Assembly: GCA_017616445.1 (NCBI GenBank) | Contig: JAFZYE010000037.1 | Location: 1 to 55,389 of the forward strand | Length of the DNA stretch: 55,389 bases | From: Bacteroidaceae bacterium | GTDB taxonomy: Bacteria; Bacteroidota; Bacteroidia; Bacteroidales; Bacteroidaceae | Direction of reading: 5' to 3' | Shown: positions 1-55,389 of the stretch, piece by piece | Numbering within the stretch: position 1 is the stretch's first letter | Layout of the letters: each line of letters begins with the position of its first letter | The notes under the pieces: model-generated | The model's database searches: none | What the model was told of the DNA's origin: nothing | Seen by the model: only the letters and a program-made list of their open reading frames with translations | Program-made: the position numbers and the translations under genes

Positions 1-168
1 GTATTTGGACATACCACTACTATAGTAGTCACTCAACACTTGCAATTTAAAATCTTCACTGTAATGAAATCTTTTACTTTTTGTCATAACTTGATACTTG
101 GGTTGTGGTGAAAAAGTGTCAAGCTATTTCAGTATAAGACACCTTTTCCTTCCTATAGTATAGGATTC

Positions 169-267
169 TTCTTGGTTACTCGGAGTTTCCTCGGTGTTTC
201 CTCCTTGTTACCATAGAGTTGAGATAGAGTTGGTATAGAGTTAACATAGAGTTGGTATAGGCTTGAT
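169..267. repeat. 11-bp phased tandem array, about nine units
   Basis: Consecutive 11-mers can be read without gaps: ttcttggttac, tcggagtttcc, tcggtgtttcc, tccttgttacc, atagagttgag, atagagttggt, atagagttaac, atagagttggt, ataggcttgat. The units drift in sequence but keep the 11-bp register, close to one helical turn. The same period occurs at 19867-19899 and 20008-20128. Confidence 0.75.
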
Positions 268-297
268 TGCCGCTTTTGGCTACAGATAATTAAACAG

Positions 298-321
298 CTA
301 TCTATACTATAGTATAGATAG
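298..321. repeat. perfect 24-bp palindrome
   Basis: Positions 298-309 are the exact reverse complement of 310-321; the core reads ACTATAGT. Shorter relatives with the same core lie at 16-29 (ACTACTATAGTAGT, perfect) and 152-164 (CCTATAgTATAGG). It sits 37 bp beyond the GH53 stop. There is no T-run to make it an obvious terminator; a protein-binding site is equally possible. Confidence 0.7.
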
Positions 322-357
322 GTATTGGTGAGTATGACAGTATTTGGAAAGAAATGG

Positions 358-1401
358 CTATTTTGTTTCTACAAAGCCATCCATGATGACCGTGGGTGCT
401 CCTTTACTGTTGAAAGCACCTAACTTATAGCCACCTGGAAGACATTGAGGTTCCCAATAGAAGACACCTCGACAATGACCATTCGTTTCGTTACGAGCCT
501 CGCGAATCACACGAGTCAACTGTCGCCTTCCCTCTTCCATGATTTCAGGCTGTTGCTCATCTACTTCGTAGCCAGTTTCAACAATCATCACGTCACAGCC
601 GTACTTCTGACTGACATAGCGGATGTTCTTGATGCAATCGGAAATGATATCATCGGCCTTGAGTTCTGGGTGTCCATCCCTCGCCCAATAGGGATAGAGG
701 GACATTCCCACCATATCGAACTTACCCCCATACTTCAATACGATATCCAGATTCCAATCGTAGATGTCCTGACGATGACCTTTATCGAGATGGATGATGA
801 CGATAGCTTGAGGAAAGACTTCTTTCACCGCATCGTATCCTGCACGGATGAAGCCTGCATACTGCTGTGGATTCTTCTCAATATGTCCCATATCCCACAA
901 CAATCCGTTGGTAGTTTCGTTACCGACTTGTACCCAACGCGGCTCGATATCGTTTTCTTTCAGCAACGAGAGCACATCAATGGTGTGAGTACGCAAATCC
1001 TGCTTCATCTGCTCGAATGTATGACCACGCCAAGCTTGCGGAATGGGTTGCTTGCCTGGATCAGCCCATGAGTCGCTATAGTGGAAATCGACCATCAGAT
1101 CCATCCCCAGCGCTTTCGCCCTCTTGGCCATCGCCAGCAGTTCGTTCTTGTCGTTCGTACCACCAAAAGGATTAACCCAAACTCGCATGCGAATCGCTGA
1201 TAGCTGATAATCGGTCTTCAACAATTCTAGACAATCGCGTTCACGTCCCTTTACATCATAGAACTTCTGCCCACGACGTTCCTGACCTGTAAGAAAACCA
1301 ACATCAGCACCTTTTACAAAGTCTTTCTGCTGCGTTTGGGCGTTCATTTGTAGCGCTTGTATGAGCAGACTGATGACAACAAGAATCTTTGGTTTCATCA
1401 T
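358..1401 (-). CDS. arabinogalactan endo-beta-1,4-galactanase, GH53 family
   Basis: This is a secreted family-53 glycoside hydrolase of 347 aa, expected to cut beta-1,4-galactan of pectic arabinogalactan outside the cytoplasm or in the periplasm. The N-terminus has a Lys start and hydrophobic run ending near AQ (residues 20-22), a signal peptide. The (beta/alpha)8 barrel follows directly. The acid/base Glu162 is in VGNETTNGLLW and the nucleophile Glu275 in MIVETGY; RMRVWVNPFG near residue 71 is also typical of the family. Length fits a single-domain GH53. It starts with ATGATG; either Met works. A clear -33/-7 promoter at 1555-1585 gives a leader of roughly 145 nt that contains a REP-like element. 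It stands alone, with no SusC/SusD neighbour. Confidence 0.93.
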   Translation of the reverse strand: MMKPKILVVISLLIQALQMNAQTQQKDFVKGADVGFLTGQERRGQKFYDVKGRERDCLELLKTDYQLSAIRMRVWVNPFGGTNDKNELLAMAKRAKALGMDLMVDFHYSDSWADPGKQPIPQAWRGHTFEQMKQDLRTHTIDVLSLLKENDIEPRWVQVGNETTNGLLWDMGHIEKNPQQYAGFIRAGYDAVKEVFPQAIVIIHLDKGHRQDIYDWNLDIVLKYGGKFDMVGMSLYPYWARDGHPELKADDIISDCIKNIRYVSQKYGCDVMIVETGYEVDEQQPEIMEEGRRQLTRVIREARNETNGHCRGVFYWEPQCLPGGYKLGAFNSKGAPTVIMDGFVETK

Positions 1402-1457
1402 TACGTTCCTTTCTATTTTACAAATCTAATAATCATACTCCTCTACCGCCAAGCGGT

Positions 1458-1476
1458 CCCCCTCTCCTTAGGGGAG
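1458..1476. repeat. REP-like C-rich/G-rich palindrome
   Basis: CCCCCTCTCCTTAGGGGAG forms a short hairpin (CTCC/GGAG extended) within the 5' leader of the GH53 gene. It belongs to the same loose class as the elements at 6477, 7412, 21411, 51389, 51851 and 52051. Confidence 0.55.
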
Positions 1477-1554
1477 CAGCTAGAATGCATCAGCAGTCTT
1501 TCGTCTGCACTCCAGAACTCCACTCCTGCACTCCAATTAAAGAAGTTTGCTTTG

Positions 1555-1585
1555 CAAATATACAGGGTTTTCGTAAAATTACAAA
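1555..1585 (-). promoter_or_regulatory. Bacteroidota promoter for the GH53 gene
   Basis: On the minus strand a TTTG box (1585-1582) is followed after exactly 19 bp by TATATTTG (1562-1555), matching the -33/-7 consensus of the phylum. The start of transcription would be near 1548. Confidence 0.75.
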
Positions 1586-1646
1586 CGATTTTTGGCAAAA
1601 AAGCAGAATTCTAGCAATTGATGATGGTGGTTGACATTATTTTTTG

Positions 1647-1654
1647 TATCTTTG
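1647..1654 (+). promoter_or_regulatory. -7 box upstream of rpe
   Basis: TATCTTTG matches TAnnTTTG and lies 49 bp before the rpe ATG. A TTG at 1631 is too close for the usual spacing, so only the -7 element is convincing. Confidence 0.6.
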
Positions 1655-1702
1655 CACCACATTTTAAATTAAATAACTAACAGAACAAAACATCAAAATA
1701 GA

Positions 1703-2353
1703 ATGCTTGTTTCTCCATCACTGCTTGCAGCCGACTTCACATGTCTGAACAAAGAGATTGACATGATTAACCGTAGTGAGGCAGACTGGCTTCACCTGGA
1801 CATCATGGATGGTGTATTTGTGCCGAATATCAGTTTCGGATTCTCCGTACTCGATTCAATTGCGCCAATATGCCAGAAACCGCTCGACGTACACCTGATG
1901 ATTGTGGAACCTGAAAAGTTCATCAACCGCCTGGCTAAACTCGGAGCGACCATCATGAATGTACATTATGAGGCATGTACACACCTGCACAGAACCATTC
2001 AAGAGATTCACAATGCAGGCATGAAGGCAGCAGTAACCCTCAACCCCTCAACGCCTGTATGTATGCTTGAGGATATTATCAACGATGTGGACATGGTGCT
2101 ACTCATGACAGTAAATCCAGGATTCGGCGGCCAGCAGTTCATCGAGCACTCTCTCGATAAGGTGCGCACGCTCAGGACAATGATTGAGCGCACAGGGTCG
2201 CATGCGCTGATTGAAGTGGACGGAGGCGTGAATGCACGTACTGCCCCACTCCTTGCTCAGGCAGGAGTAGATGTGTTGGTAGCAGGCAGCTATGTGTTTG
2301 GAGCCGATAATCCAGAAGAACGAATCAAAGAACTAAAGAACTTAACAGTATGA
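1703..2353 (+). CDS. rpe: ribulose-phosphate 3-epimerase
   Basis: Interconverts D-ribulose 5-phosphate and D-xylulose 5-phosphate in the pentose phosphate pathway, in the cytoplasm. The 216-aa length is standard. Visible family motifs in order: SPSLLAADF at the N-terminus, WLHLDIMDGVFVPN with the metal-binding His and Asp, DVHLMI, MTVNPGFGGQ, and EVDGGV close to the C-terminus, all expected of the TIM-barrel epimerase. The ATG follows a -7 box by a short leader. The stop overlaps the start of the next gene as ATGA, so rpe and the DUF4827 lipoprotein are probably one operon. Nothing appears to be missing. Confidence 0.97.
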   Translation: MLVSPSLLAADFTCLNKEIDMINRSEADWLHLDIMDGVFVPNISFGFSVLDSIAPICQKPLDVHLMIVEPEKFINRLAKLGATIMNVHYEACTHLHRTIQEIHNAGMKAAVTLNPSTPVCMLEDIINDVDMVLLMTVNPGFGGQQFIEHSLDKVRTLRTMIERTGSHALIEVDGGVNARTAPLLAQAGVDVLVAGSYVFGADNPEERIKELKNLTV

Positions 2354-3000
2354 AACAAACAATATGGGCGTTGGTCGCATTGTGTGGGATGACAATGTTG
2401 GTCAGTTGTGACAATGGTGAGACCTACGCTGACATGAAGGAACGCGAGAAGAATGCCATCAACCGGTTTATTACCGACAACAACATCAAGGTGATAAACT
2501 ATGAGCAATTCGTGGCTCAGGACTCCACGACCAATGTGGAAGAGAATGAGTTTGTGCTGTTCAATGAAGACGGCATCTACATGCAGATTGAGGCGCGTGG
2601 TGAAGGAAAATCGATGATAGAGATGGCGAAGGAGCAGTCGAGCGACAGCACCATCAGCAAAACCATCCTCTGTCGTTTCTTCGAATACGACATCGAAGGT
2701 GGAGACACTATCACCACCAACAAATACAGTTCAAGTATTGTGGACAAGATGCTGGTGAAATACATTCACCGCAGCAGACGCTACCAGGCTTCGTTCACCG
2801 AAGGAAGGATGGTGGAAAAATACAGGAGTTCGGTTGTGCCTCAAGGATGGATCAAACCGCTCGACTATATCCGCCTGACTCGTAATGCAGGCAAAATCGC
2901 CAAAATACGCATCATCGTACCACACTCATCGGGTACCAGCAATGCATCGGGCTATGTGCTGCCAATGTATTACGAAATCAGTTATCAGCTAGGCATTTAG
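2350..3000 (+). CDS. DUF4827-type lipoprotein
   Basis: A 216-aa exported lipoprotein: the signal peptide ends in LVSC (Cys20), after which the chain is soluble. The body matches my memory of the Bacteroidota family DUF4827, whose fold is FKBP-like, but no proline-isomerase activity can be claimed. Recognisable features are the early KEREKNAINRFI helix, the NEFVLFNEDGIYMQ strand region and a C-terminal VPHSSGTSN...YVLPMYYEISYQLG segment, which resembles the end of FKBP-fold proteins. It overlaps rpe by 4 bp, so expression is coupled. In related genomes it is usually found with housekeeping genes. Function unknown; the family call is from recognition only. Confidence 0.75.
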   Translation: MKQTIWALVALCGMTMLVSCDNGETYADMKEREKNAINRFITDNNIKVINYEQFVAQDSTTNVEENEFVLFNEDGIYMQIEARGEGKSMIEMAKEQSSDSTISKTILCRFFEYDIEGGDTITTNKYSSSIVDKMLVKYIHRSRRYQASFTEGRMVEKYRSSVVPQGWIKPLDYIRLTRNAGKIAKIRIIVPHSSGTSNASGYVLPMYYEISYQLGI

Positions 3001-3072
3001 CTTACAGATTAAGAGGTAAGGAGTAAGAGGTAAAAGGAATGACTGCTGATAAAAACAACCTTTGGTATCGTC

Positions 3073-3146
3073 GAACGAAGTGATAACTTCTGAGCGATAG
3101 CGGTAACTTCGAGCATCGCGTTAACTTCGAGCGAAGCGATAACTTC
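3073..3146. repeat. 18-19 bp tandem array, four units
   Basis: Units start at 3073, 3092, 3111 and 3129. Each ends in (G/T)ATAACTTC or close variants and begins GAGCGA or GAACGA; GAAG...CTTC pairs inside units could form small hairpins. It lies between the DUF4827 gene and glmM. Confidence 0.7.
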
Positions 3147-3159
3147 TAAAAAAACAGAT

Positions 3160-3192
3160 AAATTGTAAATAGTAAATCGTTAAATTGTAAAT
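3160..3192. repeat. 33-bp dispersed repeat, copy 1
   Basis: This A/T-rich 33-mer ends 6 bp before the glmM ATG. It matches 47357-47389 at 32 of 33 positions (T/C difference at position 22 of the repeat). Internally it has a rough 7-bp period (AATTGTA, AATAGTA, AATCGTT). Confidence 0.85.
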
Positions 3193-3198
3193 AAGATA

Positions 3199-4605
3199 AT
3201 GAGTTTAATTAAGTCTATTTCAGGTATCCGAGGAACTATCGGAGGAAAAGCAGGTGAAGGATTGAATCCACTCGACATCGTAAAGTTTACATCTGCATAC
3301 GCAACACTTATCCGTCGCACGACAACGAACAAAAGCAATAAGATTGTCGTAGGTCGTGATGCACGCATCTCTGGCGAGATGGTGAAGAACGTAGTCTGTG
3401 GAACCCTCATGGGCATGGGGTTCGATGTAGTCAACATTGGACTTGCTTCCACGCCAACCACTGAGCTCGCAGTCACAATGGAAGGCGCATGTGGTGGTAT
3501 CATCATCACAGCCAGTCACAACCCACGTCATTGGAACGCACTCAAGCTCCTGAACCATCGTGGAGAATTCCTCAATGCGGCAGAAGGCAACGAAGTGCTG
3601 GCCATTGCAGCAAAAGAAGATTTTGAATTTGCTGAAGTAGATCAGTTGGGACATTACAGCGAAAACGACACATACAACCAGCGTCACATCGACTTGGTAC
3701 TGAACTTACCACTCGTAGATGTTGAGGCTATCAAGAACGCACAGTTCCGTGTAGCCTTCGATGCTGTCAACTCAGTAGGTGGTGTCATCCTCCCAATGCT
3801 CCTCAAGCAACTGGGCGTGGAGACCATCACCCCACTCTATGCAGAACCAACAGGCGACTTCCAGCACAACCCAGAACCACTCGAGAAGAACCTCGGCGAC
3901 ATCATGAGCCTGATGAAACGAGGCGAACACGATGTGGCATTCGTTGTAGACCCTGACGTAGACCGTCTGGCTATGATTTGTGAGGACGGACGCATGTATG
4001 GTGAGGAATACACACTCGTCACAGTAGCCGACTACGTACTCAGCCTTACACCTGGCAACACAGTGAGCAACCTTTCGTCAACACGAGCACTGCGCGATGT
4101 GACTCGCAAATACGGAAAGGAATACAATGCAGCAGCCGTAGGTGAAGTAAATGTCGTAACCAAGATGAAGGAAACCAACGCCATCATCGGAGGTGAGGGC
4201 AATGGCGGAGTCATCTATCCACAGGCACACTACGGACGTGATGCCCTTGTAGGAATCGCACTCTTCCTCTCACATCTTGCACATAAAGGTTGCACAGTCA
4301 GCGAGCTGCGCAAACAATACCCAGAGTATCAGATTGCAAAGAACCGCATAGACCTCGACCCATCAACTGACGTGGATGCAATCCTGAAGAAAGTAAAAGA
4401 AATGTTCGCAGCAGACCCAGACGTACAGGTGAACGATATCGACGGTGTGAAACTCGACTTCCCAGACAAGTGGGTACACTTACGCAAGTCGAACACCGAA
4501 CCTATCATCCGTGTCTACAGCGAAGCTGAAACCATTCAGGATGCTGATGCACTCGGAAAGAAAATCATGGACATCGTCTACAGCAGCGCTGCCAGCGCAT
4601 CATAG
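3199..4605 (+). CDS. glmM: phosphoglucosamine mutase / phosphohexomutase
   Basis: An alpha-D-phosphohexomutase of 468 aa. In this position of the phylum the likely reaction is glucosamine 6-phosphate to glucosamine 1-phosphate, feeding UDP-GlcNAc for peptidoglycan; phosphomannomutase activity is the alternative. The catalytic phosphoserine loop is TASHNP with Ser106, the Mg site is DPDVDR (Asp250, 252, 254), the sugar-specificity loop is GEGNGG, and the phosphate-binding loop near the C-terminus is RKSNTEPIIRVY. All four domains are present. The stop lies inside the last codons of the convergent LytTR gene (28-bp tail-to-tail overlap). A dispersed 33-bp repeat directly precedes the ATG; no clear promoter box was found. 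Confidence 0.88.
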   Translation: MSLIKSISGIRGTIGGKAGEGLNPLDIVKFTSAYATLIRRTTTNKSNKIVVGRDARISGEMVKNVVCGTLMGMGFDVVNIGLASTPTTELAVTMEGACGGIIITASHNPRHWNALKLLNHRGEFLNAAEGNEVLAIAAKEDFEFAEVDQLGHYSENDTYNQRHIDLVLNLPLVDVEAIKNAQFRVAFDAVNSVGGVILPMLLKQLGVETITPLYAEPTGDFQHNPEPLEKNLGDIMSLMKRGEHDVAFVVDPDVDRLAMICEDGRMYGEEYTLVTVADYVLSLTPGNTVSNLSSTRALRDVTRKYGKEYNAAAVGEVNVVTKMKETNAIIGGEGNGGVIYPQAHYGRDALVGIALFLSHLAHKGCTVSELRKQYPEYQIAKNRIDLDPSTDVDAILKKVKEMFAADPDVQVNDIDGVKLDFPDKWVHLRKSNTEPIIRVYSEAETIQDADALGKKIMDIVYSSAASAS

Positions 4606-5378
4606 TATTTTTTGCTGACAGGTATATGTGGCTTGTCCACCGAATCCAACTCCGCAAGGATATAACCATCTTTATCCTTGCGGAGTGATTTTACATGCTC
4701 CTTATTAATAATATATGAACGATGGCAACGTAACAGCCCATAGCGTTCACACATCTCCTCAAGGTTCTTCATGCTGTTGCGCAACACGTATGTCTTCTCC
4801 TTTTCCTTATCGATATACGTGATATTCACATAGTTTTCCTCAGCAGAGATATACAATACGTTCTTTGCCTGCGCTACCAGCTTCAGGTTGCCATGTGTAT
4901 CCAGAAACCGCATTTTGGTCTTTACGTCCACCTCATCAAATACCTTTTTATGGGTTAATTTCAAAGAAAGACCAATAATCACATAAGGAAAGACAAGGAT
5001 AAATGACAGCCAATACACAGAATCGCCCAGCACCTCCAGATAAGGTATCGAATGCTGCAACATCAGCCACAAATAAAGGGTTACAAAATGAGCGATGACA
5101 ACAACCTCCATACAACACCAAAAGATATACCAGCCCATTGAGAGCTGAAGATATCCACGCAGGAAGTATAAAACCAGACGTGTAATGAGCAATGTCACCA
5201 ACATGATACACGAGAGCATCACCAAGTTGAAAGCATACAAACCGCGCCCCATATCCAGGAATTCGTCTAAATCAAACGGGCGATAAATCAAAACGAACAC
5301 AAGGAAAGAGAACGGAATCATCAGTGAGTACAACAATTGTACATTGAAACGATAGAAAACATCTGATATTTTTGCCAT
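4578..5378 (-). CDS. membrane-anchored LytTR-family transcriptional regulator
   Basis: A 266-aa protein with about four hydrophobic helices in residues 15-135 (for example MIPFSFLVFVLIY, LVMLSCIMLVTLLITRLVLYF, YWLSFILVFPYVIIGLSL) and a C-terminal LytTR DNA-binding domain from about 158 to 262, marked by LYISAEENYVNI, the RCHRSYIIN motif and VSKKYYDAL. There is no receiver domain, so it is not a classical response regulator; a membrane-tethered regulator sensing some envelope signal is an inference. It is convergent with and overlaps glmM by 28 bp. Three phased TTTCGTCACAAA repeats lie just upstream, where such a protein could bind, suggesting autoregulation and control of the divergent gene. 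Confidence 0.88.
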   Translation of the reverse strand: MAKISDVFYRFNVQLLYSLMIPFSFLVFVLIYRPFDLDEFLDMGRGLYAFNLVMLSCIMLVTLLITRLVLYFLRGYLQLSMGWYIFWCCMEVVVIAHFVTLYLWLMLQHSIPYLEVLGDSVYWLSFILVFPYVIIGLSLKLTHKKVFDEVDVKTKMRFLDTHGNLKLVAQAKNVLYISAEENYVNITYIDKEKEKTYVLRNSMKNLEEMCERYGLLRCHRSYIINKEHVKSLRKDKDGYILAELDSVDKPHIPVSKKYYDALAALL

Positions 5379-5395
5379 AATTCATCCCAAATTTG

Positions 5396-5474
5396 GGTGT
5401 GACGAATTTTCGAAACCCCGATTTTCGTCACAAATATACGACTTTCGTCACAAATAGACGTATTTCGTCACAAA
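5396..5474. promoter_or_regulatory. candidate LytTR operator: three direct repeats at 20-bp spacing plus an inverted copy
   Basis: TTTCGTCACAAA occurs at 5423, 5443 and 5463, exactly 20 bp apart, and an inverted relative GTGTGACGAA lies at 5397-5406. LytTR proteins bind direct repeats about two helical turns apart, which fits. The array is between the LytTR gene and the divergent AMP-binding gene. Binding by this particular regulator is an inference. Confidence 0.55.
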
Positions 5475-5496
5475 AAATTAATAATTCGCCACTACT

Positions 5497-5530
5497 TTTT
5501 GCAAACAAGGGGTTTCAATTGCTAACTTTG
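5497..5530 (+). promoter_or_regulatory. promoter for the truncated AMP-binding gene
   Basis: TTTTG (5497-5501) is followed after 21 bp by TAACTTTG (5523-5530). The predicted transcript start near 5537 leaves a leader of about 18 nt to the ATG at 5555, which decides that start against the TTG at 5393. Confidence 0.75.
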
Positions 5531-5554
5531 CACTCGGAAAATAAAACGACACAC

Positions 5555-6472
5555 ATGAAACGCATAAAACCATTAAACGACTACGAAACGGCAAGCATCG
5601 CGCTCACCAACTATTGCAAGGGACGCGACCTCACATACAACGAATTAGCCGTTGGTATTACCCATATTCACCACATTCTAAGCACACACGGAGTGAGCAA
5701 GAACGACCGTGTGGCAATCACCAATGAAGAGACAGAGGTATGGGCCATCAAATTGGCAGCAATCGTCACCTATGGTGCAGTGGCCGTCATTGTGCCCAAC
5801 CAAGCCAGCAACACAGACAAAGAATATATAAATAATGTGTCGGCTCCCGTTATGAGTCTGGACGGATACGACAGTTTAGAACAGTTGCTCAACACCCCTA
5901 CTCGCCGCCCTGTCAGAATCAACATCATGCAGTTTTCGCTCGATGATGACATCATCATTGATTTTCGTCGTGACCGTTGCGGCCAGCTCCATGCTGTGAC
6001 AACAAAGGTGTACGAGTTTATGCAATTGGCCGAGACCATCAAGACCCGTTACAGCAGCCTTCGTCATTCACGCATGCCACTGATGCTACTTGCCAACCAA
6101 AACAGCGTGGATGCCAAGGAAGTCCTGGCTGCCCTCTCGATTGGTGCTCACATCGCAATGGCAGGTAGCCAACCCTCATCGGGCACCCTACTGAAATGTC
6201 TCAAGCACTATCGTCCACACTTCGTATGCCTGGACACCAGTACAGCTGAACGACTCATCCGCGAGCGTGTTCTGCCAATGCTTCACAACCCCAACACACC
6301 GTCCCACATGATGAGTTCGATTGCACGCCGCAACCTCATGAAGCAAGCTCGCAAACGAATGATGTTCGCATTAGGGGGATGCATTCTCATGGTCAGTGTG
6401 ACAGGCGGAAGATTCAGCCCGGATATAGAGACATTCCTTCAGCGTATCGACTTCCCATATCAAATCATTTAA
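5555..6472 (+). CDS. truncated AMP-binding (ANL superfamily) protein
   Basis: A 305-aa protein resembling the N-terminal half of acyl-CoA synthetases. LTYNELAVGITHIHHIL and KNDRVAITNEETEVWAIKLAAIVTYGAVAVIVPNQ match the family opening, and the middle (VLAALSIGAHIAMAG, LKHYRPHFVCLD, then RRNLMKQARKRMMFALGG) matches the long-chain synthetase core. The ATP-binding P-loop (TSGTTG type) between these is missing, and the chain ends at DFPYQII, just where YGxTE would follow. So it has no visible catalytic apparatus. It could be a decayed gene or a retained non-catalytic protein; the intact reading frame and clean promoter argue against recent decay. A REP-like element and heptamer repeats follow the stop immediately. 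It is divergent from the LytTR regulator. Confidence 0.7.
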   Translation: MKRIKPLNDYETASIALTNYCKGRDLTYNELAVGITHIHHILSTHGVSKNDRVAITNEETEVWAIKLAAIVTYGAVAVIVPNQASNTDKEYINNVSAPVMSLDGYDSLEQLLNTPTRRPVRINIMQFSLDDDIIIDFRRDRCGQLHAVTTKVYEFMQLAETIKTRYSSLRHSRMPLMLLANQNSVDAKEVLAALSIGAHIAMAGSQPSSGTLLKCLKHYRPHFVCLDTSTAERLIRERVLPMLHNPNTPSHMMSSIARRNLMKQARKRMMFALGGCILMVSVTGGRFSPDIETFLQRIDFPYQII

Positions 6473-6476
6473 TGGC

Positions 6477-6520
6477 CTACCCCCGACCCCTCCCGAATGG
6501 GAAGGGAGAAAGACTTTAGC
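6477..6520. repeat. REP-like element directly after the truncated ANL gene
   Basis: A C-rich arm (CCCCCGACCCCTCCC) and a G-rich arm (GGGAAGGGAG) flank GAAT, followed by AGACTTTAGC. A related ending (AGAGGGACTTTGC) occurs in the copy at 7412-7465. Confidence 0.6.
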
Positions 6521-6523
6521 GAG

Positions 6524-6558
6524 TTGACTATTGACAGTTGACAATTGAAAATTGTAGA
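6524..6558. repeat. heptamer array, five units
   Basis: Units TTGACTA, TTGACAG, TTGACAA, TTGAAAA, TTGTAGA follow each other without gaps right after a REP-like element. This is one of several 7-bp arrays in the window. Confidence 0.7.
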
Positions 6559-6652
6559 GTCCAAAACATAGGAAATAGCAGGCGAGTAGACATTTGGTAG
6601 ATAAAGTTGTTACTTTTTTTCTGTTTTTTTTCTTCGTTTCATAAAAAAGTAG

Positions 6653-6660
6653 TAACTTTG
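6653..6660 (+). promoter_or_regulatory. -7 box upstream of the TPR gene
   Basis: TAACTTTG matches the consensus and lies 72 bp before the ATG. The upstream T-rich stretch has no clear TTTG at the right distance. Confidence 0.55.
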
Positions 6661-6731
6661 CATGCTTTATTGGCAATTTATGTGCCAAAAGCTATCGTTG
6701 ATCAATTAAACAATAACAAAAAAATACAGAA

Positions 6732-7409
6732 ATGGCAAAAAACAAAAAAGCATCGAACGACGTCATTGGTCTCGATGTACAACTGAGTAAATCAGAGGCT
6801 TTTATTGAAAAGCACCTCAAGTTAATTCTTGCAATCCTTGCAGTGGTCATCATCGTGGTATCAGGCATCTTCCTGTATCGTCACTACAAGGCAAACCAAA
6901 CAGCAGAAGCAAACGAAGCTATCGCAGCCAGCCAGAATGCATTCGGCATGGAGCAGTATGAGCAGGCATTGAACGGCGATGGTATCCAAGAAAAAGGATT
7001 CTTAAAGATTATCGACGAGTATAGCGGTACATCTACTGCTAACCTCGCTAAGGCATACGCAGGCTTGTGCTACCTCAACCTGGATCGTCTGGACGAAGCC
7101 ATCAAGATGTTGGAGGAGTTCGACCCTCAAGATGATCAGATGATTTCACCAAGTGCAATCGCTGCCCTCGGCAACTGCTACGTGAAGAAGGGTGAAAACG
7201 AAAAGGGTGCTGAGACACTCGTCAAGGCTGCCAACAAAGCAAACAACGATGCAGTAAGCCCTGTATTCCTGTTACAGGCTGGCGAGGTGTACGAAGAACT
7301 CGGCAAAGCAGACAAGGCACTCGAACTGTACAAGGAAATCAAGAGCAAGTACTTCCGCTCACCACTGAGTGTTGAGATAGACAAGTACATCGAGAGAGTA
7401 AGCAAATAA
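6732..7409 (+). CDS. membrane-anchored tetratricopeptide repeat protein
   Basis: A 225-aa protein with a short cytoplasmic N-terminus rich in Lys, one transmembrane helix at about residues 31-50 ([22 protein letters not shown]), and a helical repeat domain. TPR-like units are visible at about 103-135 ([23 protein letters not shown]), 142-165 ([20 protein letters not shown]) and 180-205 ([21 protein letters not shown]). The layout resembles YfgM-type anchors that assist envelope protein folding, but that role is only an analogy. Its own promoter precedes it, and REP-like elements lie on both sides. It may be cotranscribed with ribH, 71 bp downstream. Confidence 0.8.
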
Positions 7410-7411
7410 AA

Positions 7412-7465
7412 GCTCCCACCCTACCTCCATCGGGGAGGATTCCAACGAGGAGAGAGGGACTTTGC
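7412..7465. repeat. REP-like element between the TPR gene and ribH
   Basis: C-rich half (CTCCCACCCTACCTCC) and G-rich half (GGGGAGG, then GAGGAGAGAGGG) with ACTTTGC at the end, resembling the copy at 6477-6520. Confidence 0.55.
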
Positions 7466-7480
7466 AATTATTATAAATTT

Positions 7481-7972
7481 ATGGCAACTAAAAACCATAA
7501 CCTTTCTGACTACGATATCAACAGCGTTCCCGATGCAAAGGGCATGAGAGTTGGTATCGTAGTTAGCGAATGGAACGATAACATCACTGGTGCCCTACTC
7601 GATGGTGCCAGGACAACGCTCATGAAACATGGCGTAGCAGATAGCGACATCAGAGTGGAGACCGTACCAGGAAGCTTTGAGCTGATAATGGGTGCTCAGC
7701 TGATGGTGAAGAAAGATGTAGATGCTGTCATTGCTATCGGATGCGTGATTCGTGGCGACACTCCACATTTCGACTATATCTGTGAGGGCACGACCTACGG
7801 ACTAGCACGGCTGAACGCTACCCAGTCCAAACCCGTCATCTATGGTCTCATCACAACAAACGACATGCAGCAAGCATTAGACCGTTGTGGAGGCAAGATG
7901 GGCAATAAGGGTGATGAATGCGCCGTCACAGCAATAAAGATGATTGCCTTATCAAGAAGGTTAAGCAAATAA
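7481..7972 (+). CDS. ribH: 6,7-dimethyl-8-ribityllumazine synthase
   Basis: Condenses 5-amino-6-ribitylaminouracil with dihydroxybutanone phosphate, the penultimate step of riboflavin synthesis. The 163-aa length is normal. Visible motifs are VVSEWN near residue 29, the [12 protein letters not shown] segment, [15 protein letters not shown] with the catalytic His, and [10 protein letters not shown] near the C-terminus. These are the active-site loops of the icosahedral enzyme family. The end of the gene overlaps the proposed start of tamB by 55 bp in another frame. No FMN riboswitch was recognised upstream. Confidence 0.97.
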
Positions 7973-10900
7973 CGCGAGGTATAATTGCAGGCATACTCAT
8001 CGTATATGTATGCTTCATTATACTGATCAATATTCCTGCCATCCAACAGGCGATTGGAAGTTGGACTGCTGATATTTTGTCGGAACAAATCGGGACAACA
8101 GTACGGATTGGAAAGGTAAACCCCGGATTGTTGAACCGACTGATTATTGACGACCTATATATCGAGGACCAAAAACAACAGGAAATGATTCGTGTAGACA
8201 GGACTTCTGTGAAAATCAACCTGATGGCTCTGCTCGATGGAAAAATCAGAATATCCAACGCACAACTGTTCGGACCTGTCCTACACATCAAAAAGGCCAA
8301 CCCCGAAACCCCATCAAACTTACAATTTCTGATTGATGCCTTCACGTCCGACGAGAAGGAATCCAATCCCATAGACCTACGCATCAACTCATTCATCATG
8401 CGTAGAGGTCAGCTGACATACGACGTAGAGAGCGAGCCAAACAAAGACACGTTCGACCTTAACCACCTCAACATCGACCATCTGGATATCACCCTGTCGC
8501 TGAAAGCCCTCCAAGAAGACAGTCTGAACCTCACAGTGAAACGACTGAACTTCACGGAAAAGAATGCAGGGTTGCAAATCAAGAACCTTGCAGCGCAGAT
8601 TGAGGGGAACCAATCACAAGGGCAGGTTTCAGGTCTCGTATTGGAAACGAACAACTCTGTATTGTGCATCAATCAACTGGTTGCCGAATACGGGAACTAT
8701 AAGACCGACAAGTCATTCCGATTCGCTACAGAAATACAAAACTCACACATTACTCCAACAGACTTCAAAGGGTTGCTGCCACAGCTTAGCGACCTCACTA
8801 CCCCGCTCCATCTGATTGCACGAATAGAAGGGACACAAGACCACATCGACATTCACCACCTACAACTACATGCAGACGACCGTTCTCTGACGGCTGACCT
8901 CAGTGGATATGCCGACAAACTGCAAACAGACAATAAAGATTGGTACGTAAGAGTGAATCAGTTGTCGCTGAACAACGACACGAAAGCCATCCTGTTCAAA
9001 CAGTTGAATCCAGAATCAGGAATGCCTGCCATCGTAGAGAATCTGGGGAGAATAGACTACACGGGCATCATTCAGCAAACCGACAACAGGACCAGTATGA
9101 GTGGAACCTTGGGGAGCGAAGTAGGAAACGTGCATCTCTCTGCCGATTTATTGAACGGAAGAATCATCGAAGCACACACGAAGTCGGAAGCCGTAGATGT
9201 CGGCAAACTATTCGCACAACAAGATTTAGGTGTCAGCACATTCGACCTTAACATCAATGGACAACTGATTGACAACCAGCTGCCCGAAGGTACCATCCGA
9301 GGAAAACTGGATGTATTCGAATACAAAGGGCACAGATATAACAACATCACCATTGATGCCACCCGCAAACACGGCAATATCAACGGTTTGATTAGCATTG
9401 CCGACGAACTCGCCAACCTGGGCTTCAACGGCACATTCAATGAGCACAACTCACAAATCACAGGAAAACTGCATGTGAACAACATCGCCCCTCATGCCCT
9501 GAACCTGATTGACGGTTTAGCTAATCAGTCATTAAGTATGGATGCAGATATCGACATACAAGGTAAAAAACTGAATACACTGCTTGGACGTGTTGACATC
9601 AATTCGCTCTGCTTCACAGACAAAGACAGCAATGTGACGCTTGACCATCTCAACGTAAACATCAGTCATGAAGGAGCCAACAAACGGATTGACATCCACA
9701 GCGATTTCGCAGATGCTCATCTCACTGGAAATATAGAACTTGACGGTATCGTCGATGCGTTCAAGAATCAGCTGGCAGGCCATCTGCCGTCATTGCTTCA
9801 TCGCCAAAAGAGCAACCACAATCAGTTTGCCTTTGATGCCACAGTGATGCCATCCGATTTTTTGAAACACTTCATTGACACCGAATACAACATTGAGCAG
9901 CCCGTCAAGATGACTGGATATATCGATGCTATGGCCGATACGATGACCGTCAACATCGATGCACCACGTATAAGCAAAGATGAGACCGTCTATGTAGGAA
10001 CCCACCTATTGTGCACCAACTCACCTCAAATGATGAGTGCATCCGTCAATACCAAACAAAGACAAGGTCGCAGAACCATCAATTACCTGCTTACAGCCGA
10101 TGCAAAGGACAACAGACTGGAAACGTTCGTCAAATGGGAAGACAAGAAAACGAATATGACAAACGGGACGATCTATGCCACAACAGCCTTTACGGACAGC
10201 TTGGGAAAGATGAATGCCAATGTCAGTGTACATAAATCTCAATTGACCATCAACGACACTTTATGGCAAATAGCTCCATCACATCTTCAGTTATATGATA
10301 ACCGCATCGTATGTTCAGATGTGAAGATGTACAACGAAAACCAGTCACTCGTTGTCAACGGTGCCATCTCTGAGAAGATGTCCGATTCACTGATTGTTGA
10401 CCTTAATAATATTGAGGTGGCCTACATCACCGACATCGTTGATTTCACAGCCGTTCGCTTCCAGGGACAAGCATCAGGAAGGGCACAAATCAGCAACATC
10501 TATAACGACATACACTTGAACGCCAACCTCATTGTCAATAATTTGCATCTGCAAGAAGGGCGGCTCGGAACGGGTTACATCCAGGCATACTGGGACAACT
10601 CCATCAAGGGTATTCGTGTGAATGGGCATATTACCGACTTCTACAAGGAGTTGAGCCGAACAACCGATGTGGAAGGATTCATCGCACCAAGTCAGAACGA
10701 CATGGATCTAAAGGTCACCACACACGACACCAATGCAGAATTCCTGAATGGTTTCCTTGCCTCCACGTTCCGCAACATCCACGGAAAGACAAATGGAGTG
10801 CTGCACATTGTAGGTCCATTGAACGATGTGAATCTAATCGGAGATATCAGCGCTGATGTCGATATGACACTGAGGGCAACTGGGGTGAACTATCACATCA

Positions 10901-12381
10901 ATCCTGACGACACCATCCTTCTGCGCCCCTACCAGTTTGTCTTCAACGACATACGACTGACAGACCGTCTTGGGAACAGCGGCATCGTCAACGGTACCCT
11001 TGCCCACAAGAACATGAAGAACTTCAAGTATGACTTTGTCATCAACACCCAGAACCTCACCATCTACGATGAAGACGAATTCAACTCCGATAAGTTCTAT
11101 GCGACCGTCTATGCCGACGCAACACTGGAAATACATGGTTCAGACGGACATCCGTTAAGGATGACAGCTGACGTGACCCCTACTCGCGGAAGTGTATTCG
11201 CCTATGACACAGCAACACCAGATGCCATCAACTCCGGTAGTTTCGTAGTGTTCCACGATGTAACCCCTCAGGAATCGCCAACGAAATACCTGTTGTTCAA
11301 CGAAGACGATGAAGACGAATTCACAGAAGACGATGAGGAAGACAAGTTCGAATACAAAGGCGATATCTTCATGGACATCAGCATTCATGTCAATCCCGAC
11401 TGCGAAATCAAGCTCCGCATGGACAACGTAGAAGACGGATACATGTCGACCTACGGTTCAGGTACCCTGTTGGCACACTATCACAACAAGAGTCCTTTCT
11501 CCCTCAATGGCATCTACCAGATTGAAGGAGGACGATATCGCCTCTATCTGCAAGACATCATCTTCCGTGACTTGGACCTCCAAAGCGGTAGCAATGTAGA
11601 ATTCAACGGCAACCCGTTCGACGCAAATATCCACCTCATCTGCCACCACACCATCAACTCAGTACCTTTACAAGACATCACTGCCGGCAATTCTTTCGGT
11701 ACCACAAGTAAGGTAAAGGTCATCTGTGTGATGGACATCACAGGCAAATTAGGAAACATGAACTTCGGCTTCGATATTCAGCTTCCAAACGTTAACGATG
11801 AAACCCGCCAGTTGGTGAAGAGTCTCATCAGTACGGAAGACGAGATGAACATGCAGATGATCTATCTGTTGGGACTTGGCCGCTTCTATTCAAACGAGTA
11901 TGCACGCGCCACAGGCAATTCAGGTTCCGACCAGGCTGTCAACACCCTGCTCTCATCAACCATCTCAGGACAAATCAACCAGATGCTGTCGAACGTCATC
12001 GGCCAAGACAGCAAGTGGAACTTCGGAACAGGTCTCTCAACAGGCGAGAAAGGATGGGACGATTTGGATGTCGAGGGAATCCTGTCGGGACGCCTCATGA
12101 ACGACCGCCTGCTCATCAACGGCAACTTCGGCTATCGCGACAATGCCCTGACCAATTCTGCCAACTTCATCGGCGACTTCGACGTGAAGTGGCGACTGAC
12201 CGAAAACGGTAACACCTTCATCAAGGCATACAACCAGACCAACGACCGCTATTTCACGAAGACCACCCTTAACACCCAAGGTATCGGTATCACCTACCAA
12301 CGTGATTTCGACTCGTGGAAGGCGTTGTTCCGAAAGAAAATGAAAGAAGAAAAAGAAAAGAATCATAAAATCAAAAACTGA
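7918..12381 (+). CDS. tamB: translocation/assembly module TamB
   Basis: A 1487-aa inner-membrane-anchored protein, the TamB/AsmA-like bridge thought to carry phospholipid or assist outer-membrane protein insertion across the periplasm. One transmembrane helix is seen at about residues 21-40 ([19 protein letters not shown]). The rest is a long run of short beta-strands typical of the groove, ending in the TamB (DUF490) domain from about residue 1140 to 1480, including [20 protein letters not shown] and [12 protein letters not shown] strongly acidic patch lies at about 1127-1143. The start overlaps ribH by 55 bp; no other Met lies before the transmembrane helix, so this start is chosen. No TamA partner is present here. 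nadE begins 5 bp after the stop. Confidence 0.9.
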
Positions 12382-12386
12382 ACGAT

Positions 12387-14339
12387 ATGAAGTACGGATT
12401 TATCAAGGTAGCAGCAGCAGTACCACAGGTAAAGGTGGGCGACTGCCAATGGAACGCAAACCAGATTGAAAGCCTGGTAGCTCAGGCCGAAGGTAAAGGT
12501 GTGGAAATCATCTGTTTCCCCGAACTCAGTATCACCGGATACACATGTGCAGACCTCTTTCTGCAGCAGCATCTATTAGAGAGTTGCGAGAATGCACTGT
12601 TTCGTCTGCTCGACGTCACCCGTTCGTTAAACATCATCATCATCATCGGAATGCCTATTCGTATCAACTCCATGCTGTTCAATGCAGCTGCTGTCATACA
12701 GAAAGGCAAGATTCTGGGCATCGTTCCAAAATCGTTCATACCTAATTATAAGGAATTCTATGAAAAACGGTGGTTCACCTCTGGCGCAGACGTTCATACC
12801 AACGTAACGATTTGTGCACAGACTGTTACCATCTCACGCAACCTACTGTTCCAGACCAGCAACTGCACGTTCGGCATCGAGATCTGTGAAGACTTGTGGG
12901 CACCCATTCCACCAAGTTCCACACTTGCCATTCAAGGAGCCGACATCATCTTCAACCTATCCGCAAGCGATGAGGTTGTGAGCAAACACAATTACCTCTG
13001 TAGCTTGCTGGCTCAACAGTCTGCACGTTGTATCAGTGGATACGTTTATTCATCCTGCGGATTCGGAGAGTCTTCACAAGACCTGGTCTTTGCAGGCAAC
13101 GGAATGATTTACGAGAACGGAAAGCTACTGAGCGAAGGAAAGCGGTTCGACATGAAAGAACAACTGGTGATTTCGGAAATCGACGTGGAATACCTACGTT
13201 CTGCCCGACAAGCCAACATCACATTTGCCGACAGTCAGCTGTCCGCACCACAGCCTACCATCGTTCAAGCCATCTCATACGACGAATGGAACGGAGTCCC
13301 TACCCTCACACGCACCATCGACCCAAAGCCGTTTGTTCCGAAAGGCGACTTGCTCAACCAACGCTGCGACGAGATTTTTGCCATTCAGGTGGCAGGTCTT
13401 GCCAAACGTATCGTCCACATCAACGCCAAGACCCTTGTCATCGGTATCTCCGGAGGGCTTGATTCCACCCTTGCGCTCCTCGTGGCAGCAAAGACAATGG
13501 ATAAGTTAAGTCGCAGCCGTAAGGACATCATCGCCATTACGATGCCAGGATTCGGCACCACCGACCGCACCTACACCAATGCAGTCTCGTTGATGAACTC
13601 ATTAGGTGTAACCATGAGGGAGATTTCAATCAAGGATGCCTGCATCCAACACTTCAAGGACATCAACCACAACATCAACGTCCACGATGTGACCTACGAA
13701 AACGGTCAGGCCCGCGAACGCACCCAGATTCTGATGGATGTAGCCAATCAGGAAGGAGGTATCGTAGTCGGTACGGGCGACCTCTCCGAACTGGCATTAG
13801 GATGGGCCACCTATAACGGCGACCACATGTCCAACTACGGAGTCAATTGTTCCATTCCTAAGACGTTGGTACGTCATCTGGTCACATGGGTTGCAAACAC
13901 CAGTGTCGATGAGACCTCAAGAGCCACCCTGCTCGACATCGCCGACACACCTATCAGCCCCGAACTGATTCCTGCCGACGAAAATGGACAAATCAAACAG
14001 AAGACAGAAGACTTGGTAGGTCCATACGAACTGCACGACTTCTTCCTCTATCACTTCATCCGCAATGCCTTCACGCCAGCCAAGATCTATTTCCTGGCTC
14101 AACAGGCATTCCAAGGCATCTATGATGAAGAAACCATCATGAAGTGGTTGCGTACTTTTATCCGCCGTTTCTTCAGCCAGCAGTTCAAACGTTCATGCCT
14201 GCCCGACGGGCCTAAGGTCGGTAGCGTCAGCCTCAGTCCACGAGGCGATTGGCGCATGCCGAGCGATGCCACATCGACAGAATGGTTGAAGAATCTGGAC
14301 GAAGCCACAACTTCACTCCCATTATTCTCACAATCCTAA
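12387..14339 (+). CDS. nadE: glutamine-dependent NAD+ synthetase
   Basis: Makes NAD from deamido-NAD, using ammonia tunnelled from glutamine; cytoplasmic. The 650-aa two-domain form is complete. The N-terminal nitrilase-type amidase has the triad Glu46 (FPELSITGY), Lys115 (VPKSFIPNY) and Cys167 (GIEICEDLWAP). The C-terminal synthetase has the pyrophosphatase loop SGGLDS at 355-360 and GTGDLSELALGW. It starts 5 bp after tamB and ends 12 bp before ettA, so it is part of a long operon. Confidence 0.97.
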   Translation: MKYGFIKVAAAVPQVKVGDCQWNANQIESLVAQAEGKGVEIICFPELSITGYTCADLFLQQHLLESCENALFRLLDVTRSLNIIIIIGMPIRINSMLFNAAAVIQKGKILGIVPKSFIPNYKEFYEKRWFTSGADVHTNVTICAQTVTISRNLLFQTSNCTFGIEICEDLWAPIPPSSTLAIQGADIIFNLSASDEVVSKHNYLCSLLAQQSARCISGYVYSSCGFGESSQDLVFAGNGMIYENGKLLSEGKRFDMKEQLVISEIDVEYLRSARQANITFADSQLSAPQPTIVQAISYDEWNGVPTLTRTIDPKPFVPKGDLLNQRCDEIFAIQVAGLAKRIVHINAKTLVIGISGGLDSTLALLVAAKTMDKLSRSRKDIIAITMPGFGTTDRTYTNAVSLMNSLGVTMREISIKDACIQHFKDINHNINVHDVTYENGQARERTQILMDVANQEGGIVVGTGDLSELALGWATYNGDHMSNYGVNCSIPKTLVRHLVTWVANTSVDETSRATLLDIADTPISPELIPADENGQIKQKTEDLVGPYELHDFFLYHFIRNAFTPAKIYFLAQQAFQGIYDEETIMKWLRTFIRRFFSQQFKRSCLPDGPKVGSVSLSPRGDWRMPSDATSTEWLKNLDEATTSLPLFSQS

Positions 14340-14351
14340 TACCGTACCCCT

Positions 14352-16049
14352 ATGGCAACAGTAGACGATAAAAAAATCATCTTCTCGATGGTCGGCGTTT
14401 CGAAGACCATTCAGCAGAACCAGAAACAAGTACTCAAAAACATATACCTTTCTTTCTTTTACGGAGCAAAGATAGGTATCATCGGTCTGAACGGTGCAGG
14501 TAAATCCACCCTGATGAAGATCATCGCCGGCATTGACCAGCAGTATCAGGGCAATGTTGTATGGAGTCCTGGATACACTGTCGGTTATCTGCCACAGGAT
14601 CCTCAGCTCGATGCCACCAAGACCGTGAAAGAGAACGTGATGGAAGGCGTGCAGCATGTTTATGATGCCCTGCGCGAATACGATGAGATCAACGTGAAAT
14701 TCGGCTTACCCGAATACTACGAAGACCCCGACAAGATGGAGCAACTCATGACACGTCAGGCAGAACTGCAGGATATCATCGATGCTACCGATGCATGGAA
14801 CATGGATAGCATCCTCGAACGGGCCATGGACGCCCTGCGCTGCCCTCCTGCCGAATGGTCGGTTGAGAACCTCTCAGGTGGCGAGCGCCGTCGCGTGGCT
14901 CTATGCCGTCTGCTGCTGCAGAAACCCGATGTGCTGTTGCTCGACGAGCCTACCAACCACCTCGATGCAGAGAGTATCGACTGGTTGGAACAACATCTCC
15001 AGCAATACGAAGGAACCGTCATCGCAGTCACCCACGACCGCTACTTCCTCGACGATGTCAGCGAATGGATTCTGGAACTCGACCGCGGCGAAGGTATTCC
15101 TTGGAAAGGCAATTACTCATCATGGCTGGAGCAGAAGTCCATCCGTATGGCACAGGAAGAAAAGACAGAGAGCAAACGTCGCAAGACCCTCGAACGCGAG
15201 TTGGAATGGGTACGAATGGCCCCGAAGGCACGTCAGGCAAAGGGAAAGGCACGTCTGAACTCCTACGACCGTCTGCTCAACGAAGACCAGAAGGAACGTG
15301 AACAGAAACTCGAGATATTCATCCCTAACGGTCCACGACTCGGCAACAAAGTCATCGAAGCTGAGCATGTAGCAAAGGCATTCGGCGACAAAGTGCTGTT
15401 CCGCGACCTCAACTTCAACCTGCCGCCTAACGGTATCGTGGGCGTGATTGGCCCCAACGGAGTGGGCAAGACCACCCTTTTCCGTCTCATCATGGGACTT
15501 GACAAAGCCGATGCAGGCACGTTCAACGTAGGCGAGACCGTGAAACTCAGCTATGTTGACCAACAACATCAAGACATCATACCCGACAAGAGTGTCTATC
15601 AGGTAGTGAGCCAAGGCAACGACACCCTGCGTATGGGAGGCCGCGACATCAACGTCAGAGCCTATCTCAGCCGTTTCAACTTCAACGGAGCCGATCAGGA
15701 GAAACTCTGTGGCGTACTCTCAGGAGGTGAGCGCAATCGTCTGCAACTCGCCATGGCGCTGAAACAAGAAGGCAATGTACTGCTACTTGACGAACCTACC
15801 AACGACATCGATGTCAACACCCTCCGTGCACTCGAGGAAGGTCTGGAGTCATTCGCAGGATGTGCCGTCATCATCAGCCACGACCGCTGGTTCCTCGACC
15901 GCATCTGCACCCACATCCTTGCCTTCGAAGGCAATGGTGAAGTGTTCTGGTTCGAAGGCTCCTATACCGACTACGAAGCCAACAAAGCCAAGCGTCTTGG
16001 CCTCGAAGAGCCCAAGCGCATCCGCTATCGCAAACTCATGGACGACTAA
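14352..16049 (+). CDS. ettA: ABC-F protein, energy-dependent translational throttle EttA
   Basis: A soluble 565-aa ATPase with two ABC domains and no membrane segment; EttA binds the ribosomal E site and gates entry into elongation according to ATP level. Walker A motifs are GLNGAGKST (about 45-53) and GPNGVGKTT; signature motifs NLSGGERRR and VLSGGERNR; Walker B VLLLDEPTNHLD and VLLLDEPTNDID. The 'arm' insertion in domain 1 is visible around DAWNMDSILERAMDALRCP. The EQ2 glutamates are present, so it should be catalytically active. Length and the DID variant in the second Walker B are as in EttA rather than resistance ABC-F proteins. It lies in the nadE operon. Confidence 0.92.
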   Translation: MATVDDKKIIFSMVGVSKTIQQNQKQVLKNIYLSFFYGAKIGIIGLNGAGKSTLMKIIAGIDQQYQGNVVWSPGYTVGYLPQDPQLDATKTVKENVMEGVQHVYDALREYDEINVKFGLPEYYEDPDKMEQLMTRQAELQDIIDATDAWNMDSILERAMDALRCPPAEWSVENLSGGERRRVALCRLLLQKPDVLLLDEPTNHLDAESIDWLEQHLQQYEGTVIAVTHDRYFLDDVSEWILELDRGEGIPWKGNYSSWLEQKSIRMAQEEKTESKRRKTLERELEWVRMAPKARQAKGKARLNSYDRLLNEDQKEREQKLEIFIPNGPRLGNKVIEAEHVAKAFGDKVLFRDLNFNLPPNGIVGVIGPNGVGKTTLFRLIMGLDKADAGTFNVGETVKLSYVDQQHQDIIPDKSVYQVVSQGNDTLRMGGRDINVRAYLSRFNFNGADQEKLCGVLSGGERNRLQLAMALKQEGNVLLLDEPTNDIDVNTLRALEEGLESFAGCAVIISHDRWFLDRICTHILAFEGNGEVFWFEGSYTDYEANKAKRLGLEEPKRIRYRKLMDD

Positions 16050-16073
16050 CCCTTTATCCCCCCTACTTACACA

Positions 16074-16946
16074 ATGAAACGCTTTATCCACTCATCCATC
16101 CTGCTGCTCTCAGCAATCGTCGTTATTTCGTGTTCCGAAGAAAACGACCTCAACATCATCTTCTCCAGCATCGATTTCGGGAAATACGAATCCCGACTCG
16201 AAGTACCAAAACTCTCTGGCGGCGACAACTACTTCATCCAACATAGCGTGAAGATCGGCAACGACTCCGTCATGACCTACTGTCTCGAATACAATACCGC
16301 CAAAAACCATTCACGTTGGGTTGCCTTCCGTTTTGACGGTAAGACACGCGACCTCGGTAGCGGACGCAACGAAGCATGGGCCGATGACCCCAAGCTACCC
16401 AAGAACAACCATATAGGCTACGGTACCTTCAGCCGCTACACGCGTGGTCACCTCTGCGCCTCGTACGACCGCCAGTACAACAAAGAAGCCAACCGCCAGA
16501 CATTCTACATGACTAACATGTCGCCCCAGCAGTATGACTTCAACAGCTACTACTGGACAGTCTTCGAGAGCTACGTCCAAGGCCTCGGGCGTGACGCCTC
16601 GTTTGCCGACACCCTCTACGTGGTGAAAGGCGGAACCATCGACCAGACACTGGGCACCGTAATCAGCAGTGGCGGAAAGGTCGTTGTCGTTCCCAAGTAC
16701 TACTTCATCGCCCTCCTCCGCTTCAAAGCAGGCAACTACAGCACCATCGGCTTCTGGATAGAACACAAGGACTACGGCTATTCCGACAAAAACTATGCCC
16801 CCAGCACTGTAGTACGCAACAGCGCCATGAACATAGACCAGCTTGAAGCCAAGACAGGCATCGACTTCTTCCACAACCTGCCCGACCTCACGGAGAGCGC
16901 CATCGAATCCGAAGACATCGAGACCCTGAAAGCCGATTGGTTCTAA
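16074..16946 (+). CDS. DNA/RNA non-specific endonuclease lipoprotein
   Basis: A 290-aa lipoprotein (signal peptide ending VISC, Cys20) with a beta-beta-alpha-metal nuclease domain. The catalytic motif is TRGHLCAS with His126, a common Bacteroidota form of DRGH, followed by YMTNMSPQ with the metal-ligand Asn148. It should cleave DNA and RNA without sequence specificity in the periplasm or on the surface, perhaps for nutrient nucleic acids. No inhibitor gene of the NuiA kind is adjacent. It follows ettA by 24 bp and ends the long operon, before a terminator at 17032. Confidence 0.88.
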   Translation: MKRFIHSSILLLSAIVVISCSEENDLNIIFSSIDFGKYESRLEVPKLSGGDNYFIQHSVKIGNDSVMTYCLEYNTAKNHSRWVAFRFDGKTRDLGSGRNEAWADDPKLPKNNHIGYGTFSRYTRGHLCASYDRQYNKEANRQTFYMTNMSPQQYDFNSYYWTVFESYVQGLGRDASFADTLYVVKGGTIDQTLGTVISSGGKVVVVPKYYFIALLRFKAGNYSTIGFWIEHKDYGYSDKNYAPSTVVRNSAMNIDQLEAKTGIDFFHNLPDLTESAIESEDIETLKADWF

Positions 16947-16970
16947 CCCCTATATATAATATAAGGAGGA

Positions 16971-17045
16971 TGTCACTCACCTGCCCCTTTGACAAACGAA
17001 AGCCTCAACGAGGCGAAATAGTATCATAGCAAAAACGGACAAGGA
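16971..17045. repeat. dispersed hairpin repeat, copy 1
   Basis: The copy contains CACTCAC, the hairpin GCCTC-AAC-GAGGC (17002-17014), then GA(A)ATAGTATCATAGCAAA and CGGACAAGG. Copy 2 at 49886-49940 has GCCCC-AAC-GGGGC in its place, so the paired bases changed together. It carries a 13-nt longer segment between CACTCAC and the hairpin. Confidence 0.75.
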
Positions 17046-17064
17046 GCAATCCCTGTCCGTTTTA
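17032..17064. terminator. bidirectional terminator between convergent genes
   Basis: ACGGACAaGG and CCcTGTCCGT pair around AGCAAT, with A-runs on the left and TTTTATATT on the right. It serves the nuclease gene and the minus-strand gene at 17088. Confidence 0.8.
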
Positions 17065-17087
17065 TATTATTAAAGATGAGTTGGTGA

Positions 17088-17585
17088 TTATTTGGTTGGA
17101 GTCTTAACAGCTGCAGCAATCTTTTCACGTTCTGAGGTGGTAATGGTCTTTTCCATCCGAATCCACTCTAAATCGGAATTAGTTGCAGTTTGCCAATTTG
17201 TGAAGTCTGCGGGGAAACCTACAACTTCTATTTCAACATCTGTATCTCCTGCTACTTCATCGTACTTAATGTTGAATGTTGCAGCGACAATCACATCACA
17301 TTGAAGTCTTTTAGAAACTTCGTAAACAGCATAACTTCTCCAGTTGGTTGGATCACCTTTCATTGCCACGAGAGCATAATTGCGCGGTATCTTTACAACC
17401 TCGCGTATTCGTTGATTACCCTTAACCCTCAGTTCTACAGTAAGGGGTTTAACATACGCATTTGAACTGACATCAAGCAATCGTGCCTGAGTTTCCTGAT
17501 ACTGTACCTGCGTGGTTGTTTTCTGTGCAGACAGACTTCCTGCACACGTTAAGAATAAAGCTGAAATTATGATATTTTTTTTCAT
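17088..17585 (-). CDS. exported protein of unknown function
   Basis: A 165-aa protein with a signal peptide (hydrophobic ISALFLTCAGSLSA, cleavage after about residue 20). The mature part is a small mixed alpha/beta domain; I see VKPLTVELRVK, VYEVSKRLQCDVIVAATFNIKYD and VEIEVVGFPADFTNWQTA, then a Lys-rich helix. The repeated short strands with a helix SKRLQCDVIV suggest a compact fold, but no family is recognised. It lies 12 bp after the beta-barrel gene on the same strand and is probably cotranscribed, so the two may act together at the outer membrane. Periplasmic or lipid-free secreted location is inferred. Confidence 0.7.
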   Translation of the reverse strand: MKKNIIISALFLTCAGSLSAQKTTTQVQYQETQARLLDVSSNAYVKPLTVELRVKGNQRIREVVKIPRNYALVAMKGDPTNWRSYAVYEVSKRLQCDVIVAATFNIKYDEVAGDTDVEIEVVGFPADFTNWQTATNSDLEWIRMEKTITTSEREKIAAAVKTPTK

Positions 17586-17597
17586 CGCTGTAATCTT

Positions 17598-18230
17598 TTA
17601 GAACTGATAACCTAAGCCAAAGACAATCTTGGATGCTTTGATGCTTTCATTATAATAATAATATTCCATAGCTTTGTTGAATCCTTGTTTATAATGTATA
17701 TCAACATAAAAACCTTTTGCTACAAAAAAATCTGCACCAACATTAATTCCATATGAAAAACCAGATTTAAACTCTCCACTAGAACCATCATCACCAGCAA
17801 ATTGGGATCCAATATATGGTCCTAAATAAGGAACAATAGCAAAACTATTTACAACAGGAATTTTATAACCAATGTAAGGGTTTAAATATAATTCTGAAGC
17901 AGATATTTTCTCGTCATAATGCCAACCATCTTTCGCATTATGAGACATAAAACCTAAATCAACACCCCATAATAGATTTGGTATTTCAAAATCATTTACA
18001 ATACCAAAATCGAAATCATAACCTGCGCAGCGATGAAATTCTTTGTCGACTTTATCAATCGAATAGCCTGCTCTAATATTCCATTTGAAGGTTCTAGGCT
18101 TCTTTGGCTTTATCTCTTTCGGTTGTACTTTAACTGTTACCAATTCACCTTGTGAGGTTACGAGCTGTGCTTGTGCAGACATTCCGAATGCGGCAAGCAA
18201 TGCTAATGCAATAAACTTTGTTTTCTTCAT
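17598..18230 (-). CDS. outer membrane beta-barrel protein
   Basis: A 210-aa protein with signal peptide (ALALLAAFGMSAQA) and a body of alternating amphipathic strands: FKWNIRAGYSID, FGIVNDF, LLWGVDLGFMSH, SELYLNPYIGYKI, SFAIVPYLGPYIGSQF, FSYGINVGADFFV, GFYVDIHYKQG, and the terminal IVFGLGYQF ending in Phe, as in porin-like barrels recognised by the BAM machinery. Eight strands fit the OmpW/OmpX-like small barrel size. The DNA is much more A/T-rich than neighbouring genes, mainly in the strands. Function unknown. It heads the minus-strand pair with the 165-aa protein and lies downstream of the candidate 6S RNA. Confidence 0.8.
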   Translation of the reverse strand: MKKTKFIALALLAAFGMSAQAQLVTSQGELVTVKVQPKEIKPKKPRTFKWNIRAGYSIDKVDKEFHRCAGYDFDFGIVNDFEIPNLLWGVDLGFMSHNAKDGWHYDEKISASELYLNPYIGYKIPVVNSFAIVPYLGPYIGSQFAGDDGSSGEFKSGFSYGINVGADFFVAKGFYVDIHYKQGFNKAMEYYYYNESIKASKIVFGLGYQF

Positions 18231-18296
18231 TTTTTTACTTGCTTTAAACTGTTATTAATATAGTGAATTAATCTAATCTCTGTTCTGCACGAACCT

Positions 18297-18481
18297 TTAA
18301 AGCAAAAGAAAAGCGCAGGCTATCACCATACGCAACTCAGGTTTAGGACTACCTATTAGGAACTATGGGAAACCTGCACTAAATGCACAAGCTTCTTGTT
18401 CCTAATCATTGCCCGTTCACTATCCGAGGTCCTAATTCGAGTTGCGATTGAGCAATATGTCTTGCAATCTTTGCAGAATGC
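18297..18481 (-). ncRNA. ssrS: candidate 6S RNA
   Basis: A minus-strand transcript of about 185 nt is predicted from a near-ideal promoter (18487-18517). It can fold into one long interrupted hairpin of nested stems: CGCAACTC/GAGTTGCG (18446-18439 with 18338-18331), TTAGGAC/GTCCTAA (18435-18429 with 18349-18343) and TTAGGAAC/GTTCCTAA (18405-18398 with 18363-18356). Between the last two stems the 5' side has a 23-nt bubble against 6 nt on the 3' side, like the central bubble that mimics an open promoter. The 3' strand carries AGCCTGCG (18321-18314), as in the conserved 3' part of E. coli 6S RNA, and a terminal CUUUUGC can close with GCAAAG. The size equals typical 6S RNA. The alternative is a long structured leader of the beta-barrel gene. 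Exact ends are estimated. Confidence 0.62.
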
Positions 18482-18486
18482 AGTGG

Positions 18487-18517
18487 CAAAGATAAGGTAT
18501 TTTTTTTTATCCACAAA
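18487..18517 (-). promoter_or_regulatory. strong promoter for the candidate 6S RNA
   Basis: Minus strand: TTTG (18517-18514), 19-bp gap, TATCTTTG (18494-18487). This is one of the best matches to the phylum consensus in the window, fitting a highly expressed RNA. Confidence 0.8.
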
Positions 18518-18534
18518 ACTTTTTTATGAAAATA

Positions 18535-18566
18535 TTTGTCAGTACTTCAGTTTTTGTATATCTTTG
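18535..18566 (+). promoter_or_regulatory. promoter for the 401-aa unknown gene
   Basis: TTTG (18535-18538), 20-bp gap, TATCTTTG (18559-18566). The transcript would begin near 18573, which excludes the upstream start at 18536 and selects ATG 18587. It is back to back with the 6S promoter. Confidence 0.75.
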
Positions 18567-18586
18567 CAAAAAGAAAAGGAAAGAAT

Positions 18587-19792
18587 ATGGGAATACAAAG
18601 AAATGAAGTGGCTGAGCCTCAATGTGATCATTTGGATTATTCCATTAATAGTGACTTGTTTTCCCTTGAACGTTGGGGGGAAACAGTAAACTGGGATATC
18701 ATACTGAAACAGGTTGAGAAAACTCGGCAAGCTAGCCAAATGATTGATATTAGCATTTATCCTTCTGGATTGTTCTTTACTGCTATTGACCTTCTGGAGG
18801 CTAATTTGCTTATGGTGGATGACCTGTTCTCTTATATAACGGGCATGAGAATATCTGGTCCGAAGTTGGGAATGGAGGATATTTATAAAGTGCTTGGCTT
18901 TTGGAACATGGATAGTTACAAGGTCTTGAAGCAGATTCGCAAAGAACTGAATAAAACAAGATGCATTTTGACTGACTGCCTCAAAAATGAATCCATATGG
19001 GATATTACCCTTAGAGTAGGAGAAATGAATGCTCAAATAAAGAATTTAACAAGGTTAGATTCAAAGTTATTATTATTTGATGAGCAGGCATATGCTTATG
19101 CGTGTGCACACTTCGTGGTGGATCAAATTGATAAGGAGTCTTTTGCAAATCAATTAGTTAACATTCTCGAGCTGATTAATCGTTTTGACGATTGTTTCAG
19201 TTGTATTTATCGTTTCAACATTGAATTTCCCAAATTGCTGGCATTGTTCCGTCAAAGCGAGCATGTCCAGACCAACTATATTGAACCATGGCGACGTGAC
19301 CTCTGTGGAACCCGTGACAGTTTGATTACCAAAATGGAAAAAGACCCGTTTTTGGGACCATGGGTGTACAAATATACTCATCTCCCAAAAGGTGAATCAC
19401 TTCTTTACTCGTATTTATATAATTATGATATTTCTACTGAAGAGGAGGAAGAATGTTACAACACCGACAACTGGCTCTCGATTCTTACCATCGCAGCCGT
19501 CCTGCAGGAATACGACGAGCAACATGAAATGTCCGATTCATCCACCATTAAGCCTCTCAAGATGGACAAAGATGTCCTCTTGACAAGACTATCTGTGTTT
19601 ATACCAAACGAAACTTTAGCCAAGAAGTTCGTGGAGGCAGCCCGGACAATGAAAAACAGGAAAACCATTGCCTTAGTGAAACATTACAAGGAGTGTGACC
19701 AATGTACTGATACATCGAAAGCCCTATGGGAATTGCTTCATGAAGCTGGACTGTACACCGCTAATTATTCAAACTGGAACGCTCAGATTTGA
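18587..19792 (+). CDS. protein of unknown function, 401 aa
   Basis: I do not recognise this protein. There is no signal peptide or membrane helix, so it should be cytoplasmic. It is mostly helical, with leucine-rich stretches (YPSGLFFTAIDLLEANLLMVDDLF, ILELINRFDDCFSCIYRF), an acidic patch (STEEEEECYN) and a compact C-terminal module (LLTRLSVFIPNETLAKKFVEAART...LWELLHEAGLYTANYSNWNAQI). That C-terminal module resembles segments seen in uncharacterised proteins of Bacteroidota mobile elements, but I cannot assign the family. The start at 18587 is set by the promoter ending at 18566; an in-frame start 17 codons earlier lies upstream of it. The gene is A/T-rich in its first two thirds and stands alone before a terminator, with the 6S RNA divergent. 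Confidence 0.75.
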   Translation: MGIQRNEVAEPQCDHLDYSINSDLFSLERWGETVNWDIILKQVEKTRQASQMIDISIYPSGLFFTAIDLLEANLLMVDDLFSYITGMRISGPKLGMEDIYKVLGFWNMDSYKVLKQIRKELNKTRCILTDCLKNESIWDITLRVGEMNAQIKNLTRLDSKLLLFDEQAYAYACAHFVVDQIDKESFANQLVNILELINRFDDCFSCIYRFNIEFPKLLALFRQSEHVQTNYIEPWRRDLCGTRDSLITKMEKDPFLGPWVYKYTHLPKGESLLYSYLYNYDISTEEEEECYNTDNWLSILTIAAVLQEYDEQHEMSDSSTIKPLKMDKDVLLTRLSVFIPNETLAKKFVEAARTMKNRKTIALVKHYKECDQCTDTSKALWELLHEAGLYTANYSNWNAQI

Positions 19793-19828
19793 CCATGTCA
19801 TTCATACAATTTATATAGTAAAAAAGAA

Positions 19829-19857
19829 GGGAATCGGCCTGTTCCGGTTCCCTTTTT
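19829..19857 (+). terminator. Rho-independent terminator
   Basis: GGGAATCGG pairs with CCGGTTCCC (one G-U) around CCTGTT, followed by five T. It closes the 401-aa gene. Confidence 0.85.
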
Positions 19858-19866
19858 CATGTCCGA

Positions 19867-19899
19867 CTGGATTGAAACTGGATTGAAACTGGATTAAAA
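19867..19899. repeat. three 11-bp repeats
   Basis: CTGGATTGAAA twice and CTGGATTAAAA once, without gaps, between the terminator at 19829 and the promoter at 19930. Confidence 0.85.
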
Positions 19900-19929
19900 A
19901 TTGATTGTCCAAAAATAGGCATTTTTTTG

Positions 19930-19961
19930 TTTGGTCAGTATAAGAAACCTCCATACCTTTG
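19930..19961 (+). promoter_or_regulatory. promoter of the DUF6266-like gene
   Basis: TTTG (19930-19933), 20-bp gap, TACCTTTG (19954-19961). The transcript would start near 19968, giving a leader of about 210 nt. A hairpin ACCGG...CCGGT (about 19963-19991) lies at its very 5' end. Confidence 0.75.
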
Positions 19962-20007
19962 CACCGGAATCACGAATTGGTGATGACCGGTCGATCTCTT
20001 TGATTGC

Positions 20008-20128
20008 TCATGTCAAACTCATGTTGCTATCACATCGTTCTCATATTAGACTCATATCGAACTCTAATCGAAGTCATATCGAACTCTAATCGAAGTCATA
20101 ACGAACTCTAATCGAACACTCATTGACC
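20008..20128. repeat. 11-bp phased array of eleven units in a leader
   Basis: Ungapped 11-mers run from 20008: tcatgtcaaac, tcatgttgcta, tcacatcgttc, tcatattagac, tcatatcgaac, tctaatcgaag, then the last pair repeated and varied to 20128. The central part is three copies of a 22-bp dimer (starts 20052, 20074, 20096). It is transcribed as part of the leader of the gene at 20178 if the promoter call is right. Confidence 0.85.
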
Positions 20129-20177
20129 TCAGTCTCCAAGGGTAGGATTTATGTTTAACTCTTAATCCTTTTAAACA

Positions 20178-21410
20178 ATGAAAGAGATTACTGTAAAGGT
20201 TGATGGTACCTCAAACCATCATGTGAAAAACCCAAAGACCACTGCACAGACAACGCAGCGTGTATTGGTAAAGGCTGTAGGCATGATCTACGCCGTGTTG
20301 AAAATCATTTGCAACCACTCTTTCGAGGGTGTCAGCAATGGCTATCAGTGTATGAACAAGTTCAAGAAAGTAAACCTCAAGTACCTTCGCGAACGTGCGG
20401 CAACGTTGCAGTACTCGGGACAGAGCCTGAGCCAATTCTTCCAGTTCATGCCGATTGACAGCGACAAGTGGTCGCCCTATGCTGCTATCATTTCACAGGG
20501 GCACCTGCCAGAGATTTCTGTAGGTATTGATGCCGAAGGAGGCCATGTGGCTTATGTGAACGCTCCGGGCAACACCTATGCCGACTTTGTCAATGCATGG
20601 GGCCTTCAGCGCGGTGACCAGATTACTTACGTCACGGTTCAGAAGCGTGAGGCTAAGTATGAAGCGAACTATGCCCGTGTCATTCTTAACCCCCGTAATG
20701 CGGACGGCAGCGGTGCTCCAATGACGACCGAAATCGTGAACAGCGAAGGCGAGTTCCCTTGCTCACACTGGAAGAACAAACTTAACTTCTCAACGTTCGC
20801 GTTCGACAACGACCACTACAACTTCGTGCTAGGCCGTGGAGGCATCGTGGTGGCAGCAGGCATCATCGTCAGCCGCAAGGACAAGAGCGGAGGTTGGTTC
20901 CGCAGCAACTGCCAACTTGTACTCAACGAAGCAGGCTTTGGTTCTGATCTTTGCAGCTTGGCTGAGGCTGTGGAAAAGAGCTACGCTACAGCTGACATCG
21001 ACATGGAGTCTGAGTTCTATCTTAACAACGCTGGTTCGGGCGGTACTGGCAGTACTGATGACACCACCCCAAGTGGTGGCAGTGGTGGAGTAACTCCAGG
21101 TGAACCCTCCTACAACACCCGTGCGACCATCAATGGCACCAGTCAGAGCATTGCAGGCGGTAGCGTGAATGCAACGGCACCTGTCACTTCAGTCGTTGTC
21201 AGCGGCAGCAACCTTGGCGATGTGACTTTCACTGCTAAGGTGGACGGCACAGGTGATACCATCAACCCTACCAGCCACAATGCTAACGGTGCAACCTTCA
21301 CTGGTTTGAACGTAGTGGCTGGTCACCGCCTCGTGGTGTACCGTGGCGGTACAATCTGGTTCACAATCACTGCTCAAACCGCTGGTGCCGGTGAAGAAGA
21401 GGGAATGTAG
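20178..21410 (+). CDS. DUF6266-like protein with C-terminal beta domain
   Basis: A 410-aa protein without signal peptide. The N-terminal region (about 18-75: NPKTTAQTTQRVLVKAVGMI, FEGVSNGYQCMNKFKKVNLKYLR) recalls DUF6266 of Bacteroidota, in which NPxTxAQ...R is followed by GF.G..NG; I hold this only moderately. A middle domain (about 110-275) has GLQRGDQITYVTVQ and AAGIIVSRKDKSGGWFRSNC. A Gly/Ser/Thr linker (about 287-318) leads to a C-terminal beta domain (about 318-400) and the tail GEEEGM. The leader carries an 11-bp phased array and TTAATCCTT 7 bp before the ATG. The DNA around the stop codon matches that of the DUF6261 gene at 50663 (GAAGAGGGAATGTA, then AGCAGACC). Function unknown. Confidence 0.7.
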   Translation: MKEITVKVDGTSNHHVKNPKTTAQTTQRVLVKAVGMIYAVLKIICNHSFEGVSNGYQCMNKFKKVNLKYLRERAATLQYSGQSLSQFFQFMPIDSDKWSPYAAIISQGHLPEISVGIDAEGGHVAYVNAPGNTYADFVNAWGLQRGDQITYVTVQKREAKYEANYARVILNPRNADGSGAPMTTEIVNSEGEFPCSHWKNKLNFSTFAFDNDHYNFVLGRGGIVVAAGIIVSRKDKSGGWFRSNCQLVLNEAGFGSDLCSLAEAVEKSYATADIDMESEFYLNNAGSGGTGSTDDTTPSGGSGGVTPGEPSYNTRATINGTSQSIAGGSVNATAPVTSVVVSGSNLGDVTFTAKVDGTGDTINPTSHNANGATFTGLNVVAGHRLVVYRGGTIWFTITAQTAGAGEEEGM

Positions 21411-21490
21411 AAGCAGACCCTCCCCCCCAAAAACAGCCCCCCTCTTATCCCCCTAAATGGAGGGAAGAGAAGGGCGGGAGTGACGGGTGG
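21411..21490. repeat. REP-like element 3' of the DUF6266-like gene
   Basis: It begins AGCAGACC, has several C-runs, the core CCCCCTAAATGGAGGG, and ends GGGAGTGACGGGTG. The copy after the DUF6261 gene (51843-51898) begins and ends alike. Confidence 0.65.
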
Positions 21491-21497
21491 AAACAAG

Positions 21498-21526
21498 AAA
21501 GGAGCCGTGTGGCTCCTTTCTTTATT
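21498..21526. terminator. bidirectional terminator
   Basis: AAAGGAGCC-GTGT-GGCTCCTTT is a perfect hairpin, followed by CTTTATTT. It lies between convergent genes and reaches the stop codon of the DUF1573 gene. Confidence 0.85.
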
Positions 21527-21944
21527 TCTTCTGTACGTCATTGCTTGGGACGGCTGTCATCTCGCCTGTGACATAGATGCGGACGAGATCTTCGGAGTTG
21601 GGTTTGCCGTTGTAGAAGACCTGGATGGTTTTCTTCAGCTTGCCAGGTAGTTTACCTGTGCCGTCGTAGGTGACACGAATCTCACCGGAACCGCCAGGGC
21701 TGATGAAGTCCTTGGGGTAGTCGGCTACGGTGCAGCCACAGGATGTATGGACGTAGGTGATGGCGAGCTTGGCCTTGCCTACATTCTTGAATTTGAAGAC
21801 ACAAGTCTGCACAGGATTGTCCTGTGAGAAGGTACCGAAGTCGATGGTGGTCTTCTCGAACTTGATGACGGGGTATTTCTTTGCTGTAGCGGTCATGGCA
21901 AACATGCATGCCAGCACAATCATAAGGGTCTTTACTGTTTTCAT
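21522..21944 (-). CDS. DUF1573 domain protein
   Basis: A 140-aa exported protein: signal peptide (LMIVLACMFAMTATA) then one DUF1573 domain, an Ig-like/ASH-type beta sandwich frequent in Bacteroidota. Diagnostic features are IKFEKTTIDFGTFSQ, VFKFKNVGKAKLAITYVHTSCGCTVADYP with the conserved CGC, and GSGEIRVTYDGTGKLPGKLKKTIQVF. The biochemical role is unknown; periplasmic location is inferred. It ends within the bidirectional terminator shared with the DUF6266-like gene. Six 8-bp repeats lie directly upstream (21957-22004), where a promoter would be expected. Confidence 0.9.
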   Translation of the reverse strand: MKTVKTLMIVLACMFAMTATAKKYPVIKFEKTTIDFGTFSQDNPVQTCVFKFKNVGKAKLAITYVHTSCGCTVADYPKDFISPGGSGEIRVTYDGTGKLPGKLKKTIQVFYNGKPNSEDLVRIYVTGEMTAVPSNDVQKK

Positions 21945-21956
21945 GTTATTGAATTT

Positions 21957-22004
21957 TTTCGTTATTACGTTATTTCGTTATATCGGTATATTGTTATTAT
22001 GTTA
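21957..22004. repeat. 8-bp tandem array, six units
   Basis: Units tttcgtta, ttacgtta, tttcgtta, tatcggta, tattgtta, ttatgtta are contiguous. They fill most of the gap between the adenosyltransferase gene and the DUF1573 gene. Confidence 0.75.
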
Positions 22005-22011
22005 TGGGATT

Positions 22012-22563
22012 TCATTTCTTCCATGTGACATCCTCTGTGCCTGTGTCGGCATTGAGCTTACGTGCCAGCACGAAGAGGTAGTCGCTGAGGCGGTTGATGT
22101 AGGAGGTGACGCATTCGTCGACCATAGCTCCGCACTCGATGAGGCGGAATACACAGCGTTCGGCTCTGCGGCAAATGGTGCGGCATACGTGTGCCTCGGC
22201 TGCTGAACGACAACCTCCGGGAAGGATGAAGAGTCGCAAGGGGGTAATCATCGTTTCCATGCGGTCGATCTCTGCCTCTAACTGAGCAACCATATCTGCT
22301 GTCACGGCAGTGGACGATGGTGTGGAGTTGGCGTTGTTGTCGGTAGCGAGATAGCCGCCAACGATGAACAGGGTATGCTGCACCTGAGTGAGGAACTCGA
22401 CATCGTGCTCATCGTCGCAATCGGTGATGAGCAAGCCGATGGCTGAGTTGAGCTCATCGATGGTGCCATAGCTCTCAAGTCGGTCGCAGCACTTCGATAC
22501 ACGCTGTCCACCGACCAATGAGGTCTGCCCTCTGTCGCCTGTCTTTGTATAAACCTTACCCAT
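22012..22563 (-). CDS. PduO-type corrinoid adenosyltransferase
   Basis: Transfers the adenosyl group of ATP to cob(I)alamin, giving coenzyme B12 (here probably for salvage, as no cobalamin biosynthesis genes are near). The start at 22563 gives 183 aa beginning MGKVYTKTGDRGQTSL, the family's ATP-binding N-terminus; the in-frame Met 17 codons earlier would add a region unlike the family. Further motifs are YGTIDELNSAIGLL, CRRAERCVFRL and YINRLSDYLFVLAR, all on the helices that form the trimer active site. Cytoplasmic. It follows rpiB on the same strand with a gap that holds heptamer repeats, so coupling is uncertain. Confidence 0.92.
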   Translation of the reverse strand: MGKVYTKTGDRGQTSLVGGQRVSKCCDRLESYGTIDELNSAIGLLITDCDDEHDVEFLTQVQHTLFIVGGYLATDNNANSTPSSTAVTADMVAQLEAEIDRMETMITPLRLFILPGGCRSAAEAHVCRTICRRAERCVFRLIECGAMVDECVTSYINRLSDYLFVLARKLNADTGTEDVTWKK

Positions 22564-22584
22564 AGCGTTCTTTATTGATTCAGT

Positions 22585-22651
22585 GGTGAGAGGTAAGAGG
22601 TGAGAGAATACCATGGGGTGTTTCCTAACTCCTAACTCCTAACTCCTAACT
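22585..22651. repeat. two heptamer arrays between rpiB and the adenosyltransferase
   Basis: GGTGAGA, GGTAAGA, GGTGAGA run from 22585 to 22605, and about three and a half TAACTCC units run from 22626 to 22650. The two arrays differ in sequence but share the 7-bp period. Confidence 0.75.
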
Positions 22652-22661
22652 AAGTCCCCGT

Positions 22662-23111
22662 CTAATGTCTATCTTTCACCGGGATGTCATCGATACGTGC
22701 CTGATGACGGCCTCCTGCAAATTCGGTAGCGAAGAACTCATCGAGACATTCGCGGCATGTCTCCTCAGAGATGAATCGGCCTGGGAAGACGATAACGTTG
22801 GCGTTGTTGTGCTCACGAATGAGGTGGGCAATCTCGGGCTGCCAAACCAATCCGGCACGGATGCCCTGATGTTTGTTGAGGGTCATGCTGATGCCCTCGC
22901 CACTGCCACACATGGCAATACCTGGATAGACTTCGCCACGCTCGATGCCTTCGGCCAATGCATGTCCGTAAGTTGCATAGTTGCAACTCTCTTCCGTGTA
23001 CGTACCATAATCTTTATATGCCATCCCCTTCTCTTCGAGGTATCGCTTCACAAACTGCTTCAATGGAAAAGCTGCATGATCGCTTGCAATTCCTACTGTT
23101 TTTATCTCCAT
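22662..23111 (-). CDS. rpiB: ribose 5-phosphate isomerase B
   Basis: Interconverts ribose 5-phosphate and ribulose 5-phosphate, complementing rpe earlier in the window. The ATG at 23111 gives 149 aa starting MEIKTVGIASDHAAF; a TTG three codons upstream is possible but less likely. Visible motifs: ASDHAAFPLK (phosphate and base), the catalytic Cys in AMCGSGEGISMTLNK, and GIRAGLVW with NVIVFPGRFI. Length is that of RpiB/LacAB enzymes. Its neighbours are unrelated; the usual transketolase partner is not here. Confidence 0.95.
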   Translation of the reverse strand: MEIKTVGIASDHAAFPLKQFVKRYLEEKGMAYKDYGTYTEESCNYATYGHALAEGIERGEVYPGIAMCGSGEGISMTLNKHQGIRAGLVWQPEIAHLIREHNNANVIVFPGRFISEETCRECLDEFFATEFAGGRHQARIDDIPVKDRH

Positions 23112-23199
23112 ACTCTTCAATTGTATTGTATTGCTTATATTTTGGGAGCAAATTTACAAATAATTCATAATTCGTAATGCATATTTCAACATAATTTAG

Positions 23200-23207
23200 T
23201 AATTTTG
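23200..23207 (+). promoter_or_regulatory. -7 box upstream of the flavodoxin gene
   Basis: TAATTTTG matches TAnnTTTG, 38 bp before the ATG. No good TTTG box at the right distance. Confidence 0.5.
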
Positions 23208-23245
23208 CCGCAAAATCAACTCAAAACAACGAAAATAACAAACTT

Positions 23246-24052
23246 ATGAAACGACTATTAGTATCTATTGTCATCATGGCAACAAGTATTGCAAGCATGT
23301 ACGCACAGAAGAATCTTGTGCTTTACTATTCAGAAACAGGTACCACGAAGACCGTGGCTGAAGAGTTGCAGAAACAACTTAGTGCAGACATCGAGGTCAT
23401 CGAATGTGTGAAGCCGTACTCTGGCAATTTCAACGAAACGATGCAACGCGGACAGCGTGAGATGCAGAGCAACGAATGGCCAGAGCTGAAGCCTTTGAAA
23501 TCGAAGTTGGCCAACTACGACGTCATCTTCCTCGGCTACCCTATCTGGTTCGGTACCTATGCCAACCCTATCCAAACATTGGTGAAGAACAACGACTTTG
23601 CAGGCAAGACCATCGTGCCTTTCTGTACCTTCGGTAGCGGAGGCCTGAACACATCGGCTGATGCATTGAAGAAGGCACTGCCAAAGGCAACTGTCAAAGA
23701 AGGATATGGTGTACGCACGGCCCGTGTAACTGCTGCTGCGAAGGAACTCGACCGCTTCCTGAAAGCGAATGGCTATAAAAAGGGTACGGTAGAGAAACTG
23801 CCAGACTTCTCTGCTCAAAAGCCTGTGACAGATGCTGAGAAAACGATTTTCAACGACGCATGCTCAAGCTATCAATTCCCTCTCGGCACTCCATCGACTG
23901 TAGGAAGCCGCAAGACATCGGACGGAACAGAATATAAGTTCATCGTGAAAAGCGGTGGCTTCGGCGGCGGTGGTGGCGGTGAATCCATCATCTACGTTGT
24001 CGTAGGCAAAGAAGCAGGAGCTAAACCTGAATTCACACAAGTGGTGAGATGA
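23246..24052 (+). CDS. exported flavodoxin-like protein
   Basis: A 268-aa protein with a signal peptide (LLVSIVIMATSIASMYA, cleavage near residue 20) and a flavodoxin domain. The FMN phosphate loop is YYSETGTTKTVAEEL (about 29-43), and the second flavin-contact region is FLGYPIWFGTYANPIQTLV with GKTIVPFCTFGSGGLNTS. After about residue 185 there is a separate C-terminal part with a Gly-rich GGFGGGGGGES segment and a beta-strand pair. Exported flavodoxins of this kind are common in Bacteroidota and usually regarded as periplasmic redox proteins, but their partners are unknown. It is monocistronic, ending before a terminator shared with dapA. Confidence 0.85.
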   Translation: MKRLLVSIVIMATSIASMYAQKNLVLYYSETGTTKTVAEELQKQLSADIEVIECVKPYSGNFNETMQRGQREMQSNEWPELKPLKSKLANYDVIFLGYPIWFGTYANPIQTLVKNNDFAGKTIVPFCTFGSGGLNTSADALKKALPKATVKEGYGVRTARVTAAAKELDRFLKANGYKKGTVEKLPDFSAQKPVTDAEKTIFNDACSSYQFPLGTPSTVGSRKTSDGTEYKFIVKSGGFGGGGGGESIIYVVVGKEAGAKPEFTQVVR

Positions 24053-24053
24053 T

Positions 24054-24085
24054 AAGGGTTAAGAGTTAAGAGTTAAGAGTTAAGA
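24054..24085. repeat. heptamer array
   Basis: GTTAAGA units repeat about four times directly after the flavodoxin stop; GAGGTGA units follow at 24106-24119. Confidence 0.8.
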
Positions 24086-24129
24086 AAAATAGACTTTAGA
24101 CGTTAGAGGTGAGAGGTGAGAGAGTAATA

Positions 24130-24159
24130 AAAAAACGGGGTCAGTTGACTCCGTTTTTT
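24130..24159. terminator. bidirectional terminator
   Basis: AAAAAACGGGGTCA pairs with TGACTCCGTTTTTT around GT (one G-T pair). It separates the flavodoxin gene from dapA, which converge here. Confidence 0.88.
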
Positions 24160-24164
24160 ATGTT

Positions 24165-25058
24165 TTAGTATTTGATGTTCAGTTCCTTGACGATGGCACT
24201 GATTTCGCCGAACGTGGTGAGACGTGCTGGAACCAGCGGAAGCCGGAGCTCGTTCTCAAGCAATCCCATGCTGTTCATCATGGCTTTTACGCCTGCCGGA
24301 TTACCGTCAACAAACAGCAGTTTGAACAATTCGGTGAACTTATGATGGATAATCAATGCATCGGAATAGTTTCCACTGAGTGCCAGACGTACCATACGTC
24401 CGAACTCATTCGGAAGGGCATTACCAATGACACTGATAACCCCGACAGCTCCCAATGTGATGAGGGGGAACGTGATGCCGTCGTCGCCTGAGATAACTTC
24501 GAAGTGTGCAGGTTTATTCTTGATGATGTCATCAATCTGCGTGAAGTTGCCGCTGGCCTCTTTGATGGCCACGATATTCGGGCAGTCATTAGCCAGACGC
24601 AAGGTGGTCTCAGCAGTCATGTTCACACCTACACGTCCTGGAACATTATAAAGTACAACCGGCAAGGTTGTGGCGTTCGCAATCGCTTTGAAATGCTGAT
24701 AGAGTCCCTCCTGCGATGGTTTGTTGTAATATGGACAAACACTGAGGATGCCGTCGATACCGGTGAAGTCTTCGGTCTGGAGGGTACGAACGATTTCGGA
24801 GGTATTGTTTCCACCGCATCCCATCAGGATAGGAATTGTGCCCTGAACCTTCTCAATGACAATCTCTTTGATCTTGTGTTTTTCTTCCGTCGTCAAACAA
24901 GGGGTCTCGCCAGTCGTAGCGAGTATGCATAGGAAATCGATACCGTTTCCCAACTGATAGTCAAGTATTCGTCGCAAAGAGTCATAGTCAACCGCACCAG
25001 CCTTCGTGAATGGTGTGACCAGTGCAATTCCTAAGCCTCTGAATTTATTATGTGCCAT
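24165..25058 (-). CDS. dapA: 4-hydroxy-tetrahydrodipicolinate synthase
   Basis: Condenses pyruvate with aspartate semialdehyde, the first committed step of lysine and diaminopimelate synthesis. The start at 25058 gives 297 aa beginning MAHNKFRGLGIALVTPF; the frame continues upstream but would add 21 atypical residues and would reach into the promoter. The Schiff-base lysine is Lys166 (IVAIKEASGNF), Tyr138 is in VVLYNVPGR with Arg142, and GTTGET is replaced by ATTGETPCL, where the Thr pair is kept. A -7 box at 25119-25126 provides its own transcription although ligA lies just upstream on the same strand. Confidence 0.95.
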   Translation of the reverse strand: MAHNKFRGLGIALVTPFTKAGAVDYDSLRRILDYQLGNGIDFLCILATTGETPCLTTEEKHKIKEIVIEKVQGTIPILMGCGGNNTSEIVRTLQTEDFTGIDGILSVCPYYNKPSQEGLYQHFKAIANATTLPVVLYNVPGRVGVNMTAETTLRLANDCPNIVAIKEASGNFTQIDDIIKNKPAHFEVISGDDGITFPLITLGAVGVISVIGNALPNEFGRMVRLALSGNYSDALIIHHKFTELFKLLFVDGNPAGVKAMMNSMGLLENELRLPLVPARLTTFGEISAIVKELNIKY

Positions 25059-25118
25059 GATGTTGTTGTTGTGATGACTGCCAAATGCAAACTTTGCAGC
25101 CATTTTAGTTTTCGGGCG

Positions 25119-25126
25119 CAAAGGTA
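25119..25126 (-). promoter_or_regulatory. -7 box of dapA
   Basis: Minus strand TACCTTTG (25126-25119), about 60 bp before the chosen ATG; the -33 region overlaps the end of ligA and is weak. Confidence 0.6.
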
Positions 25127-25144
25127 CGAAAAAACTATGACATA

Positions 25145-28041
<2,897 letters not shown>

Positions 28042-28071
28042 AACCTTGTCCTTATTTAATTATTGCAATGC

Positions 28072-28851
28072 TTATTCTACGAAATTGTCGTTATACCATT
28101 CGCCCTCGTACACTTCACCGTCAACAGTAGTCAATTTGCCATGACCGTTGCGCATGTCGTGCTTCCAGTTGCCCTCGTATTTATTGCCGTTTTCCCATGT
28201 ATAGGTTCCATACCCTTCTGCCTGACCGTGATGGAAGTTTCCGTTGTAGCGGCTGCCACTTGAATAGAGATAGGTTCCGTGTCCTTCTCTCTTGCCGTTT
28301 TCCCAAGAGCCAATATACTTGTCCCCATTAGGGAATTCCATCGTTCCAGAACCATGAGGGAGTCCTTTCTTGAACGTACCGGTATATTTCTCTGCAAACT
28401 CATTGATAGCCACTCCTTCGCCTTCGAGCCATCCGTTGCGGAACGTACCTTCTTTCATCGAACCGTCCTTGGCCAGATACTTACCTTGTCCGTTAGGATG
28501 ACCTTTTCGGTATTCACCCTCATAGTACGACCCGTCTGCCCAAGTATAGATACCCTCACCGCAAGGCACACTGTCAACAAACTCACCCTCAAAAGTGTTG
28601 CCATTCGCCCAAGTATATTTACCTTGACCGTTAGGCTTATCCTTCTTCCACTCACCTTCGTAAGAACAACCGTTGTTCCACGTCATCTTACCCTTACCAC
28701 AACGTTCACCGTTTTTCCAATCACCATCGTACACACTACTGTCAGCAAATTCATAACGAGAATTCCCGTCAACAGGTTTTTCAGTTCGCTGTCCGCCACA
28801 CGACATCAACATCATGAAGGCTGGAAGCAGCAGATACATCATCTTTTTCAT
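28072..28851 (-). CDS. MORN-repeat lipoprotein
   Basis: A 259-aa lipoprotein (signal peptide ending LMSC, Cys18) whose mature part is almost entirely MORN repeats: nine full 23-residue units and a partial tenth, of the form YEGEWKxGxxxGxGxxxWxNGxx. Clear examples are YDGDWKNGERCGKGKMTW, YEGEWKKDKPNGQGKYTW and YIGSWENGKREGHGTYLY; the fifth unit is the most degenerate. MORN arrays form elongated beta sheets that bind lipids or proteins, but no specific partner can be named for bacterial ones. Transcription starts from a -7 box at 28874-28881. ispE follows by 30 bp. Confidence 0.92.
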   Translation of the reverse strand: MKKMMYLLLPAFMMLMSCGGQRTEKPVDGNSRYEFADSSVYDGDWKNGERCGKGKMTWNNGCSYEGEWKKDKPNGQGKYTWANGNTFEGEFVDSVPCGEGIYTWADGSYYEGEYRKGHPNGQGKYLAKDGSMKEGTFRNGWLEGEGVAINEFAEKYTGTFKKGLPHGSGTMEFPNGDKYIGSWENGKREGHGTYLYSSGSRYNGNFHHGQAEGYGTYTWENGNKYEGNWKHDMRNGHGKLTTVDGEVYEGEWYNDNFVE

Positions 28852-28873
28852 TTTCTTTTCATGATTTTGCTTG

Positions 28874-28881
28874 CAAAATTA
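28874..28881 (-). promoter_or_regulatory. -7 box of the MORN gene
   Basis: Minus strand TAATTTTG (28881-28874), 23 bp before the ATG, giving a short leader. Confidence 0.55.
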
Positions 28882-28975
28882 GTAATTTATGATGAATTAA
28901 GAATGATGAATCGCAGATTATTTCATCTTTGATGTCAGATTTCGCTATTTTTATTCCTTTTCTGCGGATTACATG

Positions 28976-31402
28976 CTATTCAACGGTGCTCTCAGAGAAA
29001 TAGAACTCGCGCAAAGGTTTGCTGACAGGATTACCCTTGAGCGTCACATTCTCCGACAGTTTGATATCGGCCGATGAAGCACCGACCTTCACGGTATATG
29101 TACCAGGACTGATGTTCCACTTCCGTTGCCCCGTGTTGCTGTAGTAACCGAACTGCTCAACATAGAGTTTCACGCGGACGGTCTTGCTTTCACCTGGCTG
29201 CAATGGAACACGGGCAAAGCCTTGTAACTGGATGTGACGAATTGGTTGATCGTCTTTCGTAGATGAGATGTAGATCTGTGCTATTTCATCCGCAGCAACC
29301 TTGCCTGTATTCTCCACCTCAAACGAGAGGTTGATGCTTTCGTCAGACGTTGAAGCTTCTTTGGCAATCTGCAGGTTGCTGTAATAGAACGTCGTGTAAC
29401 TCAAACCATAACCAAAAGGCCATTGGGTGTTAGGAGTGGCAAGGATTGGACCTGCTGCCTTGAGTGACGGATGCACTGCAAGTGGAGATGGATTGTTGTA
29501 GCACAAAGGTTCATAAACTTCGGTATTGGGATAGCTAACAGATAGTTTCGCTGATGGAGACACCTTACCATAAAGGATATCAGCCACAGCGTTGCCTCCC
29601 TCCTCACCTGGATACCAAGCCTGGATGACGGCTGCACATCGTTCGGCAAGACCCGAAATAATCTGTGCCCTTCCGCCAAACACCACGAGAACAACCGGTT
29701 TGCCTGTCGCAATCAATTCCTCAACAAACTGTTCCTGACTGCCAGGCAGACGAAGTCCCTGTCGGTCGCGGTTTTCGCCACATAGCATCACGTTCTCACC
29801 CACAGCAGCAACGATGACATCGCACTGCTTAGCCATCGTGAGTGCTTCTTGTTTATCTGCTTTCTCGCCTGATTCCACCTTACGATGCAGGATTTCGTAT
29901 TCCCAGGCCCTGATGTCCCCACCTTTCTTAAAATCGGTTTCAATCGTGTCGGTCCAATCGCATCCTCGAGAATACAGGATGTTCACATCTTCCAGCTTAC
30001 GCGAAGTCATACCCTCCAACAGTTTCACGATATGTGGATTGTCACTGTCGGCAACATCTTCCACCCTCTTCCAGAAATAAGACATAGCAGGATAGGAATA
30101 GTCACCACACATGGCCCAAATGGAATTTGCGTTAGGACCGGTGAGGAGGACATTGAGAGTTGAAAGTTGAGAGTTGAAAGTTGAGAGTGGTAGCACGCCG
30201 TTGTTCTCCAACAACACTATAGACTGAGTGGCGATATCATAGGCCGTCTGGCGTTCCTCGGGCGTGTCGAGCACAATCTGCTCTGTAGAATAAAGGTATG
30301 GATTCTTGTCAAAGAGACCAGCACGGAACTTGAACCTAAGCACGTTCTTCACCGCCCGCTCCAACACATCGGGCTTTACCAAACCTTGATCGATGGCCTC
30401 CTGCAAATACTGATAATTCGCACCATGTGGAAAATCGACATCATTGCCAGCGTTGATGGCGGCTGCTGCCTTTTGTGCAGTTGTCTCTAAACCTGGTATC
30501 TGGTCGATAGCTGTGTAGTCGCTTACCACCATTCCGTCGAATCCGACATAATCGCGTAGGATATCTTGCAGAATCTCACTGTTGGCAACACAATTCGTGC
30601 CATGCACGGCATGATAGCCTGGCATCAATGCCTTGCTGCCAGCTACACGAATCATCGCTTCGTGAGGAAAGAGTATCTCTTCCATGAGTTCTTTCTCGTC
30701 GGCATCACCTCCACCTCCATAGCCGAGATAGTGCTTCGAACAGGCACCCACACCCTCCTTCAAGTCACCTTGTTGCAAACCCTTTACGAAAGCTACACCC
30801 ATCACTGCCGATAGGTATCCGTCTTCACCGTATGACTCTTCCAAACGGTTGAACGAAGGAACACGACACACATCGACCATCGGTGAGAGGGCTAACACAC
30901 CTCCCATCTTGCGGAGGTCGGTACTCGTCTGACGTGTCTTCAGTTCTGCCAACTCTGGATTAAACGAGCATGCCTGTCCGATTTGCTGCGGATAGATTGT
31001 CGCCCCTAACGTATTGACACCCGAAAGTACCTCCTCATGAAGGAGTGCAGGAATGCCATTAGGTGTGTTATTCATCAGCCAATCCTGTATGGCGGCAGCT
31101 CGGTCGCGCAGTTCATTAGGGTCACGAGGTTGCTGCAAGCAGAACTGACAGAAGTGTCCGATGCCGTAAGGTATCAGCTCACGGCACTTGGCAGTATCAA
31201 GACGCCCCTGCACATCGAAGAGGTCGTCCATGTACATGCTCTTCAACTGTGCGATGCGCTCTTCTTGCGACATTTTGTCGTAGAGGTCGTTTACCTGCTG
31301 TTCAATATCTGTAGCTGTGTTACAACCTGTCAGCAATGCCGCCAGTGCCAGCAATGCCAACAGGTTGAAACGGATCAGTGTTCGTTTACATCCGTTGTTC
31401 AT
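28976..31402 (-). CDS. glycoside hydrolase family 3 lipoprotein (beta-glucosidase-like)
   Basis: An 808-aa GH3 enzyme, lipid-anchored after the signal peptide (LLTGC, Cys27). The N-terminal TIM barrel includes MSQEERIAQLKSM, NRLEESYGEDGYLSAVMG, CSKHYLGYG and the nucleophile Asp295 in DGMVVSDYTAID; the alpha/beta sandwich follows (VIVAAVGENVMLCGENRDRQGLRLPG), and a fibronectin-III-like domain ends the chain (YGLSYTTF, VENTGKVAADEIAQIYIS). It should release beta-linked glucose or xylose from oligosaccharides. At residues about 406-417 the protein is encoded by a 7-bp tandem repeat (30153-30187). It starts 11 bp after the large phosphatase-domain gene, so the two form an operon. Confidence 0.93.
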   Translation of the reverse strand: MNNGCKRTLIRFNLLALLALAALLTGCNTATDIEQQVNDLYDKMSQEERIAQLKSMYMDDLFDVQGRLDTAKCRELIPYGIGHFCQFCLQQPRDPNELRDRAAAIQDWLMNNTPNGIPALLHEEVLSGVNTLGATIYPQQIGQACSFNPELAELKTRQTSTDLRKMGGVLALSPMVDVCRVPSFNRLEESYGEDGYLSAVMGVAFVKGLQQGDLKEGVGACSKHYLGYGGGGDADEKELMEEILFPHEAMIRVAGSKALMPGYHAVHGTNCVANSEILQDILRDYVGFDGMVVSDYTAIDQIPGLETTAQKAAAAINAGNDVDFPHGANYQYLQEAIDQGLVKPDVLERAVKNVLRFKFRAGLFDKNPYLYSTEQIVLDTPEERQTAYDIATQSIVLLENNGVLPLSTFNSQLSTLNVLLTGPNANSIWAMCGDYSYPAMSYFWKRVEDVADSDNPHIVKLLEGMTSRKLEDVNILYSRGCDWTDTIETDFKKGGDIRAWEYEILHRKVESGEKADKQEALTMAKQCDVIVAAVGENVMLCGENRDRQGLRLPGSQEQFVEELIATGKPVVLVVFGGRAQIISGLAERCAAVIQAWYPGEEGGNAVADILYGKVSPSAKLSVSYPNTEVYEPLCYNNPSPLAVHPSLKAAGPILATPNTQWPFGYGLSYTTFYYSNLQIAKEASTSDESINLSFEVENTGKVAADEIAQIYISSTKDDQPIRHIQLQGFARVPLQPGESKTVRVKLYVEQFGYYSNTGQRKWNISPGTYTVKVGASSADIKLSENVTLKGNPVSKPLREFYFSESTVE
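30153..30187. repeat. heptamer array inside the GH3 coding region
   Basis: Alternating TTGAGAG and TTGAAAG, five units, 35 nt. In the coding sense it reads through all three frames, giving LSTFNSQLSTLN. Loss or gain of one unit would shift the frame. Confidence 0.9.
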
Positions 31403-31413
31403 GATATGTGTAT

Positions 31414-34400
31414 TTATTCAACAAATACTTTCTTAGTGCTACCGTTGTTGTAGCGGATGATATAGAAACCTTTACCACCGTCGAGCACATTTTTCGGCAC
31501 TTGTACACCGTTTGCGTTATACACGGCTTTGATGGTCTGCTGTGCTGCATCGCGTTCCTGCAACTCCACTTCATCGATGCCTGTTGCAGGTTCGACGAGC
31601 ATGATGTCGCGGAACTCTTTGACTTCATCGGCAGTGATACCAATCTTGTTAATCCAGAAACTCTCGAACTTATCGCGAAGGGTGGCTCCACTCTCTTTCT
31701 GGACTACTGCGATACGTTCCTGAATGGCACTCTTGTTACGATTGCCAGCAGGAGCAGCAAAAGAAGTGAACTCATAGTCATGATAAAGCGAATTGAGATC
31801 CATGCCCAACAAACCTTCAAGCAGTACTGCCAACAGACCGGTACGGTCGGCTCCGAAGACACAATGGAAGTGCACAGCACGACCTTGACGGATATGTTTC
31901 ATTAAGAAATGGAACTCCTCATTGAAACGCTTGAGCGTTGCCGCTTCACTGAGGTTCTCTGCGGTATAGTCATTCGCTCCTGCAAAATAGTACGTGTCTC
32001 CCTTTACGAATCCATAACCCGACTTGTTTGTCTCACGGTCTTGATCATAGTCATCACGCCAACGGAGGTCAATCTCCGCTCCGATGCCTAAGTCCATCAA
32101 GCTCTTGAGGTCATCGAATACTGGTGCGTGATAGCCGTTCACCTCGCCACCACGATAGATCAGTCCATAACGAACAGTTCGTCCATCCTGAACGGTCCAT
32201 CCGCCAAGATCACGAAGGTTATAGACACTTGGTGCATAAAGCATACGTACCGGTCCCTCTACGTTGAGTTCGCCCTTCACTACTTTCTGACCATTCGACT
32301 CTACCGCGAAATAGTAAGTATTACCAGGGATGAGGTTCGGGATGTAGCATACTGTTGCTGCATTTATCACATCAATGACCTTTGCATCAGAAAAGTCTGA
32401 ACTGAGACCATACTTCACTACTGCGCCATCAGCCTTACTTGCAGGCACAGGAATACCGATTGCATGTGGCAGGTCGCGACGTGCCGGTACGATGGCATTG
32501 TATGTTGCAACAACCGATGAAGAAGACTGAGTGTACTTCTCGTTCATGAACATACGAACCTGATAATTCTCGATATTACCCGTAATCTTCAGGTCATCGA
32601 GCTTCTGTATCTCAACCGTAGTAAAATACGAACCTGCACGGGTCTGTTTCTTGAGCGTCGTCATACGCCAGTTGAATACAGATGCATAGTAAGGATAGAC
32701 CACTCCACCATCCCAGTTCAACTGATACGTATCAGGCTTCTCCGCTTTCAGAACCGTCTGGCCCACAAACAGCGTGTCGGTCGTCTCTGCAAATTCCACA
32801 TAGCACGGAACTCCCGCACGCACGTTCTCGACAGGGAACACCACAGCCTTGCGGGCTTTCACGTCATCGTCGAGCGAACCGATTTCATACACAGCCTTGA
32901 ACCGGCTTCCATCGATGTCGCATGGTGAAGCGAACGGAATCAGCACCCCCGCCTCGAATGGTGAACTCGGTACAATCATCACCTCTGCAGGCGTATCGTC
33001 CGCAACCGTCACACCGCTCTTCACTGCAATAGGTTTACGCTCTCCGTAATAGAGTCGGAAGTTATCAAGGATAATCCAGTTGTCTGGCAAATCAGTCTCT
33101 TCAAGACCGACCCCGATTGTCACGTCACCATCCTCAGTCACTTCGCTCTCAACGTATGTCCAGTAACCGCCAGGCGTGAGCGCATCGCTCACCTTATCCA
33201 TCATGAGAGGGAATCCGCGTCCATCGACCATCGCACCCACATCTTCTTTTCGTGATACACAAGCTGTGGCAAGCGTGTTGCGCGCATCGTCGAAAATACT
33301 CTTTATCGGTTGGGCCGTTTCGTTGAACAGGAGCGAGAGTTTACCGACTTCCTTCCCGTGTTCACGGTCATACAATGCCTGCTTCCATGCCTGAGCCTGA
33401 TAGAATCCCTGAACCTTCAAGGTATATTTTCCTGCAGGTAACCCCTTGAGCACCTGATACATCTTCTCGCCTCCTGTCACGTTCGTTCCCTGAAGCACAC
33501 CGATGCTGTTCCACTTCAACGACTTGCGTTCCATCTTCCAACCATCAGCATTCTTGTCGAATGTCGGATTCTTAATCAAAGTCGTGATGTTGAACTGACC
33601 TGTCTCTGTTTCCCCAGTCTTCAGCAAAGTTCCGAAGGCCTCTACTACATTTGCAACAGCAGTTGCAATCTCTTCATCTGTTGCACCCTCTTTCTTCAGC
33701 ACCTCTGTAGCGCTGGCATACACAGCATCAAACGCAGCATGATCTTTTGCCTGTGATGCAATCTTATTATAGGTCTCTACACGGGCGATAAGATCCTCAA
33801 GCGTCTCAGGAGCGTCATCATCAGATGTTTTCTCTTTGACCACAGTACTAACGTATGTCAGTCGGAAGTTATCAAAACCAGCGTAGGTGATACCCTGACT
33901 ACCTGTTGCGGTCTCGTTGCGGATTCCGATGGTGAGTGTACCCTCAGCACCGACTGATACCTCCAACTCATTGTCGTACATGCCGCGCTTGAACGCATCA
34001 GCAAAAGCACTTGAGTTATCAGGCAGATAGACAGTCTTTCCGCCAATCGTGTGACTACGCCATGTACCCGAACCAGCTGATGTGAGCCACTGGCTTGAAA
34101 GCTGTACAGGCTGCACTTCCTCATCGTTTGCATAGATGAAGCAGAAGTTCTCCAGTTCCTTACCCGATTGCAACAAGGCATCGATTTCGTCGTTCACACA
34201 TGGGCGGAAGAATGCCTGAACCTGCAACTTGTAGGTACCTGGTATAAGTCCCGTGAGGGTCTGGTGGATATCGAACACACCATTATAGCAGGTGTAAACA
34301 GGATTGCCGGTATCAGCCGCTTTCACTCCGACACTACCACCTTCAGACTTATCTACGGTCCATCCGTTGAGTCCGTCATCAAGGTTTGCATCTACTATCT

Positions 34401-36021
34401 TGTCTGTAAAATCACAACTGCCGATGTATGTCAGTCGGAAGTTATCGAATCCTGCGTATGAGGTACCGTTATCTGTATCAAGGTTCTTGATACCAAGTTT
34501 CAGCTTACCATCTTCGCCTACAAGACAATACATTTCGTTTTCATAGAGTCCAGCTGTGAATGCAATTGAGAATGCGTTCGAATTATTAGGAACATAGGCT
34601 GTACCCTCTGGAATGCTGAATTCGCTCCATGTACCTGCCGATGGTTTCGTTGTCAGGTATTCGTCAACGATGAACTTCACCTTCTTCTCTGAGTCGTTAC
34701 CATAGATGTAGGTCTCGTTGGTGAGATCAGAACCATTTTGAACCGCAGTCCAAGTGTCTGCATTTGCAGTTGGACGGGTGAATGCCTGTACCTGCAACTG
34801 ATAGATGCCAGGAGTCAGTCCTTCGATGGTCTGATAAACATCGAATCCACCTCCATAGCAAGTAATCACATAGTTCGTCGATTCACCCTTCTTGTCACCA
34901 TTTCCGAAGTTACCACTCCATCCGGTCTTACCTTCCTCGAAGTTAGCATTTGCGATAAGGCCAGTCTTATCCTTACTATTTGCGATATCCGCCTTTACAG
35001 CAGCATCGAGAGCAGCTTCAATTGCTGCCACCTCTGTCGCTCCATCGCCCTCAATCGTCTTTGCATCGTATGCAGCCTTAATATCTTTCACTGCTGCAGT
35101 ATATGTTGCTTTCGACTCCGCCGAGAGGGTCGTAGCTTCAGCCTTGTCGAACGCAGCTTTTACGTTTGCATAAGCAGTTACACTTGCGGTTGCATCAGCG
35201 ATGGCATTTACAGCAGCCGTGTAATTGTCCTTTGATTTGTTTGCCTTAAGTGCAGCCACTGCCGCATTCATGTTTTCCTCCACAGTTGCGTTCATTGCAC
35301 CAGTCGGGATGGAACTTAACAATGCAGTAACCATCTCGTCCGTAATGTCAAAAATAGGGCCATTATAGTATAAGCGGAAATTATCGAATCCCGTATAGGT
35401 GTCACCCTTAGAACTAGTTGCCTCTGTATTCTTTATACCAATCTTCAGCTTACCTTCTTCACCAACGACAACATCGAGTTGGTTATCGTACATGCCACGT
35501 TTGAATGCATCAGCAAATGCATCCGATGCATTTGGAAGGTATATGGTCTGGCCGTTCAGCGTATGACTCGACCATGACCCCGACCCACTCTCTGCGAGCC
35601 ATTCACTAGTAAGCGCAACAGCATGTACCTCAACATCATTTGCATAGATGACACAGTAGTTTTCCTGCTCTTCACCTGCAGCAACCATCTCGACAGAACT
35701 TGCATTGCTTGTAGGCCGCGAGAACGCTTGCACCTTCAACGTGTAAGAACCTGCTGGTAAGTCTTCGAGAATCTGATAGAACTCAAATACACCTTTATAA
35801 CACGTATAAACAGGATTGCCTGTACTGGCTGCTTTCACACCAAGACTCTGTCCGCTTGCCGTCACCTGAGTCCATCCGTTCAACCCGTCATCCAGATTTG
35901 GATTCGTAATTCTACTCGTGAGGTCGGTTGCCTCGTCGTGCTGCATTACTAAAGCAGTTGTTGCCCAGCTGGCAAGTAGTACTACCAGCATCGCCAAACA
36001 TGATAAAATGATTTTTTTCAT
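31414..36021 (-). CDS. secreted multidomain protein with tyrosine-phosphatase-type catalytic domain
   Basis: A 1535-aa exported protein: signal peptide at 1-24, then four copies of a roughly 180-residue beta domain (about 32-222, 355-535, 540-735, 815-990) that share NxNLDDGLNGW, GNPVYTCYxGVF, LxPGxYxLxVQAFxRP and YxGFDNFRLxY, like carbohydrate-binding modules. Ala-rich helical spacers separate some of them. A phosphatase domain spans about 1240-1470, with LRDLGGW and the active-site loop HCVFGADRTG: Cys1387 and Arg1393 (CX5R), typical of the Y_phosphatase3 group. The last 50 residues (YNANGVQV...GFYIIRYNNGSTKKVFVE) look like a type IX-type sorting tail. Substrate unknown: phosphoprotein, phosphoglycan or inositol phosphate are possible. 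Promoter at 36077-36108; GH3 follows by 11 bp. Confidence 0.85.
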   Translation of the reverse strand: MKKIILSCLAMLVVLLASWATTALVMQHDEATDLTSRITNPNLDDGLNGWTQVTASGQSLGVKAASTGNPVYTCYKGVFEFYQILEDLPAGSYTLKVQAFSRPTSNASSVEMVAAGEEQENYCVIYANDVEVHAVALTSEWLAESGSGSWSSHTLNGQTIYLPNASDAFADAFKRGMYDNQLDVVVGEEGKLKIGIKNTEATSSKGDTYTGFDNFRLYYNGPIFDITDEMVTALLSSIPTGAMNATVEENMNAAVAALKANKSKDNYTAAVNAIADATASVTAYANVKAAFDKAEATTLSAESKATYTAAVKDIKAAYDAKTIEGDGATEVAAIEAALDAAVKADIANSKDKTGLIANANFEEGKTGWSGNFGNGDKKGESTNYVITCYGGGFDVYQTIEGLTPGIYQLQVQAFTRPTANADTWTAVQNGSDLTNETYIYGNDSEKKVKFIVDEYLTTKPSAGTWSEFSIPEGTAYVPNNSNAFSIAFTAGLYENEMYCLVGEDGKLKLGIKNLDTDNGTSYAGFDNFRLTYIGSCDFTDKIVDANLDDGLNGWTVDKSEGGSVGVKAADTGNPVYTCYNGVFDIHQTLTGLIPGTYKLQVQAFFRPCVNDEIDALLQSGKELENFCFIYANDEEVQPVQLSSQWLTSAGSGTWRSHTIGGKTVYLPDNSSAFADAFKRGMYDNELEVSVGAEGTLTIGIRNETATGSQGITYAGFDNFRLTYVSTVVKEKTSDDDAPETLEDLIARVETYNKIASQAKDHAAFDAVYASATEVLKKEGATDEEIATAVANVVEAFGTLLKTGETETGQFNITTLIKNPTFDKNADGWKMERKSLKWNSIGVLQGTNVTGGEKMYQVLKGLPAGKYTLKVQGFYQAQAWKQALYDREHGKEVGKLSLLFNETAQPIKSIFDDARNTLATACVSRKEDVGAMVDGRGFPLMMDKVSDALTPGGYWTYVESEVTEDGDVTIGVGLEETDLPDNWIILDNFRLYYGERKPIAVKSGVTVADDTPAEVMIVPSSPFEAGVLIPFASPCDIDGSRFKAVYEIGSLDDDVKARKAVVFPVENVRAGVPCYVEFAETTDTLFVGQTVLKAEKPDTYQLNWDGGVVYPYYASVFNWRMTTLKKQTRAGSYFTTVEIQKLDDLKITGNIENYQVRMFMNEKYTQSSSSVVATYNAIVPARRDLPHAIGIPVPASKADGAVVKYGLSSDFSDAKVIDVINAATVCYIPNLIPGNTYYFAVESNGQKVVKGELNVEGPVRMLYAPSVYNLRDLGGWTVQDGRTVRYGLIYRGGEVNGYHAPVFDDLKSLMDLGIGAEIDLRWRDDYDQDRETNKSGYGFVKGDTYYFAGANDYTAENLSEAATLKRFNEEFHFLMKHIRQGRAVHFHCVFGADRTGLLAVLLEGLLGMDLNSLYHDYEFTSFAAPAGNRNKSAIQERIAVVQKESGATLRDKFESFWINKIGITADEVKEFRDIMLVEPATGIDEVELQERDAAQQTIKAVYNANGVQVPKNVLDGGKGFYIIRYNNGSTKKVFVE

Positions 36022-36076
36022 AATTTTTGTAAGTATTAATGATATTAGTTATGTTTATGCATCTTTATTGGCAGCG

Positions 36077-36108
36077 CAAAGATACAAACAATTATTGACT
36101 CTGCCAAA
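36077..36108 (-). promoter_or_regulatory. promoter of the phosphatase-GH3 operon
   Basis: Minus strand TTTG (36108-36105), 20-bp gap, TATCTTTG (36084-36077). The leader is about 50 nt. Confidence 0.75.
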
Positions 36109-36148
36109 AATATTCACATATTTTTTCGCAAGTAACAAAAATGAGAAG

Positions 36149-36187
36149 AAAAAACCTGACAAAACCCTATTTACGATTTTGTCAGGT
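36149..36187 (-). terminator. Rho-independent terminator of the XRE gene
   Basis: On the minus strand ACCTGACAAAA pairs with TTTTGTCAGGT (11 bp, perfect) and is followed by TTTTTTC. Placed about 220 bp after the XRE stop, so the transcript includes the tandem repeats at 36279-36412. Confidence 0.82.
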
Positions 36188-36278
36188 ATAAAGCAAATGA
36201 ATTGTTAATCATTAACATATCACCACTTTTGTTAAAAATTGTTTAAATTGAGTTAATAATGCTCGTACGCATCACGCG

Positions 36279-36412
36279 CACATCTTAGTTACTTTTTGGT
36301 ATTTCATTCAATCAATTCACATTTTAATTCCTTCTTGGATTATCAATCAGCACACATCTTAATTCCTTCTTGGACATCAATCAGCTCACATCTTAATTTC
36401 TTCTTGGTTTAG
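36279..36412. repeat. 34-39 bp tandem repeat, four copies, at the XRE 3' end
   Basis: Copies begin CACATCTTA or CACATTTTA at 36279, 36318, 36353 and 36387; each continues with TTCCTTCTTGG and (except the last) ATCAATCAG or a variant. The last copy ends at the stop codon of the XRE gene. Confidence 0.85.
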
Positions 36413-36909
36413 ACTTTCGCCTTCGGAGTACTGAACGCCTCATAAGTTCCATCATCAAAGAAGATTCTTACTTCAACAATCTGTCGTTTGCGTTGCCCCA
36501 TTGCTGCAACCATCGAATCTCTAATCACATCCTTCAAATCGGAACTGTTCACCATCTTTGAACTAACCGGACTGGTCTTCCCGTTTTGACTCATTCCAAC
36601 ATGAGGTTTCTCGTTTTGTGGAAGGGAAGAAAAAAGATCAGGCGTGTCATCTGAATTTACGGAGCTCTCTCCATCTTGATGATCCTCCTTATTTATTTTA
36701 TACATTGGACCATTTCCAAGGAAAACCCATTCTGGATTTAAGTCAGGAAAACCATTAAGTATTCCTTTCAATATGGGAAGGGTAGGTTTGCTTCGTCCAC
36801 TGGTAATATGCGAAATCGTTGCAGGAGCGATTCCGGTAATCGCCGAAAACTCAACATTGCTCAATCCCTTATCACGAATAAGAAACTCTATTCTATCTTT
36901 ATCATCCAT
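36409..36909 (-). CDS. XRE-family (helix-turn-helix) transcriptional regulator
   Basis: A 166-aa protein with an HTH_3 domain at residues about 7-62: RIEFLIRDKGLSNVEFSAITG, recognition helix APATISHITSGRSKPTL, then ILNGFPDLNPEWVFLGNGPMY, the form common in Bacteroidota cI-like regulators. A polar, poorly ordered middle (about 72-118) leads to a C-terminal segment (SDLKDVIRDSMVAAMGQRKRQIVEVRIFFDDGTYEAF), a short strand-rich tail often seen in such Bacteroidota proteins. No prophage genes lie nearby, so it is probably a chromosomal regulator. Its target is unknown. The gap upstream has AGTGAGAAAT twice (about 36903-36912 and 36970-36980, minus strand), which could be an operator. Confidence 0.85.
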   Translation of the reverse strand: MDDKDRIEFLIRDKGLSNVEFSAITGIAPATISHITSGRSKPTLPILKGILNGFPDLNPEWVFLGNGPMYKINKEDHQDGESSVNSDDTPDLFSSLPQNEKPHVGMSQNGKTSPVSSKMVNSSDLKDVIRDSMVAAMGQRKRQIVEVRIFFDDGTYEAFSTPKAKV

Positions 36910-37831
36910 TTCTCACTTCTTACTTTATCTTTTCTTACTGTAAATATGGTCGATATACAAAAAGTGGATTATTTCTCACTTTTGAAATCGTTTACAAAAG
37001 TAGATAAAAAAAATGAATCCACCAAATTTTTTTAAAATAAAATTATAAATTGACTGTATTTTTTGTATTTTCAATTAGTATATAGCATAAATTGAGGACA
37101 TCGTGCGGAAAAATAGATATTTAAAACAGAACCCACAAACAAGATTTATTTTACAATCTAAAAGTTCATAGGCAATCTACTGGAAAACAAACGTTTAAAA
37201 CACATCACACCTATGGTATTTACATTTATTATGGAGATTATACACAAAAAAGTATATCTACTAACTTTACACTTCACATTCCAATATATAACATATTGAT
37301 TTTCAATAAAATATAACCAACAATTTCTACCTGCATAACAACTACTCTACAAATGTCAATCAGTATTTTTATTTTGTGATTCTTCAAATAAACAATCTGA
37401 AATACTATCCATTATTAAAGCAATCGTATACAAATCGTTTGACATTTTACAAACATCAAGGCAGAATAGAAAGTAAAATATCAATCTGGAATTTTAGCTT
37501 TTTATACAAAATAATGAATTTTGGCTATTCTCTCGGGATTTATTCCTGATTCGCATATTGGTCAGAAAATCAACAAGCACAATCATCCAAAGGCGGCAGA
37601 AAACAATCCCACAGATACCCAAAAAGGCGATATTCTCGCAAAAATCTTGTACAGTGTTTTACGCCTAAAAAATCGAAAAGCGCCGTATTACCCACAAAAA
37701 GAAGGGCAATTGGACGTGTTTTATTCTATCCAAATGCCCTTTACTATCGTTTTTTTCCCGAATTTACATTTTTTAGCCCTGTTTTCATGTACAAGAATTA
37801 CATGCTTTTACCAGGGTTTTTGAAAAAAGAA
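36910..37831. other. 0.9-kb A/T-rich gap without a convincing gene
   Basis: Only one short frame (37521-37823, plus) is open, starts with TTG, and looks random, so I do not call it. The base composition is clearly lower in G+C than the flanks. At 37702-37741 AAGGGCAATTGGA pairs with TCCAAATGCCCTT (one A-A mismatch), followed by a T-run at 37751-37757, a possible plus-strand terminator or small RNA end. A decayed gene or small RNA is possible. Confidence 0.5.
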
Positions 37832-38860
37832 TCAGTGAAGAATAAAGAAAATCAATTCTTGCATGACTTCGCCATCCGATGCACTCCCCTTTTCAATTCC
37901 CTTAAGTTTTGCATCAGTTTCTCTTAATTTGGCAATAATATCCATCGTCTTTCGAGCCGAATAATTTCGCATGGCACTCATCAATTCTTTAGCCTGCCAA
38001 CTCGAAATACCCAAATGTTGCATCAATCCGTATTCGTTTTTTTCAGGCGCATAATAAGCTTGCATGATTGAAGCGAAAAGGTTAAAAAGTATAGCAACCG
38101 TTGGGATTACTGGATTGGCTTTGGGATTAGAATTAAAATAGTTCAAGATTTGATTTGCCTTAAAAACGTCCTTTTGCACAACAGCACTTTTCAGTTCCCA
38201 GTTGTTGAATTCCTTACTAATGCCAATGTTCTCTTCCACTAGTTCTGCCGTAATGCACTCCTCCCCTTTTGGCATAGCAACCACCAACTTGTCGAGTTCG
38301 CTTGCCATACGGTTTAGATCTGTCCCTATGTTATCGGCCATCATCATCCGGGCTTTGTTATCAATAGAGAGCTGCTTCGTCTTCAAGTATTCCGTGATGA
38401 ACCCTGGAAGCATAGAATCCTTCAGCTTCTGACTTTCGAAAAGAACACCTGTTTTCTGCACAGCAGACACGATTTTCTTGCGTTTATCGACCATTCCGTT
38501 TTTGTAACATATTACCAAAATAGTAGACATTAACGGATTGACGATATAATTTGTTAATTCGTCAAGCATTAACAAATTCTGTGCCTCTTTAACAATTAAG
38601 ACCAAGTATTTCGACATCATTGGATATCGTTTCGCAGTTGAAATAATATTCATGACATCCGTTTCTCGGGTACAATATATGACCACCTGGTCGAAGCCCC
38701 GTTCTTCCTCGGTTAGGACAGTCGAAGCGATATAATCGGATATTTTGTCGATATAAAATGACTCATCACCCATCAGCAGATAGACAGGCGAATACTGACG
38801 TTTTTGTATTGCACTAACGATATCACTATAAGAAATTCCAGAGGTTGTGCTCTTTGCCAT
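37832..38860 (-). CDS. holA: DNA polymerase III subunit delta
   Basis: Clamp-loader wrench subunit that opens the beta clamp. The ATG at 38860 gives 342 aa starting MAKSTTSGISYSDIVSAIQ; the longer frame overlaps the region right after the -7 box. The N-terminal AAA+-like domain has SPVYLLMGDESFYIDKISDYI, the typical opening of HolA, with no Walker A, as expected. Also GFDQVVIYCTRETDVMNIISTAKRYPMMSKYLVLIVKEAQNL, and the C-terminal collar helices with SSWQAKELMSAMRNYS and ETDAKLKGIEKGSASD. Divergent from the HsdR_N gene, an arrangement frequent in Bacteroidota. Confidence 0.93.
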   Translation of the reverse strand: MAKSTTSGISYSDIVSAIQKRQYSPVYLLMGDESFYIDKISDYIASTVLTEEERGFDQVVIYCTRETDVMNIISTAKRYPMMSKYLVLIVKEAQNLLMLDELTNYIVNPLMSTILVICYKNGMVDKRKKIVSAVQKTGVLFESQKLKDSMLPGFITEYLKTKQLSIDNKARMMMADNIGTDLNRMASELDKLVVAMPKGEECITAELVEENIGISKEFNNWELKSAVVQKDVFKANQILNYFNSNPKANPVIPTVAILFNLFASIMQAYYAPEKNEYGLMQHLGISSWQAKELMSAMRNYSARKTMDIIAKLRETDAKLKGIEKGSASDGEVMQELIFFILH

Positions 38861-38880
38861 GATTCTTTTCGATTGTTTGT

Positions 38881-38888
38881 GCAAAGGT
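38881..38888 (-). promoter_or_regulatory. -7 box of holA
   Basis: Minus strand TACCTTTG (38888-38881), 20 bp before the chosen ATG. Confidence 0.6.
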
Positions 38889-38930
38889 AATCATTTTTCA
38901 CGAAATAGAAATAAGAACGGATAAAAAACT

Positions 38931-38982
38931 AAGAGTGAAAAGTGAAAAATCAAAAAAACTCCCAACTCCTAACTTCTAATTG
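38931..38982. repeat. heptamer arrays between holA and the HsdR_N gene
   Basis: AAGAGTG, AAAAGTG, AAAAATC on the left and ACTCCCA, ACTCCTA, ACTTCTA on the right: two arrays of opposite sense between divergent promoters, as at 54480-54590. Confidence 0.65.
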
Positions 38983-39057
38983 CATAAAAATCTCACGTTC
39001 GACAATAAAAACAAGCTTTTTTGTGCTCACTTAATCGATTTTTTCCTAACTTTTACG

Positions 39058-39065
39058 TATCTTTG
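39058..39065 (+). promoter_or_regulatory. -7 box of the HsdR_N gene
   Basis: TATCTTTG; transcription would begin near 39072. That leaves only about 6 nt before ATG 39078 and 18 nt before ATG 39090, so the second is preferred. Confidence 0.6.
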
Positions 39066-39089
39066 CAATCCAATCGTATGTATAACGCT

Positions 39090-39551
39090 ATGACTCCACT
39101 TAACCTGCCCCCCATTAAGGCAAGAATAAGAATAGAAAACGGCAAGCAGAAGATTTGGGATCATCTGCGTTGCCGCTATGTCGCACTTACACCAGAGGAG
39201 TGGGTTCGTCAACATTTCACATCATTTCTCATCCATGACAAAGGTTACAGCCCTACCCTTATGGCTAATGAAGTGAGTATCACGCTCAACGGCATGTCCC
39301 GCCGTTGCGATACGGTGCTGTACACAAAGAATCTGATGCCAAGAATGATTATAGAGTACAAACGGCCTGACGTTAAAATCACTCAGCGTGTATTCAGTCA
39401 GATTTGCCGATATAACCTTGTCATGCATGTCGATTACCTCATCGTCAGCAATGGAATAGAGCATTATTGCTGCCAAATGAACTATGACAATCAATCCTAC
39501 GTGTTTCTCAACGAAATACCCATGTATTCCGATCTCATTGAGACTTTTTGA
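39090..39551 (+). CDS. HsdR N-terminal-domain protein
   Basis: A 153-aa stand-alone protein with the type I restriction enzyme R N-terminal (HSDR_N) nuclease-like fold. It has the PD-(D/E)xK-type pattern: PEEWVRQHF helix, RCDTVLYTKNLMPRMIIEYKRPDVKITQ with Asp and the EYK pair, and a following helix QICRYNLVMHVDYLIVSNGIEHY. No helicase, methylase or specificity gene is present, so it is not a restriction system. This solo form next to holA is common in the phylum; its role is unknown, possibly in DNA repair. ATG 39078 (four codons earlier) is an alternative start. Confidence 0.85.
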   Translation: MTPLNLPPIKARIRIENGKQKIWDHLRCRYVALTPEEWVRQHFTSFLIHDKGYSPTLMANEVSITLNGMSRRCDTVLYTKNLMPRMIIEYKRPDVKITQRVFSQICRYNLVMHVDYLIVSNGIEHYCCQMNYDNQSYVFLNEIPMYSDLIETF

Positions 39552-39573
39552 CGTAGAATTACACGATTCAGTT

Positions 39574-40848
39574 TTATAATTTAATCAGCCGGATACAACG
39601 ATCGAGTTCTCTGGTGATTGCCTCCTTGTCGAGATGCTGACCGATGAACACGATTTTCTGCATGCGGTCACCGTAAGTTTCATCCCAGTCTTTCCTAACT
39701 CCCGGCTCAGCCTCCATCAACCGCTGTAGCTCATCCTCTGGCATCGTAGCATACCACTGTCCTGCTTTTGACACAGTCATCTGGCGACCTGCCTGCTCAA
39801 AGATGTAGCACATTTCCGGTTCATCGCAGAAATAGCAGATACCCTTTGCACGGATTACGTTTTTAGGCCAGTGCTGCGCCACGAACTCATCGAAGAGCAT
39901 CAAATCAAACGGTTGGCGACGATAGTACACAAAAGTACCTATTCCATATTCCTCGGCCTCTCCTTCATCATCATGGTGATGATGGTGGTGATGGTCATGT
40001 GAGTGATGGGAATCATGATGATGTTCGTGACCTTCCTCCTCTTCGTCGTCTTCATGTTCATGGTCGTGGTCATCATCATCATCTTCATCATCTTCCTCAT
40101 CGTGGTCATCGTCATGGTGTCCTTCGATTTCCTCAATCCACGCTGCAGAGGATGCCACTTTATTGAAATTAAACATGTTGGTGTTGAGCAGCTTGTCTAA
40201 TTCTACGTCACCATAGTTACAGTCGATGATTTCTGCCTTTGGCTGAAGAGCACGTACAATTTGGCGAATACGTTCAAGTTCATACGGTTCAACCTCCGCC
40301 GCCTTGTTCAGCAATACAATATTACAGAATTCTATCTGCTGTATGACTAAGTTTTCGATGTCTTCCTCGTCGATATGTTCACGCATGAGGTCGTTTCCAC
40401 TACCGAATTCGTCTCGCATACGTAGGGCATCCACCACTGTGACAATACAGTCAAGCACAGGATAGCCATCCTTACGATACTTCTCCTCCATATAAGGGAT
40501 TGAGCAGATGGTCTGGGCAATTGGCGCGGGTTCGCAAATACCACTTGCCTCAATGACAATGTAATCAAAACTACGCATCTTGACGAGGTCATGTAACTGC
40601 TCTACAAGATCCATCTTAAGTGTACAGCAGATACATCCGTTTTGCAACGCCACCAAGTTATCATCCTTCTGCCCCACGACTCCACCTTTCTCTATCAGTG
40701 TAGCGTCGATATTCACTTCACCGATATCGTTGACAATCACGGCAAACTTAATGCCGCGACGATTTGACAAGATTCTATTAAGCAACGTAGTCTTGCCACT
40801 GCCGAGATAACCCGTAAGTAGCAAGACTGGTACAACATTGTTATTCAT
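39574..40848 (-). CDS. CobW/COG0523-type GTPase, putative metal chaperone
   Basis: A 424-aa G3E GTPase. Walker A is GYLGSGKT (13-20), the conserved metal-binding CICC motif is at 72-75, Walker B-like IVIEASGICEP is near 93, and NKAAEV serves as the guanine-specificity element. A C-terminal CobW_C domain (about 303-420) includes IRAKGICYF and QKIVFIGQHLD. Between the domains (about 243-297) lies a stretch of some 55 residues made almost only of His, Asp and Glu, which should bind several divalent metal ions. Such proteins deliver zinc, or other metals, to client enzymes; the client is not identifiable here and no Zur-type site was recognised. It lies 7 bp before the stop-to-start junction with the zinc-ribbon gene, which precedes it in the same operon. 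Confidence 0.9.
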   Translation of the reverse strand: MNNNVVPVLLLTGYLGSGKTTLLNRILSNRRGIKFAVIVNDIGEVNIDATLIEKGGVVGQKDDNLVALQNGCICCTLKMDLVEQLHDLVKMRSFDYIVIEASGICEPAPIAQTICSIPYMEEKYRKDGYPVLDCIVTVVDALRMRDEFGSGNDLMREHIDEEDIENLVIQQIEFCNIVLLNKAAEVEPYELERIRQIVRALQPKAEIIDCNYGDVELDKLLNTNMFNFNKVASSAAWIEEIEGHHDDDHDEEDDEDDDDDHDHEHEDDEEEEGHEHHHDSHHSHDHHHHHHHDDEGEAEEYGIGTFVYYRRQPFDLMLFDEFVAQHWPKNVIRAKGICYFCDEPEMCYIFEQAGRQMTVSKAGQWYATMPEDELQRLMEAEPGVRKDWDETYGDRMQKIVFIGQHLDKEAITRELDRCIRLIKL

Positions 40849-40854
40849 TGTTAA

Positions 40855-41736
40855 TTATTCCTCAATATCCGTTTCTATTTCATCAATCAGATCCACTGGC
40901 TCAACTGGCTGTTCTTCAACCTTTGCCTCAGCACGTCTGCTGCGACGCGCACGCTTCTTTGGCTCTTCTGTAGGTTTTTCGATTTTCACACCTGCCAGCT
41001 CTGGATCGATCAAGATTCGTCCGCAATACTCACACACGATGATTTTCTTGTGAATACGCACATCAAGTTGACGCTGAGGAGGTATCTGAGCAAAACATCC
41101 ACCACAAGAATCACGCTGCACATACACGATACCCAATCCGTTACGACAGCTCTTGCGAATTCGCTTGAAAGAGCGCAACAGGTTTGGTTCGATGGAAAGC
41201 TCAAGGTTCTTGGCTTTTTCACGCAACTTCTCCTCGTCTGCCTTTGTCTCAGCAACAATCTCATCCAACTCGTTCTTCTTTACTTCGAGGTCCTGCAGAC
41301 GTTCATCCAGCAGGTTCTGGCTTGTAACCAACAGGTCTTCCTTCTGCTTCTCTGAATTGATTGCTTCACGAATCTTCTTGTTACAGAGTTCCACTTCAAG
41401 TGTTTGGAATTCTATTTCCTTGTTGAGCGTATCGTATTCACGGTTGTTGCGCACATTGTCCAACTGCTCCTTGTACGTAGCGATCTTGCCGTTGGCAATT
41501 TCAATATCGCCCTTGAGAGCATTCACACTTGAGCGCAGTTCTGCGATCTCGTTACGTGTACGCTCCATACGAGTGTTGAGTCCTTCCACCTCGTCTTCAA
41601 GGTCTTCCACTTCCAGCGGAAGCTCGCCACGAAGGGTGCGGATTCTGTCAATTTCCGAAAGCACGGACTGTAACTGGTAAAGGAGTTTCAGTTTATCCTC
41701 TACTGATAATTCTGCGGGTGTAAGTTTTCTTTTCAT
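40855..41736 (-). CDS. coiled-coil protein with C4 zinc ribbon
   Basis: A 293-aa cytoplasmic protein: a long antiparallel coiled coil (about 10-185, heptads with Leu, Glu and Lys), then a zinc ribbon (about 205-240) with CGGCFAQIPP and CEYCGRIL supplying four Cys. This is the zf-RING_7/DUF164 family. The C-terminal tail is Arg- and Glu-rich and low in complexity. The family is widespread and its role is poorly defined, with suggestions in nucleic acid or ribosome-related processes. It lies between Nif3 (24 bp upstream) and the CobW GTPase (6 bp downstream), so a zinc link between the proteins is plausible but unproven. Confidence 0.88.
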   Translation of the reverse strand: MKRKLTPAELSVEDKLKLLYQLQSVLSEIDRIRTLRGELPLEVEDLEDEVEGLNTRMERTRNEIAELRSSVNALKGDIEIANGKIATYKEQLDNVRNNREYDTLNKEIEFQTLEVELCNKKIREAINSEKQKEDLLVTSQNLLDERLQDLEVKKNELDEIVAETKADEEKLREKAKNLELSIEPNLLRSFKRIRKSCRNGLGIVYVQRDSCGGCFAQIPPQRQLDVRIHKKIIVCEYCGRILIDPELAGVKIEKPTEEPKKRARRSRRAEAKVEEQPVEPVDLIDEIETDIEE

Positions 41737-41760
41737 TGTCTTATACTATTTACAGTTTAA

Positions 41761-42543
41761 CTATTTACAATTAATTGGATTCGTTTTGAGTTGAGTGTCA
41801 TAGACAGGTATTTGGGCTACTGCCTTGCTGATGATTTCCCGAAAGAGTTCCAGCGTATATTGCTCGCTTTCGAAATGTCCGATTTCCATCATCAGCATTT
41901 CCTCTTCGTGACCAAAGAAACGATGGTAGCCAATCTCACCTGTAATGAACGCATCGGCACCCTGCTCAATGGCTTTCGGTATGAGGAATGCACCAGCACC
42001 TCCACACAGTGCCACTCTTCGCACTTGCTGTCCCTTCCATTCGTTATAGCGCACACTATCAACATGGAAGGTTTCTTTCACCAATTGAATGAAAGCCTGA
42101 GACGTCATCGCTGCCGGCAACTCACCAATCAGTCCACTTCCACCGTCCATACCCACTTTAGGGTCAAGCCATTGAAGTGCAGTCAACTGCAATTTCTCTG
42201 CCATCTTGTGGTTCACTCCACCAGGGGCATTGTCGAGATTTGTATGAGCTGCATAAAGGGTAATGTCGTGCTTGATTGCCTTGATGACTACGCGTTCTAT
42301 GTAGTCCTTACCAGCGATGGACTTCAACGGATGGAACAACAACGGATGGTGGCTCACCACCATGTTGCACCCTCGACTGACGGCCTCATCTATCACAGCC
42401 TCTGTCACGTCTAAACACAATAATACCCCTGTAGCATCTACGTCCTGAGGTAGTCCAATCTGCAGTCCAGCGTTATCGAATCCGTCTTGCAGGGCCAAAG
42501 GCGCAAAGTCTTCAAGGGCATCAATAATTTGCCTGATCTTCAT
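41761..42543 (-). CDS. Nif3-like dinuclear metal centre protein
   Basis: A 260-aa member of the Nif3/DUF34 family, which forms a hexameric toroid with two metals per subunit. Metal ligands are visible in VVSHHPLLFHPLK (His pair), LYAAHTNLDNA (His and Asp), and the C-terminal IGHFESEQY (His and Glu). The gene is the short form without the central insertion found in many homologues. A GTP cyclohydrolase-like activity has been suggested for the family but is not established. It heads the operon Nif3, zinc ribbon, CobW. The promoter (-7 box 42552-42559) lies against a heptamer array. Confidence 0.92.
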   Translation of the reverse strand: MKIRQIIDALEDFAPLALQDGFDNAGLQIGLPQDVDATGVLLCLDVTEAVIDEAVSRGCNMVVSHHPLLFHPLKSIAGKDYIERVVIKAIKHDITLYAAHTNLDNAPGGVNHKMAEKLQLTALQWLDPKVGMDGGSGLIGELPAAMTSQAFIQLVKETFHVDSVRYNEWKGQQVRRVALCGGAGAFLIPKAIEQGADAFITGEIGYHRFFGHEEEMLMMEIGHFESEQYTLELFREIISKAVAQIPVYDTQLKTNPINCK

Positions 42544-42551
42544 AAGTGGTG

Positions 42552-42559
42552 CAAAGGTA
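42552..42559 (-). promoter_or_regulatory. -7 box of the Nif3 operon
   Basis: Minus strand TACCTTTG (42559-42552), 9-16 bp before the ATG, so the mRNA is nearly leaderless. The heptamer array at 42567-42596 covers the -33 region. Confidence 0.65.
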
Positions 42560-42566
42560 CAAAAAA

Positions 42567-42596
42567 GTTAAGAGTTAAGAGTCAAGAATTAAGAAC
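42567..42596. repeat. heptamer array over a promoter -33 region
   Basis: GTTAAGA, GTTAAGA, GTCAAGA, ATTAAGA from 42567. Nearly the same sequence follows the GH27 promoter in the same orientation at 54485. Confidence 0.8.
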
Positions 42597-42707
42597 AAAG
42601 TGAAGATTTCTGATAAAAAAAGGCAAAAACTGTGCTCCTTTAAATAAAATAAGGTGTAAAACCGCAAGTTTTTCACCATCAACACGTTAAATAACGGGAA
42701 AAAGCCG

Positions 42708-42715
42708 TAAATTTG
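42708..42715 (+). promoter_or_regulatory. -7 box of the second GH3 gene
   Basis: TAAATTTG, 56 bp before the ATG. The -33 region is poor. Confidence 0.5.
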
Positions 42716-42770
42716 TCTCACTAAAGGGAAAAGGATAAAAAAGTAGAAACAATTAATATCAAGTCAAAAC

Positions 42771-44936
42771 ATGAAATTATTTTTTACGACTTTGAGCATC
42801 ATGCTGATAAGCATGTCGCTACAAGCACAGAACTCCCAATCGAAAGGAAGACCTGTCTATCTTGACGAGAGACAACCCATCGAAGCCCGAGTGAAGGATG
42901 CGCTGAGCCGCATGACCCTCGAAGAGAAAGTGAAACTCTGTCACGCACAGGGTAAGTTCTATTCAAATGGCGTACCGCGTCTCGGCATCCCTGGACTGTG
43001 GTCATCCGACGGACCTCACGGAGTACGCTTCGAGATGAACTGGGCTGATTGGGGACATTCAGGTTGGGAAATCGACTCGTGTACCGCGTTCCCTACCCTT
43101 ACCTGTCTGGCTGCCACTTGGAACGAAGAGCTGGCATACCAATACGGCAAGGGTGTTGGTGAAGAAGCCCGCTATCGAAACAAGAACGTAATGCTCGGCC
43201 CAGGTGTGAACATCTATCGCACTCCACTCAATGGCCGCAACTTCGAATATATGGGCGAAGACCCTTACTTAGCAGCCACTCTGGTTGTGCCTTACATCAA
43301 AGGAGTGCAGTCGAATGGTGTCGCCAGCTGCGTGAAGCACTACTGTGTGAACAACCAAGAGACCAACCGCATGGGTGTGAACGTAGAAGTGAGCGAACGT
43401 GCCCTGCGTGAAATCTACCTCCCTGCCTTCCGTGCTGCAGTCCAGGAAGCTGGTGTATGGGCCTTGATGGGATCGTATAATAAGGTTCGCGGTCAGCATG
43501 CCTGTCACAATGAATATACCCTACAGACAATCCTGAAAGGCGAATGGGGATTCGACGGTGTCGTGATGTCCGACTGGGACGGAACCCACAACGCTAAAGA
43601 GGCTGCCTACAACGGACTGGACATCGAGATGGGTACTTCGAACCGTCCCGACAAGGGCATCTTCGGACGTAACTTCCGTTTCGACGAAAGCTATCTCGGC
43701 AACGACTTCCTCAAAGGGCTGCGCGACGGCACCTACCCCATGGAACTCGTGAACGACAAAGCCACCCGTGTACTGCGCCTCATCTTCCGTACGGCGATGA
43801 ACCGTCAGGGATTCGGCAAGATGGACTATGCCGCTCATTCCGAAATCGTGAAGCAGATAGGTAGCGAGGGAGTCGTGTTGCTCCAGAACAACAAGGTGGG
43901 CAAAACACCGCTGCTCCCTATCGCCCCCAGTCAATACAACAAGATACTCATCGTAGGCGATAATGCAACCCGTGTGCTCTCACACGGAGGTCAATCATCT
44001 GAGCTGAATCCACAGCACGAGACATCGGTGCTGAAGGCATTTCAGGATCGCTATGGCGACAAGATCAGCTACGCACAAGGATATGCAGTAGAACGTAATC
44101 CCAACGAGCAACTGCGTCAGGAGGCTGTCGAGAAAGCCAAGCAGGCCGATCTCATCATCTACGTAGGCGGACTCAACAAGGAGTCGGGTCAGGACTGCGA
44201 AGGAAGCGACCGCCGCTCTATGGGACTCTCGTTCGGACAGAACGAACTCATCACCGCTCTCCTCAACGCCAACCCACGCATCGTGTTCGTCATGATGTCG
44301 GGAAATGCCATGGAACTGCCCGAACTGAAACGGATGCCTGCCATCCTCCATGCATGGTATCTGGGTAGCGATGCAGGCGATATCGTTGCCGACATCATAA
44401 CAGGCAAGGTATGCCCAAGCGGCAAACTGCCATTCTCCTACCCTGTACGTCTTGAAGATAACGGAGCCATGTCGTTCGGAGCAGAGTCATACCCAGGAGT
44501 GAACGGCACCCAGACCTACAAGGAAGACATCCTCGTGGGCTATCGCTGGCACGACACGAAAGGCATCCCTGCCCTCTTCCCATTCGGTTACGGACTGAGC
44601 TACACCACCTTCAAGTACGGCAAGCCTACCCTCAACGGACGTACCGTAACAGTAGCAGTCACCAATACAGGAAAGGTGGAAGGCAAGGAAGTCGTACAGC
44701 TCTATGTCGGTGACGACCAGGCCAGCGTGCTCCGCCCTGTGAAGGAGTTGAAACACTTCAAGAAAATCAACCTCCGCCCAGGTGAGACCCAGACAGTAAC
44801 GTTTACCATCAACGACGACGACCTCAAGTTCTACGACGAGGCATCTAAGGGATGGAAACTCGAACCAGGTTCGTTCACCCTTTACATCGGAAGTTCAAGC
44901 ACCGATATTCGCGGGAAACTGAAACTCAGTATTTAG
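42771..44936 (+). CDS. glycoside hydrolase family 3 (beta-glucosidase/xylosidase)
   Basis: A 721-aa exported GH3 enzyme with signal peptide (FFTTLSIMLISMSLQA, cleavage near 18-20). Barrel motifs: MTLEEKVKLCHAQ, WSSDGPHGVR, NIYRTPLNGRNFEYMGEDPYLA, CVKHYCVNNQE, and the nucleophile Asp268 in DGVVMSDWDGTH. The alpha/beta sandwich includes VGGLNKESGQDCEGSDRRSMGL with a Glu suited to acid/base catalysis, and the fibronectin-III-like C-terminus has YGLSYTTF and VTNTGKVEGKEVVQLYVGD. It has no PA14 insert. Exo-acting release of glucose or xylose is expected. It is probably periplasmic. lemA follows after a heptamer array, without a clear terminator. Confidence 0.94.
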   Translation: MKLFFTTLSIMLISMSLQAQNSQSKGRPVYLDERQPIEARVKDALSRMTLEEKVKLCHAQGKFYSNGVPRLGIPGLWSSDGPHGVRFEMNWADWGHSGWEIDSCTAFPTLTCLAATWNEELAYQYGKGVGEEARYRNKNVMLGPGVNIYRTPLNGRNFEYMGEDPYLAATLVVPYIKGVQSNGVASCVKHYCVNNQETNRMGVNVEVSERALREIYLPAFRAAVQEAGVWALMGSYNKVRGQHACHNEYTLQTILKGEWGFDGVVMSDWDGTHNAKEAAYNGLDIEMGTSNRPDKGIFGRNFRFDESYLGNDFLKGLRDGTYPMELVNDKATRVLRLIFRTAMNRQGFGKMDYAAHSEIVKQIGSEGVVLLQNNKVGKTPLLPIAPSQYNKILIVGDNATRVLSHGGQSSELNPQHETSVLKAFQDRYGDKISYAQGYAVERNPNEQLRQEAVEKAKQADLIIYVGGLNKESGQDCEGSDRRSMGLSFGQNELITALLNANPRIVFVMMSGNAMELPELKRMPAILHAWYLGSDAGDIVADIITGKVCPSGKLPFSYPVRLEDNGAMSFGAESYPGVNGTQTYKEDILVGYRWHDTKGIPALFPFGYGLSYTTFKYGKPTLNGRTVTVAVTNTGKVEGKEVVQLYVGDDQASVLRPVKELKHFKKINLRPGETQTVTFTINDDDLKFYDEASKGWKLEPGSFTLYIGSSSTDIRGKLKLSI

Positions 44937-44937
44937 A

Positions 44938-44983
44938 CTTTAGGCTCTAGACTTTAGACTTTAAACTATAAACTTTAAACAAT
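44938..44983. repeat. heptamer array between GH3 and lemA
   Basis: TAGACTT, TAGACTT, TAAACTA, TAAACTT, TAAACAA-type units follow one another. Confidence 0.75.
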
Positions 44984-44990
44984 AACCATT

Positions 44991-45587
44991 ATGAATATTA
45001 CTTTAGGTTCAGGTATTTTGGGCACTGCATTCTTCGCAGTTGTCGTAGTGTTAGTGATTATCCTCGTTATCTATTTCATCAGCACCCAGCGTTCACTCGT
45101 CAACCTCGACGAGATGTGCAAGAACGCACTCAGTCAGATTGAAGTTCAGCTCAACTCACGTTGGGATGCCCTATTAGGATTGGCTCAGGTTGCATCGAAA
45201 TATGCCAAGCACGAGTCGGAAACCCTTATCAACGTCATCCAGCAGCGTCGCGGCGAGACTGTCAATACGCCTGAGGCTGTAAACGAGCAGCAGAGTGCAC
45301 TCCGTCAGGTCATGGGACAGCTGATGGCCATCCGTGAGAGCTATCCTGAGCTCAAGGCCGATAACCTCTTCATCGAGGTACAGGACGGTGTGAAGCAATA
45401 CGAGGAGAACGTGCGCATGTCACGTATGATTTACAATGATACCACCACCAAGATGAACCGCATGGTGCGCCAGTGGCCTTCATCCATCGTGGCTTCGATG
45501 CTCCATTTCAATGTGAGAGAGTATCTCAAGGTCGATGAAGAACAGAAGAAGAGTTATCCAAACCTCAACGAAGCATTCAACCAGTAA
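44991..45587 (+). CDS. LemA family protein
   Basis: A 198-aa protein with one N-terminal transmembrane helix (about 9-28, TAFFAVVVVLVIILVIYFIS) and an all-helical domain. LemA hallmarks are NLDEMCKNALSQIEVQLNSRWDALLGL and the later NVRMSRMIYNDTTTKMNRMVRQWPSSIVASM (family: YN..V..YN...). The N-terminus is outside, as in other LemA proteins, by inference. Function unresolved. It lies 3 bp before a DUF2207 gene; LemA and DUF2207 proteins are commonly paired, suggesting a joint membrane function. Confidence 0.93.
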   Translation: MNITLGSGILGTAFFAVVVVLVIILVIYFISTQRSLVNLDEMCKNALSQIEVQLNSRWDALLGLAQVASKYAKHESETLINVIQQRRGETVNTPEAVNEQQSALRQVMGQLMAIRESYPELKADNLFIEVQDGVKQYEENVRMSRMIYNDTTTKMNRMVRQWPSSIVASMLHFNVREYLKVDEEQKKSYPNLNEAFNQ

Positions 45588-45590
45588 ACG

Positions 45591-47255
45591 ATGAGACGAC
45601 TCTTCTTTTGGATAGCAGCCTGTCTGCTATCACTACCCACGTTTGCACAACACGAGCTGCACAACCTCTATATCGACGTAGAACTCCAACCTAATGGTGA
45701 TGCCTACATTACCGAAACACGCGAGATGACGGTCGGATCGGAAGGGACGGAGTGCTACATCGTGATTGGAAACCTCAACGGGAGCGTAGTGAACGACCTC
45801 AGCGTAACGGATGAGACAGGTCGCACGTACGACTACATCGGACTTTGGAACGTCAACCGCTCTCGTAGCGAGAAAGCCAACAAGTGTGGCATCGTGCAGA
45901 AAGAGAACGGTTACGAGTTGTGCTGGGGTATCGGCGAACCAGGCAAACGTACTTATGTCACATCCTACATCGTCACCGACCTCCTTCGCGGCTACTCCGA
46001 ATCCGACGGATTCAACTATATGTTTGTCGCTCGCAACATACAGCCCTACCCTCAGCATGTCGAGCTCACCATGTGGGCAGCCGACGGGACAGAGCTCAAC
46101 GACTCCGTTGCCAACATCTGGAGCTTCGGACACGTAGGCGAAATCTGGTTCGGCGACAGTTGCATCAACGCAGAAAGCACAGAGCCGTTCGCTGACGGCT
46201 ACTCCATGATTATCATGGCTGAGTTCGCAAAGGGAATCTTCTCGCCAAAGGTTCAGAACACCGAATCGTTCGAGACCGTCAAAGAACGTGCCTTCGAAGG
46301 GAGTGACTACCTCATGGAGGAGGAATCCGATTCCTTTGACGATTGGATGGATCGCATCATCGGAGGAATCGTCTCAATCGGTTGCTTGCTCTTTGCAGGA
46401 CTCTGTCTCATCGGCTGGCCTGTCTATTGGGCTTGGCAGAAATACAAGTTCAACAAAGACCTTCAGTGGTATCGTGAAATCCCCTTCAGTGGCAACCTGC
46501 ATACAGCCAACGACGTGCTCAACGTCTTCAAATTTTCAGGCAAGGACTACAACAAACTGCTCTCGGCCTTAGTGGCCAAACTCATCGCTGACGGCTGCAT
46601 CAGTGTCGAGCCGCGTCCTGACGCAAAGGGAGAAATCAAACCCTTCTTCGTCATCCACGAATGGCCTGCCAATGCCAGCACACAACCGCTACTGCGTCAG
46701 CTCCATCGCATCTTCAAGGTGGCAGCAGGTTCCGACTCCGTACTCGAAGCCCGCGAGTTGCGCGACTACATGAAGAACAAAGCCAACAGCAACACCACCG
46801 AATCGTTCGCCAAGGCACTCCACACCTCATCCATGAGCATCTCGTCCTGCCAACGCCAGAGGGACGAAGTGCGTAAGCTCCTCGGCCTTCGCAAGTTCCT
46901 CAAAGAGTTCTCACTCCTCGACGAGCGAGGCATCAAGGATGTCAAGCTTTGGAAAGACTATATGGTCTATGCTACCCTCTTCGGCATATCCAAGCAAGTC
47001 ATCAGCGACATGCGCAAGATTAACCCAGAGTTCTTCGAATTAGACAATATAGCCGACCAGATGGTAGCAAGCGTGGAAGTACCTGCTGTCTATACCGTGC
47101 TCCATCAAGGCATCTCCGAAGCCTACATCAACAAGCTGTCAAAAGAATACGCTGCCCGTGGTGGTTCGAGCCGTAGCTTCGGAGGCGGTGGCCACTCTTC
47201 GTTCGGAGGCGGTGGCGGCTTCTCAGGAGGTGGCTGCGGAGGAGGAATCCGATAA
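45591..47255 (+). CDS. DUF2207 membrane protein with glycine-rich C-terminus
   Basis: A 554-aa protein: signal peptide (FFWIAACLLSLPTFA), an extracytoplasmic DUF2207 beta domain (about 20-225; LYIDVELQPNGDAYITETREM is the typical opening), a transmembrane segment at about 258-284 (IIGGIVSIGCLLFAGLCLIGWPVYWAW), and a cytoplasmic part with helical segments, ending in a Gly-rich tail (SSFGGGGGFSGGGCGGG). This order is standard for the family, except that a second membrane helix often seen after the cytoplasmic part is absent. It is cotranscribed with lemA. The activity is unknown. Confidence 0.9.
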   Translation: MRRLFFWIAACLLSLPTFAQHELHNLYIDVELQPNGDAYITETREMTVGSEGTECYIVIGNLNGSVVNDLSVTDETGRTYDYIGLWNVNRSRSEKANKCGIVQKENGYELCWGIGEPGKRTYVTSYIVTDLLRGYSESDGFNYMFVARNIQPYPQHVELTMWAADGTELNDSVANIWSFGHVGEIWFGDSCINAESTEPFADGYSMIIMAEFAKGIFSPKVQNTESFETVKERAFEGSDYLMEEESDSFDDWMDRIIGGIVSIGCLLFAGLCLIGWPVYWAWQKYKFNKDLQWYREIPFSGNLHTANDVLNVFKFSGKDYNKLLSALVAKLIADGCISVEPRPDAKGEIKPFFVIHEWPANASTQPLLRQLHRIFKVAAGSDSVLEARELRDYMKNKANSNTTESFAKALHTSSMSISSCQRQRDEVRKLLGLRKFLKEFSLLDERGIKDVKLWKDYMVYATLFGISKQVISDMRKINPEFFELDNIADQMVASVEVPAVYTVLHQGISEAYINKLSKEYAARGGSSRSFGGGGHSSFGGGGGFSGGGCGGGIR

Positions 47256-47274
47256 AAAGGAAGCCCTGGAAAAG

Positions 47275-47306
47275 GAGACAAGAAGACAAGAAGACAAGGA
47301 GACAAG
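47275..47306. repeat. 8-bp tandem array, four units
   Basis: GGAGACAA, GAAGACAA, GAAGACAA, GGAGACAA, shortly after the DUF2207 stop. Confidence 0.85.
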
Positions 47307-47356
47307 ACAATAGATTGCAGGTATTCTCGTATTCCAAATCCAAAGAGATAAATTAT

Positions 47357-47389
47357 AAATTGTAAATAGTAAATCGTCAAATTGTAAAT
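47357..47389. repeat. 33-bp dispersed repeat, copy 2
   Basis: 32 of 33 positions match 3160-3192. Here the repeat runs into the start codon of the next gene, supplying its AT. Confidence 0.85.
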
Positions 47390-49805
47390 GAAAATGGTTA
47401 AACTAAACAAAATCCTTTTGGGAACCTTCGTGATTGCAACCGCCAGTCTGATGCTCTCATGTAGCAGCAAAGACGACGACAACGGAGGAAACAACAACAA
47501 TCTTGTGATTCCCAACCAGTCAACCCGCATTGCAGTGCTGAACGGCACTATGAAAACAACAGAGCTCTATGGACTCGTACACGACAACAACGGCAACCCA
47601 ATCTCAGGCGTGACCGTAGGTAGCGGTACAGCTGTTACGACCACTGATGCATCTGGTACATTCGCGTTAGCCAACATTGAAGTCGTAAAAGGACGTACCG
47701 TCGTCGACTTCAAGAAAGACGGCTACTTCACCGTAGTACGTTCGTTCACCGAAGCCGACAAAGACGAGTGGGATGTAGTGATGATAAGCAAGAACGACGT
47801 TTCGAGCGCAACATCCGAATCCTATAAGTCGAACGAGAAGGTTACATTGGAAACGCTGGACGGCATGCAGGTAGAGATGCCTGCCGACGGTTACAAGAAC
47901 GCAGCGACAGGAGCAGCCTACAATGGTACCGTAAACACCGAGATGGTCTATCTCGATCCCGATGACGACAACTTCGCAAGCATGATGCCAGGTGGTGACC
48001 TCGCTGCAGTAAGGAGCGACAACTCCGAGGTGCAACTCGTCAGCTACGGTATGACCAAGGTCGACATGTCCGACGCATCAGGCAACAAGCTGCAACTGCA
48101 GGACGGTAAAGAGGCCGAACTGACCTTCCCTATTCCTGAGAGCTTCAAAGGCAAGGAACTGCCTGCCACCATTCCACTCTGGAGTTTCAACGAGAGCACA
48201 GGTCTTTGGGAAGAAGAAGGTGAGGCAACCCTTCAGGACGGAGTCTATGTAGGTAGCGTAAAGCACTTCTCATGGGTGAACCTCGACTGGCCTGAGAGCC
48301 GTGTAACTTGTGTCATTACTGTCAAGACCAAGACGGGGAAAGTCGTTCCAAGAACCATCGTTCATGTCGGACAGACCACAGCTGTGACGAATGCCGAAGG
48401 CCGTGCCCAGTGTTTCATTCCTGAGAACACGGATGTTGACATCTGCATCAAGCCACAGGACTATGGCAACTACTCACCAGAGGTAAGCGTCCATGTCAAC
48501 GGCGTTGCAGGAGGCGGCACAGTACAGAAGGAGCTGGTGGTTCCCGACATGGCAACCATCAAGGGTAAGGTAGTGAACAAAGACGGGTCTTCGTTATCAA
48601 CCGTATGGATTGAATACGGACTGGAAGAGACTCGCAAGGCACACACCGACCTCGACGGTGCGTTCACCATCATGGCACCAGCCGACTACACAGGCGTTGC
48701 CACACTCAAGATACGTGCAGCAAATGGCGAGTACTTCACAAAGGCGATTGAGCTTACAGGCGACGACATCGACTTGGGCGACATCGACATCAACGCAAAG
48801 ATTGAGTACAAAGAAGGCGGTGTGATACTGGTTACAACCGACGACGACAAGACCTACGAACTCCCCATACAGATGGAAAACAACTTCGACAACGGAGCCA
48901 TCATCGTGGACAGCATGCTCATGGTTATCAGCTCTACCAACATGGGTAGCACAGAAGCAATGGCCGAAGATGAAGAGCCAGACGAAGAATTGTTGTGGGT
49001 ATTTGAATGCGATAACTACGACAGTCGCATGGGTACTGGTACGGGCAGCTTCATTTGGGAGCTGAAAAGCCCTCAAAAGATGACCATGGCCCTCGTTAAC
49101 AAAACAGCATCCTTTACAACTCGCATAAGCGACAATAAGCTGTCTTTGGACATGAGTGGACGCGGTGTCTTCATCAACATAGAGAGTGAGGATGACTACC
49201 TGCAGTTTGCCAACATCGATATGGAAAAGGGCAATGCCAATTTCGTTGGCTCCGGAATGAACTTCGACATCCTGTACCACGGCAACACGGTACGTCCGCT
49301 CACATCAAAGCAAATGCCAGCCTTCGCGCAGAAGGTATTCCTTCTATCATATCCTGTAGGACTCCTGATGCAATCGAAATACTTCCAGAAAGGCAGCATA
49401 GGATTCCAAAATGGCGATTATAATCGATTCAAGACATTGGCAACCAATGCCCTGCGTCTCGGATTGCCGCTGATCAGCTCAATGGATATGGGCCAAGGCG
49501 ACGATATGTTTGAAGTTGTTTACTACGGCAACCAAAAATTAGTCATTGTAAAATTCGACCCAAGTATCAAGTGGGATGCCGAAGCAGCACAGACAGGTAG
49601 CGCATTCAGCTTCGATGCTCCAATCGAATTGGTTGTCGTAGAGGGCATCGAACAAGAATTCATCGATATGGTGATGAACATGGGCGGTTCTGATGAATCA
49701 GAAGACGAAGTGCTCAGAACACCGCGACGTGCCCCACACAAGCTTTCATTCTTAAGCCGACTGAAGCAACAGCTCAAACCAACAAAACCAACAAGGAAAT
49801 TCTAA
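47388..49805 (+). CDS. large lipoprotein with carboxypeptidase-regulatory-like domains
   Basis: An 805-aa lipoprotein (signal peptide ending LMLSC, Cys25, then a polar Asp/Asn linker). Beta-sandwich domains of the carboxypeptidase-regulatory type are seen at about 60-130 (LYGLVHDNNGNPISGVTVGSG, VDFKKDGYFTV), 305-380 (KTGKVVPRTIVHVG) and 388-465 (IKGKVVNKDGSSLSTVWIEYG, TDLDGAFTIMAP). The region 130-300 contains GAAYNGTVNTEMVYLDPDD and HFSWVNLDWP, a pattern I associate with Bacteroidota surface lipoproteins. The last 300 residues are unrecognised and end in a basic tail. A second ATG two codons on is possible. A surface-exposed or periplasmic binding role is inferred. Confidence 0.8.
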   Translation: MKMVKLNKILLGTFVIATASLMLSCSSKDDDNGGNNNNLVIPNQSTRIAVLNGTMKTTELYGLVHDNNGNPISGVTVGSGTAVTTTDASGTFALANIEVVKGRTVVDFKKDGYFTVVRSFTEADKDEWDVVMISKNDVSSATSESYKSNEKVTLETLDGMQVEMPADGYKNAATGAAYNGTVNTEMVYLDPDDDNFASMMPGGDLAAVRSDNSEVQLVSYGMTKVDMSDASGNKLQLQDGKEAELTFPIPESFKGKELPATIPLWSFNESTGLWEEEGEATLQDGVYVGSVKHFSWVNLDWPESRVTCVITVKTKTGKVVPRTIVHVGQTTAVTNAEGRAQCFIPENTDVDICIKPQDYGNYSPEVSVHVNGVAGGGTVQKELVVPDMATIKGKVVNKDGSSLSTVWIEYGLEETRKAHTDLDGAFTIMAPADYTGVATLKIRAANGEYFTKAIELTGDDIDLGDIDINAKIEYKEGGVILVTTDDDKTYELPIQMENNFDNGAIIVDSMLMVISSTNMGSTEAMAEDEEPDEELLWVFECDNYDSRMGTGTGSFIWELKSPQKMTMALVNKTASFTTRISDNKLSLDMSGRGVFINIESEDDYLQFANIDMEKGNANFVGSGMNFDILYHGNTVRPLTSKQMPAFAQKVFLLSYPVGLLMQSKYFQKGSIGFQNGDYNRFKTLATNALRLGLPLISSMDMGQGDDMFEVVYYGNQKLVIVKFDPSIKWDAEAAQTGSAFSFDAPIELVVVEGIEQEFIDMVMNMGGSDESEDEVLRTPRRAPHKLSFLSRLKQQLKPTKPTRKF

Positions 49806-49811
49806 CACAGC

Positions 49812-49842
49812 AACGGACAGGGTTCAAATCCTGTCCGTTTTG
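49812..49842 (+). terminator. Rho-independent terminator of the lipoprotein gene
   Basis: AACGGACAGG and CCTGTCCGTT form a perfect 10-bp stem around GTTCAAAT, followed by TTGGTTG. The arms resemble those of the terminator at 17032. Confidence 0.75.
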
Positions 49843-49885
49843 GTTGTTATGGTATATAGGGGGAAGGAGTATGACCCTTGTGACG

Positions 49886-49940
49886 ACACTCACATTAAGC
49901 CCCAACGGGGCGACATAGTATTATAGCAAACGGACAAGGT
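49886..49940. repeat. dispersed hairpin repeat, copy 2
   Basis: CACTCAC, hairpin GCCCC-AAC-GGGGC (49899-49911), then GACATAGTATTATAGCAAA and CGGACAAGG. It corresponds to 16971-17045. In both places it is near a CGGACA...TGTCCG terminator. Confidence 0.75.
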
Positions 49941-50132
49941 TAGAAATTCACAACAAAACTTAGGTCATCTTAGCTTTCGTCAAGATGAGGTGATGTAAAA
50001 GCCGCCATGTGTCATAAGAAACACGTGGCAAATTTATACTAATCATATTACAAAACGTAACGAAAAACGGGAAATTTCTTTATATTTCATCGAATTCTTG
50101 CATGAAGCTATACGGAGTTGATGATTTTTCAC

Positions 50133-50140
50133 TACATTTG
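50133..50140 (+). promoter_or_regulatory. -7 box of the DUF6261 gene
   Basis: TACATTTG; if used, the leader would be about 515 nt. The -33 region is not convincing. Confidence 0.5.
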
Positions 50141-50203
50141 CAATAGAAAAATTTGGTTTTAGAGCCAACAGTTTATCGTAACGTCATAAATCCACTAAAC
50201 AAA

Positions 50204-50289
50204 CTTTTTTGCGATACAACGAAGGCTGCCTGCTCATACCCTGAAATGGGGCGTGGGCATTGAAGGTATACAACAGTATCGCAAAAAGG
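50204..50289 (+). other. strongly structured segment of the DUF6261 leader
   Basis: TTTTTGCGATAC (50206-50217) pairs with GTATCGCAAAAA (50276-50287). Inside, TGCCTGC pairs with GTGGGCA (two G-U pairs) and ACCC with GGG(G). The whole folds into one long hairpin with internal loops. No known RNA family is recognised. It could also be a small non-autonomous element with terminal inverted repeats, though I see no target duplication. Confidence 0.55.
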
Positions 50290-50441
50290 AAGTGGACCTT
50301 ATGACGTATGTTGTTATCCGTAAATGCATAACGCCTCTTTTTTAAGAAAAACAAAAACAGGCGATATATGACTATGAAGCAGCAAATCTGCAATAAGGAA
50401 GGACGACCTCCGCCTGCACATGACGGGCCATGAGGCAACCT

Positions 50442-50609
50442 CGAATGGGGGTCGTTGGAGCTCGCAAAAAGATTATGAAACCTCGAACGAGAGTCGTTGA
50501 AGGCCACACAACGATTGTGAAACCAGGAACGAGGGTCGTTGGAACCCGCACAACGATTGTGAAACCAGGAACGAGGGTCGTTGGAACTCGTTTAACGATA
50601 GAGTAAGCT
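50442..50609. repeat. 42-bp tandem repeat, four copies
   Basis: Copies start at 50442, 50484, 50526 and 50568; a weak fifth may precede. Each copy holds two 13-nt palindromes 21 bp apart: AACGA-GGG-TCGTT and CACAA-CGA-TTGTG. In the first copy the first palindrome is AATGG-GGG-TCGTT, which keeps pairing by G-U. The last copy has lost the second palindrome. Confidence 0.85.
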
Positions 50610-50662
50610 CGAACGACACCAGAATGAACTAACCCAATTATTAATCCTTAAAAAGTGTATTT

Positions 50663-51841
50663 ATGGCAGAAACTAATCAACTGAATCATGCGTGGTTGGC
50701 ATCATTGGCCAATCCGCATCATGACGGCACGACACAGCAGATTGACGATTTCGTAGCCGCTTTTACAACCGACAACCAAGTATTTAATCAGAAGAAAGCA
50801 GTCATCCATCAAGCTCGACTGAAGGAAGATGAAGTATGGCTGAAATCGCAACGCGACGCAGTGGTGCCATTGCTCGAAGCAGCCGACAAGAAGCAGGATA
50901 GTTACATCACGGCAACACGTTATATCATCAATGCACATGCAGGACTGCCAGAAGACGAGGCAACGAAGACCGAGGCACAGCAGTGTGCACAAGTATTCAA
51001 AGACTATAATTTCCGCACTGATGATGCCTACGGCGCAGAGTCGGACAAAATCATCCAGATGCAGCAGAACCTGCAAGCCCATCAGACGTACCTGACGAAC
51101 ATAGGTGCATGGACATTCTTCACCAAAGCAGTGGAGCAAGCCCAGTTGGTTCGTCAGTACCTCGGCCAGCGAGCACAGACCAAGGGTGAGTTCGTGAAGG
51201 GCGAGATGAAGTCAGCACGCAAGGCCACCGACCAGGCCATAGCCGAACTCTACAAGACCATCACGGCCATGATGGAACTCATACCATCGGCCGAACTTAC
51301 CGCACTCTACACAAAATTGAAGGGTATCGAAATCTATGCACGCCAATACTATTTGGGCGATGGCTCCGCAGTAGGATCAGGTGGAGGAACCTCCACTAAC
51401 ACCTCCCAAGGAGGGGAATCGAATGGTTCAGGAAGTTCTGGAGGTACAGGTGGTACTGGAGGTACAGGTGGTTCTGGAGGTACAGGTGGTTCTGGAGGTT
51501 CTGGAGATTCAGGAGGATCAAGCGGTTCCGGAGATTCAGGAGGTTCAAGCGGCACAGGCGGTTCAAGCGCCGTAGCAGCTCCAACAATCAGCGGAACCAC
51601 TCCGTTCGACAACTCGACTCAGGTAACCATCGGTGGCCCAGAAGGTGCAAGCATCAAATACACCACCAACGGTATAGCTCCAACGTTAACGTACGGTAAT
51701 GACTACGAGGAGGCAATCACGCTCAATGCATCTGCAACCGTGAAAGCAGTAGCCATCGTAGACGGCCAAGTTAGCGAGGTCACTTCTAAGCAGTTCACGA
51801 AGAACGGAGAGAGCGGTGGAGGAGGTGAAGAGGGAATGTAA
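50663..51841 (+). CDS. DUF6261 protein with Gly/Ser linker and chitobiase-type C-terminal domain
   Basis: A 392-aa protein without signal peptide. Residues about 5-235 are an all-helical domain that I recognise as DUF6261 (HDGTTQQIDDFVAAFTTDNQVFN..., NFRTDDAYGAESDKIIQMQQ, LYTKLKGIEIYARQYYLGD). A 70-residue Gly/Ser-rich linker (about 238-308) of GGT/GGS/GDS triplets follows, partly made by a REP-like insertion, then a chitobiase/fibronectin-III-associated domain (about 311-380: APTISGTTPFDNSTQVTI, IKYTTNG) and the tail GGGGEEGM. TTAATCCTT precedes the ATG by 13 bp. The leader carries the 42-bp array. The stop region matches the DUF6266-like gene at DNA level. Function unknown; lack of a signal peptide is odd for the C-terminal domain type. 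Confidence 0.78.
   Translation: MAETNQLNHAWLASLANPHHDGTTQQIDDFVAAFTTDNQVFNQKKAVIHQARLKEDEVWLKSQRDAVVPLLEAADKKQDSYITATRYIINAHAGLPEDEATKTEAQQCAQVFKDYNFRTDDAYGAESDKIIQMQQNLQAHQTYLTNIGAWTFFTKAVEQAQLVRQYLGQRAQTKGEFVKGEMKSARKATDQAIAELYKTITAMMELIPSAELTALYTKLKGIEIYARQYYLGDGSAVGSGGGTSTNTSQGGESNGSGSSGGTGGTGGTGGSGGTGGSGGSGDSGGSSGSGDSGGSSGTGGSSAVAAPTISGTTPFDNSTQVTIGGPEGASIKYTTNGIAPTLTYGNDYEEAITLNASATVKAVAIVDGQVSEVTSKQFTKNGESGGGGEEGM
51389..51418. repeat. REP-like element inside the DUF6261 coding region
   Basis: CCTCCACTAACACCTCCC-AA-GGAGGGG reads in frame as TSTNTSQGGE within the linker. Its palindromic part is CCTCCCAAGGAGGGG (51402-51416). Confidence 0.65.
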
Positions 51842-51842
51842 C

Positions 51843-51898
51843 AGCAGACCAAGATCCGCTCCCCAAGCCCCCTCCCTTTAGAGCGGGGGTGACGGGTG
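51843..51898. repeat. REP-like element 3' of the DUF6261 gene
   Basis: Begins AGCAGACC, has CCCCCTCCCTTTAGAGCGGGGG as core (51869-51889) and ends GTGACGGGTG, like 21411-21490. Confidence 0.65.
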
Positions 51899-51938
51899 AA
51901 GAAGTTTGAAAAAAAGCAATGTAAAAACGTAAGAAATG

Positions 51939-51961
51939 GGAGAGCAACGGCTCTCCTTTTT
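51939..51961. terminator. bidirectional terminator
   Basis: GGAGAGC pairs with GCTCTCC around AACG, then TTTTTA. It lies between the convergent DUF6261 and GH27 genes. Confidence 0.82.
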
Positions 51962-54440
51962 ATTTCATCAGCATCACCTTATTATTATATATATACAGTC
52001 CTTTTGTGGGGGTGGTGACGGCGCGGCCTTGAAGATCGAAGGATTTGCCGTTCCCCCTAAAGGGGGTTAGGGGGTCTTGAATTCCTTCGGCAACCTTGTC
52101 GCCTAAGCGGAAGAGCTTCACGCCATGACTGGGCACGACGGTCTCAATGGTGCCTGAGACGGTGCCGAGCGACTGCTTCTGCCAGATGTCATAGACCGGA
52201 ACGGATTCGGTGGCGGCATAGCCGAGACGGGTGAGGTCGAAGGTGTAAGGCTCGTTGGCGGTGACGTAGAAGAGGAACTCCATCGTGGTGCCCGACGATG
52301 AGGTGTTGTCGGTGTCGCAACTGGAGTCGTAGCCGCAGAGGGCACGGAAGGTCTTGTAGGTGTGTCCCTCGGGCAGGTTGTAGATAAGCGTACACTGGGC
52401 ATTCATGCCGAGACCAGTCTGATAGGTCTTTCCTTCGACCTTGAGTGTGCCACCTTCGACGTTCTTGTTGATATGCAGCGTGCTCCAGTCGGAGGTGTAG
52501 GAGGCAGCTGTGAGCGTAGTGAGCGAGGTCTCGTTGCCCTCAGCATCTATGAGCACAGGGTTGATGAGGTCGGCACGGTCGTAAGAGAAGCCGTCGCCAT
52601 AGCTGCTTACCACAATCTTCAGTTGTTCGGCTCCAGTCACGTCACACTCCATCTGTTTCGACTTCGTGCCTTTGCGCGAGATGAGACCAGAGCGAGCTGC
52701 GGCATCGTCCTGCTCGCTGGTGAGGGGGTTCTGGTCGAACACCATGAAGCGGATGCTGGTCGTAGCTCCCGACTGTCCGATGCCGGAGTCGTCGGCAGCA
52801 GCCATTGCACGGAACCGCACCACATCCATGTCGTCGGGTATCTGGAAGAAGATGGCTGCGTTGGCATCGGTGGAGAAACCGCGGTCGTAGCTTGTGCCCA
52901 TCACCTTCATCTTCCCGCCGTTGTCCACGTTCTTGTTCTCGTAGATGCGCTTAAAGTAATTGGCCGTATAGCCACGAGTCTTGTAGGTACCTGTGAGCGG
53001 CACTTCGGAGCCGTCGCGCAGGATGAGTGTAGGGTTGATCCAGTCGCCGTGGTCGTAGTTGTAGTTGTCGCCTCCGTCATCGACTACCAGCACGAGCGTC
53101 TTCGACCCTTCGGGCCATTCAATGTCGACATCAACGGCATGACCATCGGTGGTATAGGCAATCACCTCTGACTTATACAATGCCTTCGCACCCACCACCC
53201 AGCGGGTGTTGTCGCGCTGGAAGAGCGCCAGGTAGCGGTTGCCTGTTGCAGGGTCTTCACTCGTCCACACTACCCTACCGTTGTCCTCGTCGTTCTCGAC
53301 CTGATGAGCGTCCTTGCCGTATTTGTGCATCTGGTGGTATTCCTCGTTGTTGAGGAGCGACAGGGTGAAGGCATCGTTCTTGGTCATCTCGCCACCGAAG
53401 AACAGCGGCGAATGGCAGATGCCCCAGAGGGTCATCATCGTCAGCTGCTCATCCTGCGAGAGTCGTGTCCAACGTCCCTTGTCCGCACCCGTATAGCCTG
53501 AGTCGCCGATGGTCATGGCAATCTGTCCGAGCGGCAGCATGTCGCAGTCGGCATAGTTGCCCGGACGGGTCACGGTCTCCCAAGCATAAGCCTCGTTGAA
53601 CACCGCATCGACGGCACTCCAATTGTCCCACAGGTCGTCCATCATACGCCACATATTGGCATTCTCAAGGCACTCGTCGGCATAGTGGTATTGTGTCTTT
53701 CCAGGCGAGAGCGACAAGACGATGGGTCGTCCCGTCTGGTCGATGGCACGGCGAATCATGTGAATTTCATCGGTATAGAACGGACGTGAGAGGTCGTCAA
53801 TCTTCAGGAAGTCAACACCCCACTCGGCATAGAGGTCCATGATGGAGTTGTAGTAGAGTTGTCCAGCCTCGTTGTTGCGCACCAGCAAGTTGTCCTTCAG
53901 CCATGTGCAGGGCGATGTCGTTCCGTTATAGACCTGACTCCAAGGAGTTGTCTCGCTGCCTTTCAGCTTATACGACGAACCCACCACCGACTTGGGCACA
54001 CCACGCATGATGTGGATGCCGAACTTCAGACCCATCTTGTGAATCTTGTCGGCCAGAGCCTTGAACCCCTGGTTCTTCCCATCAACCATACACGAAGGGA
54101 ATCGTGTGGGCGAAGGCAGGTAACGGCCATATTCGTCAATCACATAGTCCTGATCGCCCCGTTGGTTGTAGTTGCCGCCACCCAGCGAAGGATGGTTGCA
54201 GTACCAGCGGATGTCAATCACCACATACTCCCACCCATGACGAACGAGGTCGTTGTCGACCAAGTATTGTGCGTTCTGCATCACTTCCTTCTCCGTGACA
54301 CTCGAGTAGTAACAGTCCCACGAGTTCCAACCCATCGGCGGTGTCATCGCCCATGTGCGAAAGGTTGCTACGTTGTCTTGAGCCATCGCCATCCCTGTCG
54401 ATAGTATCAGGGAAAGCAAAAATGAAATTGTCTTTGTCAT
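51960..54440 (-). CDS. GH27 alpha-galactosidase with NPCBM domains
   Basis: An 826-aa exported enzyme. After the signal peptide (FLLSLILSTGMAMA) comes the GH27 barrel: MTPPMGWNSWDCYYSSVTE, WEYVVIDIRWY, and the nucleophile Asp215 in VDFLKIDDLS; then RPIVLSLSPG. The barrel and its beta domain end near residue 460. Two NPCBM-type modules follow (about 475-600 and 620-750), each with GYTANYFKRI...NVDNGGKMKV or similar and YDRGFS/YQTGLG. The last 40 residues (FDLQGRAV...KGLYIYNNKVMLMK) look like a type IX-type sorting tail. The stretch just before the tail, DPLTPFRGN, is encoded by a REP-like element. It should remove alpha-galactose (or related) from side chains. Divergent from GH29. Confidence 0.92.
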   Translation of the reverse strand: MTKTISFLLSLILSTGMAMAQDNVATFRTWAMTPPMGWNSWDCYYSSVTEKEVMQNAQYLVDNDLVRHGWEYVVIDIRWYCNHPSLGGGNYNQRGDQDYVIDEYGRYLPSPTRFPSCMVDGKNQGFKALADKIHKMGLKFGIHIMRGVPKSVVGSSYKLKGSETTPWSQVYNGTTSPCTWLKDNLLVRNNEAGQLYYNSIMDLYAEWGVDFLKIDDLSRPFYTDEIHMIRRAIDQTGRPIVLSLSPGKTQYHYADECLENANMWRMMDDLWDNWSAVDAVFNEAYAWETVTRPGNYADCDMLPLGQIAMTIGDSGYTGADKGRWTRLSQDEQLTMMTLWGICHSPLFFGGEMTKNDAFTLSLLNNEEYHQMHKYGKDAHQVENDEDNGRVVWTSEDPATGNRYLALFQRDNTRWVVGAKALYKSEVIAYTTDGHAVDVDIEWPEGSKTLVLVVDDGGDNYNYDHGDWINPTLILRDGSEVPLTGTYKTRGYTANYFKRIYENKNVDNGGKMKVMGTSYDRGFSTDANAAIFFQIPDDMDVVRFRAMAAADDSGIGQSGATTSIRFMVFDQNPLTSEQDDAAARSGLISRKGTKSKQMECDVTGAEQLKIVVSSYGDGFSYDRADLINPVLIDAEGNETSLTTLTAASYTSDWSTLHINKNVEGGTLKVEGKTYQTGLGMNAQCTLIYNLPEGHTYKTFRALCGYDSSCDTDNTSSSGTTMEFLFYVTANEPYTFDLTRLGYAATESVPVYDIWQKQSLGTVSGTIETVVPSHGVKLFRLGDKVAEGIQDPLTPFRGNGKSFDLQGRAVTTPTKGLYIYNNKVMLMK
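52051..52076. repeat. REP-like element inside the GH27 coding region
   Basis: TTCCCCCTAAAGGGGG followed by TTAGGGGGTC; the core CCCCCTAAAGGGGG is palindromic but for one base. It encodes part of DPLTPFRGN on the minus strand. Confidence 0.75.
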
Positions 54441-54627
54441 ATAGTTAGTTAGTTGAATTGATTACGCGACAAAGGTACAAAAAAATTAAGAGTTAAGATT
54501 TAAGAATTAAGAAAAAATGAAGGATTAAGAGTGAAGAATGAAGAAAAACACCAAAAACTCCTAACTCCTAACTTCTAACTCCTAACTTTTTCTTATCTTT
54601 GCAGAGAAATAAGTGAATAAAGAAAAA
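54441..54627. promoter_or_regulatory. divergent promoter region of GH27 and GH29
   Basis: The minus-strand -7 box TACCTTTG is at 54477-54470 (GH27) and the plus-strand TATCTTTG at 54594-54601 (GH29). Between them lie heptamer arrays of opposite sense: TTAAGAG, TTAAGAT, TTAAGAA units at about 54485-54515 and CTCCTAA, CTCCTAA, CTTCTAA, CTCCTAA at 54559-54586. Each array abuts the promoter nearest to it. Confidence 0.7.
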
Positions 54628-55389
54628 ATGAAGAACCTAATCGCTACAATCGTTTTATGTGCATCAACGTTGACGTTGAACGCACAGCAGCTCCATGAAG
54701 AGGGCTGCGGACCATTACCTTCAAAGAATCAGTTGCGATGGCAGGAGATGGAGATGTACGCCTTCATCCACTACTCGCTCAACACCTACACCGACCAGGA
54801 ATGGGGCTTTGGCAATGAAGACCTGAAGCTGTTCAACCCCTCCGACCTCGACTGCCGGCAATGGGCACGTGTCTGCAAACAGGCTGGCATGAAAGGCATC
54901 ATCTTCACAGCCAAGCACCACTGCGGCTTCTGCATGTGGCCCTCGAAATATACCGAGTATTCGGTAAAGAACACTCCTTGGAAGAATGGCAAGGGCGACG
55001 TGGTGCGCGAACTGGCCGAGGCCTGCAAGGCAGAGGGACTGGAATATGCCGTCTATCTGTCACCATGGGACAGAAATCATCCTGAATACGGACGGCCTGA
55101 ATACGTCACCTACTTCCGCAACCAACTGCGTGAGTTGCTGACCAACTATGGCGATATGTTCGAGGTGTGGTTCGACGGAGCCAACGGTGGCGACGGCTGG
55201 TATGGCGGTGCCAACGAACGTCGACAGATAGACCGTACCACCTACTACGAGTGGCCAGAGACTTACAGGATGATTCGTGAGTTGCAGCCCAAATGCCTCA
55301 TCTGGAACGACGGCAGCGACCGTGGCGATTTGCGTTGGGTTGGTACTGAGGCTGGCAACATCGGTGAGACCAACTGGAGTCTGCTGAAC
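54628..55389 (+). CDS. alpha-L-fucosidase, GH29 (cut by the window end)
   Basis: The first 254 codons are open and run off the window. Signal peptide MKNLIATIVLCASTLTLNA is followed by a GH29 catalytic domain: MYAFIHYSLNTYTDQEWGFG, WARVCKQAGMKGIIFTAKHHCGFCMWPSKYT, and the nucleophile Asp183 in EVWFDGANG. Later residues (CLIWNDGSDRGDLRWVGTEAG) also fit. The sequence lacks the HWG motif of fucosidases of subgroup A and has IHYSLNT, which points to the more specific alpha-1,3/1,4-type subgroup; that is an inference. It removes fucose from host or plant glycans in the periplasm or outside. The start follows the promoter by about 20 nt. Confidence 0.9.
   Translation, partial: MKNLIATIVLCASTLTLNAQQLHEEGCGPLPSKNQLRWQEMEMYAFIHYSLNTYTDQEWGFGNEDLKLFNPSDLDCRQWARVCKQAGMKGIIFTAKHHCGFCMWPSKYTEYSVKNTPWKNGKGDVVRELAEACKAEGLEYAVYLSPWDRNHPEYGRPEYVTYFRNQLRELLTNYGDMFEVWFDGANGGDGWYGGANERRQIDRTTYYEWPETYRMIRELQPKCLIWNDGSDRGDLRWVGTEAGNIGETNWSLLN

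Follow-up and report, generated by a model that had tools for sequence, protein, structure and literature searches.

Unrelated protein families behind private phased repeats and a common tail: a possible system of one protein per DNA address in Bacteroides and Prevotella gut bacteria

Introduction

The window analysed here (the whole 55,389-nucleotide stretch of contig JAFZYE010000037.1, Bacteroidaceae bacterium, assembly GCA_017616445.1) contains two genes, A (20178-21410) and B (50663-51841), with unrelated N-terminal domains and a common overall layout. Each combines a leader of phased repeats with a Gly/Ser linker, then a beta domain and the tail EEGM, and a 3′ element follows. Why should unrelated proteins be framed by the same elements? 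A preliminary description of the window offered two answers: the 3′ part is exchanged as a module, or leader and 3′ element are functional parts of a family of loci. This interpretation as a whole is partly supported by the analysis below. Its coordinates, unrelated N-domains and common layout were right, with TRF periods of 22 (with an 11-bp sub-register) and 42 for the two leaders.

Genes A and B

20178..21410, plus strand: gene A; N-domain without Pfam match, Gly/Ser linker, C-terminal beta domain (residues ~314-404), EEGM
50663..51841, plus strand: gene B; DUF6261 domain 50873-51316, Gly/Ser linker, CHB_HEX_C_1/Fn3_assoc domain 51605-51781, EEGM

Gene B passes the cut-off of the Pfam profile DUF6261 (PF19775) with 59.3 bits against 27 (E 5.6e-16). 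Gene A, which has 10 orthologues in named genome records, had been described as DUF6266-like. It has zero Pfam matches up to E 10, DUF6266 (PF19781) included, and hhalign against five DUF6266 proteins gave a probability of 2.5%; membership is thus not supported by profiles, and what links gene A to DUF6266 is a weak NP(K/R)T-x-x-Q motif and a leader class in common. The HU-HIG profile (PF18291) is matched by neither gene A nor gene B in Pfam, and by four other EEGM genes of the source genome (G000). A C-terminal beta domain is present in both A and B as described, but the two are different domains, and it is that of gene B which the HU-HIG paralogues share.

The predicted structure of gene A has a mean pLDDT of 47.8 and is confident only in the C-terminal beta domain, while the N-part of gene B, predicted without an alignment, is all helical with a mean pLDDT of 45.8. 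Because of these low values, and because the fold search with gene A returned nothing at E 0.001, no fold is claimed for either protein. No match in Pfam or in the fold search indicated DNA binding by DUF6261 or gene A. Against PDB sequences gene A gave three matches (best E 0.059), none of which was taken, and the matches of gene B lie mostly in the low-complexity linker, with none convincing elsewhere. A viral origin of the two genes was rejected, as no relatives were found in viral contigs and the best PHROG match had an E of 0.12; the PADLOC anti-phage defence profiles matched 0 families at E up to 1. The truncated EEGM genes C36 and C38 were considered as gene-A paralogues, and BLASTP, with C36 only, gave no support.

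The EEGM tail and the 3′ element

21396..21407, plus strand: EEGM tail codons of gene A
51827..51838, plus strand: EEGM tail codons of gene B
21412..21489, plus strand: 3′ hairpin element AGCAGACC...GTGACGGGTG after gene A
51843..51898, plus strand: 3′ hairpin element AGCAGACC...GTGACGGGTG after gene B
21491..21525, plus strand: intrinsic-terminator-like hairpin after gene A, found by eye
51935..51964, plus strand: intrinsic-terminator-like hairpin after gene B, found by eye

Both genes end in GAAGAGGGAATGTA. The 3′ element described after their stops was confirmed: the pattern GAAGAGGGAATGTAN{0,6}AGCAGACC occurs exactly twice in the assembly (2.38 Mb, ~70% complete), both times inside the window (control 0). 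The pattern AGCAGACCN{30,60}GTGACGGGTG occurs three times (control 0), and each copy follows an EEGM gene, namely A, B or the HU-HIG gene at C57. The core of the 3′ element, GTGACGG(G/A)TG, was found five times in 160 kb of the source genome, three of these after tailed genes, and is thus not exclusive to them.

In the source genome all ten EEGM stops (10/10) fall in proteins of the tailed set, among them A, B and four HU-HIG proteins, which have unrelated N-domains and the same last four residues, and the tail is written with different codons among these genes. The EEGM end was found in 0/10 gene-A orthologues and 0/50 DUF6261 proteins of other genomes, because the tails are lineage-specific. 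As a functional part of a family of loci, the 3′ element is supported in part. Gene-A orthologues have kept their leaders and lack the 3′ signature, including the hairpin repeat, a variant form of which also follows some tailed genes in related species.

DNA identity across the stop codon had been taken to be beyond protein selection. As the tail codons differ, protein-level constraint can explain the identity of A and B as far as the stop; it is past the stop that the 3′ hairpin repeat accounts for it, and the identity amounts to a lineage-specific protein tail plus that repeat.

The 3′ likeness of A and B might instead have arisen by gene conversion between paralogues, with a common REP element inserted as well; the leaders would then be independent and without joint meaning. 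Leaving out A, the nine EEGM genes have C-terminal modules that are 75–100% identical pairwise in DNA, the alignments of C57/C61 and C38/C78 extend ~60–70 nt beyond the stop, and the 3′ element recurs after tailed genes, all of which agrees with conversion. In those two pairs, exchange of a module with its 3′ flank, as in the preliminary description, is visible. Between A and B themselves just 24 nt around the stop are alike (92%, E 9e-5 in a small set). Conversion covers the 3′ end only and is insufficient for the leaders, which gene-A orthologues keep without the 3′ signature. Nor does it fit tails whose codons differ within a genome and which four genomes retain on proteins with unrelated N-domains. 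We consider it quite unlikely.

In several genomes one tail is common to proteins with unrelated N-domains. Among proteins with a stop (HU-HIG proteins also with GG in their last 60 residues, 27/60, minus L080), cross-family pairs within a genome (n=41) have 3.78 of 4 tail residues identical, versus 0.70 between genomes (0/1000 shuffles), and the common tails have several codon spellings. These pairs stem from four genomes, three of which have a DQN tail in common; no common tail was found in 4/16 genomes (G028, G149, G213 and G300). The same GG rule divides tailed from tail-less HU-HIG proteins, L084 and L086 being tail-less in this sense. We know of no precedent for tails common within a genome to non-homologous proteins and differing between lineages.

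Leaders of genes A and B

19930..19961, plus strand: gene A promoter of Bacteroidetes type, read from the sequence: TTTG, 20 bp, TACCTTTG at 19954-19961
20010..20126, plus strand: gene A leader array in 11-bp register; TRF period 22 at 20052-20116, unit TCATATCGAACTCTAATCGAAG; outer limits by eye
20133..20151, plus strand: block TCTCCAAGGGTAGGATTTA between gene A array and start, by eye; a similar form is found in gene-A orthologues
50133..50140, plus strand: TACATTTG, the sole TAnnTTTG within 600 bp upstream of gene B (candidate)
50437..50616, plus strand: gene B leader array of 42-bp units; TRF core 50449-50587, period 42; imperfect dyad AACGAgggTCGTT
211..265, minus strand: 11-bp array whose unit is that of the DUF6266 gene at G000:C48 (CAACTCTATAC-type)

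The gene A promoter was called with the Bacteroidetes consensus. The gene A array contains 8 in-phase copies, the maximum across 40 shuffles being 3, and a 21-mer from this leader has two copies in the window and 0 in 100 shuffles. No second significant copy of the A or B array was found elsewhere in the ~70% complete assembly (2.38 Mb). The array at 211..265 is possibly the leader of a gene that the contig end truncates. TTAATCCTT before the ATG, described as a family motif, proved not to be specific, with 6 matches versus 4 in a reversed control.

Leader arrays as a family property

The preliminary description held that the likeness of the two loci would be coincidental or one local duplication if other copies of the gene families lacked both the phased leaders and the 3′ signature. 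Leaders in 11-bp register were present at 11/11 gene-A loci and 5/5 DUF6266 loci, and 41/52 DUF6261 loci have an array within 600 bp upstream, all 41 of period 40–43 bp. This refutation thus fails, and the leader as a functional part of a family of loci is strongly supported. In 82 control upstream regions (400 bp) the best array was never of period 40–43. HU-HIG regions have arrays (TRF score at least 60) in 34/53 cases, 33 of which are of period 21–23 or 44. By the same score arrays were found in 17/82 controls, 12 of them of period 21/22 before ordinary genes; this control set is not clean, since L098_3350, among the 17, is itself a HU-HIG gene and three others, in G008 (two being the sides of one array), carry HU-HIG leader units of that genome; all of these controls were left in.

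The arrays belong to families, with fixed periods and with unit sequences that are unlike at nearly all loci. They are absent from 11/52 DUF6261, 8/29 tail-less HU-HIG and 10/27 tailed HU-HIG loci. These counts leave out HU-HIG matches with open frames below ~160 aa (a few excepted), some contig-edge HU-HIG matches and contig-edge and partial DUF6261 matches. The DUF6261 set includes 40 drawn from out-of-genus matches, the start codons of L009 and L010 were placed by hand, and L222 and L228, with misplaced starts, were excluded from the argument. A TAnnTTTG box lies upstream of the array at 9/11 gene-A loci, and 17/21 arrays of the tail-less HU-HIG class lie at most 150 bp downstream of one. 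An AACTCTA-like core is common to some gene-A and DUF6266 leaders.

Private units and dispersed copies

At E 1e-3, 3/820 pairs of DUF6261 arrays are similar, and 0/19 pairs from the same genome. Similar pairs of tail-less HU-HIG arrays number 10/190, all between genomes (within a genome 0/21). One unit family is common to three of the four DUF6261 genes of G300, and a unit family is also common within two tailed HU-HIG pairs of one genome.

Several HU-HIG genes, and one DUF6261 gene, have copies of their locus array dispersed in the same genome. In G008, 25/49 dispersed arrays match one of the nine HU-HIG leaders of that genome, 0/49 match any of 50 leaders from other genomes, and 24/49 are without an owner; six G008 HU-HIG genes have dispersed copies of their own leader unit. 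The array of one DUF6261 gene in G300 recurs at 8 sites away from DUF6261 genes. Seven dispersed arrays of 40–43 bp were found in 120 kb of G213, only one of them sharing a core (17-nt matches) with a DUF6261 leader of that genome, and one in 160 kb of G297, which has nine DUF6261 genes; in 180 kb of G004, G006, G011 and G012 there were none.

Such copies bring up the possibility that the arrays are minisatellites of MITE-like mobile elements that landed before genes by chance, the proteins not recognising them. The dispersed arrays of G008 indeed have inverted outer arms in common, TTTCTATAG always left and CTATAGAAA always right, and 16/19 copies of CTATAGAAA in 440 kb of this genome lie beside arrays. 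In P. gingivalis, too, there are MITEs whose tandem repeats measure 23 and 41 nt and whose ends are of IS5 type (PMC4596501). Chance landing is nevertheless unlikely in our view, given the family-specific period at all gene-A and DUF6266 loci, 41/52 DUF6261 loci and many HU-HIG loci, and units that are private at nearly all of them. Moreover, no exact CTATAGAAA stands next to the five HU-HIG leader arrays inspected, and those of A and B occur once each in the ~70% complete assembly.

DNA or RNA

Many arrays have a TAnnTTTG box on one side and the start codon on the other and so are probably transcribed. The leaders might then work as RNA, forming tandem hairpins or offering binding sites within the 5′ UTR that control translation, or yielding separate small RNAs. 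Inverted repeats above chance in DUF6261 units agree with this: the dyad score of 40 units is 5.64 versus 4.32 shuffled (p 1e-6), 10/40 being singly significant. None of the 11-bp units tested was palindromic. In DUF6261 and HU-HIG units the palindromic positions are under constraint. In arrays with a stem score of at least 5, to which the mutation tests were restricted, the stem/non-stem mutation ratio is 0.55 for DUF6261 (36 arrays; 0/2000 rotated masks equally low) and 0.57 for HU-HIG (12 arrays; 1/2000 rotated masks).

Stem changes do not favour G·U over A·C, however, with 19 versus 15 in DUF6261 and 6 versus 11 in tail-less HU-HIG, the changes in this test being few. Unit palindromes that mutate about half as often without a G·U bias favour DNA over RNA. 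Further, six HU-HIG loci have arrays upstream of the −7 box, 19/60 G008 arrays lie between divergent genes, and the periods track the DNA helix. The two window leaders show no excess folding (z −1.05 and 0.06), and there are 0 Rfam matches over the gathering score in the window. We consider a role as RNA quite unlikely.

Proposed mechanism

The reading we favour, and hold to be moderately probable from the sequences, is that A and B are members of a group of one-gene modules in Bacteroidales, each consisting of a protein with its own helically phased array. The array has units of 11, 21/22 or 40–44 bp, close to 1, 2 or 4 turns of the helix, and stands upstream of its gene, in many cases after the promoter and ahead of the start codon. 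HU folds bind DNA. The N-domain, an HU fold in HU-HIG proteins, would bind the array cooperatively on one DNA face. The bound protein may autoregulate its own gene and act at distant sites where array copies exist, and linker and tail would dock the proteins onto one common partner. For A and B, whose arrays were seen nowhere but in their own leaders, the model most directly predicts autoregulation.

That several unrelated families, of DNA-binding or uncharacterised proteins, tend to be preceded by private phased repeats and in several genomes carry a common tail suggests an undescribed system in gut bacteria of the Bacteroides/Prevotella group, with one protein per DNA address. More tentatively, and rather doubtfully, this may be a chromosome-wide addressing code in which each paralogue (HU-HIG, DUF6261, DUF6266-like) has a private array, with one copy at its gene and sometimes more elsewhere on the chromosome, a lineage tail leads to a common partner, and P. 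gingivalis MITEs are address sites. Unit and tail would then provide lineage-specific recognition, possibly for nucleoid organisation or discrimination of own and foreign DNA. The module model would offer a first testable function for DUF6261 and the gene-A family, and would connect the expanded HU-HIG family of Bacteroidetes with defined sites on DNA.

Comparison with known systems

Iteron and partition-site (parC, parS) arrays are helically phased direct repeats bound by an adjacently encoded protein, with a unit private to each system. The array modules resemble them in having phased direct repeats with private units at the gene of the presumed binder, and differ in comprising many paralogues in one genome with a common tail. 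They differ also in their surroundings, as no replication initiator or partition NTPase was found by Pfam in the three neighbour genes scanned.

The HU-HIG (PF18291) expansion in Bacteroidetes was reportedly described by Burroughs et al. in 2017. The HU-HIG proteins are alike in having an HU fold with a Gly-rich or Ig part and many paralogues per genome; to our knowledge that work contains no leader arrays, dispersed cognate arrays or common tails. Our literature search on DUF6261, DUF6266, DUF4469, HU-CCDC81 and HU-HIG, with subscription journals mostly outside it, found nothing on arrays or tails. An HU-HIG protein appears by name in a table of one paper. A search on tandem repeats with HU, Bacteroides or Prevotella found nothing relevant, as judged by title, beyond PMC4596501 and PMC4679880.

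The TAACTGA direct repeats are intergenic and upstream of genes, some Bacteroidetes included; they differ in being one fixed 7-nt unit and, in the available part of the source, have no such helical period or cognate protein (PMC4679880). The BrickBuilt and PgRS/464 MITEs of P. gingivalis are described, in the part of the paper available, as intergenic, with 23- or 41-nt tandem units, ~10–20 copies per genome and inverted ends (PMC4596501). They differ in being presented there as transposon-derived minisatellites, with no link to a cognate protein, HU-HIG, DUF6261 or a tail (PMC4596501), and in having several copies per genome, whereas one copy each of the A and B arrays was found in the ~70% complete assembly. 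BrickBuilt_14, of 84 nt and with no terminal repeats listed, is flanked by PGN_0871 (−) and by PGN_0872 (+), which is given as a PF00216 DNA-binding protein (PMC4596501). The module model could account for these elements, described in 2015. Among known systems the closest relatives seem to be the minisatellite MITEs of P. gingivalis, with repeats of 23 and 41 nt.

Genes A and B and their leaders

Sequence inspection bore out both the positions and the layout that the preliminary description assigned to genes A and B. A Pfam profile search gave no match for the product of gene A, and DUF6261 plus a CHB_HEX_C_1/Fn3-associated domain for that of gene B. Each gene is preceded by a leader array of helically phased tandem repeats (units), of which no second copy was found in the 70% complete assembly of this genome (G000).

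Features in the window (leader arrays by TRF)
20052-20116: leader array of gene A, period 22 with an 11-bp sub-register
20178-21410 (+): gene A, 410 aa
50204-50289: inverted repeat TTTTTTGCGATAC...GTATCGCAAAAAGG, downstream of gene B's candidate promoter and upstream of its array
50449-50587: leader array of gene B, period 42
50663-51841 (+): gene B, 392 aa
54003-54096 (-): tRNA-Leu (caa) called by ARAGORN, probably a false positive, inside a co-oriented gene at 51960-54440 that is predicted to encode a melibiase/NPCBM protein

Leader arrays and their units

Ten orthologues of gene A (76-84% identity) were found in records named as Bacteroidaceae, Prevotellaceae or Prevotella genomes, the majority with ruminant or rumen-type names. 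All ten keep an array in 11-bp register ahead of the start codon, preceded by a TAnnTTTG box in eight and followed by a CTCCAAGGGTAGGA-like block, while the unit drifts in concert. Leaders of 11 bp are likewise present at 5/5 DUF6266 genes of the genus. DUF6261 occurs in 39 of 301 genomes and 11 of 30 genera; among 52 sampled loci (12 within the genus, the remaining 40 in other genera of the family), 41 carry an array within 600 bp upstream, always of period 40-43, a period never found for the best array in 82 control upstream regions of 400 bp each. The HU-HIG family, on which Burroughs et al. 2017 reportedly worked, has arrays (TRF score at least 60) in 34 of 53 upstream regions, 33 with a period of 21-23 or 44, and the controls have arrays in 17 of 82, 12 likewise of period 21/22. 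In the tail-less class of HU-HIG, 17/21 arrays have a TAnnTTTG box no more than 150 bp upstream. Phased leaders are a family property, and the earlier reading of the leader as a functional part of a family of loci agrees with their presence at gene-A, DUF6266 and most DUF6261 loci.

It had also been asked whether repeat units differ between strains. Compared between loci, DUF6261 units are nearly all distinct: at E 1e-3, similarity was found for 3 of 820 array pairs and for none of the 19 same-genome pairs. Similarity among tail-less HU-HIG units (10/190 pairs) is entirely between genomes (same-genome pairs 0/21), the pattern expected of orthologues.

DNA or RNA

Inverted repeats are enriched in DUF6261 units (5.64 vs 4.32 in shuffled units, n=40, p 1e-6; 10/40 significant singly at 0.05) and in tail-less HU-HIG units (4.90 vs 3.71, n=21, p 0.002). 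This dyad is under constraint: the mutation ratio of palindromic to other positions is 0.55 in 36 DUF6261 arrays and 0.57 in 12 HU-HIG arrays, values as low being reached by 0 and 1 of 2000 rotated masks, respectively. If the leaders acted as RNA, a hairpin would be expected to tolerate G.U better than A.C; the changes observed were 19 vs 15 for DUF6261 and 6 vs 11 for tail-less HU-HIG. Furthermore, the two leaders in the window fold as RNA no better than shuffles do (z -1.05 and 0.06). Together with the helical periods, these results make action as duplex DNA more likely than action as RNA. The 11-bp units tested were not palindromic, and gene A may therefore use a mode different from that of the palindromic-unit families.

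Dispersed arrays

Arrays are also found away from these genes. Tandem arrays number 86 in 450 kb of genome G008, and 56 of them repeat every 21 or 22 bp. Among 49 dispersed arrays (periods 21, 22, 43 and 44, those adjoining HU-HIG genes left out), 25 match one of the nine HU-HIG leaders of G008 (E 1e-4), distributed over six paralogues, and 24 match none of the nine; against 50 leaders of other genomes there were 0 matches. Five dispersed 22-bp arrays (C1:474, C1:22875, C1:116832, C1:170199, C32:23622) have related-looking units (CTTGCTAAACAACGCGATGTTT and others), with no unit in common with any HU-HIG leader listed in the sample.

In G300, one DUF6261 gene has a 40-bp array that recurs at two other DUF6261 loci and at eight sites adjoining other genes, apparently intergenic because overlapping open frames at some look like repeat read-through. 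G213 (15 DUF6261 matches) has eight arrays of 40-43 bp in 120 kb; one is a DUF6261 leader, and only one of the other seven has a core in common with any of that genome's DUF6261 leaders. One such array was found in 160 kb of G297 (nine DUF6261 genes), none in 180 kb of G004, G006, G011 and G012 (DUF6261 present) and none in 120 kb of G021, which lacks DUF6261.

Within G000, the HU-HIG gene on contig C44 has its unit repeated near C38:27900, and the unit of the DUF6266 gene on C48 is found again at window 211-265 and C54:73503. The array at C54:73503-73608 is a DUF6266-type 11-bp leader. A start-like codon follows only at some distance, and no DUF6266 match was reported there; the array is either an orphan leader or marks a missed gene. 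A 22-bp array, TTGTTAACCTTAGGGTTTGCAA, is present at both C38:28095 and C67:33171.

Several families of dispersed G008 arrays (e.g. C28:58988, C28:71858, C1:165481) have a pair of inverted outer arms in common, TTTCTATAG...CTATAGAAA; in a 440-kb sample these occur 19 times, 16 of them beside arrays and in constant orientation. The arms could be transposon ends or the site of a second protein. That the arrays are mobile minisatellites is a real rival explanation, as PMC4596501 places the BrickBuilt (23 nt) and PgRS (41 nt) repeats of P. gingivalis within MITEs. Mobility and recognition by a protein are compatible, and both can be true.

Shared tails and 3' ends

The C-terminal tail EEGM, directly before the stop, occurs 10 times in G000 vs 0 in the control, each time ending such a protein: those of A and B, of four intact HU-HIG genes and of four further genes truncated at contig ends. 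Six of the ten (C36, C38, C44, C50, C61, C78) lie at a contig end or no more than ~300 bp from one, which would follow if similar C-terminal modules caused breaks in the assembly. Other genomes have other tails (VDQN/TDQN, FDDGD, EDITEE, NEQEGE, GGSPL, DDGEL, GTDES). Identity over the last four residues is 3.56 of 4 within genomes (111 pairs) vs 0.73 between, and for different N-domain families 3.78 (41 pairs) vs 0.70; neither within-genome value was reached by 1000 label shuffles. The cross-family pairs come only from G000, G004, G006 and G012, and since the last three share DQN, "lineage-specific" describes the tails better than "genome-specific". Tail codons vary, with several spellings of VDQN in G004. 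Among 16 genomes with at least two members, no common tail was found in G028, G149, G213 and G300; that of G212 is only loose, and in G011 and in G297 a single protein deviates.

The C-terminal module of gene B shares 75-81% DNA identity with other EEGM genes except gene A, which has a different beta domain. Some EEGM pairs stay alike for ~60-70 nt beyond the stop, and a 3' hairpin element follows three EEGM genes, with a variant present after some of the tailed genes in G004 and G012; its core, GTGACGG(G/A)TG, was found at two further places within 160 kb of G000. The identity of A and B across the stop, noted earlier, is present, and this comparison resolves it as the EEGM tail plus the 3' element. 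The two occurrences of the stop-crossing signature in the genome (2.38 Mb, 70% complete) both fall in the window.

Proposed mechanism and comparison with known systems

The observations comprise the leaders, their periods, the private units, the dyad constraint, the array families within genomes and the shared tails. They are explained most economically by DNA-binding proteins that would each recognise their own phased array at the promoter of their gene and bear a lineage-specific tail for a common partner. We infer the binding, the autoregulation to which it would lead and the partner, and some of the proteins may also act at other chromosomal copies of their arrays.

A search of the literature on these protein families and on Bacteroides/Prevotella tandem repeats gave no apparent description of the arrays or tails, the P. 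gingivalis MITE work excepted. That work (PMC4596501) includes the short BrickBuilt_14, flanked by PGN_0871 (-) and PGN_0872 (+), the latter listed as a PF00216 DNA-binding protein. Judging from the listed strands, BrickBuilt_14 would lie upstream of PGN_0872, and its position next to a PF00216 gene is what the pairing of array and protein would predict. The single parts are of known kinds, namely iteron-like arrays, minisatellite MITEs and HU paralogues; their combination, in which protein families are paired with phased arrays of their own and have tails in common, appears to be new.
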